Part shown: one piece after another, positions 1-47,556 of the stretch
How the letters are laid out: each line of letters opens with the position of its first letter
How positions within the stretch are numbered: position 1 is the stretch's first letter
DNA from: a virus
Length of the DNA: 47,556 nucleotides
Strand: one strand, 5' to 3'
IMG/VR virus record: IMGVR_UViG_3300031841_004050
Coordinates: 1 to 47,556 of that record
Notes under the pieces: generated by a model
Databases searched by the model: none
What the model saw: only the letters and a program-made list of their open reading frames with translations
What the model was told of the DNA's origin: nothing
Made by a program: the position numbers and the translations under genes

Positions 1-119
1 TATTGGAAATCCTTGAGCAATACGATTCTTCTGATTGGACTATTGAATCTGTCGCTGGTTGCACCAACGAAGCCTGCATTGCCAAAGCTGACGCAGCAGA
101 GCGGGAGGGTAAACTGTGA
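1..119 (+). CDS. 3' end of an unknown gene (partial)
   Basis: The frame starting at base 3 is open from the window edge to a TGA at 117-119 and gives the last 38 residues of a protein (ending AEREGKL). The next gene starts with GTG at 116, so the two overlap by GTGA, the usual sign of translational coupling. A GGAGGG tract inside this gene serves as the ribosome site for the next one. The piece is too short for a function. Confidence 0.6.
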   Translation, partial: LEILEQYDSSDWTIESVAGCTNEACIAKADAAEREGKL

Positions 120-310
120 CGAAAAGGATTGAACAACGCCACGAAGATCCTGAAGTCCAAAGGGCCTTCGAGATTTACGATGACCTTTATTCTCTTTACA
201 CTCGCAAAAGCGAAAACCATCGGAAAGGCGCAAGCCATTTCGATTACGAAAACCTAACCAGGGCTTGGAACAATTATCTAAAACTGCGCAAAGAAAGGGA
301 GGGAAAGTAA
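116..310 (+). CDS. Small hypothetical protein, 64 aa
   Basis: Starts with GTG at 116, preceded by GGAGGG with good spacing. Charged, predicted mostly helical protein (MTKRIEQRHEDPEVQRAFE at the start) with no membrane segment or cysteine motif. Its TAA stop (308-310) overlaps the ATG of the dCTP deaminase gene by one base, so it is probably translated with it. No family recognised. It sits in a tight cluster upstream of a nucleotide-metabolism gene, but that does not prove a shared role. Confidence 0.65.
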   Translation: MTKRIEQRHEDPEVQRAFEIYDDLYSLYTRKSENHRKGASHFDYENLTRAWNNYLKLRKEREGK

Positions 311-810
311 TGGCAACAATTGTTGATTGGCAAATCCGTGAATTGTGTCGCTCGTCAGGCTTGGTGGAACCCTATGACCCCGATTATCTAAACCCTGCAT
401 CAATAGATGTAACTCTTGGAGATCAGATCAAAGTAGAGACTGACAATGGTGGTTTTACGGACTTTTCTATCAAAGGCACAACTTTCTGGATGCCTCCAGG
501 ATCCTTCGTTTTGGCTCACACAACGGAATTCTTACGGATACCCTCTAATTTTGAGTGCATCTTTCAGCTTAAGTCATCCCGTGGTCGAGAAGGCTATGAA
601 CATGCCTTGGCTGGATACATTGATGCAGGATTTCATGGAAGAGTTACCCTTGAGCTGTCCAATCTGCGGCGCTTTAAAGAGTTACCGTTACGAGCTGGGA
701 TGCGAATTGGGCAATTGCGTTTCTGCAAATTAGATGAGATTCCGATGAGACCTTACCACCTTACAGGTAGGTATCACAATGCCCAAACAGTTGAAGAATC
801 CAAAGGTTAA
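310..810 (+). CDS. dcd: dCTP deaminase (Dcd, dUTPase superfamily)
   Basis: A 166-residue trimeric-type dCTP deaminase, predicted to convert dCTP to dUTP and ammonia in the cytoplasm for dTTP synthesis during phage replication. Family motifs are in order: NPASIDVTLGD (28-38), SSRGR (89-93, where Ser and Arg contact the triphosphate), and the core AGYIDAGFHGRVTLEL (101-116) with Glu115 in the place of the catalytic glutamate. Length is slightly below the bacterial enzyme (about 190). The ATG at 310 follows GGGAGG and is coupled to the preceding gene by TAATG. A bifunctional dCTP deaminase/dUTPase cannot be excluded from sequence alone. Confidence 0.9.
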   Translation: MATIVDWQIRELCRSSGLVEPYDPDYLNPASIDVTLGDQIKVETDNGGFTDFSIKGTTFWMPPGSFVLAHTTEFLRIPSNFECIFQLKSSRGREGYEHALAGYIDAGFHGRVTLELSNLRRFKELPLRAGMRIGQLRFCKLDEIPMRPYHLTGRYHNAQTVEESKG

Positions 811-1130
811 TCACGTTGTCTCCAATCATCACTTCTTTCCTGTTTAAACCATGATGCAATTTCATCAACAGAATCAAACCCTCTAACATGATTGCTTGGG
901 TCTGGGTCTCCTAGTCCCATGTCACATAGAAATTCGTCTAACCCCCTATCAACTAGGGGGTTGTTCTTTTTTAAGGCTTTCCTCCTTGCTGATTCAAGCA
1001 TGTTTCTTGCGCTAGTGTTTGCTTTGCTTAGTTTTTCTGCCCATATCATGTCCGCTAGTTGGACTTCCTGACTTTCGGTAATTAATTTGCATATATACTC
1101 CAATTTCAACCTGTATTTTGTGCTTAACAT
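807..1130 (-). CDS. Hypothetical protein, 107 aa, minus strand
   Basis: Helical, charged protein transcribed toward dcd; the two 3' ends overlap by four bases. The N-terminal half is rich in Lys, Arg and Ala, the C-terminal half is acidic and ends SWFKQERSDDWRQRD. No family recognised. The start at 1130 has GGAAAA upstream and a GGCATTCTA box 24 nt before it on the same strand, which supports both the start and the gene. That box is back to back with the one reading toward the portal gene, so this protein is probably made late with the virion proteins. Confidence 0.7.
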   Translation of the reverse strand: MLSTKYRLKLEYICKLITESQEVQLADMIWAEKLSKANTSARNMLESARRKALKKNNPLVDRGLDEFLCDMGLGDPDPSNHVRGFDSVDEIASWFKQERSDDWRQRD

Positions 1131-1154
1131 TTACATATTTTCCGTTAGTTCAAC

Positions 1155-1163
1155 TAGAATGCC
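1155..1163 (-). promoter_or_regulatory. Late-promoter-like box GGCATTCTA
   Basis: Fits GGHANNCTA on the minus strand and ends 24 nt before the ATG at 1130. With the plus-strand box at 1168 it forms an inverted repeat, so two divergent promoters appear to share one palindrome. Confidence 0.55.
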
Positions 1164-1167
1164 AACT

Positions 1168-1176
1168 GGCATCCTA
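1168..1176 (+). promoter_or_regulatory. Late-promoter-like box GGCATCCTA
   Basis: Fits GGHANNCTA and lies 73 nt before the portal ATG at 1250, one of the longer leaders in this set. The leader contains a TGGCG-GCGAA-CGCCA hairpin near 1218-1232. Confidence 0.55.
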
Positions 1177-1249
1177 TTTAGAAGGGTAGAGCGTGAAGCT
1201 GCCTTTTTAAATTGTCTTGGCGGCGAACGCCATTATCGCAGCGATTGCC

Positions 1250-2839
1250 ATGTCTACTGGAATCAGTCATCCGATCAACGATCCATCCCTGGTTTCTTAT
1301 CATCGTCCAGAACTGGTCAAGATTCTTCCGCAATTAGAGCAAGCAAAAGATTGCTGGCATCTTTTAAACACGGATGGACTAGGTTCAGCTAAAAGCAAGT
1401 ATTTACATAGAGAGCCTGCAGAGCCAGCACCTGCTTATCAGGCAAGATTAGAGCGATCAACTTATGCCCCTATTTTTAGAGATAGCATCAGGGCTTATGC
1501 AGGTCTACTGAGCCGATTCCAGGTCATGGATGCTCCTTCGAGCATGATTGAAAATGATGATAATGTAGATCTTCAGGGATCTAGTATGCAGTCATTCATG
1601 ACACAAGTAGACGAATTAACTTTACGGGATGGCGGTTCATTTGTGATGATCGACATCATGCCTGATAATGGTGTCGAGAACTTTTTTGACCAGATGGCTG
1701 ATGGCAGGCATCCTTATTTGATTTGTGTCAACAGAAGCGATGTCATTAACTGGAATGTAAGTTATGACAGAGGTGTTGAGACTGTTGAACAGGTTACCGT
1801 TCGTCAGCTCAGGAGTATGCCCGATCCAGAAGGAGCCTTTGGCAGCAAGATTGAGCCAATTTATTACGTTTTGACCCCTGGAAAAGTTGAGACATATAAG
1901 GTGGTTAGGTCTGATGCTAGGCGTTGGACTAATCAAAAGATCGAAGAGATCTCTGTTTCTTTGCCCATCGTTCCTCTGATTTGGTATGGAGCAACAACAT
2001 CGCGATTCGCTCAAGGAGATTTGCCGATGGCAGGATTGGCCGATCTCAGTATTCAGCATTTCCAGATGCGCTCTGATTTGGCTGAGTTGTTACATAAGTG
2101 TGCAATGCCAGTACCTGTACGAAAAGGTGCGCCATTGGGTGTGGATGGCAATCCACTTCCGCTAGTCATGGGTCCGAATACGGCGGTTGACCTAAGTTCA
2201 GAAGGTGGTGAATTTAAATTTGCAGAGCCTTCTGGGCAAAGTCTTCAGCGCCACCAGGCTGAGATCCAGCACGTCGAAGAATTGATGGATCGATCTAGTC
2301 TTAATTTCTTATATGGTGCAAATGTTGCGACTGCAACTGAAGCAAGCCTGAAAGCTAGTCAGATAGCATCGAGTGTCTCGGCACTGGTTCGTAATAAGAT
2401 CGCAATGTTTAATGTTGTTATGCGAGTCTGGGCATGGTTTGCCGGCGAGCAAGATCAAATTACAGATGAGTCTGGACTTGCTATCAATGACTCATTGATG
2501 AATCGCCCCTTAGAGGCGAGCGAAATAGCTCAACTGGTCAACTTGTACAACAACGAGCTAATGTCTCGCCAAACCGTACTAGACGAACTGCAGCGTGGTG
2601 GTGTTCTCGATCCTGATTTGATCATTGAAGAAGAGATCGACAGGATCAAGGAAGGTCATAATGAGACCCAGGACCAGATGATGGCTGATGCAGAAAAAGA
2701 GCTTAAGCAAGATCTTACAAGGGCTGAAGAATTTCAGAAAGTAGCGCCACCAGAGTCACAGACAGAATCTGAAAAGACAATTAAACCCACTAAAACCGAA
2801 CAAGAAAAGGTGAAAATGGCTGCAGAACAAGCCAAATAA
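1250..2839 (+). CDS. Portal protein (DUF4055 type)
   Basis: A 529-residue protein. The N-terminus (SHPINDPSLVSYHRPELVK) and the central region resemble phage proteins with DUF4055, which are portal proteins: dodecameric rings at the capsid vertex through which DNA is packaged and ejected. The last 70 residues are highly charged (Glu, Lys, Gln), as in many portals with a C-terminal crown. ATG 1250 is chosen over the upstream in-frame TTG at 1217 because it starts the conserved part. No good Shine-Dalgarno site is visible. A box of the late type lies at 1168. Terminase is not in the window and is expected upstream. Unusually, scaffold and capsid are more than 30 kb downstream. Confidence 0.85.
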   Translation: MSTGISHPINDPSLVSYHRPELVKILPQLEQAKDCWHLLNTDGLGSAKSKYLHREPAEPAPAYQARLERSTYAPIFRDSIRAYAGLLSRFQVMDAPSSMIENDDNVDLQGSSMQSFMTQVDELTLRDGGSFVMIDIMPDNGVENFFDQMADGRHPYLICVNRSDVINWNVSYDRGVETVEQVTVRQLRSMPDPEGAFGSKIEPIYYVLTPGKVETYKVVRSDARRWTNQKIEEISVSLPIVPLIWYGATTSRFAQGDLPMAGLADLSIQHFQMRSDLAELLHKCAMPVPVRKGAPLGVDGNPLPLVMGPNTAVDLSSEGGEFKFAEPSGQSLQRHQAEIQHVEELMDRSSLNFLYGANVATATEASLKASQIASSVSALVRNKIAMFNVVMRVWAWFAGEQDQITDESGLAINDSLMNRPLEASEIAQLVNLYNNELMSRQTVLDELQRGGVLDPDLIIEEEIDRIKEGHNETQDQMMADAEKELKQDLTRAEEFQKVAPPESQTESEKTIKPTKTEQEKVKMAAEQAK

Positions 2840-2869
2840 TTTATACACTTAAGTAACGGCAGATACAAG

Positions 2870-3091
2870 GTGACTATTCTAGCCCGCTTTACATTCAAGG
2901 ATGACTTTGCTTCTGATTTTCTCTTTGAAGAGCAGAAGGTAACTCAGCTCGACTTCGATCGCATTGAAGAAGTTATCGAGTACACGAAAGCTTTTGAAGA
3001 TGCTTTAGAGGACGTGACTGTTTTGTATGACGGCACGACTTACTCAGCTTCAGATTTTAAACTTATGGAGGCCAAGAACATCGACATCTGA
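2870..3091 (+). CDS. Hypothetical protein, 73 aa
   Basis: Acidic protein from a GTG at 2870, 30 bp after the portal stop. It contains FTFKDDFASDFLFEEQKV and an acidic helix, then a short predicted strand region (TVLYDGTTYSAS). The ribosome site is weak. No cysteines, no membrane segment, no family recognised. It may be co-transcribed with the portal gene or be the first of the small plus-strand genes that follow. Confidence 0.55.
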   Translation: MTILARFTFKDDFASDFLFEEQKVTQLDFDRIEEVIEYTKAFEDALEDVTVLYDGTTYSASDFKLMEAKNIDI

Positions 3092-3099
3092 GAGAACTG

Positions 3100-3360
3100 A
3101 TGTCACCAATGACACTGACCGTGGCGGTTAAGGTTGCCATGTGCCCTAAGATGATGGAATTGTTTTTCTCCTTAAGTGACCTGCTGACACCTCTGTCTCC
3201 AGTGCTTACTCACGACAATGACTCCAGGGATTACATCACTTACTTCCTGAGTGTTGATTTCGGTAGATACGACACTGAGGGAGACCAGTACATTGCGGAT
3301 CTATTAAGGTGTAATGCATCCGACATTATGACGACCTATCCTTTAGCAGTACCTACCTGA
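3100..3360 (+). CDS. Hypothetical protein, 86 aa
   Basis: ATG at 3100, nine bases after the preceding stop, with GAGAGAA just upstream. The first 30 residues are hydrophobic (LTVAVKVAMCPKMMELFFSL) and could be a membrane or amphipathic segment. The rest is acidic and ends PLAVPT. No recognised family. It forms part of a tight run of four small genes (2870-3855). Confidence 0.5.
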   Translation: MSPMTLTVAVKVAMCPKMMELFFSLSDLLTPLSPVLTHDNDSRDYITYFLSVDFGRYDTEGDQYIADLLRCNASDIMTTYPLAVPT

Positions 3361-3364
3361 AAAT

Positions 3365-3703
3365 GTGAAGGAAACAGGAAGCATCATCACTTCCCCTGGA
3401 GGCTCTTTCAACTATGTCATCAAAGGTCCTGTTTGCATTCTGTTTGATAGAAACGAGTTGCCGTGGCCGTCTTGCTCATTAAACTGGAAAGGAAAACAAC
3501 CCTCTTGGAACCGTGTTGGTAAAAGGTTTGTTCCAGACCTGGCGGCATCAAGGTGTCATGCTTATTCGGTTTATGGATCTGATCTGTGGGGCAACTCCTG
3601 GGAGCAGGTTTTGATTATTTACAACTATCGACTGAGCACTGAAGAAAAGATGTGGTGGTATTTCAAAGGCCCATCGAGCAAGGCACCTCCCGAACTACCA
3701 TGA
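3365..3703 (+). CDS. Hypothetical protein, 112 aa, tryptophan-rich
   Basis: Best start is GTG at 3365, four bases after the preceding stop. The ATG at 3363 is out of frame and stops at once. The protein has eight tryptophans and many aromatic residues in predicted beta segments (SFNYVIKGPVCILFDRNE; QVLIIYNYRL), suggesting a small globular beta domain. Its TGA (3701-3703) overlaps the next ATG as ATGA. No family recognised. Confidence 0.55.
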   Translation: MKETGSIITSPGGSFNYVIKGPVCILFDRNELPWPSCSLNWKGKQPSWNRVGKRFVPDLAASRCHAYSVYGSDLWGNSWEQVLIIYNYRLSTEEKMWWYFKGPSSKAPPELP

Positions 3704-3855
3704 GCAAACAATCCGAGAGTGACAAGTTTTTGCGCGGCATCAACTGGGATGCTATTTTCCTTAGGAGGCCAGACCTGTCGCCTCCTGGCTACAAGGAGAC
3801 AGTGCAGGCGATGTATCCCGATAAGAACCCAGTCCAGGACAAGGATTTGCGCTAG
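3700..3855 (+). CDS. Small hypothetical protein, 51 aa
   Basis: Starts at ATG 3700 (MSKQSESDKFLRGINWD), overlapping the previous stop by ATGA. This start is preferred over a longer in-frame start at 3652 because of the coupling. Hydrophilic, with prolines near the middle. No family recognised. It ends the four-gene run that begins at 2870. Confidence 0.55.
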   Translation: MSKQSESDKFLRGINWDAIFLRRPDLSPPGYKETVQAMYPDKNPVQDKDLR

Positions 3856-3909
3856 CAGTTCCTTGTGCTATGCTCGTACTGGGGATACCCAATTACCAGG
3901 TGTTAAACC

Positions 3910-4395
3910 ATGAAAAACCAACTAAATAAAAAGTTTGGACGGAGTAACCGCCAATCTAATATGTTCAGCCTTAAAATGCTTAAGGAATATCTTGCAAATG
4001 GAGATGTTCCTGACTGCTATGAAAAAGATGTCTCTGTACATGTTGAATGGAAAGACGACGGTACAAAGGTCTTTCAAATCATTGATTTCGGTCAACCTAT
4101 CTTTGAATTAGCCGAAACGTCTTTAACCATTAACGCGGGTGCCCGGTTCGATGACCAGGGCCGTCCATTCAATTGCACGATGGAGCGTTTGAATGGATTA
4201 CTTGATGCGGCAGGGGTTTATGAGTTAATTCCCGAAGGTGTCAGGATGTTCTTCGCCAAGGAAGACAAGCATTCCCCTTGCAATATCGGATCAAAAGCTC
4301 CTGTTGAGAAGCATGTGCCTTGCTGGCAAGAATCCAGGAAGGTAGTCATTGATCGCGATCCTAATGTTCTGGTTTTCTTAGAGCCAGTCGCTTGA
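3910..4395 (+). CDS. Hypothetical protein, 161 aa
   Basis: Basic N-terminus (MKNQLNKKFGRSNRQSN), then a mixed alpha/beta region (VHVEWKDDGTKVFQIIDFG) and a C-terminal part with two cysteines (HSPCNIGSKA, HVPCWQESRK). No recognised catalytic motif. It stands alone between gaps of 54 and 99 bases. A run TTGCGC followed about 17 bases later by ATGCTC lies upstream and could be a weak sigma-70 type promoter. A strong hairpin follows at 4401. Codon use looks like the neighbours. Confidence 0.7.
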   Translation: MKNQLNKKFGRSNRQSNMFSLKMLKEYLANGDVPDCYEKDVSVHVEWKDDGTKVFQIIDFGQPIFELAETSLTINAGARFDDQGRPFNCTMERLNGLLDAAGVYELIPEGVRMFFAKEDKHSPCNIGSKAPVEKHVPCWQESRKVVIDRDPNVLVFLEPVA

Positions 4396-4400
4396 CATTA

Positions 4401-4433
4401 GGGTTACCCGACCTAGCATGATACGGGAAACCC
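4401..4433 (+). other. Inverted repeat after gene 3910
   Basis: GGGTTACCCG (4401-4410) pairs with CGGGAAACCC (4424-4433) with one mismatch, leaving a 13-nt loop. A second hairpin, AAGTC / GACTT, follows directly (4434-4450). There is no T tract, so this is more likely an mRNA 3' stabiliser, an operator or a processed structure than a simple terminator. Confidence 0.45.
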
Positions 4434-4494
4434 AAGTCGTACCAAGACTTCTCAAGCAATTTGTTGGTAACTTAAAATAGTTAAGTTATTTAAC

Positions 4495-4704
4495 ATGCTG
4501 GGTTTCCCTTCTTATCTGAACACTTTTGATTTGTTCATGAATCACTCAACTTGGTCTCCAGTCTTTGTTGTCTCAGACTCTGAACACGAAAAACTTATTA
4601 AGCGCAGGGATGCAATCCACATCAAAGCTTTGGAAAGACGCAAAGCAAAAGCTGAAGAAGAAATTAAGCTTATTGAGTCGGAGCTTGCTTCACTGGCTTC
4701 GTAG
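4495..4704 (+). CDS. Hypothetical protein, 69 aa, C-terminal coiled coil
   Basis: ATG at 4495 gives 69 residues; an internal ATG at 4537 would give 55. Neither start has a clear Shine-Dalgarno site. The C-terminal half (ERRKAKAEEEIKLIESEL) is a strong heptad-like coiled coil, so a homodimer is plausible. AT-rich upstream sequence includes AACTTA / TAAGTT inverted arms. No family recognised. Confidence 0.5.
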   Translation: MLGFPSYLNTFDLFMNHSTWSPVFVVSDSEHEKLIKRRDAIHIKALERRKAKAEEEIKLIESELASLAS

Positions 4705-4807
4705 CGGTAATATAACGATAAGCGTTGGATGACGTTTATTCGTCATTGCAGTTCGTTCCATGCCAAGCAACGGGGGCGTGGGCACTGTTCAACCGTGGAG
4801 CAAAACC

Positions 4808-4984
4808 ATGAACTTCTTGAATGTCATTCGAGACAGTCAAGTTAAGCGGAATCGCTTATCTGATGCTCAGTTCCTGATGGCTAAAGCCTATAGGGGAATT
4901 GATTACAGCAAAGTTGAAGCCCGTAATCCAACTGGTAATTATCAGTTGATGTATCGAGGCAGCAAGCACATTGCATCTCGTTGA
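4808..4984 (+). CDS. Small DUF4278-like protein, 58 aa
   Basis: ATG 4808 is preceded by GGAG at good spacing, so it is preferred over the longer in-frame ATG at 4760. The C-terminal half carries two YRG motifs (AYRGIDY and MYRGSKH) about 20 residues apart. This is the pattern of DUF4278, a short domain seen in cyanobacteria and their phages; the match is by eye. Function is unknown. A hairpin at 4729-4746 lies in the leader and a strong terminator follows the gene. Confidence 0.6.
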   Translation: MNFLNVIRDSQVKRNRLSDAQFLMAKAYRGIDYSKVEARNPTGNYQLMYRGSKHIASR

Positions 4985-4997
4985 TCTTATTTTACAA

Positions 4998-5022
4998 GGC
5001 CCCGCAAGGGGTCTTTTTTTTT
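4998..5022 (+). terminator. Rho-independent terminator
   Basis: GGCCCC-GCAA-GGGGTC stem-loop (4998-5013) followed by a run of nine T. It ends the transcript of the small genes that finish with 4808-4984. Confidence 0.85.
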
Positions 5023-5057
5023 ATACTGAGGCAAACTATGTCAATCGTTAGTAAAAG

Positions 5058-5234
5058 ATGATTGATGAAAACCAGCCATGGACTACTCAACTAGGTCTCC
5101 TGGTTCAAAAACTATGTAATGTGAAGGCTCCACCTTCTTATATTGATCGCTACCAGATGGAACTGATCCATGCGATTCAATGTGTAAAATTCGTGAGAAC
5201 CTGCTATAACAAGCCGTCTTATATCAAGAAGTAA
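5058..5234 (+). CDS. Small hypothetical protein, 58 aa
   Basis: ATG at 5058 to TAA at 5234. It overlaps, as ATGA, the stop of a seven-codon reading frame at 5038-5061 that may act as a leader peptide. The protein (MIDENQPWTTQLGLLVQKLC at the start) has three cysteines and a basic C-terminus. No family recognised. A TATACT sequence just after its stop may be a -10 element for the HNH gene. Confidence 0.45.
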   Translation: MIDENQPWTTQLGLLVQKLCNVKAPPSYIDRYQMELIHAIQCVKFVRTCYNKPSYIKK

Positions 5235-5265
5235 TTTGTTATACTGAACTAGATGCTTTAGTTTG

Positions 5266-5715
5266 ATGTCTCATAAGGACCCAGAGAAGAAAAGGGCTTC
5301 TGACGCTAGGGACAAGTCTAAACAATACGCTAAAAGAAGTACTTTAAAATTCTCTTTGGTCCAACAACTAGGAGGCAGGTGTTTACGATGCGGAGAAGAT
5401 AATCCACTCCTTTTGGATTTTCACCACAAAGATTCATCAACCAAAGAAGGTGGTATTGGTCGAATGCTGCAATTTACTAGCAAGTATGAGGAAGCGAAAA
5501 AAGAAGCTCAAAAATGCGTCTTACTTTGCTCCAATTGTCACCGAAAAGAACATCACGAACTTTCATGGCTTATGAATTTCCCAGGCTCTAACTTGTATAT
5601 CTGCCCTTGGGAACATGGTGTCATTAGTAAAAAGAAAACGGAAGCTCAAAAAGAACGCGAGATGGAAAAGTTTATTGATACACAATTAAATCATCCAGCA
5701 CCGTACTTGACATGA
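5266..5715 (+). CDS. HNH endonuclease, 149 aa
   Basis: A typical HNH nuclease with zinc-binding pairs C39/C42 (LRCGED) and C88/C91 (CSNCHRKEHH), and the His-His-Lys-Asp core at 53-56. It is expected to cut DNA with a divalent metal ion. In phages such free-standing genes are often homing endonucleases, but some work with terminase. ATG 5266 is preferred over an upstream TTG at 5263. The stop overlaps the next gene by ATGA. No intron boundary is visible nearby. Confidence 0.85.
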   Translation: MSHKDPEKKRASDARDKSKQYAKRSTLKFSLVQQLGGRCLRCGEDNPLLLDFHHKDSSTKEGGIGRMLQFTSKYEEAKKEAQKCVLLCSNCHRKEHHELSWLMNFPGSNLYICPWEHGVISKKKTEAQKEREMEKFIDTQLNHPAPYLT

Positions 5716-5915
5716 AAAACGCTAGGCACTACCAGTTAAAAATGGCAAAGTGGCTTATTAAAGCTCAAGAGGCTTTAACGCATAAAGAAGCATTAAAAGC
5801 TCTTAAGAAATTCAAGAAGCATCAGACCTCCTATTCAGAATGCTATGATCAGGAGGCACAGACGCAAGGCGAACGCCATGACGATGCTAGCGACCAGGAA
5901 AACAAAAAGGATTGA
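5712..5915 (+). CDS. Small lysine-rich protein, 67 aa
   Basis: Starts at ATG 5712, overlapping the HNH stop by ATGA. Helical N-terminus with many Lys and Ala residues (KMAKWLIKAQEALTHKEALK), then an acidic, glutamine-rich tail. No family recognised. Coupling to the HNH gene suggests co-expression. The C-terminal 38 bases overlap the next gene in another frame. Confidence 0.55.
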   Translation: MKNARHYQLKMAKWLIKAQEALTHKEALKALKKFKKHQTSYSECYDQEAQTQGERHDDASDQENKKD

Positions 5916-6180
5916 GGACTATCATCCCACTACTATTAGGAGCTGGACTGATGTACTCAACGAAGTTGATAAGTTTTGCCTGAAATGTCAGCCCAATAAG
6001 GGCGAAAGGCTGGAATCAATCGGCTCAATCTTCTTTCCGTACAATTCATGTACGGATGTAGTTGTCGAAGCTAGGATTTCTCAAATCATAAAAGCAGACA
6101 GGTCTTATGGGCCTAGGGTTCTTTTCTATGTCCAGGGCCGACGTGTAAGCAAAGATTATATCGTTTCACTGCTTGCATAA
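5878..6180 (+). CDS. Hypothetical protein, 100 aa
   Basis: The ATG at 5878 (MTMLATRKTKRIEDYHP) is the likely start; a second ATG at 5884 is possible. It overlaps the end of the previous gene. Two cysteines occur as CLKC, and a predicted beta region follows (VVVEARISQIIKADRSYG, then VLFYVQGRRVSKDYIVSLL). No family recognised. A GC-rich hairpin follows the stop. Confidence 0.6.
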   Translation: MTMLATRKTKRIEDYHPTTIRSWTDVLNEVDKFCLKCQPNKGERLESIGSIFFPYNSCTDVVVEARISQIIKADRSYGPRVLFYVQGRRVSKDYIVSLLA

Positions 6181-6203
6181 TATTTACTTATCACCTATTG
6201 CAT

Positions 6204-6222
6204 TGGCCCCGCTTTGGGGCCA
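6204..6222 (+). other. Intergenic stem-loop without T tract
   Basis: Perfect TGGCCCC / GGGGCCA stem with a GCTTT loop, 23 nt after gene 5878-6180. No T run follows. Instead AATATAGGAG leads into the ribosome site of the next gene. It may mark an RNA processing point or stabilise the upstream message. Confidence 0.5.
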
Positions 6223-6242
6223 TAATATAGGAGTCAACGGGC

Positions 6243-6440
6243 ATGACCCCCATGTGCATCAAAGAAGAAGACTTTGAGCTTGCTGAAAACTACGCAAGAG
6301 TCAAAGATTTCCTAGAGGACAATTACGGTCCCTGGGATCCATCCAGCCTACAGGAGGCTGTCGAAAGCATTCTCTACAGCTTGGAAGGCATCGACGAAAT
6401 CCTAGACAATCCAGACCAGTACCCGGAGTATTTCCAATGA
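6243..6440 (+). CDS. Small acidic protein, 65 aa
   Basis: ATG at 6243 with AGGAG about ten bases upstream. Strongly acidic, helical protein (EEDFELAENYARVKDFLED, then EAVESILYSLEGIDEILDN). Its stop overlaps the next start by ATGA. No family recognised. Highly acidic small phage proteins sometimes mimic DNA, but nothing here shows that directly. Confidence 0.65.
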   Translation: MTPMCIKEEDFELAENYARVKDFLEDNYGPWDPSSLQEAVESILYSLEGIDEILDNPDQYPEYFQ

Positions 6441-6796
6441 GCTACAAACTTCTCGCACTTCAAGAAGATCTTTTCTTTGCCAAACTAAAAATGAACCTTG
6501 ACAGGTTTGTCTATCTTTCTTTTGGTAAAAAAGCCGCTTGGATTGGTCTTCCTTACGGCAAGTGTTATTACTTTTCCTTTAATGTTGCTCCTGATGAGCC
6601 ATCTGAGATCGTTCTTTGGGAGTGGAAGGGATTTACTCTCACTCGTTTAGCAACTGATGCTGAACAGGATGAGTGGTATGAAAACTATGGCCCTGAGCCA
6701 GAGCCGGATTACGACCCTGTGACCTTGATTGAGATGCATGAGGCATCAAGGTATCAGCAACAAAATCTTAACGATCCAATGCGCTATCCGCTCTGA
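6437..6796 (+). CDS. Hypothetical protein, 119 aa
   Basis: ATG at 6437 overlaps the previous stop by ATGA. The N-terminal half is aromatic and basic (DRFVYLSFGKKAAWIGLPYG, KCYYFSFNV). The C-terminal half is acidic and proline-rich (YGPEPEPDYDP). Predicted beta-rich core followed by a flexible tail. No family recognised. Confidence 0.65.
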   Translation: MSYKLLALQEDLFFAKLKMNLDRFVYLSFGKKAAWIGLPYGKCYYFSFNVAPDEPSEIVLWEWKGFTLTRLATDAEQDEWYENYGPEPEPDYDPVTLIEMHEASRYQQQNLNDPMRYPL

Positions 6797-6803
6797 TCAG
6801 TGT

Positions 6804-6809
6804 TATAGT
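6804..6809 (+). promoter_or_regulatory. Possible -10 element TATAGT
   Basis: TATAGT lies in the gap before gene 6864, close to a GC-rich hairpin at 6818-6838. No convincing -35 partner was seen. It fits the view that small-gene transcripts use a sigma-70 type signal, unlike the late boxes. Confidence 0.3.
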
Positions 6810-6817
6810 ATGACCAA

Positions 6818-6838
6818 GGGGGAGCCCCATCCTCCCCC
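6818..6838 (+). other. GC-rich stem-loop before gene 6864
   Basis: GGGGGAG / CTCCCCC, seven base pairs with a CCCCATC loop. Only CTCTT follows, so termination would be weak. It may be a leader hairpin if transcription starts near 6815. Confidence 0.45.
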
Positions 6839-6863
6839 CTCTTAAACCTCAGGACCTGATCCT

Positions 6864-7085
6864 ATGAACGCTTCTTACACAATCACCAAACTTGAAACAG
6901 GGCTTTGGGCTCTGAAGATTGGTCATGAAATTGTTGGTTCCATTGCCACGCTTGATGGTGATGGAGCCATCAATCAAAACCACACTCGCGCTTACCAGGC
7001 AACTCTTAACGGACTTTCAACCCAAGGCACACTGGCTCAATGCAAAAAATGGGCTAACTTCTGGCTTGCACAACTGGCCAGGTGA
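6864..7085 (+). CDS. Small hypothetical protein, 73 aa
   Basis: ATG 6864 directly follows the leader AGGACCTGATCCT, in which AGGA is the ribosome site. Nearly the same leader precedes four minus-strand genes at 10-14 kb. The protein has a beta-rich start (SYTITKLETGLWALKIG) and a helical end (LAQCKKWANFWLAQLAR). It looks like a small alpha/beta domain. No family recognised. Confidence 0.65.
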   Translation: MNASYTITKLETGLWALKIGHEIVGSIATLDGDGAINQNHTRAYQATLNGLSTQGTLAQCKKWANFWLAQLAR

Positions 7086-7114
7086 GCTAAAATCTAATTC
7101 AGGAGGTTCATCCC

Positions 7115-7441
7115 ATGACTGTACCACGCAATCCAAACGCTAATGTTTGGAAAAAGATTCGATCAATCATCGAAGATCAAAAGTTTCAACTGGTTTCAGT
7201 AACTTTCCACAAAGTTACAACAGGAGAAGAGCGACTGATGCAGTTTCAACCTGCAAAAGTTGTTCCCTCTGAAGGGATTCAACAAAACCCAAACAGAAAC
7301 CCTGATCTCATCAAAGTTGTTCAACAGAACAAGAGGGGAGAGAAGGGCAAACCAGCAAAGGAACAGGTTCGTTCCTTTTATTGTTCTACGGTCTCCAAGA
7401 TCGTAGCTGACGGCAAAACCTACACTTTTGAACTCAAATGA
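7115..7441 (+). CDS. Hypothetical protein, 108 aa, possible SH3-like barrel
   Basis: Has a full ribosome site, AGGAGGT, before ATG 7115, the strongest in the window. The pattern LVSVTFHKVTTGEERLMQF near the N-terminus and RSFYCSTVSKI near the C-terminus resembles the small SH3-barrel phage proteins annotated DUF2693 or WYL-like. This likeness is by eye and tentative. The stop overlaps the next ATG as ATGA. Its level may be high because of the ribosome site. Confidence 0.65.
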   Translation: MTVPRNPNANVWKKIRSIIEDQKFQLVSVTFHKVTTGEERLMQFQPAKVVPSEGIQQNPNRNPDLIKVVQQNKRGEKGKPAKEQVRSFYCSTVSKIVADGKTYTFELK

Positions 7442-7608
7442 AGTGCCAAGACTGCAGCTATTGGCTCAACCTGAATCCCAAGAAAAAAGGTATCACTTTT
7501 GGTGAATGCAGGAAACATGCACCTGCACCTTCCAACATGGTGCCAAACGTTCTTTGGCCACGTACTTCCTCTGAAGCCTGGTGTGGAGATTACAAAAAGA
7601 ATGGTTAA
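7438..7608 (+). CDS. Small cysteine-motif protein, 56 aa
   Basis: ATG at 7438 overlaps the previous stop; TAA ends at 7608. Four cysteines (C3, C6, C24, C49) in the arrangement CQDCSYW, FGECRKHAPAP and WCGDY, with WPRT between. I recall this pattern from a conserved family of very small bacterial and phage proteins. It should bind zinc or an iron-sulfur cluster, which is inference. It overlaps the next gene by eight bases. Confidence 0.65.
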   Translation: MKCQDCSYWLNLNPKKKGITFGECRKHAPAPSNMVPNVLWPRTSSEAWCGDYKKNG

Positions 7609-7873
7609 AGGTAGAACTTGGATTGTCTCACGTCGATCAAACAAAACAGGCCGAAAAAGGATTGAAATGATGGCAGAAACTCAAAACCATTTGTATGCCA
7701 GGAAACTGGCTAATTGGTGGGCAGATCAGGACCCAAATTGCTTCTATTACATAACAGAAGCAAAAACAAAGTTCTATGCACCCAGAGAAGATCTGGAAGC
7801 ACTTGGGTTACCAGCTACTCTTGACTGGGACTTAATCTGTCCAGAAATCTGGGAAGACACAAAGGTATCATGA
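7601..7873 (+). CDS. Hypothetical protein, 90 aa
   Basis: Starts at ATG 7601 inside the end of the preceding gene, with GGAG upstream. N-terminus basic (MVKGRTWIVSRRSNKTGRK), then an aromatic region (ARKLANWWADQDPNCFYY) and an acidic C-terminus. No family recognised. It is immediately followed by the two tRNA genes, and its stop is eight bases before the first. Confidence 0.6.
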   Translation: MVKGRTWIVSRRSNKTGRKRIEMMAETQNHLYARKLANWWADQDPNCFYYITEAKTKFYAPREDLEALGLPATLDWDLICPEIWEDTKVS

Positions 7874-7880
7874 GCTTCCC

Positions 7881-7953
7881 GCCCCTTTAGCTCTCTGGTG
7901 AAAGCACTCTGCTCATAACAGAAGAAAGGTCAGTTCGATCCTGACAAGGGGCA
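7881..7953 (+). tRNA. tRNA with CAU anticodon (Ile2 more likely than Met)
   Basis: 73-nt cloverleaf. The acceptor arms GCCCCTT / AAGGGGC pair fully and A7953 is the discriminator base. The T arm is GTCAG-TTCGATC-CTGAC and the anticodon loop CTCATAA has CAT at 7914-7916. The first pair is G-C, so it is not initiator tRNA. C-G pairs at positions 4 and 5 of the acceptor match E. coli tRNA-Ile2, whose CAU is changed to lysidine-AU by TilS to read AUA. Elongator tRNA-Met remains possible. The D arm is short and slightly irregular. CCA is not encoded. Confidence 0.85.
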
Positions 7954-7957
7954 CTAA

Positions 7958-8040
7958 GCGAACATGGTGGAATCGGTAGACACACCAGACTTAAAATCTG
8001 TTGCCTTCAAGGCGTGAGGGTTCAAGTCCCTCTGTTCGCA
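7958..8040 (+). tRNA. tRNA-Leu (UAA)
   Basis: 83-nt cloverleaf. GCGAACA pairs with TGTTCGC and A8040 is the discriminator. The anticodon loop CTTAAAA gives anticodon TAA. The long variable arm (GCCTTCAAGGC) is typical of leucine tRNA, and the T arm is GAGGG-TTCAAGT-CCCTC. It reads UUA codons. It begins four bases after the CAU tRNA, so the two are made from one transcript. CCA is not encoded. Confidence 0.95.
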
Positions 8041-8068
8041 TTTCCTTTTAAGGAATTTCCAAAACCAA

Positions 8069-8320
8069 ATGCCGACCAAGAGCCAAAAGACTCGACTTAT
8101 TCGACAAGCCGAGGAAGAGAATCGTGAGATATTGGTAAGCCCCAGAGGGGCCATGTATTACCTCTCAGAAGAAGGGGAAAAGGTCTACTTGATAGAGCAG
8201 TACCCCAAGAAGGCTAAAGCCGTCTTCAAGCCCCGTAGAGGGGCCTTTGCGCGATCCTTAGCTAGTCAGATTGACCCCGAAGGTCAGAACTTCAATCTGG
8301 TATCCGATGAACTTAAGTGA
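8069..8320 (+). CDS. Small basic protein, 83 aa
   Basis: ATG at 8069 shortly after the tRNA pair. Basic N-terminus (MPTKSQKTRLIRQAEEENRE), a predicted beta segment (AMYYLSEEGEKVYLIEQY) and a basic middle (KKAKAVFKPRRGAFARSLAS). No family recognised. A nucleic-acid-binding role would fit the charge but is not shown. The stop lies inside the next tiny reading frame. Confidence 0.6.
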   Translation: MPTKSQKTRLIRQAEEENREILVSPRGAMYYLSEEGEKVYLIEQYPKKAKAVFKPRRGAFARSLASQIDPEGQNFNLVSDELK

Positions 8321-8402
8321 TCTGGGTTTGCTGATCTTGCTACTTTCCCCAGGGATGTTTTTGTCGGTAATTTTATTCTTTACCTTTGCTAAAGGTGGGT
8401 AA
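8307..8402 (+). CDS. Tiny membrane protein candidate, 31 aa
   Basis: ATG at 8307 overlaps the end of gene 8069 by 14 bases and runs to TAA at 8402. After MNLSD it is almost wholly hydrophobic (LGLLILLLSPGMFLSVILFF) and ends TFAKGG, so it is one transmembrane helix. Size and topology recall small photosystem or cytochrome subunits, but no specific match was recognised. It is the first of three such frames in this gap. Confidence 0.4.
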   Translation: MNLSDLGLLILLLSPGMFLSVILFFTFAKGG

Positions 8403-8477
8403 CAGTATTGTTACTGAGCCTGTCAAGCTAATTAGTCTTTCTAAACTAAGTAAGAACATCTCACAAAGGTTTCTAAC

Positions 8478-8552
8478 TTGAGCTTGTCGATTCCATTCCT
8501 GTTCCTGGTGGTCTTTACTGACTGCTTCGTGCTCGCTTTAGGGGTTCGGTAA
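8478..8552 (+). CDS. Tiny membrane peptide candidate, 24 aa
   Basis: A TTG start at 8478 with AAAGG about nine bases upstream gives SLSIPFLFLVVFTDCFVLAL and a short GVR tail, one hydrophobic helix. The start is not ATG and the frame is short, so this could be chance. Its support is position: it is the middle of three hydrophobic micro-frames. Confidence 0.25.
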   Translation: MSLSIPFLFLVVFTDCFVLALGVR

Positions 8553-8606
8553 TCTCCTAATTGAATAGCAGATCAATTCAAAGTGCATGATTTCCTGACT
8601 GCATAC

Positions 8607-8684
8607 ATGCCTCTCATAGGCTCAAGCCTTACAGGCATCTTGTTAATTGTCATATTCATCGCACTACAAAAAATGACATCTTGA
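8607..8684 (+). CDS. Tiny membrane peptide candidate, 25 aa
   Basis: ATG at 8607 to TGA at 8684. The peptide is MPLIGSSLTGILLIVIFIAL followed by QKMTS, a single predicted transmembrane helix. No Shine-Dalgarno site is visible. It lies 12 bases before the next gene. Real expression is uncertain. Confidence 0.3.
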   Translation: MPLIGSSLTGILLIVIFIALQKMTS

Positions 8685-8696
8685 ACTTAAATCACC

Positions 8697-9005
8697 ATGG
8701 CTTTTCAATCAGACTTCTTTGAAGATCTCGGCAAGGTACATCCAAACGATTACCACAACATCGCCTGGCAACACGCTGACCAGTTCAACGAAGAAGATCG
8801 CTCAGCGCTTGTAGCAGACTTCGTATCAGCTTTACTCCAGGGATATTGCAATCCTTTGTTGAAAGAAGATATTCCAAAAGAGAAAATCTACATGGCTGCC
8901 GTCTATACAACAGAATTATTTATTGCTGCATTCCATCAACTTTACAGCGATTGTGAAGGCCGATCAGCTAAAGTTGAAGAGCTTAATAAACTATTAAAAC
9001 TCTAA
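8697..9005 (+). CDS. Hypothetical protein, 102 aa
   Basis: ATG at 8697. Helical and acidic (MAFQSDFFEDLGKVHPNDYH at the start), with a hydrophobic amphipathic stretch (AAVYTTELFIAAFHQLY) and a leucine-rich end. No cysteine motif and no recognised family. The ribosome site is not obvious. Confidence 0.65.
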   Translation: MAFQSDFFEDLGKVHPNDYHNIAWQHADQFNEEDRSALVADFVSALLQGYCNPLLKEDIPKEKIYMAAVYTTELFIAAFHQLYSDCEGRSAKVEELNKLLKL

Positions 9006-9093
9006 CAATTGTCAGCAAACAATAACATACAGGAAGACTACACTAAAGTTAATGCTATTCTAATTAACTTTAAGTCCTGGTTCCTCAATTAAA

Positions 9094-9231
9094 ATGAAAG
9101 TAAAATACCTTGAGGAACCTTGGTACAACAAAGAACAACGAAGATATTTATTTTATGAATGCTTGAAGTTGGCTAAAAAAGGCCACATTTATCAGGCTTC
9201 CAAATTGTACAACTCTATTTATCCATCATGA
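9094..9231 (+). CDS. Small basic protein, 45 aa
   Basis: ATG at 9094 to TGA at 9231; the next gene's ATG overlaps this stop as ATGA. The protein is rich in Lys and Tyr (YLEEPWYNKEQRRYLFYECL) and probably helical. No family recognised. The clean overlap with a good downstream gene is the main support. Confidence 0.5.
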   Translation: MKVKYLEEPWYNKEQRRYLFYECLKLAKKGHIYQASKLYNSIYPS

Positions 9232-9503
9232 CGAAGTCCGATGTCCATGTAATCATGGAAAACGTCACAGAAGAAGAAATCATTGAACTTAATAAAGACC
9301 TACCAACTGATGTCCATTTGATCGAATATTATCGCAATCAGGAACTGCACCTGGATGCTGTACGGGCATATAAAATGGTTGATATCTTTGATTGTTATTA
9401 TGACAAGCTAAACCAAGAAGCAATTGATCTTGATACGACCTTTGAAATTAAATCCATCAAATCAGGATACGGTAACATTAAACCGAAGTTATTTGTTGGT
9501 TGA
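9228..9503 (+). CDS. Hypothetical protein, 91 aa
   Basis: ATG 9228 overlaps the preceding stop by ATGA. Acidic, with a helical centre (LIEYYRNQELHLDAVRAYKM) and a C-terminal part ending IKPKLFVG. No family recognised. It belongs to the last short operon before the accessory region. Confidence 0.6.
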   Translation: MTKSDVHVIMENVTEEEIIELNKDLPTDVHLIEYYRNQELHLDAVRAYKMVDIFDCYYDKLNQEAIDLDTTFEIKSIKSGYGNIKPKLFVG

Positions 9504-9505
9504 TC

Positions 9506-9631
9506 ATGGTCACCTTTTCCCGCGAAGATTACTTGACAATTTATTTCTTGCTGTTATCAATTGATCAGGAATTCCCTCTAAGCAAAAAAGAGAAAGCCCT
9601 GATGGCTCGTATTGAACGCATCCTGAAATAA
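9506..9631 (+). CDS. Small hypothetical protein, 41 aa
   Basis: ATG at 9506, two bases after the preceding stop, to TAA at 9631. Short amphipathic protein (MVTFSREDYLTIYFLLLSID, then LSKKEKALMARIERILK). No family recognised. Directly after it comes a T-rich run (9632-9667) without a hairpin, then the 21-bp repeat block. Confidence 0.45.
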   Translation: MVTFSREDYLTIYFLLLSIDQEFPLSKKEKALMARIERILK

Positions 9632-9692
9632 TTTTTTTTATTCTTTTTTTTCTTTTTTTTCTTTTTTCCAGTTATATAATCGTCACAACCCA

Positions 9693-9839
9693 ATCCCAAA
9701 ATCGCAATCGTAATCCCAAAATCGCAATTCATAATCCCAGAATCGCAATCGTAGAATCCCATTTCTGCAATTGTAAATCCCATTTCTGCAATCCAAAATC
9801 CCAAAATCGCAATCGTAAATCCCATTTCTGAAATTATAC
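9693..9839. repeat. Seven tandem 21-bp repeats
   Basis: Seven units starting ATCCCA, of 20, 21, 22, 21, 21, 21 and 21 bp (147 bp total). Two unit types alternate: ATCCCAAAATCGCAATCGTA and ATCCCATTTCTGCAATTGTA. On the minus strand the block stays open and would encode heptads like EMGFTIA. The two off-length units cancel, so the frame is kept. Whether it is translated is unknown. Confidence 0.85.
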
Positions 9840-9947
9840 TATATGTATAAGACATATAATAAGACTTTATTAAAACATATATAAAAACTAAATCAAAGAC
9901 TGTTGCAGTTTTGTTTTAGATACGTTTTCAGATCATTACCTATTCTT

Positions 9948-9963
9948 GATACGAATTCGTATC
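9948..9963. repeat. Perfect 16-bp palindrome
   Basis: GATACGAATTCGTATC reads the same on both strands. It is isolated in AT-rich DNA and could be an operator for a dimeric regulator. Confidence 0.5.
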
Positions 9964-10190
9964 GCATTATCTCTCTGATATTAGTTGTTATTGATCGGTT
10001 GTTTTGTGTTTGGTTTAACTGGGAAGTTGCTTGCAGTTATAGTGTCAAGGTTTGTTAAGAAATTGAAATGTGGGGAAAAGTCAGTAAATCCTGACAAAAC
10101 TTAACATAAATTCGTAACATTTGTAACACAAATCACCGCTGAAAACCCTGATCAGCACTGCTTATGTTGCAATATGTGACAAAAAAAGGT

Positions 10191-10232
10191 CTTGGTGCGC
10201 GTTTCGTGATAGTGATCTGGGAGGTGGGAGGG
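10191..10232. repeat. Conserved intergenic element, copy 1
   Basis: Starts CTTGGTGCGCGTTTCGTGAT, contains the TGATAGTG core and ends with the G-rich run GGGAGGTGGGAGGG (10219-10232), which could form a quadruplex. Related copies occur at 11804 and 13181, and the core alone near 14215. Each is followed directly by a LexA/Fur-like array. Confidence 0.7.
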
Positions 10233-10235
10233 AAA

Positions 10236-10327
10236 ATAAATGACCCTCATTCTCAATAGTCCAGTAGTACAAGTGTACTACCCTTATTGATAACGATTCT
10301 CATTATCAAATAGTACAGATGTACTAC
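10236..10327. promoter_or_regulatory. Operator array 1: two LexA-like, one or two Fur-like boxes
   Basis: LexA-like palindromes TAGTACAAGTGTACTA (10265-10280) and TAGTACAGATGTACTA (10311-10326) flank a Fur-like 19-mer, GATAACGATTCTCATTATC (10289-10307, 16 of 19 positions of the Fur consensus). A weaker Fur-like half lies at 10236-10254. On the minus strand this array is upstream of the 21-bp repeat block. Confidence 0.7.
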
Positions 10328-10396
10328 TCAACAATTGAGGCAAATTGTCTCCTTAAATGTTATTTAGTCTAAAACAGTTAGCTATATCTTAGGCAC

Positions 10397-10427
10397 AAAA
10401 TAAGGGGCTCTGATTGAGAACCCCTTA
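10397..10427 (-). terminator. Terminator for the minus-strand operon ending at 10478
   Basis: On the minus strand TAAGGGG / CCCCTTA forms a seven-pair stem with a 13-nt loop, followed by TTTT. It is the second of two hairpins after the gene. Confidence 0.6.
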
Positions 10428-10451
10428 GGTTATGCGTAAGGGTAAAGAATA

Positions 10452-10468
10452 GGGGCCAGATTGGCCCC
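10452..10468 (-). terminator. First hairpin after gene 10478-10933
   Basis: GGGGCCA-GAT-TGGCCCC, nine bases past the minus-strand stop, followed on that strand by T-rich TATTCTTT. Confidence 0.6.
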
Positions 10469-10477
10469 AGTTAGTAA

Positions 10478-10933
10478 TCAATACTTTCTAAAGCAAGCAA
10501 TACTGCTCCGCATCTCTCGCGCCTGCTTTTCTAGTTCGTAGGCTTTTTGCTCGATTGCGATCACATTCTCATAGGTAAATTGTGGACGTTTCCGGCATTC
10601 ACCTAACTCTATAAGCGTGCCGTTATCATCACGCTTGCCGAGATATAGCGTCTCTTTAGTGTATCCTACTTCTTGCACAAAATAGCTTAGCTCCGCTGTA
10701 ATCCAGCTAACCTCAGATCTTATGATTAGTCTCCAAGGGTGAGAGATATTGTGGTTATTCTCGTAAGCTTCAATTTCTTTCTGAAGCTTAGCGATTAAGC
10801 CGCCGTAGCCGCTAGTTTTCCACACCTTCTTACCCTGATAGGGAGAAAGAATTCTGATTAGAAGACCTTCTACTACGTTTGCTTTGAGGCTGACGATATT
10901 GCGGCAGTTAACCGCAGCGCGTGAAATGGTCAT
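10478..10933 (-). CDS. Accessory protein, 151 aa, minus strand
   Basis: The start at 10933 (MTISRAAVNCRNIVSLKANV) is chosen because the conserved leader CCGGACACGATCCC lies immediately before it; a longer frame to 10984 exists. Basic N-terminal half, a central aromatic part, and a helical C-terminus with KAYELEKQAREMRSS. No family recognised. It is the last gene of minus-strand operon 1 (11517 to 10478), with terminator hairpins after it. A stem GGGGCAG / CTGCCCC (10959-10976) separates it from the gene before. Confidence 0.7.
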   Translation of the reverse strand: MTISRAAVNCRNIVSLKANVVEGLLIRILSPYQGKKVWKTSGYGGLIAKLQKEIEAYENNHNISHPWRLIIRSEVSWITAELSYFVQEVGYTKETLYLGKRDDNGTLIELGECRKRPQFTYENVIAIEQKAYELEKQAREMRSSIACFRKY

Positions 10934-10985
10934 GGGATCGTGTCCGGTAGTGGTGAGCGGGGCAGTTGCCTGCCCCTTGATCAAA

Positions 10986-11219
10986 TTATATCAGCTCAAG
11001 GCCAAGCCAGCGACGCACCTTGTTAATTCTCTTAAACATTGCCTCGGCTCCGTATTTGTCAAAGTATCTGGCCTGATGGCTGCTACCGGAGCGCGGCGCT
11101 GCCCAGTGATACAAGGCCATGGCTTGGTTTCGGTGGTTGCCTTGCAGGCCGTGCTCGTTGATATCGTTAAGAGACCAAGTGAGATAAGCGCGTTGCCTGT
11201 CGGTTGCGGGTTTGAACAT
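10986..11219 (-). CDS. Accessory protein, 77 aa, minus strand
   Basis: Starts at 11219 (MFKPATDRQRAYLTWSLNDI). The ATDRQRAYL start resembles the TxRQRxYL motif seen at the N-terminus of several small helical proteins. No function assigned. Rich in Arg, His and aromatics. The leader is A-rich on the coding strand, with repeated AAATAA units and no Shine-Dalgarno site, a leader type also seen before three other minus-strand genes here. Second gene of operon 1. Confidence 0.65.
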   Translation of the reverse strand: MFKPATDRQRAYLTWSLNDINEHGLQGNHRNQAMALYHWAAPRSGSSHQARYFDKYGAEAMFKRINKVRRWLGLELI

Positions 11220-11285
11220 TTTCTTAGGTGTGAAATTTAATTATTTTTATTTTTATTTTTATTTTTCCTGCCGATTGCTTCTGAG

Positions 11286-11314
11286 AGGCCCCTAGAAGCC
11301 CCTGGAAGGGGCCT
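11286..11314 (-). other. Intercistronic hairpin in operon 1
   Basis: AGGCCCC / GGGGCCT with a 15-nt loop lies between genes 11332 and 10986, before an (ATTTTT)n tract (11240-11266). It may attenuate transcription or protect the upstream message. Confidence 0.5.
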
Positions 11315-11331
11315 TAGGGTCAGTTTAGGTG

Positions 11332-11517
11332 TCAGAGGTCATAAAGAGCCTTCAAGGCCAGCCACAGCTCCTTCTGGGGGCCAGTGGACAATTCTTCCCA
11401 CATTTCTTCCGTGCAGTCGTTGAGCCAGAACGCTTCAAATCTTCTGGCTACATCTTGGCTGGCATAGACCAGTCTGGTCAGCTCTTCGTGTTGTTTGATG
11501 AATTCGTCGAGGATCAT
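11332..11517 (-). CDS. Accessory protein, 61 aa, minus strand
   Basis: Starts at 11517 (MILDEFIKQHEELTRLVYAS), directly after the conserved leader CCGGACTCGATCCC. Acidic, helical, with four tryptophans in the C-terminal half. No family recognised. First gene of operon 1. Its upstream region holds the twin AT hairpins, the conserved G-rich element and operator array 2. Confidence 0.65.
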   Translation of the reverse strand: MILDEFIKQHEELTRLVYASQDVARRFEAFWLNDCTEEMWEELSTGPQKELWLALKALYDL

Positions 11518-11600
11518 GGGATCGAGTCCGGTAGGTGTGCTGCGGTTGTTTTCGCTTCCGCCCCTTAAGCATACACCATCAGGGGACGGGGTGCGAGCTT

Positions 11601-11640
11601 GTTATATATATACATATTCTTCAATATGTATATATATAAC
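11601..11640. repeat. AT hairpin, copy 1
   Basis: Perfect 18-bp inverted repeat, GTTATATATATACATATT and its complement, around a CTTC loop. Copy 2 is at 11692. Confidence 0.85.
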
Positions 11641-11691
11641 AATTATATATAATAATATATAATAATATATAATTATATATATTTATATATA
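11641..11691. other. Pure A/T tract between the hairpins
   Basis: 51 bases with no G or C, built from ATAATAT and TTATATAT units. It would melt very easily, as in a DNA unwinding element. Confidence 0.6.
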
Positions 11692-11731
11692 TTTATATAT
11701 ATACATATTCTTCAATATGTATATATATAAA
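11692..11731. repeat. AT hairpin, copy 2
   Basis: Same 18-bp arms as copy 1 apart from the outermost base (TTTATATATATACATATT), same CTTC loop, same orientation. Confidence 0.85.
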
Positions 11732-11803
11732 TCTTAACGTTGCAAATCTTAACACTGCAAATTGCCACAATTCGTAATGTTACAGTTTGTTACAAGGGGT
11801 TGA

Positions 11804-11844
11804 CTTGGTGCGCGTGACGTGATAGTGGACGGGAGGGTGGGTGG
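11804..11844. repeat. Conserved intergenic element, copy 2
   Basis: Starts CTTGGTGCGCGTGACGTGAT, has the TGATAGTG core and ends GGGAGGGTGGGTGG (11831-11844). On the plus strand a TTGACT lies 17 bases before TAGTGG, so a plus-strand promoter is possible here, but the -35 part is not conserved in the other copies. Confidence 0.7.
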
Positions 11845-11856
11845 AATCGCAAACTT

Positions 11857-11973
11857 GGTAATGATAATCATTCTCAAAGTAGTACATTTGTACTATCGGT
11901 GATAATGAGAATCGTTTTCAATAAGCATGAGAATGAGAATCGCTCTCAATAAGGCGGTAGTACATTTGTACTA
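11857..11973. promoter_or_regulatory. Operator array 2: two LexA-like, three Fur-like boxes
   Basis: Fur-like: GGTAATGATAATCATTCTC (11857-11875, 17 of 19), GATAATGAGAATCGTTTTC (11901-11919), GAGAATGAGAATCGCTCTC (11929-11947). LexA-like: TAGTACATTTGTACTA at 11880-11895 and 11958-11973. It lies upstream of minus-strand operon 1 and just past the terminator of operon 2. Confidence 0.75.
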
Positions 11974-11984
11974 CAAAAAGTAAC

Positions 11985-12009
11985 AAAAAAGGCCCCAGGA
12001 TTAGGGGCC
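11985..12009 (-). terminator. Terminator of minus-strand operon 2
   Basis: GGCCCC / GGGGCC stem with a seven-base loop, followed on the minus strand by six T. A standard rho-independent terminator after the gene ending at 12030. Confidence 0.85.
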
Positions 12010-12029
12010 AGTTGATGTTACTTTTATGG

Positions 12030-12425
12030 TCAATCTTCGCAAACAATCTCATCGCCTGCCAGGTCGTAAGGATCACCTCCGACCCAATCTACATATTTAA
12101 ATGATGGACAAACTGCCCAATTTTTATGTTCGATAAAATTATCAAGCGCAAACTGTGCGAACTTCATTGCACCTTTGTTAGTGTTAAATTCACCTAGACA
12201 GTAGTTCAATGTCTGAGAATCCGTCTCGTGAATTGTCTTTACTTCAACAAATAACATGCCCAAACGTCTTAAAACGTCTGAAACATGAAACGCAACCTGA
12301 TAGCTATATTTGTCGTCATCTTCTACTGTAACTGTTTGAGTGTAGATGTAGCCTAGTTCGGGAAAGTTTGCCCATTGAGTGGTTTGATCCCACTGCAGTT
12401 GATGGCTTGAAAGTGTTGCAGTCAT
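12030..12425 (-). CDS. Accessory protein, 131 aa, minus strand
   Basis: Starts at 12425 (MTATLSSHQLQWDQTTQWAN). Acidic overall, beta-rich centre (YIYTQTVTVEDDDKYSYQVA) and an acidic end (DLAGDEIVCED). The leader is A-rich with no Shine-Dalgarno site. Last gene of operon 2, ahead of a clear terminator. No family recognised. Early host-takeover proteins are often small, acidic and unlike anything known, but that is only context. Confidence 0.65.
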   Translation of the reverse strand: MTATLSSHQLQWDQTTQWANFPELGYIYTQTVTVEDDDKYSYQVAFHVSDVLRRLGMLFVEVKTIHETDSQTLNYCLGEFNTNKGAMKFAQFALDNFIEHKNWAVCPSFKYVDWVGGDPYDLAGDEIVCED

Positions 12426-12476
12426 GGTGAAAAAAGTTTTTTTTGAATAGATTGCCGATTTTTTATTTTATTTTTT

Positions 12477-12602
12477 TTAATTTTCGTAATCCTCGTCGAT
12501 TTGAGATAGGAAGTCGTAGAAATCTGCGGTCCACATGTCAATTGAAAGATTCAAACTAAAAAGGTTGAATGCGAACGGGACGGCGATCATAAAGCGGCTC
12601 AT
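12477..12602 (-). CDS. Tiny accessory protein, 41 aa, minus strand
   Basis: ATG at 12602 to TAA at 12477, in the gap between two larger operon 2 genes. The N-terminal half is hydrophobic (MSRFMIAVPFAFNLFSLNLS), the C-terminal half acidic (FYDFLSQIDEDYEN). Its leader is a run of A, as for its neighbours. A membrane-associated peptide is possible. No family recognised. Confidence 0.45.
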   Translation of the reverse strand: MSRFMIAVPFAFNLFSLNLSIDMWTADFYDFLSQIDEDYEN

Positions 12603-12663
12603 GGCAATTTTTTTTTTGATTGGTTGACTATTTTTTTTTATTTTTTATATCTTGACGACTGGA

Positions 12664-12993
12664 TCAAACGAACGTGAATACGTAACCTCTCTCGGTGCTG
12701 TTGTAACCTGTAAGTTTGAATGACTGGCAGCTATCGCCCAGATAGGAACGAATGAAAGAGAAAGCAGCCAGCAAGTGATTCTCCCCCGTGTTGTAGGCGT
12801 GATCGTAGGGGATAGAAACAGCCTTTGCAGAATGGCCGGTAAGCTTGGCCTTTACTCTGCCTTCATTGTAAGTGGTCTCTACCATCCAAGCCCAGCCAGG
12901 CGTCATTTTCATAATCTCTTTCACATTCAGAGTGGTAAGAGGCAGGCTGTTAGGAACTTTTGGGCAAGCAGTTGAGGCGAATTGAACAGTCAT
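12664..12993 (-). CDS. Accessory protein, 109 aa, minus strand
   Basis: Starts at 12993 (MTVQFASTACPKVPNSLPLT) after the conserved leader CTGGACTCGATCCC. A basic mixed alpha/beta protein with two cysteines; the end, GYNSTERGYVFTFV, is beta-like. First gene of operon 2, with operator array 3 and the third conserved element upstream. No family recognised. Confidence 0.65.
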   Translation of the reverse strand: MTVQFASTACPKVPNSLPLTTLNVKEIMKMTPGWAWMVETTYNEGRVKAKLTGHSAKAVSIPYDHAYNTGENHLLAAFSFIRSYLGDSCQSFKLTGYNSTERGYVFTFV

Positions 12994-13180
12994 GGGATCG
13001 AGTCCAGATAAGGTTTGCAGTGTGCGAAAGGCGTTGTTCCTTCCACTTCCATAATCTACAGGCTATCGGTTCTGATTGCAAGCGCTGTTACGATTGTTCA
13101 TAATCACAAGATGTTACAGTCCTGGAAACTGTCACAGATTGTAACATTTCAGTGTGTTTCGATTTGTTGCAAGTGCTGGT

Positions 13181-13222
13181 CTTCGGTGCGTTTGCCGTGA
13201 TAGTGGATGGGAGGGAGGGCGG
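13181..13222. repeat. Conserved intergenic element, copy 3
   Basis: Starts CTTCGGTGCGTTTGCCGTGA, has the TGATAGTG core and ends GGGAGGGAGGGCGG (13209-13222). Preceded by TGTTACA and TGTAACA repeats (13110-13149), as in the other copies. Confidence 0.7.
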
Positions 13223-13354
13223 TAGTACAAATGTACTACTGGTGAGAATGATAACCATTCTCAAAATAGTACAAATGTACTATCGGTGATAATGATTCTC
13301 ATTCTCAATAAGGGTAGTACAGGTGTACTACTGGTGATATTGAGAATCATTTGC
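13223..13354. promoter_or_regulatory. Operator array 3: three LexA-like, three Fur-like boxes, alternating
   Basis: LexA-like at 13223-13238, 13267-13282 (both TAGTACAAATGTACTA) and 13315-13330 (TAGTACAGGTGTACTA). Fur-like at 13244-13262 (GAGAATGATAACCATTCTC), 13288-13306 (GATAATGATTCTCATTCTC) and 13336-13354 (GATATTGAGAATCATTTGC). The strict alternation is the clearest of the arrays. Confidence 0.75.
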
Positions 13355-13369
13355 AATAAGCTTAAATAT

Positions 13370-13394
13370 AAAGAATGCCCGGAAATTTCCGGGC
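13370..13394 (-). terminator. Terminator of minus-strand operon 3
   Basis: Perfect palindrome GCCCGGAAATTTCCGGGC (13377-13394), nine bases past the stop of gene 13403, followed on the minus strand by T-rich ATTCTTTATATTT. Confidence 0.7.
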
Positions 13395-13402
13395 AATTGT
13401 TG

Positions 13403-13618
13403 TTAGTTAAGGCTGTCAAACTTGCAGCCATAAGTTGCATTGGGGCTGGCACAATTGCCGCCGGTAAGCTTCACTAACTCCCGGCAATGATGGGCGCTTC
13501 CGTTGTCACATTGCGCGCCGAAATAATCGGCTAATCTTGAATCATTAGTGGCGATAATTGAACCAAATGCAAACACTGGAATCGACGTGATTGCAAGAGC
13601 TGTTGAGAAGTCAATCAT
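13403..13618 (-). CDS. Possible secreted or membrane-anchored protein, 71 aa
   Basis: Starts at 13618. Residues 5-23 (STALAITSIPVFAFGSIIA) are hydrophobic like a signal peptide or anchor, though without N-terminal positive charge. The rest has four cysteines (C37, C45, C56, C65) that could form two disulfides outside the cytoplasm. The leader is a run of seven A with no Shine-Dalgarno site. Second gene of operon 3. A superinfection or envelope-acting role is a guess. Confidence 0.55.
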   Translation of the reverse strand: MIDFSTALAITSIPVFAFGSIIATNDSRLADYFGAQCDNGSAHHCRELVKLTGGNCASPNATYGCKFDSLN

Positions 13619-13642
13619 TTTTTTTGGCAGAGTTATTGTAAC

Positions 13643-13682
13643 TTTTTTTTTTTTTTTTGGGGGGGGAGGCTACAGCCTCCCC
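13643..13682. other. T17-G8 homopolymers and hairpin
   Basis: 17 T (13643-13659), 8 G (13660-13667), then GGGAGGC-TACA-GCCTCCC (13665-13682). On the minus strand the hairpin precedes C and A runs, so it is not a normal terminator. Lengths of such runs are prone to sequencing error. Confidence 0.6.
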
Positions 13683-13689
13683 TTGATTG

Positions 13690-13995
13690 TCACTTGATAA
13701 TTGGAAGAAATACAGCCTCGATTGCGTTGTCTAATGTTCTCTCAGTGGCTCTTAAAAGCTTGCCAAGATCTTGCCAGGCCAGAACAGTTTCAGTCCAAAT
13801 ATCTTTGGCTGTGTTCTTTGCGGCAGCCAATGTGATTCTCTCGCGAGACATTGAGCGGGTTAATGCTTCCCGAGTGTAAGCATTCAGAGCGTATTGAGTC
13901 TCAAGCTGTGCCTCAAGTTCTGCGATGCGAGCACGGCTAGCCTCCCAGATTTGTTGCTTGCTGCGGTGAGGGGCTTGAGTGTTGTTGAAGTTCAT
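13690..13995 (-). CDS. Accessory coiled-coil protein, 101 aa, minus strand
   Basis: The start at 13995 (MNFNNTQAPHRSKQQIWEAS) follows the leader AGGACCTGATCCCATA; longer in-frame starts exist. Residues about 20-50 form a likely coiled coil (ASRARIAELEAQLETQYALN). The rest is helical and amphipathic. First gene of operon 3 and the one nearest the 11-bp periodic array, so a DNA-binding or scaffolding role at that array is worth testing. No family recognised. A possible -10 TATATT lies on the minus strand near 14050. Confidence 0.6.
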   Translation of the reverse strand: MNFNNTQAPHRSKQQIWEASRARIAELEAQLETQYALNAYTREALTRSMSRERITLAAAKNTAKDIWTETVLAWQDLGKLLRATERTLDNAIEAVFLPIIK

Positions 13996-14213
13996 TATGG
14001 GATCAGGTCCTGTGAATGATTGAAGTGTGGAATTGTCTTCCACTCCTTCAATATACAGACAAATCAGCCAGCCTGCCGCATAGGCCGGATTTTGTACACA
14101 CTTGTTCACAATACGGATGAATCGTGTCGTGACCTGCTGCCAGCCACGCGCAGGCAGGGCCCCAGCCTTGATTGTCAAGAATTGTTGCGCGTATATTTTT
14201 TTGGCCCGCCGTT

Positions 14214-14248
14214 ATGATAGTGATTTTTGGTGTAGTACAGGTGTACTC
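14214..14248. promoter_or_regulatory. Fourth core element and single LexA-like box
   Basis: ATGATAGTG (14214-14222), the core of the conserved element without its G run, then TAGTACAGGTGTACTC (14233-14248). It lies upstream of minus-strand operon 3 and touches the 11-bp array. Confidence 0.6.
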
Positions 14249-14509
14249 TCAGACGATTCTCAGACAACTCTCAGACAACTCTCAGACAATTCTCAGACAA
14301 TTCTCAGATTAGAATTTCCTGAGAGTTTCCTGAGTTTTTCCTGAGAATTTCCTGAGAAGCTCTCACCAAACTCTCACCAAACTCTCACAAAACTCTCAGA
14401 TTAGAATTTCCTGAGAATCTCCTGAGAATCTCATGAGAGTCTCATGAGAAGCTCTCACCAAACTCTCAGACAATTCTCACCCCCCTCTCACCCAATTCTC
14501 AGATTAAGC
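14246..14509. repeat. 264-bp array with exact 11-bp period, 24 units
   Basis: 24 consecutive units of exactly 11 bp with no slippage. Blocks alternate in sense: TTCTCAGACAA-type (units 1-6), GAATTTCCTGA-type (7-10), CAAACTCTCAC-type (11-14), CTGAGAATCTC-type (15-19), TCACCCAATTC-type (20-24). Each unit carries CTCA, TGAG or a close variant at the same phase, and blocks are inverted copies of each other. The period is close to one DNA helical turn. There are no spacers, so it is not CRISPR. Confidence 0.9.
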
Positions 14510-14626
14510 TGTGCAGGCTCCCCCCTCAGGAAATCTGTAGAAAAAACGTAAACAGGCCATCAGTAAAAATACCTAGTTAACATGAGTGAGATGTTTTTGG
14601 GGTTCCCACGGGAATTATAGCGTGCG

Positions 14627-14851
14627 ATGGGTCAAAGTCGATATGATGCGTTGCGGGATTTGGAGTACATCAGGGAAGCAAAGGAGCGAGCGATGATGGC
14701 TTATATGGAGGGTACTGGTGTTACGGGGTTAACGGTATTAGAGAGAAGCTTTTATAAGGCGTATGCGAGTCGCGTTATGCCAATGACTTTGAATCAAATC
14801 AGGCCAATGACTTCATCCAATCACGTTCAGCGGGTTCAAGGAGATAGATAA
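14627..14851 (+). CDS. Small hypothetical protein, 74 aa
   Basis: ATG at 14627 (MGQSRYDALRDLEYIREAKE). Helical and basic. Just upstream are a short palindrome, TTCCCACGGGAA (14603-14614), and TATAGC, which may be an operator and -10. Its last 53 bases overlap the 3' end of a minus-strand gene. It is the first rightward gene after the accessory region. No family recognised. Confidence 0.55.
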   Translation: MGQSRYDALRDLEYIREAKERAMMAYMEGTGVTGLTVLERSFYKAYASRVMPMTLNQIRPMTSSNHVQRVQGDR

Positions 14852-15029
14852 GGCGATTCATGGTTATTTTAGCTTGTTCTTCAGAGAACAGGTGATAGAT
14901 ACGTGCTAACAATTGAATTGTGGCTTCTTTTTGCTTACAACGTACGGCTAATAATAAGGCGAAGGAATATTTGAGTACTGTTTTGGAGTCAACTGGAGGT
15001 AAGGAGTCCTTCATATTGACTGATGGCAT
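14799..15029 (-). CDS. Hypothetical protein, 76 aa, minus strand
   Basis: The start at 15029 (MPSVNMKDSLPPVDSKTVLK) is chosen because a GGCACACTA box ends 15 nt before it. Upstream in-frame starts (15059, 15110) would overlap the neck gene. Helical, with KYSFALLLAVRCKQKEATIQ and QLLARIYHLFSEEQA. No family recognised. It converges on gene 14627 and overlaps it by 53 bp. Confidence 0.55.
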   Translation of the reverse strand: MPSVNMKDSLPPVDSKTVLKYSFALLLAVRCKQKEATIQLLARIYHLFSEEQAKITMNRLIYLLEPAERDWMKSLA

Positions 15030-15033
15030 ACTA
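15025..15033 (+). promoter_or_regulatory. Late-promoter-like box GGCATACTA
   Basis: Ends 24 nt before ATG 15058. Overlaps the start codon of the minus-strand gene 14799-15029. Confidence 0.6.
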
Positions 15034-15044
15034 AAATGATTTAG

Positions 15045-15053
15045 TAGTGTGCC
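15045..15053 (-). promoter_or_regulatory. Late-promoter-like box GGCACACTA (minus strand)
   Basis: Ends 15 nt before the minus-strand ATG at 15029. It faces the plus-strand box at 15025, so the two transcripts would overlap at their 5' ends. Confidence 0.5.
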
Positions 15054-15057
15054 AATC

Positions 15058-15462
15058 ATGGCTTTAGATATCAGTGGAAACTGGGAATCTGGGGATGATT
15101 TGCGTGTCATAGAGGTATTGGGGTTACCATTTGGTTCATTTACATTAGATTGTACACAAAATTGCTGTAATCAACTAGAGGATATCAGTGCGGATGCTGT
15201 TTTAAAGGTTAAAGGGTATTTAACTGATTGGGAGACGGCTAGGACTGCGATGGAGACGCAGAATTTAGCTGATACTGAGGGTAAGACATTAGTTAAGGCT
15301 GATGTATTGGAGTGGGAGAGGGATCCTAGTGGTCAGATGTCTGGCCCTAGCAGTGAAATGGAGTATAACAAGATGAAAGTAGCTGAATACTTTGCATTTT
15401 GCAGTTGTATGGGTGGATTACAGGGTAATTCAATGCATCAGACACCTCTAATTCGCTCCTAG
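15058..15462 (+). CDS. Putative head-tail connector protein, 134 aa
   Basis: ATG 15058 (MALDISGNWESGDDLRVIEV) is preferred over GTG 15049. Helical protein with LTDWETARTAMETQNLADTE and an end rich in Met and Cys. I did not recognise a named family. Position supports a neck role: it opens the late rightward cluster, two genes before an HK97 gp10-like protein and the tail chaperones, where adaptor and stopper proteins normally lie. Confidence 0.6.
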   Translation: MALDISGNWESGDDLRVIEVLGLPFGSFTLDCTQNCCNQLEDISADAVLKVKGYLTDWETARTAMETQNLADTEGKTLVKADVLEWERDPSGQMSGPSSEMEYNKMKVAEYFAFCSCMGGLQGNSMHQTPLIRS

Positions 15463-15503
15463 GAGGGCTTTTAAGGGGTCTTTAATCTAATCTAGGTTAT
15501 CTT

Positions 15504-15683
15504 ATGTCTAATGAAGAGAAGAAGCCAACAGAAGGGATTCTGGATGGCATTAACATGAAGGTCAGTAATGTATGGTGTAAGGGATGTAATGATTATAGGC
15601 CAGTTAATAGTAACTTTGCTAAGTATCTAACAAATGGTATTGAGCAATGTTCTTTATGTCGGGATAAATCACTGGAAAACTAG
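15504..15683 (+). CDS. Small zinc-ribbon protein, 59 aa
   Basis: ATG at 15504 to TAG at 15683. Two CxxC pairs (C25/C28 in WCKGCND, C49/C52 in CSLCRD) 20 residues apart make a small zinc ribbon, likely binding nucleic acid or protein. The next gene's late-type box overlaps its stop codon. No specific family recognised. Confidence 0.6.
   Translation: MSNEEKKPTEGILDGINMKVSNVWCKGCNDYRPVNSNFAKYLTNGIEQCSLCRDKSLEN
15674..15682 (+). promoter_or_regulatory. Late-promoter-like box GGAAAACTA
   Basis: Ends 20 nt before ATG 15703. Confidence 0.6.
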
Positions 15684-15702
15684 ATCTAACTAGAGGATAT
15701 TA

Positions 15703-16212
15703 ATGCCTTCTCCGTTGGCTCCATACATTAACGGGCGGTTACTTGTTCCTGGGCAGGGTACGGTAACGAATGTTGATGGCCGATGGGTGAGGGCTCCTGG
15801 AAATGATTACCTGGTCAAGTTATTTATCAAGCGGGCGCAATATTCCGGGGTATCCTCTGGTTCTAAGGCTATTCCTTTACAGAGTGAGCTTGGTGGGCAG
15901 ATGATGCCTGGTGCATCAGGTGATCAGTTCTATTACAGGGGATATGCATTGGAGTGGGCTTCAGTGGCCTCTGGGTGGGATTTAGAAACATCTGACGAGA
16001 CACCATTGACATTTGTGCAGGTAACAACACAATATCCATGGTTATCTACGGGTACTGCGTGTCAATTCAGGTTTGGCGATGATCCGATTATGTTTGAAGC
16101 GAAGATACAGCGTTCTAGCGGTATCTTTGGTGGTGAAGGCATTGATTCTATTATTTACTCTGAGATTGGTGGGGTAGAGATACAGATTACTGGCGGCGAA
16201 TTGCAGAACTAA
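15703..16212 (+). CDS. Putative head closure or stopper protein, 169 aa
   Basis: ATG 15703 with AGAGGATA upstream. Beta-rich protein (LVKLFIKRAQYSGVSSGSKA, later ALEWASVASGWDLE) ending with a Gly-rich EIQITGGELQN. Predicted beta-barrel content and position between a helical connector candidate and an HK97 gp10-like protein match the stopper class of siphoviruses. Family not confirmed by eye. Confidence 0.6.
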   Translation: MPSPLAPYINGRLLVPGQGTVTNVDGRWVRAPGNDYLVKLFIKRAQYSGVSSGSKAIPLQSELGGQMMPGASGDQFYYRGYALEWASVASGWDLETSDETPLTFVQVTTQYPWLSTGTACQFRFGDDPIMFEAKIQRSSGIFGGEGIDSIIYSEIGGVEIQITGGELQN

Positions 16213-16214
16213 TC

Positions 16215-16811
16215 ATGAGCTCTAATCCGTTTAAATCTTTTAAAATTCCAAATGATGGACCGATTAAGAATATAAGAGGTTATGTATCGAGACCTAAGAT
16301 TACAATCGATCAATCAGAAATAACGATAAAAGATAAGAAGTATAGAAAGTTGGCAGAGAGTAGGATTCGTGCTGAATTTATCAAGACTTGGGAGAAAGCC
16401 GCTGAAGAAACAGATGAAAGACTGAAAGAATGGCTTAATAAATCAATGGAGGAACAGATTTGGAATTGGCCAAGAGGTACATTTAGGGAAGGAGGAGGTG
16501 GATATATATCTCCGGGACTGCGGGATATTGTTGACACAGGAGAGCTTCAAAACAGCTTAAGAATAAAAGCAGAGTCTTTGGCAACACGAAGAAATACAAT
16601 AATAGAATATTCATCGAGCTATGCTAGCTACGTACATAATGGTGCATATATTTATCCTTACGGTAATAAAAATGCCCAAAGAGTTTACACTCCTGGCAGG
16701 CCCTGGATTTTTTATGCCATAGTTGGAATGGATTCCATTGCCGACAATGAGAATGGACCGTACATTACGGAATTAAAGAATAGGCTTACTCAGCGACTTG
16801 AGAAGTGGTAA
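16215..16811 (+). CDS. HK97 gp10-like neck / tail completion protein
   Basis: 198 residues. Carries the family marks DTGELQNSL (107-115), YASYVHNGA (136-144) and GRPWI (161-165), typical of HK97 gp10-like proteins that join the tail to the head or complete the tail. A longer N-terminal helical region (40-85) precedes them. Starts two bases after the preceding stop, so probably co-translated with it. No clear Shine-Dalgarno site. Confidence 0.8.
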   Translation: MSSNPFKSFKIPNDGPIKNIRGYVSRPKITIDQSEITIKDKKYRKLAESRIRAEFIKTWEKAAEETDERLKEWLNKSMEEQIWNWPRGTFREGGGGYISPGLRDIVDTGELQNSLRIKAESLATRRNTIIEYSSSYASYVHNGAYIYPYGNKNAQRVYTPGRPWIFYAIVGMDSIADNENGPYITELKNRLTQRLEKW

Positions 16812-16818
16812 TTGCTTA

Positions 16819-16827
16819 GGCATAATA
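16819..16827 (+). promoter_or_regulatory. Late-promoter-like box GGCATAATA
   Basis: A variant with A at position 7. Ends 21 nt before the GTG at 16849, which supports that start. Confidence 0.5.
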
Positions 16828-16848
16828 ATTCAGTTTTTTTGTGTAAGT

Positions 16849-17409
16849 GTGGCTAAAACTAAAAATTTCCCTTTCCTGCTTGCACCAAGGCTAAAGCCAG
16901 TGCCTTGCGTAGTAGGCGATCCAGAGGGTCAGACCTTGATCATAGAGAGAAGGGGTTATTTAACTGTTGCTGAGAAGTCTTTTGTTACGATGGCACTTAA
17001 CGGCGAAGAGGCTATTGGTGGAGTTCGTCGCCTTGCTGTTAAGATTGCAAGGGAAACTGGCAAGTCCCAAGCAGAAGTTCTTGAAGACTTAAGTGGTGAT
17101 GTTTCAAAGCTTAAATATATTGAACCGTATGTAGATGAATTGGACGAGTGTTATACACAAATGAGTGTTTACCAGCACAAGATGATGATTGTAACCGCTA
17201 CTGCTTTAATTACCAACAGGCTTGATGCTGAATGGACTGTAGAAGATACGATGTCAAAACTTGATCCCGAAATCTTAAAAGGATTGCAGGATCTTTATAC
17301 TGATGAAGAAGCTAAGAATATTGAGGCTCTCAAGGAAGAATACAGTTTAAAAGACGATGAAAACGCAAAAAAGAATCAAAACATGCCCAAGGAAGAAGCC
17401 AAGGATTAG
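16849..17409 (+). CDS. Tail assembly chaperone, G-type frame
   Basis: 186 residues from GTG 16849 (VAKTKNFPFLLAPRLKPVPC); the upstream frame start at 16798 would fall within the previous gene. Helical C-terminal half with EDTMSKLDPEILKGLQDLYT and a charged tail. Role: with the frameshifted GT product it binds the tape measure protein and recruits tail tube subunits. The gene ends at TAG 17407-17409 and carries the slippery site 36 bases earlier. A fraction of ribosomes should shift -1 into the T frame. Confidence 0.8.
   Translation: MAKTKNFPFLLAPRLKPVPCVVGDPEGQTLIIERRGYLTVAEKSFVTMALNGEEAIGGVRRLAVKIARETGKSQAEVLEDLSGDVSKLKYIEPYVDELDECYTQMSVYQHKMMIVTATALITNRLDAEWTVEDTMSKLDPEILKGLQDLYTDEEAKNIEALKEEYSLKDDENAKKNQNMPKEEAKD
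17367..17373 (+). promoter_or_regulatory. Programmed -1 frameshift site A AAA AAG
   Basis: In the G frame the codons are GCA AAA AAG, giving the heptamer A_AAA_AAG, the same as in E. coli dnaX. After a -1 shift the next codon is GAA at 17373 and the frame is open to 18014. Confidence 0.85.
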
Positions 17410-18014
17410 ATGCTTTTGACTGGCAAAAAGCTTTTTGGGTCTTAAAGAAAGGTTATCCAGGTGATGTAGATTTTTCTGCGGATAGGTATGGTACTCAACC
17501 GTATCATTATATCATTATTGCCTTGGATCAACTAAAGAAAAGCCAATCTGAAGAGCGCTATTATAATGAGATACCGACAGCTCAGGTCTGTAGCATTCTA
17601 GCAAATCAAAACAGGAATCCGAAAAAGAAATCAAAGCCCTTTAGTTTTAAAGATTTTTGTTTTTTCAAACCAACTCAAGATAAGGACTTGCCAAAAGCAC
17701 GTTATGGTTCCGCTGCAATGGTCCTTATACAAAAGGGTCTATACCCTTCCTGGGCAATGTTTTGCATCCCAGAGCTAAGGGAATCAGCAATCAATGATTA
17801 CATACCTCTAGAGCTAGCTCTGATATCAGAAGACGCAATTCTATTGCATCCAGTAGAAACCGAAACCGGATACACAGGGTTTCTAATTGCCAGAGAGTCT
17901 GCCTCTAGGCAATCAAGGGTTTTCTTGAAGGATGACGGGACAGAAGTAAGGCTTAAGGTCCCTTATATTGAAACAAAAATTGTTGCTCAAGAAGGTGTTA
18001 TTCTGTCCCCGTAG
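17373..18014 (+). CDS. Tail assembly chaperone, T-type frame (made as G-T fusion)
   Basis: Open in frame from the slippery site to 18014, giving a G-T fusion of 388 residues (175 from G, 213 from here). No good start codon of its own exists near the 5' end. The junction reads through GLDAFDWQKAFWVLKKGYP, with the WQKAFWVLKKG pattern typical of T domains. A helical part and a C-terminal beta-rich part follow. The 3' end overlaps a minus-strand HNH gene by 17 bases. Confidence 0.8.
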   Translation, partial: ESKHAQGRSQGLDAFDWQKAFWVLKKGYPGDVDFSADRYGTQPYHYIIIALDQLKKSQSEERYYNEIPTAQVCSILANQNRNPKKKSKPFSFKDFCFFKPTQDKDLPKARYGSAAMVLIQKGLYPSWAMFCIPELRESAINDYIPLELALISEDAILLHPVETETGYTGFLIARESASRQSRVFLKDDGTEVRLKVPYIETKIVAQEGVILSP

Positions 18015-18387
18015 GCCAGGTCCCTAAAATTCTATTAGCATATTCATCGACAATTTTAGAGTCTTCCTCGTCATAATGACTGAAATTAGAAAGCCCACCT
18101 GATAGCCATTGACGAATCCTCCATTCAGACTCAATAGCGTAAAACTCTTGTGTTCTGAACCAATCAACCCAATCTTGGCTTGACTTTGATTGATTACATT
18201 CGGCGCAAGCTGGGATACAATTTGTTGTCCGATCTTCTCCGCCACGACTTTTAGGTCTGACGTGATCTACAGTTAGTGATTCATCAGCGATTGGCGGCTT
18301 ACCGCAATAAGCACAGCGATTATTCCAAGCATCTTTAATGCTTTGCCGCCATTGTTGCCGGGCTTCTCGCCTCGTTAGGGCTGTCAT
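17998..18387 (-). CDS. HNH endonuclease, 129 aa, minus strand
   Basis: Start at 18387 (MTALTRREARQQWRQS). Classic HNH: C25/C28 (CAYCG), the Asp-His pair 41-42 in LTVDHVRPKSRGGED, and N65 with C61/C64 (CAECNQSK). It sits against the direction of all tail genes, lacks a late-type box and overlaps the T frame. This is the pattern of a free-standing homing endonuclease inserted between essential genes. Confidence 0.85.
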   Translation of the reverse strand: MTALTRREARQQWRQSIKDAWNNRCAYCGKPPIADESLTVDHVRPKSRGGEDRTTNCIPACAECNQSKSSQDWVDWFRTQEFYAIESEWRIRQWLSGGLSNFSHYDEEDSKIVDEYANRILGTWPTGTE

Positions 18388-18540
18388 GTTAAATAAATAA
18401 TCTGAAATCCTCTCGTAAACGGGGAGGTGATCCTGCAAGGAATGCATATTCAGATTATTGTGAAGACAAATCCGTTGTGGAAATTATGCGGGTTCGGCCT
18501 CATCTTGCCTCCGGTTTGTCTTGATCTCAGGATACCGAGC

Positions 18541-18549
18541 GGAATACTA
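18541..18549 (+). promoter_or_regulatory. Late-promoter-like box GGAATACTA
   Basis: Ends 22 nt before ATG 18572. Confidence 0.6.
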
Positions 18550-18571
18550 AAAACGATACATTTTTGGGGCT

Positions 18572-19015
18572 ATGGCTCAACAATTTCCAACCTCAGCCCA
18601 AGTTATTTACGATGCCATAGTTGCAGATGCGGGATTATTTCCATTAATAGGTACTTATGAATTTGAAGGCACTCCAGGAGTTCTGCCATCGATTTCAATT
18701 GTAAGTCCAGGGCAAGATTTGCCAGCAACAAAGAAAGTTGAAGGATTAGAAGTCATTTGTCATGATGTGGGGTTTAGCTATCCTATGAATTACTTATCAA
18801 AAGAAGTACCTTATATCATTACTGATTTTCCAGTTTATGTAATGGGATGGGAGCCTTCGACTGGCCAGCATTTGCAGGATTTTATCGATTTAATGATGCA
18901 AAAATTCCAAGGTTCTTACACTGAATTTGTAACAACAACTCCAGATGGTTTGACCGCTTATACGCAAGCGAAAATTATCATCAAGTCAAATATGCCTTAC
19001 GATGCATTGGCTTAA
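18572..19015 (+). CDS. Putative tail terminator / tail completion protein, 147 aa
   Basis: ATG 18572 (MAQQFPTSAQVIYDAIVADA). Alpha/beta protein with a C-terminal strand (AYTQAKIIIKSNMPYDALA). Length and place, just before the major tail protein, fit tail terminators of siphoviruses, although here it follows the chaperone frames rather than preceding the tube gene directly after gp10. Family not confirmed. Confidence 0.6.
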   Translation: MAQQFPTSAQVIYDAIVADAGLFPLIGTYEFEGTPGVLPSISIVSPGQDLPATKKVEGLEVICHDVGFSYPMNYLSKEVPYIITDFPVYVMGWEPSTGQHLQDFIDLMMQKFQGSYTEFVTTTPDGLTAYTQAKIIIKSNMPYDALA

Positions 19016-19030
19016 AAAATTGATGATTTA

Positions 19031-19039
19031 GGAAGCATA
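19031..19039 (+). promoter_or_regulatory. Late-promoter-like box GGAAGCATA
   Basis: A variant with A at position 7, 58 nt before the major tail protein start. The leader between them folds into the hairpin at 19075. Confidence 0.45.
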
Positions 19040-19074
19040 GATTAACGGGCCGAGAAGGTCCGAGTACCTTCCTG

Positions 19075-19092
19075 CGGGCTTAGCCCGTTTTT
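19075..19092 (+). terminator. Terminator-like hairpin in the major tail leader
   Basis: CGGGC-TTA-GCCCG followed by five T, ending five bases before ATG 19098. AACGGGC at 19044-19050 can pair with GCCCGTT at 19083-19089 instead, which would break this hairpin. It may end the upstream transcript, attenuate, or stabilise the major tail message. Confidence 0.65.
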
Positions 19093-19097
19093 CATCA

Positions 19098-19712
19098 ATG
19101 GCAAACTTTTCGGCGGCCTTCGGGTACGATCTGTACATTATTCCTTTGCTTGCTACATCTGTAGACGTTACTTTTGCAGGAGTGACCGGTGGTGTAGGTG
19201 CAGGCGCTACTAACTTCATTGATACCACTACGACTGTTGCGGCAAACGAAAAAGTTGGTTATGCCGCTGGCGTGTTCTCATTGGGTGCAACTCCAGTTGC
19301 GGAGCCTACTGATGGCACCATGAAGCCAGTCCGTCTTTCTGGTCTGACCAGCGCTTCTCTTGAGACCGACACTGGCTCTGAAGACATCTACACCTATGAC
19401 GATGAGACCGCCGGATTCAACCAGGCTGTTGCAACTACCAAGTCATGGTCGATGAGTCTGGCTGGTGTCGCTGACTTCAAAGATGCTGGCTACCAGATCC
19501 TGCGCTTAACTGAGCAGAATACTGTTGCTGATTCGCTTCGTATAAAGGTTGGCCGTGTTGGTCCTACTGGCACTATTGAGCAAATCTATGGATACGGCAC
19601 TCTGATGGGTTATACCGAATCCAACGAAGTGTCTTCCATCGTTAGCTGGGAAGCTACTATTATGGGCTATGGCAAGTATGTTGCCGAGCTGGATGAGAAC
19701 GCTGGTAATTAG
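19098..19712 (+). CDS. Major tail (tube) protein, 204 aa
   Basis: MANFSAAFGYDLYIIPLLAT at the start. Beta-rich, with LSGLTSASLETDTGSED and SMSLAGVADFKDAGYQILR, typical of siphovirus tube proteins that stack as hexamers around the tape measure. It lies directly upstream of the tape measure gene. There is no Shine-Dalgarno site; a hairpin and T run end five bases before the ATG. The stop is TAG followed by C. The same frame continues for 85 more sense codons, so a 290-residue form is possible by readthrough. Confidence 0.8.
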   Translation: MANFSAAFGYDLYIIPLLATSVDVTFAGVTGGVGAGATNFIDTTTTVAANEKVGYAAGVFSLGATPVAEPTDGTMKPVRLSGLTSASLETDTGSEDIYTYDDETAGFNQAVATTKSWSMSLAGVADFKDAGYQILRLTEQNTVADSLRIKVGRVGPTGTIEQIYGYGTLMGYTESNEVSSIVSWEATIMGYGKYVAELDENAGN

Positions 19713-19970
19713 CTGATTGGGGGTATCGCTACAACGGATACGTACAATACTACGACTCCGTTTACCGTTACCGACTCTTCAGGTATTGCTGTTACTCTCT
19801 CTGGCGGCTCTGGTGCTTCTGCCGATGCCGAAGTTACTACTGTTGCAGGCAACCTTACTGCGGTTGCAATCACTGTTGCAGGTACAAACTACCAAGTGGG
19901 AGACATTATTACCGTCAACGAAGATGCCGGTTCCGGCGTTGCTACTTTCCGAGTCGCAACTGTCGTGTAA
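19713..19970 (+). CDS. In-frame C-terminal extension of the major tail protein
   Basis: After TAG (19710-19712) the same frame is open for 85 codons to TAA 19968-19970 and contains no ATG. The sequence is beta-rich and protein-like (LTAVAITVAGTNYQVGDIIT), with codon choice like the tail gene. It resembles a segment of gene 26458-27192, which has a similar GY-x-GD-type core. Similar add-on domains on tail tubes are known to be made by recoding in phages such as SPP1, there by +1 frameshift. Alternatives are a separate gene with a non-ATG start, or a mutated stop. Confidence 0.7.
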   Translation: MIGGIATTDTYNTTTPFTVTDSSGIAVTLSGGSGASADAEVTTVAGNLTAVAITVAGTNYQVGDIITVNEDAGSGVATFRVATVV

Positions 19971-20017
19971 TTCCTGTAACCGATACTTACAGGTCACTGA
20001 ATTTACAACTCAGTCAC

Positions 20018-20041
20018 AAGGCCCCGAAAGGGGCTTTTTTA
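20018..20041 (+). terminator. Rho-independent terminator after the tail tube gene
   Basis: GCCCC-GAAA-GGGGC stem followed by six T. It ends three bases before the late-type box of the tape measure gene. Confidence 0.85.
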
Positions 20042-20043
20042 AT

Positions 20044-20052
20044 GGAAGCCTA
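20044..20052 (+). promoter_or_regulatory. Late-promoter-like box GGAAGCCTA
   Basis: Ends 22 nt before GTG 20075. A second CCTAG follows at once. Confidence 0.55.
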
Positions 20053-20074
20053 GCCTAGATTTTGTTGATGTATC

Positions 20075-23000
20075 GTGGCTGAGATCAGGTTTACCGTTGG
20101 GACCGATACTGATAAGGCAATAACTGATCTGGAGAAATATTTTGATGCTGTAAGTAAAGGTAGCGCGAAAGTTGCTGATGTGCTAGAAAAAAATCTTGCG
20201 AAAAAGATGACGCAAGAATTTCAAATAAAAATGCAGGGAGGGAAACTTGTTAAAGAAGAGATAGGTTCTTTAGGTAAACAGGCTGACAGATTTTCGGCGG
20301 CGCAAAGTGCTCTTAATGGTGAACTAGGAAAAACTGCTAGTGCATTAAGGAGACAGCTTGAAGCGTTAAAGGCTGTAAGGGATACGACGAAAAAATATCA
20401 GGACAATACGAAAAAATTAAATAAAGATTGGGTGCAGGTCAATGAAACCATCGACAAAGTAGCAAAAAACCTTAAAGACATTAATAAAACAGAGTTGGGT
20501 GTTGGTGGCGAGGGCTTGGTAGCTCGTTTGACTAAAGCAAACCTGTTAGCGAATGCTTTGCAGGGTGCATTTAACAGGTTGGCTTCTGGAATTAGCAACG
20601 CCATCCAGACCGGCTTGGAATTTGAGGTATTGAATCTTTCTCTCGAAGCTTTTGCTGGTAGCGCAGAAGCCGCTGAAGGTGCGATGATAAGCTTTCAACA
20701 AACCGCCATTAAAACACCTTTAAACTTAGAGCAGGTTGCAAAAGGTGGTCAAGTGTTACTTGCCTTTGGATTGAACGCAAGTGAAGCCGCTGAAGCTGTT
20801 GACAAACTTGCTATCATCGCTGGCGCTACCGGCAGTGACTTGAATAATCTTTCTAGGAACTTGGGTCAGATCCAATCTCAGGGTCGTGCATTTACTAGAG
20901 ACCTAAACCAATTCGCTGTTGCGGGTATTCCTATTTTCCAAGAACTTGCAAAAGTAATGGGCGTAAGCGTTGCTGAAGTAAGAGCATTAGCAACTGAGGG
21001 ATCAGTTGGCTTCAAAGAAGTCAGTGAAGCCATTACAAATATGACAAGAGAAGGTAGTGCCTTCAATGAAATCGGAGAAAGGATGCAACAGACATGGATT
21101 GGAAAGCTCGAAAAGCTTGCAAGTGATTTTCAATTACTTGCAGGGGAAGTAGCAAAAAATTCTAAGGCTATTGACGCAGCATTTGGGTCTCCCGTGCAGA
21201 ACACGTTAAATATATTTAGTGCTATTGTTCGTACAGTGTCAAACAATATAGAAGGTATAACGAATACCTTGAAAGTGCTTGGTCCTGTAATCGTAACAAT
21301 TCTTGGCTATTTAACTTTCTTAAATCTAGGCAACATCGTTGCAGGGATTGGTGCTATTATAGGGCAACTTGGCTTGTTGATTGCTGCGCTTGCAAAGACC
21401 GCAGTTGGACTGACAGTAGTAAACGCCTTGATGGGACCGTATGGATGGGCAAATATCCTAATTGCTGGAGCCACCGCAACAGCGGTAGGCATTAAAGCTT
21501 TCCAGAATCTAAATAGTGAAATGAAAGAATTCAAACTAACTGCTCAAGAAGCGAATGAGCAATTAAGAATAATCAACGGAGAGCTAGAAGCAACTGAGAT
21601 GACTTCGTACGGAAAATCGTTAAACGCTACAAGGGCAAACCTCGAAAAATATGCCAATGAAATGGAAAGGCTTAAGAATATCATAAAACAAAAGAATGAG
21701 CAAGGAATGAATGCTGCGGCAGAGAAGAAAGCGCTAGAAAATGCAGAGTTACTCTATAACTCGGCCCTTGAAAAGCAAGCAGAGATTCTAGATAGAATTG
21801 AGAAGGCGCAAGGAAAGAACGCTAAACAAATACAGCAAGATTTATTAAATCAACAAAACCAAATCCAAGCTCTTAACACAGACCTGCTAGAACAGGTAAG
21901 GAAAAGAGACGAACTTAAGAAAACGTATGACGAAGAAAAGAAAAAGCTTAGCGAGCTAAAACAATTAGCCTCTGATTATTACAGAAAGCAAATTTCTGAT
22001 ATTAATGATTTAATAAGCAATCAGAAGCAAAGAATCCAAGATGAAAAAGCAAGTTATCAGACTGCGATGAATGCAGTTAAAAATAGGTATGACGCTGAGA
22101 AGAGGCAGTTGGACGAAATATATGATAAAGCTATAAGAAATAATAACGCTCAAATTCAGGCTCTTCAAGCTCGAACACCTGCGGAGCAAAAGTTATATGA
22201 TATGGAGAAAGAATCACTTAAAGAAAGACTCAAGAGTAAAGATCTTACTGAGAAAGAAACATTAGAGCTTGAAGCAAAGCTCGAAAGAATGAATCGTCAG
22301 GAGAAGATAGAGAAACTACAAGCCAGAAACCAAGAACTAAGTATTGAAAAAGCTGAGAGAGAGAGGAGATTAGCGGAAGAAAGACGGATTGAAGAAGAGA
22401 GATTAGCGAAATTACGGGATGAAAATCTGCAAAAATTAACAACTGTCCTGGACAGACTTAATGAAAAACTGGGAGGAATAGAACAAGACCAAGAAGACTT
22501 CAATACTGCAATTAAAAATTCGGAAGAACCTCTTAGACAACAACTTACAAATTTGGGCTTGGTCAAGAATGCAGTTTTTGAGCAAATTGGAGTCATTGAG
22601 TTAGCTCAAGACTCATATGAGGTAGCCGCAGGCAAGGTGGAAATTATAGAAGATGCTTTATTTAATGCCACACAACAAGCTGAAGGCTTAATCATAAAGC
22701 TTGGTGAAGCTATAGCACTAAATAATGAATTAAATAAGAAAAAGGCAAAAGAGGAAGGGGACCCGTTAAATAAAGAAGCTAACCTAAAAGCCATTAGTAA
22801 GGAAGCAGAAAAAGTTACAAAACCTGGGAACATTTTTATACCTTTCGGAGAAACTCTTAGTTATCTTGAAAGAGCCGTCCAAAAATTTCTTACGCCCCCC
22901 GCACCTCGCTTTGCTGGCGGCCCAGTTTCAGGTGGTAGCGCCTACACTGTAAACGAGCTTGGAAAAGAAGCATTCCTTTCTGCCGCAGGGAAATTAAGTA

Positions 23001-23290
23001 TGATTAATGCACCTTCTTTTGGTAAGTGGAGAGCACCATCTAGCGGTACTATTATTCCAGCACATTTAACCAAAAAACTTGACATACCAACCGGAGGCAT
23101 TGATTTAAACATCAATGCTGGTCAAGCAAGTCGAAGAGTTGGTCCAAGCCCAATGATGGGCTTACTGGCGAGACTTCAAGGCTCTGATAACATTCAGAAC
23201 AATGTCACTGTTCAATCGATGAACCCCACAAAGACCGCTAGCGATATGCTGGTACAGCTTACCAAGCTTCGCCGTCGTCGGATGTATTGA
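20075..23290 (+). CDS. Tape measure protein, 1071 aa
   Basis: GTG start at 20075 (AEIRFTVGTDTDKAITDLEK). Residues about 170-340 match the conserved tape measure N-terminal domain (AFAGSAEAAEGAMISFQQTA, LAIIAGATGSDLNNLSRNLG). Residues about 395-480 hold hydrophobic segments, then a long coiled coil (about 490-800) with many Lys, Glu and Gln. The protein sets tail length; at about 0.15 nm per residue it predicts a tail near 160 nm. The C-terminal region has an AGGPVSGGSAYTVNELGKEA motif common in tape measures. Confidence 0.92.
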   Translation: MAEIRFTVGTDTDKAITDLEKYFDAVSKGSAKVADVLEKNLAKKMTQEFQIKMQGGKLVKEEIGSLGKQADRFSAAQSALNGELGKTASALRRQLEALKAVRDTTKKYQDNTKKLNKDWVQVNETIDKVAKNLKDINKTELGVGGEGLVARLTKANLLANALQGAFNRLASGISNAIQTGLEFEVLNLSLEAFAGSAEAAEGAMISFQQTAIKTPLNLEQVAKGGQVLLAFGLNASEAAEAVDKLAIIAGATGSDLNNLSRNLGQIQSQGRAFTRDLNQFAVAGIPIFQELAKVMGVSVAEVRALATEGSVGFKEVSEAITNMTREGSAFNEIGERMQQTWIGKLEKLASDFQLLAGEVAKNSKAIDAAFGSPVQNTLNIFSAIVRTVSNNIEGITNTLKVLGPVIVTILGYLTFLNLGNIVAGIGAIIGQLGLLIAALAKTAVGLTVVNALMGPYGWANILIAGATATAVGIKAFQNLNSEMKEFKLTAQEANEQLRIINGELEATEMTSYGKSLNATRANLEKYANEMERLKNIIKQKNEQGMNAAAEKKALENAELLYNSALEKQAEILDRIEKAQGKNAKQIQQDLLNQQNQIQALNTDLLEQVRKRDELKKTYDEEKKKLSELKQLASDYYRKQISDINDLISNQKQRIQDEKASYQTAMNAVKNRYDAEKRQLDEIYDKAIRNNNAQIQALQARTPAEQKLYDMEKESLKERLKSKDLTEKETLELEAKLERMNRQEKIEKLQARNQELSIEKAERERRLAEERRIEEERLAKLRDENLQKLTTVLDRLNEKLGGIEQDQEDFNTAIKNSEEPLRQQLTNLGLVKNAVFEQIGVIELAQDSYEVAAGKVEIIEDALFNATQQAEGLIIKLGEAIALNNELNKKKAKEEGDPLNKEANLKAISKEAEKVTKPGNIFIPFGETLSYLERAVQKFLTPPAPRFAGGPVSGGSAYTVNELGKEAFLSAAGKLSMINAPSFGKWRAPSSGTIIPAHLTKKLDIPTGGIDLNINAGQASRRVGPSPMMGLLARLQGSDNIQNNVTVQSMNPTKTASDMLVQLTKLRRRRMY

Positions 23291-23292
23291 TA

Positions 23293-23301
23293 GGAATCCT
23301 T
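23293..23301 (+). promoter_or_regulatory. Late-promoter-like box GGAATCCTT
   Basis: Deviates at the last base. Ends 19 nt before ATG 23321. Confidence 0.5.
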
Positions 23302-23320
23302 TGCTGTTGAAAGGAAAACT

Positions 23321-23665
23321 ATGTTTCAATTTGGGACAGTAGAGGATAATGCAAAAACTTATCTCGATGTTGCTTTAAGTCAGCAAGGGTTAATTCTGCC
23401 AGATGTTCCTGCAGAAGAGTATCATACTTTAACGGGCAAAGAGTTAAAAGGGTCTTTGGCTTATCTTTGGATGGCTATAAGGGCAGCTACGAAAGCTGAT
23501 GCCACTGACGAAGTCATTGAGCTATTACTTAGTTACTACGATAAAGTTTTTGAACGAATCTTAGAAGACGATGAGTCTTTTCGATCAATTGTCTGTACTG
23601 GGATTCATCAGCCTATAAATGGACTTAGTGAAAAATACAGAAACATAGCGGGTTGTAATGCTTGA
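23321..23665 (+). CDS. Hypothetical tail-region protein, 114 aa
   Basis: ATG 23321 with AAAGGAAA upstream. Helical, acidic protein (ATDEVIELLLSYYDKVFERI) ending in SEKYRNIAGCNA. No family recognised. The position right after the tape measure gene suggests tail assembly or a tail tip role. Confidence 0.65.
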   Translation: MFQFGTVEDNAKTYLDVALSQQGLILPDVPAEEYHTLTGKELKGSLAYLWMAIRAATKADATDEVIELLLSYYDKVFERILEDDESFRSIVCTGIHQPINGLSEKYRNIAGCNA

Positions 23666-23668
23666 TTC

Positions 23669-23677
23669 GGCAAACTA
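23669..23677 (+). promoter_or_regulatory. Late-promoter-like box GGCAAACTA
   Basis: Ends 20 nt before ATG 23698. Confidence 0.6.
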
Positions 23678-23697
23678 GCTCTAGTTAGGTCGTCCCA

Positions 23698-24099
23698 ATG
23701 GCAAGTATCGGAGTATCATTCACTCCCGACTCGGGGTCGCCAGTTTACAGCTTCGTATTTAGAAATTTTGGCGGTAATGAAATGCCGCGCACCTATACAG
23801 GGACAGCAAGTTTTAGTCAATCTTCAACTGGTACTACCATTCTGGGTGGACCTGCTTTTGTTCAGAAAAGAATTTGGGCAATCTCCTCTTTGATTGATAC
23901 CGCTGAGGCTGAGCAATTTGATGTAATGTTTCAAGCTTGGGATGCTGATAGGGCAAATGGTTTGCCTGTCGCTTGTGGGGTAACTGATGATACTTTTGGT
24001 GCAACAGTAAACGCAAATGCCATCTTCTCTACACCGCCTTCTTATACAAGGGCTGGCCCTAAGTACACAATCGTATCATTTGGCTTAACTGAGGTTTGA
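23698..24099 (+). CDS. Putative minor tail protein, 133 aa
   Basis: Beta-rich (MASIGVSFTPDSGSPVYSFV), with aromatic residues spaced as in tail-tip proteins (RIWAISSLIDTAEAEQFDVM). No cysteine pair or membrane segment. Only four bases separate it from the large tail-tip gene, so the two are co-expressed. By position it could be a distal tail or tail-tip attachment protein; family not confirmed. Confidence 0.65.
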   Translation: MASIGVSFTPDSGSPVYSFVFRNFGGNEMPRTYTGTASFSQSSTGTTILGGPAFVQKRIWAISSLIDTAEAEQFDVMFQAWDADRANGLPVACGVTDDTFGATVNANAIFSTPPSYTRAGPKYTIVSFGLTEV

Positions 24100-24103
24100 T
24101 CGC

Positions 24104-26428
24104 ATGTCGTATCTTGTTAACCAGTCCAGGGTTCATAGCCTGACAATTAATGGCACAGATTATACAGATGCATTGATTGAGTGGACTGCATCTGATTCTT
24201 CTGCAAATAAGCAAGGACTGATTACAACTCAAGGGCAGTTGACCTTGGGCTATTATTCTGGTGGACCTAGCGTATCCGATTATGATCGGAACGATTTTCT
24301 AAGGGGGCATGAAGTCATCTTAACGATGACAACTCCCAATAGCACCACCTACAGGCACCCTCGCGGTTTACTGTATGTTGTTTCTACAAATTACGACATT
24401 GAGTCTTATACGCTGATTGTTACGCTTGGCTGTAAAATAGCGCTAGCAAAGCTTACTGACGACAACACCAATCTTCTGCCTTTAGCTCCCATCCCGCTAG
24501 AATCGACTCAAGAAGAGATCTCCAATATTGATGCTTCTTTCGCTCAGGCTGGTAAATATCTTTATCAAGACAACACAGGGGCACTTGTCTCTGGTCTATT
24601 CTTTGATGGCGACAGTTACACAGGAACAGCTACTGGGAGCTGGACATCCATTCTTGGCGTTACAGCTATTTCATCTAGTATGCTAGCCGCTGGTAGTCCT
24701 GTTCCTGACAACATCAAGTTAACATATCAAGTTCCAGAAAATGTAATTGGCTCTGATCAACTGGGTCGAGTAGATACCACTGAAACGACTTCGTATTATT
24801 TCCTGGATTATCCTGCCGTTATTTTTACAAGAACAAATACAGACGCAAGTGCAGCAAACCCAAACGGAACCATTGGAAATAATACAGAACTAAATCAAGA
24901 TACTCAAGCCGCAGGTAACGCCGCGAATCCCTGCGGTAATGCACAGGACCAAAGTGGAGATGAAAGCGGCGCATGTAGCGATGCGTATGAATTAACGCAA
25001 CAGCCTATAATCGTGCCAGCTAAAAGAATTGAACTTCAAAAAAGTTATTACAGCGGTCCTGGTGCTCAACAATCTCTTAGCACGAGCGAAATAAGGGGGC
25101 CAGAACTTGAAGCGAATCAGTCGTACTTTGCTGATCGATATGCTTTTTGTGCTGGAACTTTCTTGACGGCTTGTAATCGCATTAACTGCGAACTGAAGGG
25201 CCTAGACAATATACTCCTCTCCAAAAGATCTTCAAGAAATATTTTTGGTGAAGCGGGAGAAGTTGTTAGGCAGGTTGACGAGAATTATTCCCATTCATAT
25301 ACCATCGCACAAGCAGAAGATTGGCGTTCAGGGACCACTGATAAAGGCATTCCTAAAGATTTCACTTACTTGCCAAGTTTCCTGTTTAGGGACACCGTAA
25401 CAGTAACCGATTACTACAAAGAAGGTAATGCAAACGTACAGGATGCGACTACCTGGACAACAATAGCAGCAAGAGGGGCTCCTGGGCTTATATTTAAAGG
25501 AGCATCCGATCTTGATGCTTACCGAGGCATCAAAACAAGAGTAGTTCGCAAGTCTTCTACGACTGCAACTACTGAATTAGCACCTGATATTGCCAATTCA
25601 CCAAACACGCAGACGATTGAACAAGAGACAGAGATACCCTTATTTACAGGACGTTATGTAACCCCTCCAACGGAGTCAGGTCCATACGTACTAGAAGAAT
25701 CAATGCCTCTTCCCTTGCTTTATTCTACACAAGCCGAGATCGACGACGCATTAGGAGTCTACAGTAACTATTTAGAACGCTTCGTCAAGGGTGATGCCTT
25801 TGGTCTCCAGATTACTGAAGGTCTTCGCGAGGATATTGGACAGAATTGGCATCCAGGGATGCCATTTAGATTTTATGATCCTAAGGAAGGTAAGATCTTA
25901 GCGATGAGAATGGATGCCGTTCAATGGGGTGTTACTCCAGAAGAGAGTGCATTGGTTACGAATGGTATTTGGATAGGTGATTCAAACGGCTCTATTGCTG
26001 TTCCAGATAACGTGCTTGGCAATAGCACTATTGATATTACCGTTGCCGGAACAGATCCAACAAGCACCGATCCTACCGGTAGCACGACTGGACCAAGTAA
26101 CCCACCAGGTACTGTTAATTATCCAAGTGTTACGGGCGAGACTAGCGTAGATAGCGGCAGCTTTGCCTTTGTTGTCCAGGTAAACTTCTCAGTTCAGAGT
26201 AGCTTGTTTACCTACTCAGAGAATGGAGTAAGGAATATATGGGATGAAGATGGAGAAGCCCCGATAAAGACAACGTTCGTCGTCTATTGTCAAGGCTTAG
26301 AGGCTACGACGGGATCACTTCTTTCACCGAATGGAGATGGAAGCATTCCGTTCGAGAATAATGGTTCTTTGGTAACCGCTGGTGGAACAGTTGTTGATCC
26401 TGATTTGTTTGATCCGTTAGTCCCATAG
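24104..26428 (+). CDS. Large tail-tip / baseplate hub candidate, 774 aa
   Basis: Starts MSYLVNQSRVHSLTINGTDY. The N-terminal 130 residues resemble a beta-sandwich hub domain (LTLGYYSGGPSVSDYDRNDF, then YTLIVTLGCKIALAKLT). The central part holds a Cys-containing loop (NPCGNAQDQSGDESGACSDA). The C-terminal third has GLREDIGQNWHPGMPFRFYD, as in hub proteins, then a Pro/Ser/Thr-rich linker (TDPTSTDPTGSTTGPSNPPG) and a beta domain. Predicted to close the tail tip. Exact family not confirmed. Confidence 0.7.
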   Translation: MSYLVNQSRVHSLTINGTDYTDALIEWTASDSSANKQGLITTQGQLTLGYYSGGPSVSDYDRNDFLRGHEVILTMTTPNSTTYRHPRGLLYVVSTNYDIESYTLIVTLGCKIALAKLTDDNTNLLPLAPIPLESTQEEISNIDASFAQAGKYLYQDNTGALVSGLFFDGDSYTGTATGSWTSILGVTAISSSMLAAGSPVPDNIKLTYQVPENVIGSDQLGRVDTTETTSYYFLDYPAVIFTRTNTDASAANPNGTIGNNTELNQDTQAAGNAANPCGNAQDQSGDESGACSDAYELTQQPIIVPAKRIELQKSYYSGPGAQQSLSTSEIRGPELEANQSYFADRYAFCAGTFLTACNRINCELKGLDNILLSKRSSRNIFGEAGEVVRQVDENYSHSYTIAQAEDWRSGTTDKGIPKDFTYLPSFLFRDTVTVTDYYKEGNANVQDATTWTTIAARGAPGLIFKGASDLDAYRGIKTRVVRKSSTTATTELAPDIANSPNTQTIEQETEIPLFTGRYVTPPTESGPYVLEESMPLPLLYSTQAEIDDALGVYSNYLERFVKGDAFGLQITEGLREDIGQNWHPGMPFRFYDPKEGKILAMRMDAVQWGVTPEESALVTNGIWIGDSNGSIAVPDNVLGNSTIDITVAGTDPTSTDPTGSTTGPSNPPGTVNYPSVTGETSVDSGSFAFVVQVNFSVQSSLFTYSENGVRNIWDEDGEAPIKTTFVVYCQGLEATTGSLLSPNGDGSIPFENNGSLVTAGGTVVDPDLFDPLVP

Positions 26429-26436
26429 GAAAGCTA
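26428..26436 (+). promoter_or_regulatory. Late-promoter-like box GGAAAGCTA
   Basis: Starts on the last base of the preceding stop codon and ends 21 nt before ATG 26458. Confidence 0.55.
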
Positions 26437-26457
26437 TAGCGATTAAAGCATTAACCG

Positions 26458-27192
26458 ATGACGATTCCAGCGGCGGTTTCTCCTACGGAACTAACCAATC
26501 AGATGACGGATCGGTTCGTCGATCAATACTTTGAAGCAAGGCTGATTGACGCAACAGGAACGACCTATACTCCTGGAATAACCAATGATGCAACGTTTCT
26601 TGGGTTTGAGGTGGTTGCGGGTACAGCAGGCTACAAGCGACAGGTTGTAAAATACATTGGAGCCGATGTTTTGGCTTATAGCGATGATGGTGTGCCACTA
26701 TCACGCAAGGCAACGCTGTTTGCTCATGACGGAGGTGGAACTGCCCTTGATTTTAGTCATGTTGCATTGGTCTGGAGTACTGGCAATGCATTGACGCTAG
26801 GAGCGGTCACAACGGCCCCTTCGGCGGGTGTGGATGGTACGTATACGAATATTCCAATCGACAGCACTACAGGCTCAGGAGTAGGCCTTACAGTAGACCT
26901 GACGATTCAAAACAGTGGCGCTGCTACAACGGACTATATCTTAACCATTAATAACTATGGATACAACTATGCTGCTTCAGATACCGTGCAGATCAATGAT
27001 GGGACCCTGGCTGGACTAGGTGCAATCGTCGGCGGTGCCGGAAATCTGATCTTTACTGTTGCCACAGTTAATTCGCCAACAAATGCTGGCGATCTACTTT
27101 CTGTGGCCGAGACGAATGGAAGCGTATCTCTAACATCAGGCAATGAAGCAGTATTCTATTGGGATCTTAAACTATTTGGATATAATGCTTAA
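26458..27192 (+). CDS. Virion protein with Ig-like repeat, 244 aa
   Basis: MTIPAAVSPTELTNQMTDRF start, beta-rich throughout. Residues about 115-205 contain a segment (TTDYILTINNYGYNYAASDT followed by VQINDGT) of the same type as the major tail extension at 19713-19970. Such domains often decorate tails or capsids or bind sugars weakly. Tail-tip or fibre-region protein; exact role unknown. Confidence 0.65.
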   Translation: MTIPAAVSPTELTNQMTDRFVDQYFEARLIDATGTTYTPGITNDATFLGFEVVAGTAGYKRQVVKYIGADVLAYSDDGVPLSRKATLFAHDGGGTALDFSHVALVWSTGNALTLGAVTTAPSAGVDGTYTNIPIDSTTGSGVGLTVDLTIQNSGAATTDYILTINNYGYNYAASDTVQINDGTLAGLGAIVGGAGNLIFTVATVNSPTNAGDLLSVAETNGSVSLTSGNEAVFYWDLKLFGYNA

Positions 27193-27197
27193 GAACA

Positions 27198-27560
27198 ATG
27201 CCTGCTTCTGAACCTTCTAACTACGACCAGCTAGGCGCAGCTATTAAAAGAGGCCAAGCTGGCGGGAACTACCGTACTTATGCCGGGGAAGAAACCGGGT
27301 CCTTGGTTCAAAGATTACAAAGCATGTCCAATGCTGAGAGGATTATTGACGTAGAAAGACTTAGTGAAGGATTCGAAATTAAAGGCGACTTTGAAGGGTG
27401 CGTCAGTGGGCAGTGGAAAAGAATAGGTGATGATGGATCTGGCATTGTTTCCTATAAAAACAAAGAATACACAACAGAGGTGATTGGCTTCGTTTCTGCT
27501 CCTTCAGATCTTAGGGTTCAGCTCTGTTATGCGCAAGGCAAGTACTTTAGTTCTTTCTAA
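27198..27560 (+). CDS. Hypothetical tail-region protein, 120 aa
   Basis: MPASEPSNYDQLGAAIKRGQ start. Helical first half and a beta-rich second half (GCVSGQWKRIGDDGSGIVSY). Starts five bases after the previous stop and ends two bases before the next start, so it belongs to the same operon (26458-28122). No family recognised. Confidence 0.65.
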   Translation: MPASEPSNYDQLGAAIKRGQAGGNYRTYAGEETGSLVQRLQSMSNAERIIDVERLSEGFEIKGDFEGCVSGQWKRIGDDGSGIVSYKNKEYTTEVIGFVSAPSDLRVQLCYAQGKYFSSF

Positions 27561-27562
27561 AA

Positions 27563-27775
27563 ATGACTATTAACCGAACACAACTTGGCGCTACTTCAAT
27601 TACTGAAAACTTTGATGTTGCTATTGAGTTTTTAGCGCAGCGACCTGTAACTAACCAGTACCAAACAACTCCTGATACTCCTAATAAGCTAGTAGGGTAT
27701 TACGATAGCGTGACAGATTATGTCGAGCTATACGTCGTAGACAAATCTGGCTATCGGTACTTAAGGGTGGGCTAA
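27563..27775 (+). CDS. Small virion-region protein, 70 aa
   Basis: MTINRTQLGATSITENFDVA start and a C-terminal YVELYVVDKSGYRYLRVG. The pattern of a short domain ending in YLRV recalls small attachment domains of phage fibres. Its TAA overlaps the next ATG. No family confirmed. Confidence 0.65.
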   Translation: MTINRTQLGATSITENFDVAIEFLAQRPVTNQYQTTPDTPNKLVGYYDSVTDYVELYVVDKSGYRYLRVG

Positions 27776-28122
27776 TGGCTATCAATAGCGGCAGGCTTGT
27801 TGTTGATCCTGTTACCGAAACCACAAGAGCTAAACTCCGTAATACAATTTTACGGGTTAGCAACACAAGACCTCCCGCTGCGAGTGTTTATGTTGATCCA
27901 GTTGAAGGTTTAACAGCAGTAACTCAAAGCCCTTTATATAAAGGCCAGATTCAGCTTTTTCAAGATACAGCTACTGATAGAAATATTTTACTGGTTGTAG
28001 TTGAATTTTCTACTCCTAACCCTTCCGGTGGTCCTGACACCGTTGAGCTTATTTGGAAAGAAGTAAGAACAACTTGGTACTATTCCGATGCTTTGACTGG
28101 CGAAGAGTTTAGAGCACTTTAA
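27775..28122 (+). CDS. Hypothetical tail-region protein, 115 aa
   Basis: Starts at 27775 (MAINSGRLVVDPVTETTRAK) through a TAATG overlap. Beta-rich, ending VRTTWYYSDALTGEEFRAL. No family recognised. Last gene of the 26458-28122 operon, before a new late-type box. Confidence 0.65.
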   Translation: MAINSGRLVVDPVTETTRAKLRNTILRVSNTRPPAASVYVDPVEGLTAVTQSPLYKGQIQLFQDTATDRNILLVVVEFSTPNPSGGPDTVELIWKEVRTTWYYSDALTGEEFRAL

Positions 28123-28125
28123 TTT

Positions 28126-28134
28126 GGTAATCTA
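28126..28134 (+). promoter_or_regulatory. Late-promoter-like box GGTAATCTA
   Basis: Ends 22 nt before ATG 28157. Confidence 0.6.
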
Positions 28135-28156
28135 GTCAAGTTGATTTCCCTGGTAA

Positions 28157-29809
28157 ATGGTCTGGGATAAGTGGGGAATCAGAAAAGAGGAATACGATAG
28201 GATCAAGAAATACAGAAGGACGAAAGAAAGCGAAGGTCTTTTTAACCGCACACCTAGCGCAGATACGTTATTCAAGGCAAATACGGATTCGCAATCTTGG
28301 AATAGTTTTTCTTTTACATCTGGAAACTTTGTTCCTTCTCCAGCAGATATCAAAGCGCAGCTCGACGAAGAGCAGACTGGGATTGGTAGTTGCATAAGCA
28401 ATAAACAATGTCCAACAGGTTACGCCTGCATCGACGGTAAGTGTGTAAAAATTTACACGCGAGATAACACTACATGGGGAACATGCGGAGATGAACGCTT
28501 AGATTTTCCCTGTAAAGAGCGAGGGCCGAAAACCACAAATGAATGCAGTACCAGTCGTCCTGGTCCCGGAGATTGCCAAGATTCAGACTGTGGATCAGGG
28601 CCAAAATGTTGCAGACAGAATGCTGATGGCAGCGTCAGTTGTTACTGCGGTTCTTGCGAAGATGTTGAATCGGGAGTATGCAGTGTCTATTGTGACACTA
28701 CTTTTAAACTATTCGGCACAGTTTCAGCGGGTTGTTCCAAATCTGGAGGAGTAGGTGTTTGTGGCGGAAATATATGCACCGAATGTTCTGAATGTGAAGT
28801 GGATGTTTTTGGAGGAGCCCCAAAATGTCAAAAATACGAACAGGGTAATCCTTCGGCTCCTTGCTGGTGCAATGAATGCAATAATCCATGTGAACGATGT
28901 CAGACCGATCCTAGCGCTTCTAATTTTAACAATTGCGTTTTTGATGCTACCAATTGTAACACCTGTTGTTCTGTAACTAATCCAGAATGCGAATGCGGAT
29001 CACTTTTAGCACTTGGAGGGACTATTAGCGCTTGTACTCCATACTTGGGCCGACCATGCATGGATGTGCTATACGAAAAGATAGGAGCGTTATGCGCGGA
29101 GAAATGCGAAAAAGAACCTGATCCTTGCGCTGCGACGGGTAGCGATAAATACTGTGTAAATGGCAGTGCTCCTATTGATCCTGCGACTAACCCAGAGGGA
29201 CCTGCTGGTTATACGTGCCCTTCAGGGCAGGTGTGTGAATACACTGGCTTTTTAGAGGGCGGAGGAAAAACTTGTTATTTATTCAAAACATGGACGCTGG
29301 ATGAAATACCAAGCAAATGCGTGGAGACTGGCTGCAATTGCAATAACGATTGCGGCGATTGTAAAATCTGCAATGGAAACGGCGAGTGTGAGTCGGACCC
29401 AGCTTGCGCTAATGTTATCTGGGATCTTTGGTTTAGGTATAACGGAGATACCAAAAGCGGAAATGCTAACTGTGGAGTAGATGGCGATCAACCGCCAGGT
29501 GTATGGGAACGCCATAATCCTGCCGTTAGCGCATTTACTGAAGATATTGCCAGGTATGGGACGGAAACTTTTACAACTTATCATCAAGGATTGTTTCAAG
29601 ATCCTGTTCTTGCCCCAGGCGCAAACCTTTGCGGTATTATCTGCCCTGGTTCTCTAACAACTGAATATTTGACGCTTGACGGTGCAACTCATCGTTTTAC
29701 GGGCTATGCAGATGGTTGTCGGCGCGTAAGTGTTGGTAACAATAGTCTGGCATACGTAGGTTCATTTGAGTATGAATGGGTTCTAAGTGGTACTGGCCCG
29801 CCGTCGTAG
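28157..29809 (+). CDS. Very cysteine-rich virion-region protein, 550 aa
   Basis: Residues about 75-430 hold nearly all of some 54 cysteines, about one residue in ten overall, in spacings such as CQDSDCGSGPKCC, CTECSECEVD and CNCNNDCGDCKIC. The look is that of EGF-like, disulfide-knotted extracellular proteins. The first 75 residues are charged and cysteine-free; the last 120 form a beta-rich globular end (WDLWFRYNGDTKSGN). There is no signal peptide. It lies among fibre genes with its own late-type box, so it is probably a virion appendage. Metal binding is an alternative to disulfides. Confidence 0.75.
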   Translation: MVWDKWGIRKEEYDRIKKYRRTKESEGLFNRTPSADTLFKANTDSQSWNSFSFTSGNFVPSPADIKAQLDEEQTGIGSCISNKQCPTGYACIDGKCVKIYTRDNTTWGTCGDERLDFPCKERGPKTTNECSTSRPGPGDCQDSDCGSGPKCCRQNADGSVSCYCGSCEDVESGVCSVYCDTTFKLFGTVSAGCSKSGGVGVCGGNICTECSECEVDVFGGAPKCQKYEQGNPSAPCWCNECNNPCERCQTDPSASNFNNCVFDATNCNTCCSVTNPECECGSLLALGGTISACTPYLGRPCMDVLYEKIGALCAEKCEKEPDPCAATGSDKYCVNGSAPIDPATNPEGPAGYTCPSGQVCEYTGFLEGGGKTCYLFKTWTLDEIPSKCVETGCNCNNDCGDCKICNGNGECESDPACANVIWDLWFRYNGDTKSGNANCGVDGDQPPGVWERHNPAVSAFTEDIARYGTETFTTYHQGLFQDPVLAPGANLCGIICPGSLTTEYLTLDGATHRFTGYADGCRRVSVGNNSLAYVGSFEYEWVLSGTGPPS

Positions 29810-29817
29810 GCAGACTA
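29809..29817 (+). promoter_or_regulatory. Late-promoter-like box GGCAGACTA
   Basis: Begins on the last base of the preceding stop codon and ends 19 nt before ATG 29837. Confidence 0.55.
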
Positions 29818-29836
29818 ATCTGACAGAAGCTGAGCA

Positions 29837-31195
29837 ATGGCAGTTTTTCCTGATCGTATTGTACTCAAAAACTCCACAGATAGCGATGCGTCTATTAGGA
29901 CGCAGATTGGATCAGGCGGTACAGATGAAATAAATCAAGGAGAAGTTGTCGTTGGACTGGGCTCAAATTTTGCAACATTTTACACAAAAGATAACGCTAA
30001 CAATATAGTCACTATTGGTTCGGCAACTCCTCCTATTGCCGATTTAGGAGATCTTCTTGATGTAGATGTTACCGGAGTAGCTAACAATGATATCCTTAGA
30101 TATAACTCAACCTCCGGCGAATGGTCTCCATCTTATGAACTAGAAACCGTATGGTTTGCCGATGGCGATATTGCGTATGGCACAACAACTGGCACTCAGC
30201 GCTTGGGTATAGGCAATCTCAACGAGGTTCTGACCGTTACTGGATCACCCGCTTTGCCTTCGTGGCAGCCTCTGCCTTCTTCCAGTATTGATGATCTGAC
30301 AGATGTAGATACAACTACATTAGCCCCAACGCTAGGGCAAGCGCTCGTGTGGGATAACACAAACTGGGTTCCTGGTACGGTTGCAACTCAAGGCGGTGGC
30401 GGTGGCTCAGGCACAGGAGCGCTTGAGTCGGCTATTGAGGTTCAAACCGCTAGTAGCGGCGTTGCTGAGTTTACTAACATTGGCGCATCTGGTATTTTTG
30501 CCAAGATAGAATCGAATCTAGATGCTTGGGTCGTTTTCTATCCTACTGCGGCGGCACGTACCGCTGACGCAAGTAGAGTCTTTGGTGTGGATCCCTTACC
30601 GGGCAGTGGAGTCTTGGCTGAGTTTTCTTTGACTGCCACAACAGAAGTTTTAGCAAGTCCAGGAACTACATATTTTAATGCAGACACAGTAGGAGAAGAG
30701 AAGATTTACGCTGCAGTTCGCACTACTGGTGGAATAGCCGTGAATGCTGCTGTGACGGTTACAGTGTATGCGCGAAAATCTCTAAATGGGTTTGGTACTA
30801 ATAGAATTACTGATAGCGGAACTGCATCCGGTGGTACTTTAGATTTAACTGGCGTTGGTTTGGCCGGACAATTCATGACGGTCAGCTCCGACTTGGCGGC
30901 ATGGGTCGTTGCCTACGGATCAAGTGCTGATAGAACTGCGGATGCGGCCAGAACGTTCGGGACTGATCCTTTGCCTGGCAGTGGCGTCCAGGCAGAGTTT
31001 TATGTCGGAGCTGGCGGGACTGTTTTAGGAACTCCAGGTGCTTTATATTTTAATAATGATACGGATCCGACTGAAGCGCTTTATTTAGCGGTCAGGGACC
31101 AGGCTGGGGCCAATGTGAACGCCACTGTTACTGTAGAGGCTTATGCAGAAACCAGTTTTACCGGTGTCTCTGGTGGAACTTTTGGTAGCGGTTAA
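29837..31195 (+). CDS. Tail fibre protein with duplicated C-terminal domain, 452 aa
   Basis: MAVFPDRIVLKNSTDSDASI start, a common N-terminal type in fibre proteins. It contains a DLTDVDTTTLAPTLGQALVW motif near residue 153, shared with other fibre genes here, and a GGGGGSG hinge. Two similar domains of about 115 residues follow (about 195-310 and 325-440), aligned by AWVVFYPTAAARTADASRVF versus AWVVAYGSSADRTADAARTF. Likely trimeric receptor-binding or adaptor fibre. Confidence 0.75.
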   Translation: MAVFPDRIVLKNSTDSDASIRTQIGSGGTDEINQGEVVVGLGSNFATFYTKDNANNIVTIGSATPPIADLGDLLDVDVTGVANNDILRYNSTSGEWSPSYELETVWFADGDIAYGTTTGTQRLGIGNLNEVLTVTGSPALPSWQPLPSSSIDDLTDVDTTTLAPTLGQALVWDNTNWVPGTVATQGGGGGSGTGALESAIEVQTASSGVAEFTNIGASGIFAKIESNLDAWVVFYPTAAARTADASRVFGVDPLPGSGVLAEFSLTATTEVLASPGTTYFNADTVGEEKIYAAVRTTGGIAVNAAVTVTVYARKSLNGFGTNRITDSGTASGGTLDLTGVGLAGQFMTVSSDLAAWVVAYGSSADRTADAARTFGTDPLPGSGVQAEFYVGAGGTVLGTPGALYFNNDTDPTEALYLAVRDQAGANVNATVTVEAYAETSFTGVSGGTFGSG

Positions 31196-31225
31196 AAAAA
31201 ACGGATAAATTATACGACCTTCGTA

Positions 31226-31234
31226 GGCATCCTA
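31226..31234 (+). promoter_or_regulatory. Late-promoter-like box GGCATCCTA
   Basis: Ends 19 nt before ATG 31254. Confidence 0.65.
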
Positions 31235-31253
31235 ATTTAGAAAAACAGGCGTT

Positions 31254-32192
31254 ATGGCATTTGTACTGCAAAATACGATTAACGTAACTGACTCAGCTAG
31301 TTACCATTCCGCTATTGTTTACTTCTGGGACACTCTGGTTAATGGTAGTACTGGATGGACGGTAAGCGCTCATCCGGATGCAAGTGCTTTTAAAAGAAGG
31401 TTTACTTATCAATTTGCTGATAATATTTACGACCCAGGTAATACTTATACTGTATATAGTTGGTGTACTTGGGGTAGCACAACTCCTTCCAATAATACTA
31501 GTATATCTTGCTATGAGGACGCATTATATACATCGACCCCTGGGGACCAAGCTACGAACACCAACCATTCCGAGGTAATATCCCCGTCCGAAAGTGGAGC
31601 AGTTACATTTAATGGTAATCACAGATTCTGGAGAAGTGATCAAAACACTAGAGCTTTTCTTTGGACTGTAGGAAATAGACTTCAAACTTATTCTTATGGT
31701 CCATCCATTTGTTACGCAATAACGGACAGTGACTGGGCTGCAGGAAATTCACCGGGCGTACATAATGCTGCGACTTGGTATAGTCTATTCGGCAGTCAAA
31801 CTGGCTATGACGTAACCATTGCAAATGGTCCAGTTGCCCCTGGTAGCACTACCAGCGAACAAACCACTACAATAGACTGGAGACCTTATCTTTGGGGGAA
31901 CGATAATACTTACATGTGGTTTGATTACAATGCTACAGATACTACAATTACAGCTCCACTCCATGCCTCCTACGATGCCAGTGGTGCGGGTCAGCCAGCT
32001 ATGACTGGTGCTACTACTGACATTACAGCTTGGTGGCCTCATAATGCTACGACAACTGCATTTGCACAACCGGCTAATGCACCTTTGAATAAAATACAAG
32101 CAAACAGTAATTGGTATCTTGGCAAGGGAAACCTGACTCAGCCTATGCTTATGTTTAATTTTGGTACAACCGAACCTGATTTTAGCTTCTAA
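31254..32192 (+). CDS. Putative virion appendage protein, 312 aa
   Basis: MAFVLQNTINVTDSASYHSA start. Rich in Asn, Thr, Ser, Trp and Tyr, with long beta segments (NHRFWRSDQNTRAFLWTVGN), as in receptor-binding or decorating proteins. Two cysteines only. No family recognised. The next small gene starts five bases after its stop. Confidence 0.65.
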   Translation: MAFVLQNTINVTDSASYHSAIVYFWDTLVNGSTGWTVSAHPDASAFKRRFTYQFADNIYDPGNTYTVYSWCTWGSTTPSNNTSISCYEDALYTSTPGDQATNTNHSEVISPSESGAVTFNGNHRFWRSDQNTRAFLWTVGNRLQTYSYGPSICYAITDSDWAAGNSPGVHNAATWYSLFGSQTGYDVTIANGPVAPGSTTSEQTTTIDWRPYLWGNDNTYMWFDYNATDTTITAPLHASYDASGAGQPAMTGATTDITAWWPHNATTTAFAQPANAPLNKIQANSNWYLGKGNLTQPMLMFNFGTTEPDFSF

Positions 32193-32197
32193 TACTT

Positions 32198-32410
32198 ATG
32201 GCTTATCGTGATGTCGCTGTTACTGAACCGTGGGATACCCCTACGGTAAGTACTGTTTCGCAAGCGTCGCTTGTTTTTGACTTCGATTTTCTTACTGGAA
32301 ATTATCGTGAAATTGACGCCAGCAGTGTTACGGGTGGTGGAATTAACACTGGTCCAGTAAGGCCAACATCCGGTTTTTTGTATCCCAGAGGAGACAGTTC
32401 AAGTGGCTGA
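32198..32410 (+). CDS. Small virion-region protein, 70 aa
   Basis: MAYRDVAVTEPWDTPTVSTV start, ending with a flexible PRGDSSSG tail. Ser, Thr and Gly rich. It overlaps the next gene by eight bases. No family recognised; it may be a fibre chaperone or attachment peptide. Confidence 0.6.
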   Translation: MAYRDVAVTEPWDTPTVSTVSQASLVFDFDFLTGNYREIDASSVTGGGINTGPVRPTSGFLYPRGDSSSG

Positions 32411-33275
32411 TTTAAACGCTCGTATTAAACCTAAAAAGAGCAGTACCGCTGGCGAGATCCCTCAGGCCTCTGATCTAGAGGTTGCTGAACTTGCTGTCAA
32501 TACCGCTGACGGCAAGTTGTTCGTTAAGCATACAGACAATTCAATCAAGGAAATTAGCGGCTCCGGAGGTGGCGGCGGCGGTGGTACTGCAACTGTCATC
32601 GTTCCTTTCGGCCAAGGATATGTTGACAATATAAGTTCAGGAACAGGAACAGGTCTTACTTGGGGCGCTTGGAATTCAGGCAGTGGCAACATTGTCGTTA
32701 CTTTCGATACTGCCCAACCAAATGCCGATTACAGTGTTATTACTGATAACGAAAGCGCTGACGATATCTATGTCTCTGTTTCTAGTAAAACCACTACAGG
32801 GTTTACTCTGTCAACTTACGATTTCAACGGTAACCCAACAAGCCCTGCGACTTACCCCTTCGTTTTTCAGGCTTACGCAAGTGACCCGACCGTAACTGTT
32901 GGCAATGCGTCGCTAGCCGGAGTAGTAATTGACGACTTAACCGATGTAGACACTTCTACCACAGCCCCTACCAATGGGCAGGTCCTAGAATGGAATGGCT
33001 CCAATTGGGTTCCCGCAACCCCCTCCGTCGGCGCGACGGCTATTAACGACTTAACCGATGTAGACACCTCTACGGTTGCCCCTAGTGATGGCCAGGTTCT
33101 GAGCTGGGACAACGCAAACAGTCAGTGGGAGCCTTCAGACCTTCAAGGAGGTGCGGTTAGAACAGCTCTAGGAATTGGCGAGTACGCAGATGATGCCGCT
33201 GCAGGTACTGGTGGAGTAGCTTCTGGAGCGTTATATTACAATACAACTTCTAGTGATTATCGCCTGAAGACCTGA
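32403..33275 (+). CDS. Tail fibre protein, 290 aa
   Basis: GTG start at 32403 with AGAGGAG upstream. The N-terminus (LNARIKPKKSSTAGEIPQAS, DLEVAELAVNTADGKLF) is the common fibre head domain. A seven-Gly hinge follows, then a beta domain, then two copies of the motif LTDVDTSTxAPxxGQVLxW about 40 residues apart. Ends GALYYNTTSSDYRLKT. Likely a fibre or fibre adaptor attached to the tail tip. Confidence 0.75.
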   Translation: MADLNARIKPKKSSTAGEIPQASDLEVAELAVNTADGKLFVKHTDNSIKEISGSGGGGGGGTATVIVPFGQGYVDNISSGTGTGLTWGAWNSGSGNIVVTFDTAQPNADYSVITDNESADDIYVSVSSKTTTGFTLSTYDFNGNPTSPATYPFVFQAYASDPTVTVGNASLAGVVIDDLTDVDTSTTAPTNGQVLEWNGSNWVPATPSVGATAINDLTDVDTSTVAPSDGQVLSWDNANSQWEPSDLQGGAVRTALGIGEYADDAAAGTGGVASGALYYNTTSSDYRLKT

Positions 33276-33277
33276 TA

Positions 33278-33286
33278 GGTATCCTA
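33278..33286 (+). promoter_or_regulatory. Late-promoter-like box GGTATCCTA
   Basis: Ends 19 nt before ATG 33306. Confidence 0.65.
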
Positions 33287-33305
33287 GCCCAGTTTTCACT
33301 TAGGG

Positions 33306-33665
33306 ATGGACATTCGAGAAGAATTAAAGTCTGCAGGAGTCTATCCCACGGGACCCGTTTCCGCCTGGCCCGAAGAAAGGAATATAGAACTTCACGCATC
33401 GGCAACGAATAAGGAAGGCGCAAAAAGAGTAAACGCCTCTGTAGGCAAGATGGCTAGTGGCTTTATTAAAACCGCTGGTCAAGCAATTAGAAAGGGAGGC
33501 GTTGCCAAAGAGATTCGTGACGAAAGGTATGAGACATGCAAAGGTTGCGAATTCTTTGTAAAGGAATCAAAACGATGTTCTGAATGCGGATGTTTTATGG
33601 AAGCAAAGACTTGGGTTGGTGGCGACCCTAAAAAGCTCTGTCCTAAGAAAAAGTGGGTGCGTTGA
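33306..33665 (+). CDS. Zinc-ribbon protein, 119 aa
   Basis: The first 70 residues are basic and helical; the last 45 hold six cysteines (C78, C81, C91, C94, C96, C112) in TCKGCEFF, RCSECGCF and LCPKKKW. This C-terminal ribbon is a recurring small phage domain, often next to structural genes. Function unknown; probably zinc-binding, contacting DNA or capsid protein. One base separates it from the next gene. Confidence 0.7.
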   Translation: MDIREELKSAGVYPTGPVSAWPEERNIELHASATNKEGAKRVNASVGKMASGFIKTAGQAIRKGGVAKEIRDERYETCKGCEFFVKESKRCSECGCFMEAKTWVGGDPKKLCPKKKWVR

Positions 33666-33666
33666 C

Positions 33667-33834
33667 ATGGCATATCCGAATTCCCCTCAAGCTGGTCTCA
33701 AACAGGCAGACATGACCGACTGCAAAAAAAAGCAAAAGATTGTAGGTGGCCCTAACTCTGGGTATGCAATCGATCCAGATGAGCCGTGTCTTCCTGGCTA
33801 TACGTGGAACCCAACCACTAGAACCTGTAGTTAA
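33667..33834 (+). CDS. Small hypothetical protein, 55 aa
   Basis: ATG 33667 (MAYPNSPQAGLKQADMTDCK), one base after the preceding stop. Three cysteines, two of them near the end (EPCLPGY and TRTCS), resembling a short chitin-binding-like or disulfide turn. No family recognised. Confidence 0.6.
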   Translation: MAYPNSPQAGLKQADMTDCKKKQKIVGGPNSGYAIDPDEPCLPGYTWNPTTRTCS

Positions 33835-33844
33835 TTTAAGTATA

Positions 33845-33853
33845 GGAATACTA
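33845..33853 (+). promoter_or_regulatory. Late-promoter-like box GGAATACTA
   Basis: 36 nt before the scaffold ATG at 33890. Confidence 0.6.
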
Positions 33854-33889
33854 GCGGCGTAATTCTCACAGGGGTGATCCCTGTTTTAT

Positions 33890-34615
33890 ATGACTGAAGA
33901 GAACACTGCTCCCGAGATGGAAGCCAACGAATCTTCATCATCTTCAAACGATGAGATGATTCCTCGTTCTAGCGTTGAAAATGCCCTTAGCGCACTTAAG
34001 AAAGAGCGCAGTACTCGAAAAGAACTTGAGCGTCAAGTTAAAGAAGTTCAATCTCAACTAGAGCGATTTGCTGGTAAGGATCCTGATGAATGGGACAAGA
34101 TCCAGGCAGAGGCTGCAGAAACTGCACGTCAACGCCTGGAGATGAATGAACAGCGTCAACTGATTGAGGAGAAGTATGGCGCTCAAGCGGCTCAAGCCGC
34201 GAAAGAGGCAGAAGCTGCAAGGCTGGCGTTATCTGAATATCAGAAAAAGTACGCTCTAGAAAAAATCTTTTATAGCGCTGGCGGGCGAACTGACTCTGCA
34301 GATGGTGTCAGCTTTTTCGATATGATGGCTCAACAGATTGGTGGTAACTTCAGGCAAGAGCCTGATGGATCCTTGACTGTTGTTGATACCCAAGGAGATC
34401 CTGTACTTGATACAGAGTCAGGGAAAAGAGTCTCGCCCGAAGACTACTTGGCTACCTTTAAAGTTCATCCTATCTACGGTACATTCTTTAAAGGAGCAAA
34501 AGGTTCTGGTTCTGGTATTGGTTATGGCGGCACTGATGCAAATGGTGTCGTAACAGACGATTGGTCTAGCTTAAGTAGTACTGAAAAGTTCTTAAAAGCT
34601 TTTCCTGGCAACTGA
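33890..34615 (+). CDS. Scaffolding protein, 241 aa
   Basis: Acidic, Ser-rich N-terminus (MTEENTAPEMEANESSSSSN), then a long coiled coil (about 25-125) with KKERSTRKELERQVKEVQSQ, then an alpha/beta end (KVHPIYGTFFKGA). Composition and position directly before the capsid gene are typical of scaffolds that guide procapsid assembly. No separate protease gene was seen nearby, so the scaffold may leave intact. Confidence 0.8.
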   Translation: MTEENTAPEMEANESSSSSNDEMIPRSSVENALSALKKERSTRKELERQVKEVQSQLERFAGKDPDEWDKIQAEAAETARQRLEMNEQRQLIEEKYGAQAAQAAKEAEAARLALSEYQKKYALEKIFYSAGGRTDSADGVSFFDMMAQQIGGNFRQEPDGSLTVVDTQGDPVLDTESGKRVSPEDYLATFKVHPIYGTFFKGAKGSGSGIGYGGTDANGVVTDDWSSLSSTEKFLKAFPGN

Positions 34616-34621
34616 AACCAC

Positions 34622-34642
34622 AAGGGGCTCAGCCCCTTTTTT
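34622..34642 (+). terminator. Rho-independent terminator after the scaffold gene
   Basis: AAGGGGC-TCA-GCCCCTT stem continuing into six T in all. It separates scaffold and capsid messages. Confidence 0.85.
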
Positions 34643-34650
34643 ATTGGTTT

Positions 34651-34659
34651 GGAATAATA
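34651..34659 (+). promoter_or_regulatory. Late-promoter-like box GGAATAATA
   Basis: A variant with A at position 7, 121 nt before the capsid ATG, nine bases after the scaffold terminator. Confidence 0.5.
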
Positions 34660-34667
34660 CTTTTAGA

Positions 34668-34715
34668 GATACCCCGAAAGGATTTTCCGAGACGGAAGGT
34701 GCTGGAAGGGGTGTC
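34668..34715 (+). promoter_or_regulatory. Structured leader of the capsid gene
   Basis: GATACCCC (34668-34675) can pair with GGGGTGTC (34708-34715), enclosing a TTCCG-AGA-CGGAA hairpin (34685-34697). It lies near the 5' end of the likely capsid transcript and may protect the message or tune translation. Confidence 0.4.
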
Positions 34716-34780
34716 AAGTTTATGTGGGCGAGAGGCTCAGCATAGACCACACTCCTTCAACCTTCTTTAATTACCTTATC

Positions 34781-35665
34781 ATGGCACTTACTCTTCTGGA
34801 AGCCCAGAAGCACGCTCGCACCCCACAGGAGCTTGCTGTGGTGACTGAGCTTGCCGCTGGTCCCCTTCTTTCTACCCTTCCTTTCCGCAACATTGAAGGC
34901 AATGGCCTTTTCTGGAAGCGTGAAGAGAGCCTTCCCGATGTTGGCTTCCGCAACTATAACGGTAGCTTGGCTGAGAGCTATGGCGAAGTCAGTCAGCAAT
35001 CTGAGAGCCTGAAGCTCTTTGGTGGTGACATCAAAGTTGATAAAGCCATCATCTCTCTGGAGGGCGCAGAAGCTCAGGCTTATCAGATCCAATCCCGCGT
35101 TCGCGCAATGCGTCTGGCTTGGGAAGCTCTGTTCATCAATGGTGACTCCAACCAGTCTCCTGCTGAATTCGATGGCCTTGCTGCTCGCATTCAGAATGGC
35201 TCTTCTCAGTACTTCGCTAACGGTGCAGGTGCTCTGAACCTGGACAAGCTTGACGAAGCTATTGATGCTGTCGATGCAAGCGGTGGTTCTAAGTACTTGG
35301 TGATGTCCAAGTCTGGCCGTCGTGCTCTGAGCAAGCTTGCTCGCGCTAACACTCAGATCGACATTGCTCGTAATGAGTTTGGCTATCAGCAACTGGTTTA
35401 TCACGGAATCCCCGTGCTGGAAGTCGATCGCGACAACACCAACACTGCAATCCTGGATGGCACCCCAACCAACCAGGACATGTACGTTGTAGCATTTGGC
35501 CCTGAACTGCTTACCGGCATTCAGAACGGTGGCGTTGAAGTTCGTAGCCTTGGCGAATCCTTCACCCAGCCTCAAATGATCACTCGCGTTGAGTGGTATT
35601 GTGGTTTGGCCCTGGTGAATGGCCGTGCCGCTGCTCGTTTGGCTGGCTTTAATGCAACTGCCTGA
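34781..35665 (+). CDS. Major capsid protein, 294 aa (HK97 fold)
   Basis: ATG 34781 (MALTLLEAQKHARTPQELAV). Matches the encapsulin-like or GP7-like capsid group by eye: LLSTLPFRNIEGNGLFWKRE, then LFGGDIKVDKA and a FDGLAARI loop, then RVEWYCGLALVNGRAAARL near the end. It forms the shell hexamers and pentamers. There is no long N-terminal delta domain, which fits the separate scaffold. No Shine-Dalgarno site is seen. Codon use is strongly biased to GCT, CGT and CTG, as expected for the most abundant protein. Flanked by terminators on both sides. Confidence 0.88.
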   Translation: MALTLLEAQKHARTPQELAVVTELAAGPLLSTLPFRNIEGNGLFWKREESLPDVGFRNYNGSLAESYGEVSQQSESLKLFGGDIKVDKAIISLEGAEAQAYQIQSRVRAMRLAWEALFINGDSNQSPAEFDGLAARIQNGSSQYFANGAGALNLDKLDEAIDAVDASGGSKYLVMSKSGRRALSKLARANTQIDIARNEFGYQQLVYHGIPVLEVDRDNTNTAILDGTPTNQDMYVVAFGPELLTGIQNGGVEVRSLGESFTQPQMITRVEWYCGLALVNGRAAARLAGFNATA

Positions 35666-35688
35666 TTCATTTAATTGATCCGGCAATC

Positions 35689-35712
35689 AAGGCTCCTTCG
35701 GGGGCCTTTTTT
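35689..35712 (+). terminator. Rho-independent terminator after the capsid gene
   Basis: AAGGCTCC-TTCG-GGGGCCTT with a UUCG-type tetraloop and a T run. Confidence 0.9.
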
Positions 35713-35716
35713 ATTA

Positions 35717-35725
35717 GGTATTCTA
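35717..35725 (+). promoter_or_regulatory. Late-promoter-like box GGTATTCTA
   Basis: 66 nt before ATG 35792. The leader contains ATAATCT / AGATTAT arms (35737-35743, 35754-35760). Confidence 0.6.
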
Positions 35726-35791
35726 ATTTGTAAGTCATAATCTCGCTGCAATCAGATTATTTGACTTTAATTCTTTATTCGGTAACAAATT

Positions 35792-36127
35792 ATGGCTGCT
35801 CGTTCTTCGGGTTTATTCCCACGCGAAGGTTTTAACCTTGACGCTTCCTGCGAGATCACGGTTACTCCTACCGCCGCTGCAACTACTCTTGCAAATGCAA
35901 AAACCATTCGCGTTATTGTGATTGGTTTAGCTGGTGGTGATGCAACTGTGACTCTGGGTGGTGAGACCGTTACCATCGCTGTTGCTACTGACTTGGATCA
36001 AAACGGTGTGGGTATTGCTCACGTCCGTGGTGCTCTTTGCGATGCCGACAACAACGTGTCCTACAGCCTCAGCGCTGGTTCCGTTGCTGGTGTGTTCTAT
36101 GAATTAGTTGACGGTCCCCGTCGCTGA
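35792..36127 (+). CDS. Head decoration protein candidate A, 111 aa
   Basis: MAARSSGLFPREGFNLDASC start, beta-rich, ending GVFYELVDGPRR. Paralogue of the next gene: both share FPREGxNLDAS, NAKTIRV, RGALC and GVFYELVDGPRR. Location right after the capsid gene, small size and beta content suggest a capsid decoration or head completion protein. High-expression codon bias (GCT, GGT, CGT). No Shine-Dalgarno site. Confidence 0.7.
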   Translation: MAARSSGLFPREGFNLDASCEITVTPTAAATTLANAKTIRVIVIGLAGGDATVTLGGETVTIAVATDLDQNGVGIAHVRGALCDADNNVSYSLSAGSVAGVFYELVDGPRR

Positions 36128-36147
36128 TTTTAAATAGGAGTTGAATC

Positions 36148-36534
36148 ATGTCTCAACGCTCTACTGGTATCTTCCCACGCGAAGGTTATAACCTTGACGC
36201 AAGTCTGGAAGTTACCGCTGTTGATCTCGCAGGTGCTGCAGATCCCCGAAATGCAAAAACCATTCGTGTGGTTGTGCTTGGCGCACCTTATACCGCTCGT
36301 ACTGGTACTACTTCCACTGATGCGACCCTTGTGATTGACATCGGTGGCGTAAACACCACTGTGCCTATCGATGGCATGGATGCTGGTCCTTATATCTATC
36401 ATCAGCGTGGTGCTTTATGTTCTGACGGTAACGTTCAATACACTCTGACTCCAGGCTCGGATGGCGATGGTACTGCCGGTGCTTTCAACATTACTGGCGT
36501 ATTCTATGAGCTGGTCGATGGCCCACGTCGGTAG
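36148..36534 (+). CDS. Head decoration protein candidate B, 128 aa
   Basis: ATG 36148 with AGGAG upstream. Paralogue of gene 35792 with a longer central loop (YTARTGTTSTDATLVIDIGG) and the same ends (FPREGYNLDAS; GVFYELVDGPRR). Stop codons TAG and TAA stand in tandem. The pair may form a mixed shell or occupy different sites on the capsid. Confidence 0.7.
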   Translation: MSQRSTGIFPREGYNLDASLEVTAVDLAGAADPRNAKTIRVVVLGAPYTARTGTTSTDATLVIDIGGVNTTVPIDGMDAGPYIYHQRGALCSDGNVQYTLTPGSDGDGTAGAFNITGVFYELVDGPRR

Positions 36535-36551
36535 TAACTGACAGCTTAATA

Positions 36552-36560
36552 GGCAATCTA
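36552..36560 (+). promoter_or_regulatory. Late-promoter-like box GGCAATCTA
   Basis: Ends 23 nt before ATG 36584. Its last base is the first base of the terminator stem. Confidence 0.6.
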
Positions 36561-36583
36561 AGGGGCATAACGCCCCTTTTTTT
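36560..36583 (+). terminator. Rho-independent terminator after the head pair
   Basis: AAGGGGC-ATAAC-GCCCCTT and seven T. The last T touches the ATG of the next gene. Confidence 0.88.
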
Positions 36584-36856
36584 ATGGCTTTATTGGAAAA
36601 ACGCCCTACCTACTTCGTGAAAGATGGTGATCGCAGGGCTGCTTATTATACAATTACCGCCCGAGAATTAAAGGATCAAGGATATGTTGAAGAAGGTGAA
36701 AAAGCCGTTCCCGCAAATCTGGATAAGCCCCTGCCTGAAATTCCCGTTGTTGCAGGCGGCGATGCCTTCGAAGCCACAGAAGCGGAAGAAGAGGTAGAGG
36801 TTAAACCCGATATTCCCGCACCCCGAAGGTCTAGACGCAAGAGGAAAGATGATTAA
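36584..36856 (+). CDS. Hypothetical protein, 90 aa
   Basis: ATG 36584 begins right at the end of the terminator T run, with no Shine-Dalgarno site. N-terminus basic (MALLEKRPTYFVKDGDRRAA), middle Pro-rich and acidic, end strongly basic (PRRSRRKRKDD). Looks like a small adaptor with two charged tails. If transcription starts a few bases after the box at 36552, the message has a very short leader holding only the 3' half of the hairpin. Confidence 0.65.
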   Translation: MALLEKRPTYFVKDGDRRAAYYTITARELKDQGYVEEGEKAVPANLDKPLPEIPVVAGGDAFEATEAEEEVEVKPDIPAPRRSRRKRKDD

Positions 36857-36861
36857 GTAAA

Positions 36862-36870
36862 GGCACCCTA
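36862..36870 (+). promoter_or_regulatory. Late-promoter-like box GGCACCCTA
   Basis: Ends 19 nt before ATG 36890 and is also the 5' arm of the terminator at 36862-36886. Confidence 0.5.
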
Positions 36871-36886
36871 TTGTGGGTGCTTTTTT
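36862..36886 (+). terminator. Rho-independent terminator after gene 36584
   Basis: GCACCC-TATTGT-GGGTGC and six T, three bases before the next ATG. Confidence 0.85.
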
Positions 36887-36889
36887 CTT

Positions 36890-37063
36890 ATGGAAATAAC
36901 TTATCGAAATGGACCTCGTTATATCGACGGGGAAAACATTGATATTGACGTTAATGCAGAGCATCCGTCAGTTGTAGAAAGAGATGTTGCTGATCCTGTA
37001 ACTGGTTTGCACGGGATAGGTTATCAACCTGGCCAGAAAAATTTAGACGGAAGCGACTTATGA
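36890..37063 (+). CDS. Small hypothetical protein, 57 aa
   Basis: MEITYRNGPRYIDGENIDID start; acidic, Gly-rich and probably beta-structured at the start and flexible at the end (GQKNLDGSDL). The stop overlaps the next ATG as ATGA. No Shine-Dalgarno site; the ATG lies three bases after a terminator T run. No family recognised. Confidence 0.6.
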   Translation: MEITYRNGPRYIDGENIDIDVNAEHPSVVERDVADPVTGLHGIGYQPGQKNLDGSDL

Positions 37064-37236
37064 CTTCCAAAAAGGATTCCGAGAAAAAGCTAAAACAGAC
37101 TGTCACTCTGTTTGCTTACCTTTCTTTCCTAGGAGGATTGCTGGTCTTTGGCGGTCTCTTTATTACGGTTCAAGAATCGGGAATACTAAATAAGTCACCT
37201 CATTTACCTTGCCAGAGTATATCATTGTTACGGTAA
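37060..37236 (+). CDS. Small membrane protein, 58 aa (holin candidate)
   Basis: ATG 37060 by ATGA overlap. Basic N-terminus (MTSKKDSEKKLKQ), one transmembrane helix at about 15-37 (LFAYLSFLGGLLVFGGLFIT), short periplasmic tail. The layout fits a small holin, antiholin or spanin-like protein. No lysis gene was recognised in the window to confirm it. It overlaps the next gene by 28 bases. Confidence 0.55.
   Translation: MTSKKDSEKKLKQTVTLFAYLSFLGGLLVFGGLFITVQESGILNKSPHLPCQSISLLR
37180..37188 (+). promoter_or_regulatory. Late-promoter-like box GGAATACTA inside gene 37060
   Basis: Ends 20 nt before TTG 37209, the spacing seen elsewhere. This supports TTG 37209 as the true start of the next gene. 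Confidence 0.5.
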
Positions 37237-37496
37237 TGGCAACTGTAATTGGTTGGGGTGGATTTACCTGGAGAAGGGCTGAAGCGGCTTTACGTTCAGC
37301 TCACGAAGCCGGAACTCAGGTCGATAGAGTTGAGTTAAAAATGGCTGAGAATTATCTAACAAGAAAAGAGTTTGACTTGTCAATGGACAGGATCTTTTCA
37401 ACATTGGATCGGCTTGAGAAGAAATTAGACTTTCATTTGGCCGATCGAAACTCTGGCTCCCGCCAAAGAAATTCTTGTAATCTGGATGAATGCTAA
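37209..37496 (+). CDS. Membrane-anchored coiled-coil protein, 95 aa (lysis-associated candidate)
   Basis: Start TTG 37209 gives a full N-terminal transmembrane helix (YIIVTVMATVIGWGGFTW). ATG 37236, coupled by TAATG to the previous stop, would cut that helix. A coiled coil follows (VELKMAENYLTRKEFDLSMD, then LDRLEKKLDFHL). Such proteins often lie beside holins. Function not proved. Confidence 0.6.
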   Translation: MPEYIIVTVMATVIGWGGFTWRRAEAALRSAHEAGTQVDRVELKMAENYLTRKEFDLSMDRIFSTLDRLEKKLDFHLADRNSGSRQRNSCNLDEC

Positions 37497-37759
37497 TGGC
37501 TGCGAAATCTAAATCAGCTAAATACTATGCCAGCAACCCAAAGGCTAGAGCAAAGAAGAAAAGGTATGATACTGCTTATCACTCAACACCTTCAAGGCGT
37601 AAATATCGCTCCGAACTGGGAAAAGCTAGGAGAAGGAGAGGCATTTATGGTAAGGGCGGTGGAGATCTTAGCCATACGAAATCTGGCAGCCTAGTAAGAG
37701 AGTCCCCGTCCAAAAACAGGGCTCGACAAGGAGCTAACGGTCGTTCAACCAAAAAGTAA
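37496..37759 (+). CDS. Highly basic virion-cluster protein, 87 aa
   Basis: ATG 37496 by TAATG overlap. About a third of residues are Lys or Arg (ASNPKARAKKKRYDTAYHST, KARRRRGIYGKGG). Resembles small basic proteins common in environmental phages, including cyanophages. Likely binds DNA or RNA; could condense packaged DNA or neutralise charge in the capsid. Function unknown. Confidence 0.7.
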   Translation: MAAKSKSAKYYASNPKARAKKKRYDTAYHSTPSRRKYRSELGKARRRRGIYGKGGGDLSHTKSGSLVRESPSKNRARQGANGRSTKK

Positions 37760-37760
37760 A

Positions 37761-37907
37761 ATGAGCCTTTACAAAAACATTCACGCCAAGAGAAAGCGCA
37801 TCAAAGCTGGTAGCGGTGAAAAGATGCGTAAACCTGGAAGCAAAGGAGCACCTAAGGCATCTGCTTTCAGGAAAGCTGCGAAGACTGCTAAGAAGAGGAA
37901 GAAATAA
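37761..37907 (+). CDS. Tiny polycationic protein, 48 aa
   Basis: ATG 37761 (MSLYKNIHAKRKRIKAGSGE), ending KTAKKRKK. Second of four very basic proteins in a row. The LYKNI-AKRKRI-AGSGEKMRKPG pattern is one I recall from other phages, next to capsid genes. Its TAA overlaps the next ATG. Confidence 0.7.
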   Translation: MSLYKNIHAKRKRIKAGSGEKMRKPGSKGAPKASAFRKAAKTAKKRKK

Positions 37908-38158
37908 TGGCTACCAAGAAGAAGGGTGCGATGTCGGGCTGCGGCATTAAGAATGGCTGTAAGTCCAGAAAGGGCGGCTTAACTGCAAAAGGTCGCAAGC
38001 GCATCAATGCTAAGACAGGTTCTAATTTGAAAGCTCCAGTAACTGGCAAGGTTAAGCCTGGAAGCAAGGATGCTAAGCGCCGGAAAAGTTTCTGTGCTCG
38101 TAGCCGTGGATGGACTGGAGAGAGGGGAAAAGCCGCCCGTCGTAGGTGGAAATGCTAA
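37907..38158 (+). CDS. Basic DUF6321-like protein, 83 aa
   Basis: ATG 37907 by TAATG overlap. Contains GGLTAKGRKRINAKTGSNLK, KPGSKDAKRRKSFCARSRG and ARRRWKC, the pattern I associate with DUF6321. Four cysteines (two near the start in SGCGIKNGCKS) could bind zinc. Role unknown; position suggests virion or packaged-DNA association. Confidence 0.7.
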   Translation: MATKKKGAMSGCGIKNGCKSRKGGLTAKGRKRINAKTGSNLKAPVTGKVKPGSKDAKRRKSFCARSRGWTGERGKAARRRWKC

Positions 38159-38167
38159 AGGAAAACT

Positions 38168-38284
38168 ATGCCGTTATCACTCGCAACAGCTAAGGCTGCA
38201 AAATCAATGCCAGGACATTATGGGCACAAAGGTCCCAAGAAAGACATGAAAAAGAAGGGGGCAAAAAAAGGCAAGAAAAAGTAA
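38168..38284 (+). CDS. Tiny polycationic protein, 38 aa
   Basis: ATG 38168 with AAAGGA upstream. MPLSLATAKAAKSMPGHYGH then a run of Lys and Gly to KKGKKK. Fourth basic protein of the cluster. Its TAA abuts the stop of the converging minus-strand gene. Confidence 0.6.
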   Translation: MPLSLATAKAAKSMPGHYGHKGPKKDMKKKGAKKGKKK

Positions 38285-38557
38285 TTAATCTTCTGTCCAG
38301 CCTGACTTAAGTCTCATCTCACCCCCCAAAGGGGTTTCCCCATCCACCTTTTCTTGGTAGATGGGGTCTTCTATTTGTGGTTCTACTGTAGATTCTTCTA
38401 TTTGCTGATCAAGATCAGCCATAGACTTCTGTATCTTGTAATCGATCCATGCCTTAAACCAATGATCTATAATTGCCGAAGCAATGCGATTATTTAAAAG
38501 GAAGCCATGGTTTCGCAGGATGATTAGTATCTCTACAGTAACGCCTTGCCACTTCAT
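38285..38557 (-). CDS. Hypothetical protein, 90 aa, minus strand
   Basis: Start at 38557 overlaps the stop of the membrane gene upstream of it as ATGA, so the two form a minus-strand pair. Hydrophobic N-terminus (VTVEILIILRNHGFLLN), then helical, then an acidic C-terminus. No family recognised. Ends immediately next to the stop of the basic protein gene, tail to tail. Confidence 0.6.
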   Translation of the reverse strand: MKWQGVTVEILIILRNHGFLLNNRIASAIIDHWFKAWIDYKIQKSMADLDQQIEESTVEPQIEDPIYQEKVDGETPLGGEMRLKSGWTED

Positions 38558-38700
38558 TTGTCAGAGTCGCTCTTGTGTGGAAAAGCAATACGTAAAGCTT
38601 TAATCAAAGCATCAACGAGCCCGTTTCCAGCCAACGGAGTGAACGGAAGAACTTCGGATGCAACCAGTACGACCAAAGCAATAATAACAGTTGCTTCCAT
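38554..38700 (-). CDS. Small membrane protein, 48 aa, minus strand
   Basis: ATG at 38700 (MEATVIIALVVLVASEVLPF), one transmembrane helix, then LAGNGLVDALIKALRIAF, an amphipathic helix. The SEVLPFTPLAGNGLV core is a pattern I recall from small cyanophage membrane proteins, possibly holin-like. A GGCAGCCTA box ends 23 nt before its start, so it belongs to the late class. Confidence 0.6.
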   Translation of the reverse strand: MEATVIIALVVLVASEVLPFTPLAGNGLVDALIKALRIAFPHKSDSDK

Positions 38701-38723
38701 GATAATACTCCATAGATTTGCCT

Positions 38724-38732
38724 TAGGCTGCC
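38724..38732 (-). promoter_or_regulatory. Late-promoter-like box GGCAGCCTA (minus strand)
   Basis: Ends 23 nt before the minus-strand ATG at 38700. Diverges from the box at 38737 with only four bases between them. Confidence 0.55.
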
Positions 38733-38736
38733 TATC

Positions 38737-38745
38737 GGAAAACTA
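38737..38745 (+). promoter_or_regulatory. Late-promoter-like box GGAAAACTA
   Basis: Ends 18 nt before ATG 38764. Confidence 0.6.
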
Positions 38746-38763
38746 GCTGGAATAGACATCATT

Positions 38764-39783
38764 ATGATCCTTTCATCCGCTGATATTTTAAGTATTCTCA
38801 GCGGCAATAGCGTCATACGGCTTACTGCTAAAATTAAGATCGTAGACGATCTACCTAATATAGATGGCGTTGAAGGTATTGTTATCTATGTAGGCAGATT
38901 CCCTACTGTCGATGAATTTACTGCGACATGGGATATTTGGATAGAAGATGACGGATCTGAACCTGTTGATATTGTTTTAGCAGAATTAAAATCACTTCTG
39001 CCTAACGTACAGTTAAACCCTAATAGTCTACTTTTAAATATCAAGACGACTGACTTCAGAACAGAAAGCACTCAACTACGTCCTCCAAAGCAAGTAGAGA
39101 AACAAAACAGTGTAGATTTAAGCTCTTTTGAAGATCGCTTTCAGCTTTTAGTAGAAGATATTGAAGACAGGATGCTGCTAGTTTCAAGCGGCCAACCTGG
39201 AAAGAAAGGCAAAGACGGTAAGGACGGAAAGGACGGGCGTGATGGCAAAGATATTGAAGCGACTGAGGTTGAGCTTTTTGACCTTAAGGACGTAGAACAA
39301 TCAATTCTTCAACTTGAAAAAGGACAAGTACTGACCTGGGACGGTTTTCAGTGGACGAACCTGTATATCCCTATCCGATCAGGTGGAGGTGGCAGCGGTG
39401 GCGGGACCGCTGTAGCGACGACTGAGAACTGTGACGTTCATGATGGTGGGGATTTTGATACCGGGTTAGCGATTGCGCCAACCTGTAGTGGCTTGACAAG
39501 TACGACTATCGTGACAGAGTCTACCTACCAAGTCGTGGTGAGCGATGCCTATATTGGCGTTAATTACAATGGGTTAGTAACTATTACAATGCCTACTGGC
39601 ACAAATAATGGCTTGAAGTATATGATTAAAGATGAAAGCGGATTAGCTGGACAGCCTGCTAATTACATAACAATTGTGGGTAATGGAGCTGATCTAATTG
39701 ACTCTGAAAGCAGCGTAGTCATTGGCTTTAACTATGGAAGCCTAACTCTGATCTGGCGTGACGGTGCCTGGAGAATTATCTGA
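38764..39783 (+). CDS. Fibre protein with collagen-like segment, 339 aa
   Basis: MILSSADILSILSGNSVIRL start; an N-terminal alpha/beta attachment domain of about 110 residues, then a coiled linker, then seven Gly-X-Y triplets (143-163: GQPGKKGKDGKDGKDGRDG), then ELFDLKDVEQSILQLEKGQV, a variant of the shared fibre motif, a Gly hinge and a C-terminal beta domain ending IWRDGAWRII. A trimeric fibre is likely. Confidence 0.75.
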   Translation: MILSSADILSILSGNSVIRLTAKIKIVDDLPNIDGVEGIVIYVGRFPTVDEFTATWDIWIEDDGSEPVDIVLAELKSLLPNVQLNPNSLLLNIKTTDFRTESTQLRPPKQVEKQNSVDLSSFEDRFQLLVEDIEDRMLLVSSGQPGKKGKDGKDGKDGRDGKDIEATEVELFDLKDVEQSILQLEKGQVLTWDGFQWTNLYIPIRSGGGGSGGGTAVATTENCDVHDGGDFDTGLAIAPTCSGLTSTTIVTESTYQVVVSDAYIGVNYNGLVTITMPTGTNNGLKYMIKDESGLAGQPANYITIVGNGADLIDSESSVVIGFNYGSLTLIWRDGAWRII

Positions 39784-41330
39784 TGTCTCATCTTTTCAAA
39801 CAGGTTATTGATCAGGCAACTGCAACTTCTGCTTTTGGTGAAGCTGTATCTGTTGATGTTAGTCCAGTCTTCCAACTTGATGGCATCTACGGAATTGACG
39901 ACGAAACTGCATTTCAAATCAATACCGGTGGAGACGGATCTGCATCAACGACTGCCGATGGCCTGATGGAGGCTGCAAGCGGTTCAGGGGCAGGTGCTTT
40001 TGGATTGCTTCGTTCCAACCGTTCTGTTCGCTACAGGCCCGGACAAGGCAGCATGGCAAGATTTACTGCAATGTGGCCTGATGGCGGCTTGGCTGGCTAT
40101 CAACAAGTTGCCGGATTTATTAACCAAAGCGATGTTCTGGGAATAGGCTTTAACGTCAACTCACAGTTTGGTATTATTCGTCGCTACAACTCAAAGGCGG
40201 AAATTTACGAAATCGCAGTTAATACTGTCGTTGCAGGTGCTGATGAAAGCGTAACAATCACTTTGAATGATGCGGTTTTTAATATTACGCTAACAGCAAA
40301 GACCACAACGACAGAGCAGGCCGCTGAGTTGGCTTCTGCGACTACTTACGCTCAGTGGATTGTTACTCAAGTCGATAATGTGGTCACGTTTTTGTATAAT
40401 GGTCCTCCAGGTGACCTGACTGGGACCTTTAGTGTTGTCAACAATGATGGGGCTCCAACATTCACAGCGACTGGTACGACAAGGATAGAAGGAGCTGTTC
40501 CTACAGATGTTTGGGTGTATCAGTCCAATTTTAACTTAGATACGCTAGACGGCAATGGTCCTTCGGGAATGACGATTGATACAACAAAGCTAAATGTGTT
40601 TCAGATTGATTTCCGGTGGCTGGGCGCAGGACGCTTGCGATTTGCTATTGAAGATCCGAACGGCTTAATGATACCGTTCCATGAAATCAATTACTCCAAC
40701 TTGAATACAGTTCCAAGCCTGAGCAATCCAAGCATGAGGATTGGCTATGCGGCAGTCAATGCTGCTCCTGGTTTAGGTACAGGCACGCCATGTCGTGTCC
40801 AGGGTGCTTCTATGATGGGGGCCATTCAGGGGCAAATTATTCGTAATACATTTCCAGACGCAAGTTATGCGGATGTCTCACCTTCGCCTAACCTGGCTGC
40901 AAATATTGAGCACCATATTCTTACTCTCAATAATCGACGAATTTTTGGAAGTGGTTCCAGCGTCCAATTGAATCAACGGGAAATTCTTATTGAAGAACTA
41001 TCATCTACTCTTAACGTAGTTTCTGGTCAAAACGCAATTCAAGTGCTGTTATACCTAAACAGTACAATCTGGAATCAGGTTGACGATATTCCATTTGTTT
41101 ACACTTCAATTTCAGACACAGCCAAGCAATCTATTACGATTGGACAGCACAAACCCGGAACTGGTAAACTTATCTCAGTATTTACAGCATCTAGTGGCGA
41201 TGCTTTTAATATTGATTTAACAAGATTGCGCTTGATTTTAGCGCCGAATGATTACATCTCGGTATTCGCTAGATCTACAAGTGCGGCAATTAATCGTGCC
41301 ATCGTCGGAATTACCTACACAGTCGAATGA
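39783..41330 (+). CDS. Putative fibre or virion protein, 515 aa
   Basis: MSHLFKQVIDQATATSAFGE start, by TGATG overlap with the previous stop. Beta-rich with long repetitive strands (DESVTITLNDAVFNITLTAK). The pattern of a large fold followed by a jelly-roll-like end suggests a virion appendage that binds a surface sugar or serves as an adaptor for the following fibre. No family recognised. Its stop overlaps the next start as ATGA. Confidence 0.65.
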   Translation: MSHLFKQVIDQATATSAFGEAVSVDVSPVFQLDGIYGIDDETAFQINTGGDGSASTTADGLMEAASGSGAGAFGLLRSNRSVRYRPGQGSMARFTAMWPDGGLAGYQQVAGFINQSDVLGIGFNVNSQFGIIRRYNSKAEIYEIAVNTVVAGADESVTITLNDAVFNITLTAKTTTTEQAAELASATTYAQWIVTQVDNVVTFLYNGPPGDLTGTFSVVNNDGAPTFTATGTTRIEGAVPTDVWVYQSNFNLDTLDGNGPSGMTIDTTKLNVFQIDFRWLGAGRLRFAIEDPNGLMIPFHEINYSNLNTVPSLSNPSMRIGYAAVNAAPGLGTGTPCRVQGASMMGAIQGQIIRNTFPDASYADVSPSPNLAANIEHHILTLNNRRIFGSGSSVQLNQREILIEELSSTLNVVSGQNAIQVLLYLNSTIWNQVDDIPFVYTSISDTAKQSITIGQHKPGTGKLISVFTASSGDAFNIDLTRLRLILAPNDYISVFARSTSAAINRAIVGITYTVE

Positions 41331-41767
41331 CATCCCCTAGTGCAAGATCTAAAAACCTAAGTGCTAGAGGCACTAAGACCAATCTGGATACAGCTCTAGC
41401 TGCGGGCGATTTGTTTGAAGGAGAACTTGTCTATGCTCGCGATGAAAAAGTCTATTATCAAGTTGAAAATAGTGCGCTAGTTAAAGTCAGCTTAGAAGAG
41501 GCAGCGTCTGATAACTTGCCCTATGTTAGGTATAATGGAGCCTGGGTTGACCTAGAAGCCGCTCTAACTATTATCGCAGGACAAGCAGATGTAATTGATG
41601 GTGGTGATGCGGATCAAGCTACAAGTGCCACCGACAATTCAATTACATACGATGGCGGCAATGCCGACACTCAAGCAAGTGTAGCGATTGATTCTGCAAT
41701 TGCAGAAGGCGGCTTGGCTGAAGCTGAGCTGGACGATATTATTGACGGTGGCCTGGCAACGGTCTAA
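41327..41767 (+). CDS. Short fibre with shared N-terminal adaptor, 146 aa
   Basis: ATG 41327. N-terminal 55 residues (SARSKNLSARGTKTNLDTAL, then GELVYARDEKVYYQ) resemble the first part of genes 41796 and 44243. The rest is rich in Asp, Gly and Ala with repeated AxVDGGxAD-like units. Likely a small fibre competing or mixing with the larger ones on a common site. Confidence 0.65.
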   Translation: MTSPSARSKNLSARGTKTNLDTALAAGDLFEGELVYARDEKVYYQVENSALVKVSLEEAASDNLPYVRYNGAWVDLEAALTIIAGQADVIDGGDADQATSATDNSITYDGGNADTQASVAIDSAIAEGGLAEAELDDIIDGGLATV

Positions 41768-41768
41768 A

Positions 41769-41777
41769 GGTATCCTA
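41769..41777 (+). promoter_or_regulatory. Late-promoter-like box GGTATCCTA
   Basis: Ends 18 nt before ATG 41796. Confidence 0.6.
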
Positions 41778-41795
41778 AAACGAATTAGTTAAGCT

Positions 41796-44243
41796 ATGAC
41801 ACTCCCTTCTCCTCGTAATTCTATTCGTCCTCTGAGGGGATTGCTGGCTACCCTGCAGGCTGATCTTGCTGGTATCGGTGAAGGTGAAATTGTATATGCA
41901 ACCGATGAAAATCGTTTTTATGTAAAGGAGTCTGGGATTCTTACGGTTGCTAGTGCAACTGCAGCTCAAGGTGTTTTGGCTGATACTGCTACTCAGCCTG
42001 GTGATAATGTTTCCGATCTCACTAATGATGCTGGTTATATCACGTTAGCCGATGTTACAACTACTGCAGATAAGTTTGTTTACGTTAACTCTGTTGACGG
42101 AAACGATGGCACAGGTGCTATCGACGATCCCGGCAAGCCTTTTCTTACTATTGCCGCAGCAATTGCCGCCATCCCAGGCCCCGGACATGAAATCAGAGTC
42201 TCTCCTGGTACATATCAAGAGAATAATCCCTTAGTTATTCCTACTGGTTGCATTCTGACTTCGAGCCATGGCACGATGGGCTGGCTTGGTGATGTCGTAA
42301 CCATTGAGCCACTTGTCAACACATCTAATCTGATCGAACTTTCCAGTGCGTCTTCCGTGGAAGGCGTTACTTTGGTTGGACCTAGTAGCGCAGGTGCTGC
42401 AGCGGTTAGCTATGCAGGAGGAAATGCCACAACTGCATCTACTACGAATGTCGGCCTTAAAGGGCAGACTGGTGGCCAGGGCGATGGCATCATGGTCCAG
42501 TCAACAGGCAGCGGCAAAATCATCTCGTTTGAAATTCGGTTCAAAGGAGGAGAATTCAAGAATCTGATGGGCGTCAAGGGTGGAATTCTTGCCACTGAGT
42601 CTGTTCATGTGCCAAACGTCGCTGGCACTAACTCAATCGAATCTGTTTTCTATCAAGACAACACTGTTAACGCAGGTCTTAGCAGGTTACAGGGTCAAGG
42701 TTGCAACTCAGGTAATAGCAATGTCACCAACATCTATCGCAATAACGGAGGAACAGGTGTATTTTTCAGCTTAAATGCTTTCAATGCTAGTAATGGTATT
42801 TTGCTTGAGAATGATTCTTACAATGTAAACATCTATTCCGGCTTGATTGATACTTCTACATCTTTAACGACTGACCCTTCAATAACTGGAGCCTCTGGCA
42901 AGCTTTATATCAACGCTAGTATCAATACCAACTTTAACATAGGCAACCCTGTCTGGTACACGTCGGACCACTTCTTGGTCTATGCCAATGACAAAAATGA
43001 TAAAGACGCCTATCAGACTGCTATTCAGTTGCAAGGTGGCGATCTAATCATTGGAAACGCAAACCAAGCACATGGGGCATTCTTTGGTAATGGTACAGCT
43101 ATTAGCAGGAGTGGCTCTGAATATGTTTTTGCTACAAGTGGAAATACGAGCACGACTGAAGGCAGTGGCCTAGTTGATCTGTCTACCAACGCATTAGACA
43201 AAGAAGAAGCAACTACATTTACTTTTAACGCGATTGCGGCAGACGAGGCTATCTATTTCTGTACTACTCGTAGAGATTCTGCCAACAACTTGCTAAAGCA
43301 TTACGGCTATCGGACTGGCCATTTAACTGGCGACAGTAGAGATGGGGAATACGTTTTTGAGATTTGGACTGGTGCAGCCTGGACTGCCATCAATATTCAG
43401 TCTGTAAACGTGGATCAAGGCTATAATTACGCTACTGACGTGATGTGGCGCGGTGGTGATACACATGAGTACATAATTTTTGGAATTGATGCCAATACTT
43501 CATGGACATTAAAAACTATCAATTCGGTTAACGCATACTGGTCTCGCATTAGAATAGTCACGGCTCCGACTTCTTTGCCGACTCTTTACCATCTCCAAGG
43601 CTTGCCTAATGGAGGCTTTCAGATTACTAAGTCTGGTAAACAGGTATTTTTTGGTACTGCTCAATTTAGAAGGTCAATTCAATCTGCTACAAGCGGCTTA
43701 AGTTCTACTGGCGGTGTATTAACTGGCACCCAGCAAGTCGGTACAGGAGCTGATCAATACACCCATTCCTTGACGAGTGGCACATTGGATGGTGCTGGTG
43801 ATCGGATTTACTGGAACATTCGCATTCCAGAGGGTACTTGTAGTGCTTTTCCTTATTATATTGATGTTGCTTATTCTATACAGACAGGCTTTAATGCTGT
43901 AACCAAGCCAACGCTTGGATTCACTTTCCATGCGGCAGAAGTTGCAGGGATGTTTGTGGCCGATCCCAATGGCGGAGTAGCTCCAGTTGCACGAACTAAT
44001 GTCGATACATCTACAATTACGACGAACAATCCTCAAAGGCAACAATCCTTGATTCCAGGTGACGCTGCCGACACGATTTACAACATATCCTTTGGACCAT
44101 TCTATGCTTCAAATTATTATGAAGGTGATTTGATTACCATGGCCTTAGATTACGTAGATGACGGATCTGCAAATGCGGATATTACTTTCTGGGATATCTC
44201 CTTGCGTTCGTTCCGCTGGACGGAGGGTGAGCGTCAAGCCTAA
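41796..44243 (+). CDS. Tail spike with beta-helix, 815 aa
   Basis: N-terminal adaptor (SPRNSIRPLRGLLATLQADL, GEIVYATDENRFYVKESG), the TNDAGYI motif, then at about 101-140 the start of a right-handed beta-helix (DGNDGTGAIDDPGKPFLTIA, GPGHEIRVSPGTYQEN), as in pectate-lyase-like spikes. The C-terminal half is beta-rich. A role in binding or cutting host surface polysaccharide is likely; catalytic residues cannot be named by eye. Confidence 0.8.
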   Translation: MTLPSPRNSIRPLRGLLATLQADLAGIGEGEIVYATDENRFYVKESGILTVASATAAQGVLADTATQPGDNVSDLTNDAGYITLADVTTTADKFVYVNSVDGNDGTGAIDDPGKPFLTIAAAIAAIPGPGHEIRVSPGTYQENNPLVIPTGCILTSSHGTMGWLGDVVTIEPLVNTSNLIELSSASSVEGVTLVGPSSAGAAAVSYAGGNATTASTTNVGLKGQTGGQGDGIMVQSTGSGKIISFEIRFKGGEFKNLMGVKGGILATESVHVPNVAGTNSIESVFYQDNTVNAGLSRLQGQGCNSGNSNVTNIYRNNGGTGVFFSLNAFNASNGILLENDSYNVNIYSGLIDTSTSLTTDPSITGASGKLYINASINTNFNIGNPVWYTSDHFLVYANDKNDKDAYQTAIQLQGGDLIIGNANQAHGAFFGNGTAISRSGSEYVFATSGNTSTTEGSGLVDLSTNALDKEEATTFTFNAIAADEAIYFCTTRRDSANNLLKHYGYRTGHLTGDSRDGEYVFEIWTGAAWTAINIQSVNVDQGYNYATDVMWRGGDTHEYIIFGIDANTSWTLKTINSVNAYWSRIRIVTAPTSLPTLYHLQGLPNGGFQITKSGKQVFFGTAQFRRSIQSATSGLSSTGGVLTGTQQVGTGADQYTHSLTSGTLDGAGDRIYWNIRIPEGTCSAFPYYIDVAYSIQTGFNAVTKPTLGFTFHAAEVAGMFVADPNGGVAPVARTNVDTSTITTNNPQRQQSLIPGDAADTIYNISFGPFYASNYYEGDLITMALDYVDDGSANADITFWDISLRSFRWTEGERQA

Positions 44244-44905
44244 TGCCATTAAGTTCTCCCAGGAAAATTATTAAGCCACTTCGCGGCACTTATGCCGCAT
44301 TGTTGGCCAATGTCGCTGACATTCAGGATGGAGAAATCTGTTATGCCATTGACCAGGATCAGCATTATCAAAACGAAAGCGGAACGCTGGTGGCAGTCGC
44401 TGCCACAAAGTCTCAAGGAGCCCTTGCTGATACTGCTATTCAGCCTGCGGATAACGTATCTACTCTTACCAATGATGCCGGTTATTTGCCAGTTAATCTG
44501 TCGAATGTTCAGGCGAATGATTTGGTCCAGTTCAATGGTGCTGAATGGGTTAATACTGCTGCTCCAGCAGCAAACATATCTGGCAATAGTATTGATGATT
44601 TGGCTGATGTTGACACATCAACCGCTAGCCCTACTATAAATCAAGCACTTGTATGGGATACAAGTAATTGGGTTCCTGGTGATGTTGCCACTCTTGATGC
44701 AGTCAGACTAGATGCTGAGAATAAAACTTTTAGTTACACCAATGGAGACCTGACTTCTATTAGCGGTACAGAGGTTCAAATTGCTATAACATACAACCAG
44801 GATGGAACAGTTAATACTGTAGCGAAAACAAGCAACGGAACAACAGTGACCAAGACTTTTGCTTATAGTGCCGGTGGAGACATAACATCGATCACGGTAA
44901 GCTGA
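44243..44905 (+). CDS. Tail fibre with shared adaptor, 220 aa
   Basis: ATG 44243 by TAATG overlap. N-terminus (SPRKIIKPLRGTYAALLANV, GEICYAIDQDQHYQNE) is the adaptor shared with genes 41796 and 41327. A LADVDTSTASPTINQALVWD motif and a C-terminal YNQDGTVNTVAKTSNGTT beta part follow. Shorter than its neighbours; a simple fibre or an alternative tip. Confidence 0.75.
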   Translation: MPLSSPRKIIKPLRGTYAALLANVADIQDGEICYAIDQDQHYQNESGTLVAVAATKSQGALADTAIQPADNVSTLTNDAGYLPVNLSNVQANDLVQFNGAEWVNTAAPAANISGNSIDDLADVDTSTASPTINQALVWDTSNWVPGDVATLDAVRLDAENKTFSYTNGDLTSISGTEVQIAITYNQDGTVNTVAKTSNGTTVTKTFAYSAGGDITSITVS

Positions 44906-44912
44906 GCTAACT

Positions 44913-44921
44913 GGAAAACTA
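44913..44921 (+). promoter_or_regulatory. Late-promoter-like box GGAAAACTA
   Basis: Ends 23 nt before ATG 44945, which supports this start over the in-frame TTG at 44939. Confidence 0.6.
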
Positions 44922-44944
44922 AGTCGTATTTCCTCGGCTTGGTA

Positions 44945-46816
44945 ATGGCTCTGATTACGGACCCTGACAATCTAAATCAGGGCGTAGAAGTTGATTTTAA
45001 CACAACTCTGAAAACAATTACGCTGAATCAGGCGGGTAATCTATCTACCGATGGCGTAACTCTGCAGGCTGTTTATTCTTTCTGTAAGGAAGAATGGAAG
45101 GCAGACGCTTCCTTGATTCCAGTTGAATTCCCATTCGTTCCGATTACGGATGAGAGCTTTGAATTGGTTGAAGGTTGGGACTTCGCTAACGATGCAAGCC
45201 GTTACCTGATTCGTACTGGTGGCTGGACTGTAAAGAATACTTCCAATCAGGTTACTCAGAAGTGGGCCGGTATCATCGGACTGGGCACCATTGAAGCTAA
45301 CGATCAACTGTATTTTAATCAGGGTCAAGGTGCAGTTAATGTTCAGCTTCTTGGTCAAGTCAATCAGGCTGTTCAGATCATCGATGACCCCAATGGTGAC
45401 GGAGTCTATACAGATGGTTTTGACCGAACCAATGAGTTTACTCTGTTTGTCCGTGAGCAATCTCAGCTCTATGATTCATCGAACCTGACGGGTATTGGTG
45501 TTAGCGCACTTGATTCTCAAGCGTACCGATTCCCGATTAGCACTGGTGGCGACGCAAAGATTACTGCCTCTGATGCAACGATTGATACGACTGCTCCTTA
45601 TACGGATGCCACTAATCAATTCACTGCAACAGACATCAGCTTTACGAGTAACAATACGATCACCACTGCCGGTGCCGTTGACTTCTCTGGCTTAGTTGCT
45701 GGTGATACGATCATTGTTACAGGTTCTGCTTCTAACGATGGAACCTATGAGGTTTCGACCGCCAACGCAACGACCATTACGGTTGCAAGCACTGACATCG
45801 CAACTGAAAGTGCTGGCGCTTCGATTACTGTCGCTGAGTCCTTGATGTCAATCAAGTACTATGCTAGCCCTCAAGCAATTACGATTTCTGGTACTAGCTA
45901 CAACTTTGGAGTTGTTATCGATGCTGCCGGAGGCACTGCGGAAGAGGTTTATGAGTTTGTTCAGCGTCAACTTCGTCGCAACATTGACATCAATGCCGAG
46001 GCTACTGGTGGTGATGTAATCGGCAAGACCGCTGACGAGCTTCTTGTCTTTGTTGGAGATGATCTGAAGATTGCTCAGGCGGTTACAGGTATCGCTTCTG
46101 TTAACCCTGAGGGTGGTGGTACTGGTATCTATATCACTAACTTCCAGGCAGGCGACACCAACAGGCTCTTCTTTGTTGACAACACTGGTGCAACTGTTCA
46201 GTTTGACTTTGTGGCTGTCACCACGCTGTCGTTCAACCCGAACTTGACTGGAGACGCTGACGCTATCTACAGGGTCTTCTTTACCACTAACCCGGCAGGT
46301 AACTATGGTACATCGAACGCTGTCATCGTTCACGCTAACGATAACGTTCAATCTACTGACATTAGCTTTGACTCTGCAGCAGATACTATTACTACGGCAG
46401 GCGCAGTTGATTTCGGGATCTTCGCGACGGGCGATTACATCGAGATCGAAAACAGCACATCAAATGACGGATTCTACAAGGTCTCTAGTGTTACGACGGT
46501 AACCAATCCGAATGACACTATTACCGTAGATACTACTTTTGCTGGCATCCCTGCAAACGAGTCCGCTGGTGCAACGGTTGATGTAACCCAGGCTGCAATG
46601 GGTGATATCAGCGGTAACGCAACAATCCAGTTCGACTTTAACTACGACAACAATGTGCAAGGCGGTCGTACAAGTAATACGAACGCACCGATCACGGTTG
46701 TCGCAATTGGTTTGGAGACTGGTCAGTTTGTGAGTGCCACGACTACGATTGAGCGAACGGTGACCAACTCTGCTTCCCTGGTGGCTCCTCTGGAAAGGAA
46801 CTACGAGAACGCTTGA
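44945..46816 (+). CDS. Large repetitive virion protein, 623 aa
   Basis: ATG 44945 (MALITDPDNLNQGVEVDF). Contains two copies of a domain about 65 residues long that share TDISFxS and ITTAGAVDF, then GD and SNDGxYxVS (about 225-295 and 475-545). Uniformly beta-rich with very regular strands and high-expression codon bias. Stands alone between a late-type box and a strong terminator. It may be a major appendage, whisker or decorating protein. Family not recognised. Confidence 0.7.
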   Translation: MALITDPDNLNQGVEVDFNTTLKTITLNQAGNLSTDGVTLQAVYSFCKEEWKADASLIPVEFPFVPITDESFELVEGWDFANDASRYLIRTGGWTVKNTSNQVTQKWAGIIGLGTIEANDQLYFNQGQGAVNVQLLGQVNQAVQIIDDPNGDGVYTDGFDRTNEFTLFVREQSQLYDSSNLTGIGVSALDSQAYRFPISTGGDAKITASDATIDTTAPYTDATNQFTATDISFTSNNTITTAGAVDFSGLVAGDTIIVTGSASNDGTYEVSTANATTITVASTDIATESAGASITVAESLMSIKYYASPQAITISGTSYNFGVVIDAAGGTAEEVYEFVQRQLRRNIDINAEATGGDVIGKTADELLVFVGDDLKIAQAVTGIASVNPEGGGTGIYITNFQAGDTNRLFFVDNTGATVQFDFVAVTTLSFNPNLTGDADAIYRVFFTTNPAGNYGTSNAVIVHANDNVQSTDISFDSAADTITTAGAVDFGIFATGDYIEIENSTSNDGFYKVSSVTTVTNPNDTITVDTTFAGIPANESAGATVDVTQAAMGDISGNATIQFDFNYDNNVQGGRTSNTNAPITVVAIGLETGQFVSATTTIERTVTNSASLVAPLERNYENA

Positions 46817-46837
46817 TTTTAATAACAATTTTACAAG

Positions 46838-46861
46838 CCACCCCACAAGGGGTGGTTTTTT
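46838..46861 (+). terminator. Rho-independent terminator after the fibre region
   Basis: CCACCCC-ACAA-GGGGTGG with six T. Ends the late region in this window. Confidence 0.88.
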
Positions 46862-46876
46862 ATTGTATGATGCTCT

Positions 46877-46882
46877 TATAAT
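46877..46882 (+). promoter_or_regulatory. Candidate -10 TATAAT
   Basis: A consensus TATAAT 23 nt before ATG 46906, with no late-type box. The -35 is not clear. It suggests the following genes use the host sigma-70 type signal and belong to an early or middle unit. Confidence 0.5.
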
Positions 46883-46905
46883 CAAATAGGAACCACAACA
46901 AGCAA

Positions 46906-47226
46906 ATGGCTATTCCACATTTTAAATCCCAAGACGATTGGCAAGAGTTTCTCAACATCTTTGATGATCAATGGCGATGTAAGAGAGCGATGCTAGATCG
47001 TGTCAAGGATAGTATGTTCCCTGGATATCACTGGGATCAACTTCAACCGAAGACTTTGGAAGTGATCAATGACATTGCGTCCAACCTTGTGTATGAGTGT
47101 GAACGTCAGTTCAAAGAGACACATCAAGACTATAAGATTGATGATGATGAAATACTAATTCCCTATCGTTCATTCAAAGAGAATGTAATAGAAGCATTGA
47201 AAGAAGCTTTAAAGGAGGACAATTAA
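46906..47226 (+). CDS. Hypothetical protein, 106 aa
   Basis: MAIPHFKSQDDWQEFLNIFD start. Helical, acidic, with FKETHQDYKIDDDEILIPYR and a basic C-terminal helix (FKENVIEALKEALKEDN). Its TAA overlaps the next ATG. No family recognised. Context: first gene after the fibre region, behind a TATAAT signal. Confidence 0.65.
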   Translation: MAIPHFKSQDDWQEFLNIFDDQWRCKRAMLDRVKDSMFPGYHWDQLQPKTLEVINDIASNLVYECERQFKETHQDYKIDDDEILIPYRSFKENVIEALKEALKEDN

Positions 47227-47556
47227 TGGCTGACCACCCACTGACTGAAATGGAATTTGACTATACCGGAATGCGTACCGCTTTTGACCGTGCCGATTAT
47301 AACGCGCCCCACCACACAGAAGGACAACTGATGACTGACCAAATCACACTTGAAGAAGCCCTAGAGCTTGTCACCTTTAAGCGAACCCAATCAGAGTTAA
47401 GTCCATATGGCACTTGGATCGTCTGTCATGTAAAGACCGATGTAGTGGGCGATGTCTTTGGTAGAGTCTGGGGCTGCGTCCATTCCGATGTCCATGGCAG
47501 CATTCGTGGCCAAGTCCGTGGGACCATCGGTGGACGAGAGTGGGAGTTCATTGAGA
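47226..47556 (+). CDS. Hypothetical protein, truncated by window end (110 codons)
   Basis: ATG 47226 by TAATG overlap and with GGAGG upstream. The first half is acidic and helical (ITLEEALELVTFKRTQSELS). The second half has short repeats with a Val-Gly rhythm (VVGDVFGRVWGCVHSDVHGS, IRGQVRGTIGG), like proteins built from hexapeptide or bactofilin-like turns. The frame is open at the window edge. Confidence 0.6.
   Translation, partial: MADHPLTEMEFDYTGMRTAFDRADYNAPHHTEGQLMTDQITLEEALELVTFKRTQSELSPYGTWIVCHVKTDVVGDVFGRVWGCVHSDVHGSIRGQVRGTIGGREWEFIE

Follow-up and report, generated by a model that had tools for sequence, protein, structure and literature searches.

Late transcription in bacteriophage T4, which involves gp55, the small, diverged co-activator gp33 and the gp45 clamp, proceeds from one -10-type element before the late genes (consensus TATAAATA), without a -35 element. 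The gp55 protein has region 2 of sigma factors and no recognisable region 4, and a variable linker leads to a conserved hydrophobic tail at its very C-terminus (PMC2988020, PMC7892883), which is the clamp epitope (PMC2988020). Another relevant system is that of cyanobacterial SigF, a group 3 sigma factor (Synechocystis pilA1). In Synechocystis its promoter carries TAGGC at -32 and GGTAA at -12, and TANNNT together with a -35 element is the expected target of the SigA/RpoD class (PMC2758279). Group 3 sigma factors also occur in phages: according to the accessible part of the P-SS2 genome paper, ORF003 was proposed to read the sequences of an unspecified regulon, and promoters were predicted with BPROM, for sigma-70 only; that part describes neither a box nor a late regulon (Sullivan et al. 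2009, PMC2784084).

Here we analyse a 47,556-nucleotide IMG/VR contig (IMGVR_UViG_3300031841_004050, hereafter the window), in which a short box precedes most structural genes. The system shares with T4 a single -10-type element lacking a -35 partner and a putative cognate sigma with region 2, no recognisable region 4, a variable linker and a conserved hydrophobic C-terminal tail. Its parts are nevertheless different. The top motif is GGHANNCTA rather than the T4 consensus; the sigma comes from the SigF/SigB class and has no homology to gp55; its tail is of the bacterial Q..LF type; and no beta-clamp gene was found in eight related genomes, so that any clamp involved is probably that of the host. 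As in SigF promoters, the -10 side begins with GG and an A follows, but the box has no -35 element and possesses an additional near-invariant CTA. The sigma is a homologue of P-SS2 ORF003.

Source of the window and its relatives

The window is a fragment of an S-CBS2-like siphovirus, a phage of marine Synechococcus. Its capsid protein is 82–84% identical to those of Synechococcus phages S-CBS2, S-CRES2 and S-CRES3 and 51% identical to that of cyanophage PSS2, and relatives are encoded at about 100 further IMG/VR loci. A DNA-level search of the 28.2–31.2 kb region against named phages gave no match; protein and IMG/VR searches succeeded. One contig, L008, is 99.5% identical to the window, and another from the same sample, L138, overlaps the left end of L008 by 1,387 bp at 94% identity. 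PHROGs served to identify the portal, tail tube, tape measure, scaffold, capsid and other head proteins. Genes were called with a simple in-house program, many of whose starts match those annotated in the isolates, and motif discovery used a home-made EM. The evidence throughout is sequence only. No earlier description of the motif was found in the open literature, and a mention in the S-CBS2 genome paper, which is reportedly that of Huang et al. 2012, cannot be excluded.

A box upstream of gene starts

An earlier note on this DNA had listed 26 boxes found by reading the gaps between genes. The list was essentially right, down to the site with a last-base mismatch and the five long leaders before the portal, tail tube, scaffold, capsid and first head protein genes; it had found none before the small genes at 2.8–14.6 kb, but two well-placed ones lie there. 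The boxes, in window coordinates, are as follows.

1155–1163, minus strand: box GGCATTCTA, 24 nt before the ATG at 1130 of the minus-strand ORF 807–1130; divergent partner of 1168, 4 bp apart
1168–1176, plus strand: box GGCATCCTA, 40 nt before the portal start at 1217
5030–5038, plus strand: box GGCAAACTA, 19 nt before the ATG at 5058; terminator-like hairpin directly upstream; missed by the earlier note
12448–12456, minus strand: box GGCAATCTA, 22 nt before the minus-strand start at 12425; missed by the earlier note
15025–15033, plus strand: box GGCATACTA, 24 nt before 15058; in an inverted repeat with 15045–15053 (minus strand)
15674–15682, plus strand: box GGAAAACTA, 20 nt before 15703
18541–18549, plus strand: box GGAATACTA, 22 nt before 18572
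19031–19039, plus strand: box GGAAGCATA, 58 nt before the tail tube gene at 19098; GNGAN-loop hairpin in the leader
20044–20052, plus strand: box GGAAGCCTA, 22 nt before the tape measure gene at 20075
23293–23301, plus strand: box GGAATCCTT with a last-base mismatch, 19 nt before 23321
23669–23677, plus strand: box GGCAAACTA, 20 nt before 23698
26428–26436, plus strand: box GGAAAGCTA, 21 nt before 26458
28126–28134, plus strand: box GGTAATCTA, 22 nt before 28157
29809–29817, plus strand: box GGCAGACTA, 19 nt before 29837
31226–31234, plus strand: box GGCATCCTA, 19 nt before 31254
33278–33286, plus strand: box GGTATCCTA, 19 nt before 33306
33845–33853, plus strand: box GGAATACTA, 36 nt before the scaffold gene at 33890; leader hairpin ACAGGG(GTGAT)CCCTGT
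34651–34659, plus strand: box GGAATAATA, 121 nt before the major capsid gene at 34781, a distance roughly kept in most homologous loci; terminator 34622–34638 upstream
35717–35725, plus strand: box GGTATTCTA, 66 nt before 35792 (first head protein); terminator 35689–35708 upstream
36552–36560, plus strand: box GGCAATCTA, 23 nt before 36584; terminator 36560–36578 begins at the last base of the box
36862–36870, plus strand: box GGCACCCTA, 19 nt before 36890; the box is the 5' arm of terminator 36859–36884
37180–37188, plus strand: box GGAATACTA, 20 nt before 37209
38724–38732, minus strand: box GGCAGCCTA, 23 nt before the minus-strand start at 38700; divergent partner of 38737, 4 bp apart
38737–38745, plus strand: box GGAAAACTA, 18 nt before 38764; divergent partner of 38724
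41769–41777, plus strand: box GGTATCCTA, 18 nt before 41796
44913–44921, plus strand: box GGAAAACTA, 17 nt before the TTG at 44939

As a raw string the pattern is only mildly enriched, with 47 exact GGHANNMTA matches in the window where shuffles give 32.4 ± 5.1; the extreme feature is position. The spacing of 15–24 nt previously described as usual is borne out: 18 exact boxes end at this distance before a called start, where 0.34 would be expected under uniform placement (Poisson P 3e-25) and shuffled upstream regions hold 0.27 on average and never more than 3. In each of four genomes the positional P does not exceed about 1e-24. Conservation in relatives shows the GGHANNATA variants to be genuine in the case of the capsid gene at least.

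To remove selection bias, we ran the EM search on 60-bp upstream regions with no motif supplied. The top motif was GGcAa.CTA in the window (LLR 69.5, shuffled 30–35), GGaAtcCTA in S-CBS2, GGaA.aCTA in S-CRES2, GGcAtACTA in S-CRES3 and the close variant ggaAc.Ct. in PSS2, with LLR values of 67–92 over these genomes against 29–40 in shuffles. Two larger relatives also yielded close variants of GGHANNCTA, and 7 of 9 further IMG/VR records gave either GGHANNCTA or CGGAANCCT, the latter being the shifted consensus of the more distant sigma carriers G001 and G002. One more record was weak, its motif barely exceeding shuffles (G004), and in an early-only fragment (G008) no box was found, which is uninformative.

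Gaps are also denser in boxes than genes are. A matrix built from three other phages finds 2.14 matches per kb-strand in gaps of the window and 0.59 in coding sequence, and matrices trained on other phages give gap densities 3.5 to 7.6 times those in coding sequence; the many pattern matches within genes are background. Across 27 IMG/VR records, nearly all sigma-bearing, a box followed by an ATG after 15–24 nt occurs 203 times, compared to 39 for the reversed pattern. The corresponding counts in S-CBS2, S-CRES2, S-CRES3 and PSS2 are 21, 19, 17 and 9 against 2, 4, 3 and 4 in controls (66 vs 13), whereas S-CBS1, S-CBS4, S-PM2 and S-CBS3, which have no homologue of the sigma discussed below, show 0, 3, 13 and 0 against 2, 3, 9 and 0 (16 vs 14). 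The mild excess of the raw string might suggest that the boxes merely reflect selective reading of gaps, but the same box is recovered by unsupervised discovery and by matrices derived from other phages, and together with the positional P these results refute such an artefact, to which we assign practically no chance.

Late-gene specificity

Boxes precede 15 of the 18 gapped genes at 20–45 kb of the window and only 1 of 15 at 5–15 kb. S-CRES2 follows the same division, with boxes at 12 of 17 gapped genes in the structural region (35–55 kb) and at 1 of 24 in the first 30 kb, which holds replication and small genes; that single box lies before terS, a packaging gene. A terS box is also present in S-CBS2, S-CRES3 and L138 (GGAAAACTA, 19 nt upstream), and terS sits among early genes there as in S-CRES2. 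Gene class thus predicts a box better than location does, with some exceptions; in S-CBS2 and S-CRES3 a box also precedes ribonucleotide reductase.

Architecture of the proposed promoters

No -35 partner had been noticed by eye, and none emerges from 129 pooled boxes, whether fixed or floating. The only floating upstream motif is the terminator-like GGCCCt, rejected as a -35 element since it matches intrinsic terminators. TAGGC, the SigF -35 element expected at about -32, occurs upstream of 24 of the 129 boxes against 30 in shuffles, and -35 elements of SigF, sigma-B and sigma-F type are not enriched. Paired sigma-70 promoters (TTGACA/TATAAT) stand at chance level in the late region, with counts of 31 and 27 where 29.4 and 25.2, respectively, are expected. 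Where two genes diverge, their boxes stand back to back, 0–14 bp apart and often 4 bp (12 cases), leaving no room for a free -35 region. Strong intrinsic terminators at 34622, 35689, 36560 and 36859 end just before boxes or overlap them.

The box of the capsid gene is kept about 120–140 nt upstream in most homologues. Conservation of the capsid leader begins at T-A-G, the A being box position 14 (first G = 0), 5 nt past the box, and pooled boxes favour a purine 5 nt past the box. Both observations lead us to predict the start site there, placing the box at about -14 to -6. An Rfam search with the capsid leader found nothing.

Could the box instead be an RNA signal, acting in ribosome binding or processing? 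Its usual location on the coding strand, 17–24 nt before starts, would be compatible with this, but the distance is too great for ribosome binding, and the capsid-gene box lies 121–140 nt away at a conserved place. Boxes moreover abut or overlap terminators, and leader conservation starts only after the box, which makes an RNA signal highly improbable. Late-gene specificity, abutting terminators, divergent boxes, a conserved position with long leaders and the lack of a -35 element all fit a single-element promoter. They support the interpretation as late promoters already offered in the earlier note, which is still an inference. Although there are no RNA 5' end, in vitro transcription or binding data, we hold with high confidence that the box represents a conserved late promoter family.

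The likely reader of the box

What could be the factor reading these promoters? The suggestion of a phage factor outside the window now has a strong candidate. Two proteins with sigma region 2, and no more, are encoded by each of S-CBS2, S-CRES2, S-CRES3, PSS2 and four long IMG/VR genomes. One is mostly RpoD-like (SigA/RpoD class) and adjoins ssb in the four isolates. The other adjoins terL, has cyanobacterial SigF (NF005644) as its best family match and occurs in all complete or near-complete genomes of relatives that were examined, its gene belonging to a terS-terL-sigma-primase cluster headed by a box. Tiling with L138 puts terS, terL, sigma and primase to the left of the window, with sigma at about -6.0 to -5.3 kb. 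Such a location is likely, on near-strain evidence that is not proof for the window's own molecule, whose sigma was not read directly. The search of cellular genomes for this sigma found a single contig, which is listed in a MAG labelled 'Proteobacteria'. S-CBS1 and S-CBS3 carry a different SigF-matching sigma.

The resemblance to SigF is partial. The phage proteins score 72–83 bits against a family cut-off of 261, which is not met, and the match stops at profile position 155–199 of 258. Region 2 (PF04542) is present in 42 of 42 homologues, in some below the curated cut-off; region 4 (Sigma70_r4, PF04545) is not found in the eight genomes, and the 42 homologues contain one weak r4_2 match (E 0.16). 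An AlphaFold model (pLDDT 77, pTM 0.39) has helices up to residue 213 and no helix thereafter, and the modelled helices at 164–213 could be a diverged region 4. The fold search with this model returned mostly sigma factors and RNA polymerase complexes, with weak E-values and a high rmsd owing to floppy domains; a diverged region 4 is thereby neither proven nor excluded, and since SigF family matching fades beyond about residue 150, it remains possible. We infer that the -35 reader has been lost or decayed. The absence of a recognisable region 4 would explain single-element promoters without -35.

With both sigmas in all eight genomes searched, co-occurrence alone cannot tell which of them reads the box, and the late promoters might belong to the RpoD-like protein next to ssb, with the SigF-like protein serving other genes. 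However, a -35 element and TANNNT would be expected for the SigA/RpoD class (PMC2758279), the GG-H-A start of the box resembles the SigF -12 element GGTAA, and it is the SigF-like gene that lies in the box-headed terS/terL cluster; we regard the RpoD-like protein as an unlikely reader. Less likely still is a phage DNA-binding activator or a host sigma, which would leave the phage sigmas unneeded for late genes. The box is short enough to be occupied by DNA-binding proteins, and divergent pairs can look palindromic (1155/1168), but single boxes are fixed in orientation towards the gene without a partner element, Synechococcus phages without the TerL-adjacent sigma show no box enrichment, and sigma-70 sites are at chance in the late region. 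That the SigF-like phage sigma reads the box is in our judgement quite probable, the choice between the two sigmas being an inference made without binding data.

The C-terminal tail and the sliding clamp

The SigF-like sigma ends exactly in Q..LF in 38 of 45 unique homologues (QGSLF, QASLF, QPSLF and others), and in 2 more the motif lies within a few residues of the end. Mean pairwise identity is 0.81 over the last five residues against 0.50 over the preceding 30. Conservation of QGSLF for DNA reasons was rejected, because codons vary freely: the Ser is written with at least five different codons, Leu and Gly draw on every codon available to them, and each of the three stop codons is found. 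In S-CBS2 the annotated gp077 is shorter, owing to an apparent one-base shift within a CCCCC run; reading on in the next frame gives ...LQGSLF, and tblastn joins the two pieces across the shift.

The bacterial clamp-binding consensus is QL(S/D)LF (PMC9690074). No beta-clamp gene (PF00712, the only clamp family searched) was found in 8 related genomes, with controls positive, so the target would be host DnaN. The Q..LF tail is absent from PSS2-like sigmas and from those of contigs L145 and L148, and since PSS2 and G003 (the genome behind L148) have boxes without it, the tail is not universally needed. Tethering of the sigma to the clamp through Q..LF is inferred from the residues themselves, without binding data, and we lean only slightly towards it.

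Discussion

We propose that the box acts as a single-element (-10-type) promoter for late genes, at which host core RNA polymerase with the phage-encoded SigF-like sigma, lacking a recognisable -35-reading region, would open the DNA at GGHANNCTA. Transcription would start at the purine 5 nt past the box, giving most genes a leader of about 12–19 nt. Because a box also heads the terS-terL-sigma-primase cluster, expression of the late sigma would be self-amplifying. In most members of the family, the Q..LF tail would probably bind the sliding clamp of the host and so tie late transcription to replication. We assign this explanation as a whole, including the probable clamp coupling, a probability of roughly three in four.

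What is new here is the likely reader and a T4-like logic built from different parts. To our knowledge, the combination of host RNA polymerase with a phage sigma bearing a clamp-hook-like tail has so far been known only from T4-type viruses. Whether the widespread cyanobacterial siphoviruses harbour a second, independently evolved form of replication-coupled late transcription, in which a SigF-derived sigma without a working -35 domain is tethered by Q..LF to host DnaN, we consider evenly balanced. One polypeptide might in that case do the work of T4 gp55 and gp33.

A putative regulon can now be assigned to the group 3 sigma of P-SS2, for which the target was not specified in 2009 (PMC2784084). 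The boxes likewise provide a late-gene map for widespread marine Synechococcus and Prochlorococcus phages, among them metagenomic contigs whose genes lack names. Should the clamp tail function as proposed, the use of a sliding clamp to couple late transcription to replication would have evolved at least two times, here by borrowing the clamp of the host.

Sigma gene records

The sigma gene beside terL is represented in S-CBS2 by gp077, annotated at 206 aa, in which a C-terminus ending in QGSLF is masked by a one-base shift within a C run (positions 10420-10567 of the gp077-bearing record, L090). The sigma is also encoded, at 64% identity, on a contig of 82 kb (L196, DGOV01000074.1); this contig is assigned to a Proteobacteria MAG but is probably a misbinned cyanophage.

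Arrangement of the boxes

Four divergent pairs of the GGHANNCTA box have a spacing of exactly 4 bp, two of them in the window and two in S-CBS2:

Window 1155-1176, divergent pair
Window 38724-38745, divergent pair
S-CBS2 7374/7387, divergent pair
S-CBS2 36107/36120, divergent pair

A near-perfect inverted repeat at window 15025-15053 carries one box per arm, and convergent boxes, spaced by 11 bp, are also found in S-CRES3 and in a further record, G011. At window 36552-36584 and 36859-36890 an intrinsic terminator overlaps a box, so that read-through transcripts would end where new ones begin, within the hairpin.

Other RNA elements and repeats

Window 4720-4782, plus strand, Glutamine-II riboswitch (43.7 bits against a cut-off of 33), with a small ORF downstream (4808-4984)
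Window 7881-8040, tRNA-Met(CAT) and tRNA-Leu(TAA) genes
Window about 9690-9830, repeats of the AATCCCAAAATCGCAAT type in near-tandem array, preceding AT-rich DNA
Window about 10260-10330 and 11870-11980, recurring AGTACANNTGTACT-like palindromes together with GATAATGAGAATCG stretches that resemble Fur sites, both on the side where the small minus-strand genes lie

Hairpins in the long leaders

Hairpins with a GNGAN pentaloop were observed in three long leaders of the window:

Window 34660-34780, capsid leader
Window 33854-33889, scaffold leader
Window 19040-19097, tail tube leader

In relatives, the portal leaders carry such a hairpin as well. Of 126 long leaders that follow a box, 25 have such a hairpin; most control loops made by permutation score only 1-2, the exception being GAG.. 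(9), which overlaps GNGAN. The capsid leader, which has no match in Rfam, contains two of these hairpins, within or adjoining a GGGUG/CACCC stem, with numerous compensatory changes across 39 relatives. The leader hairpins could possibly represent a translational operator or a boxB-like site.
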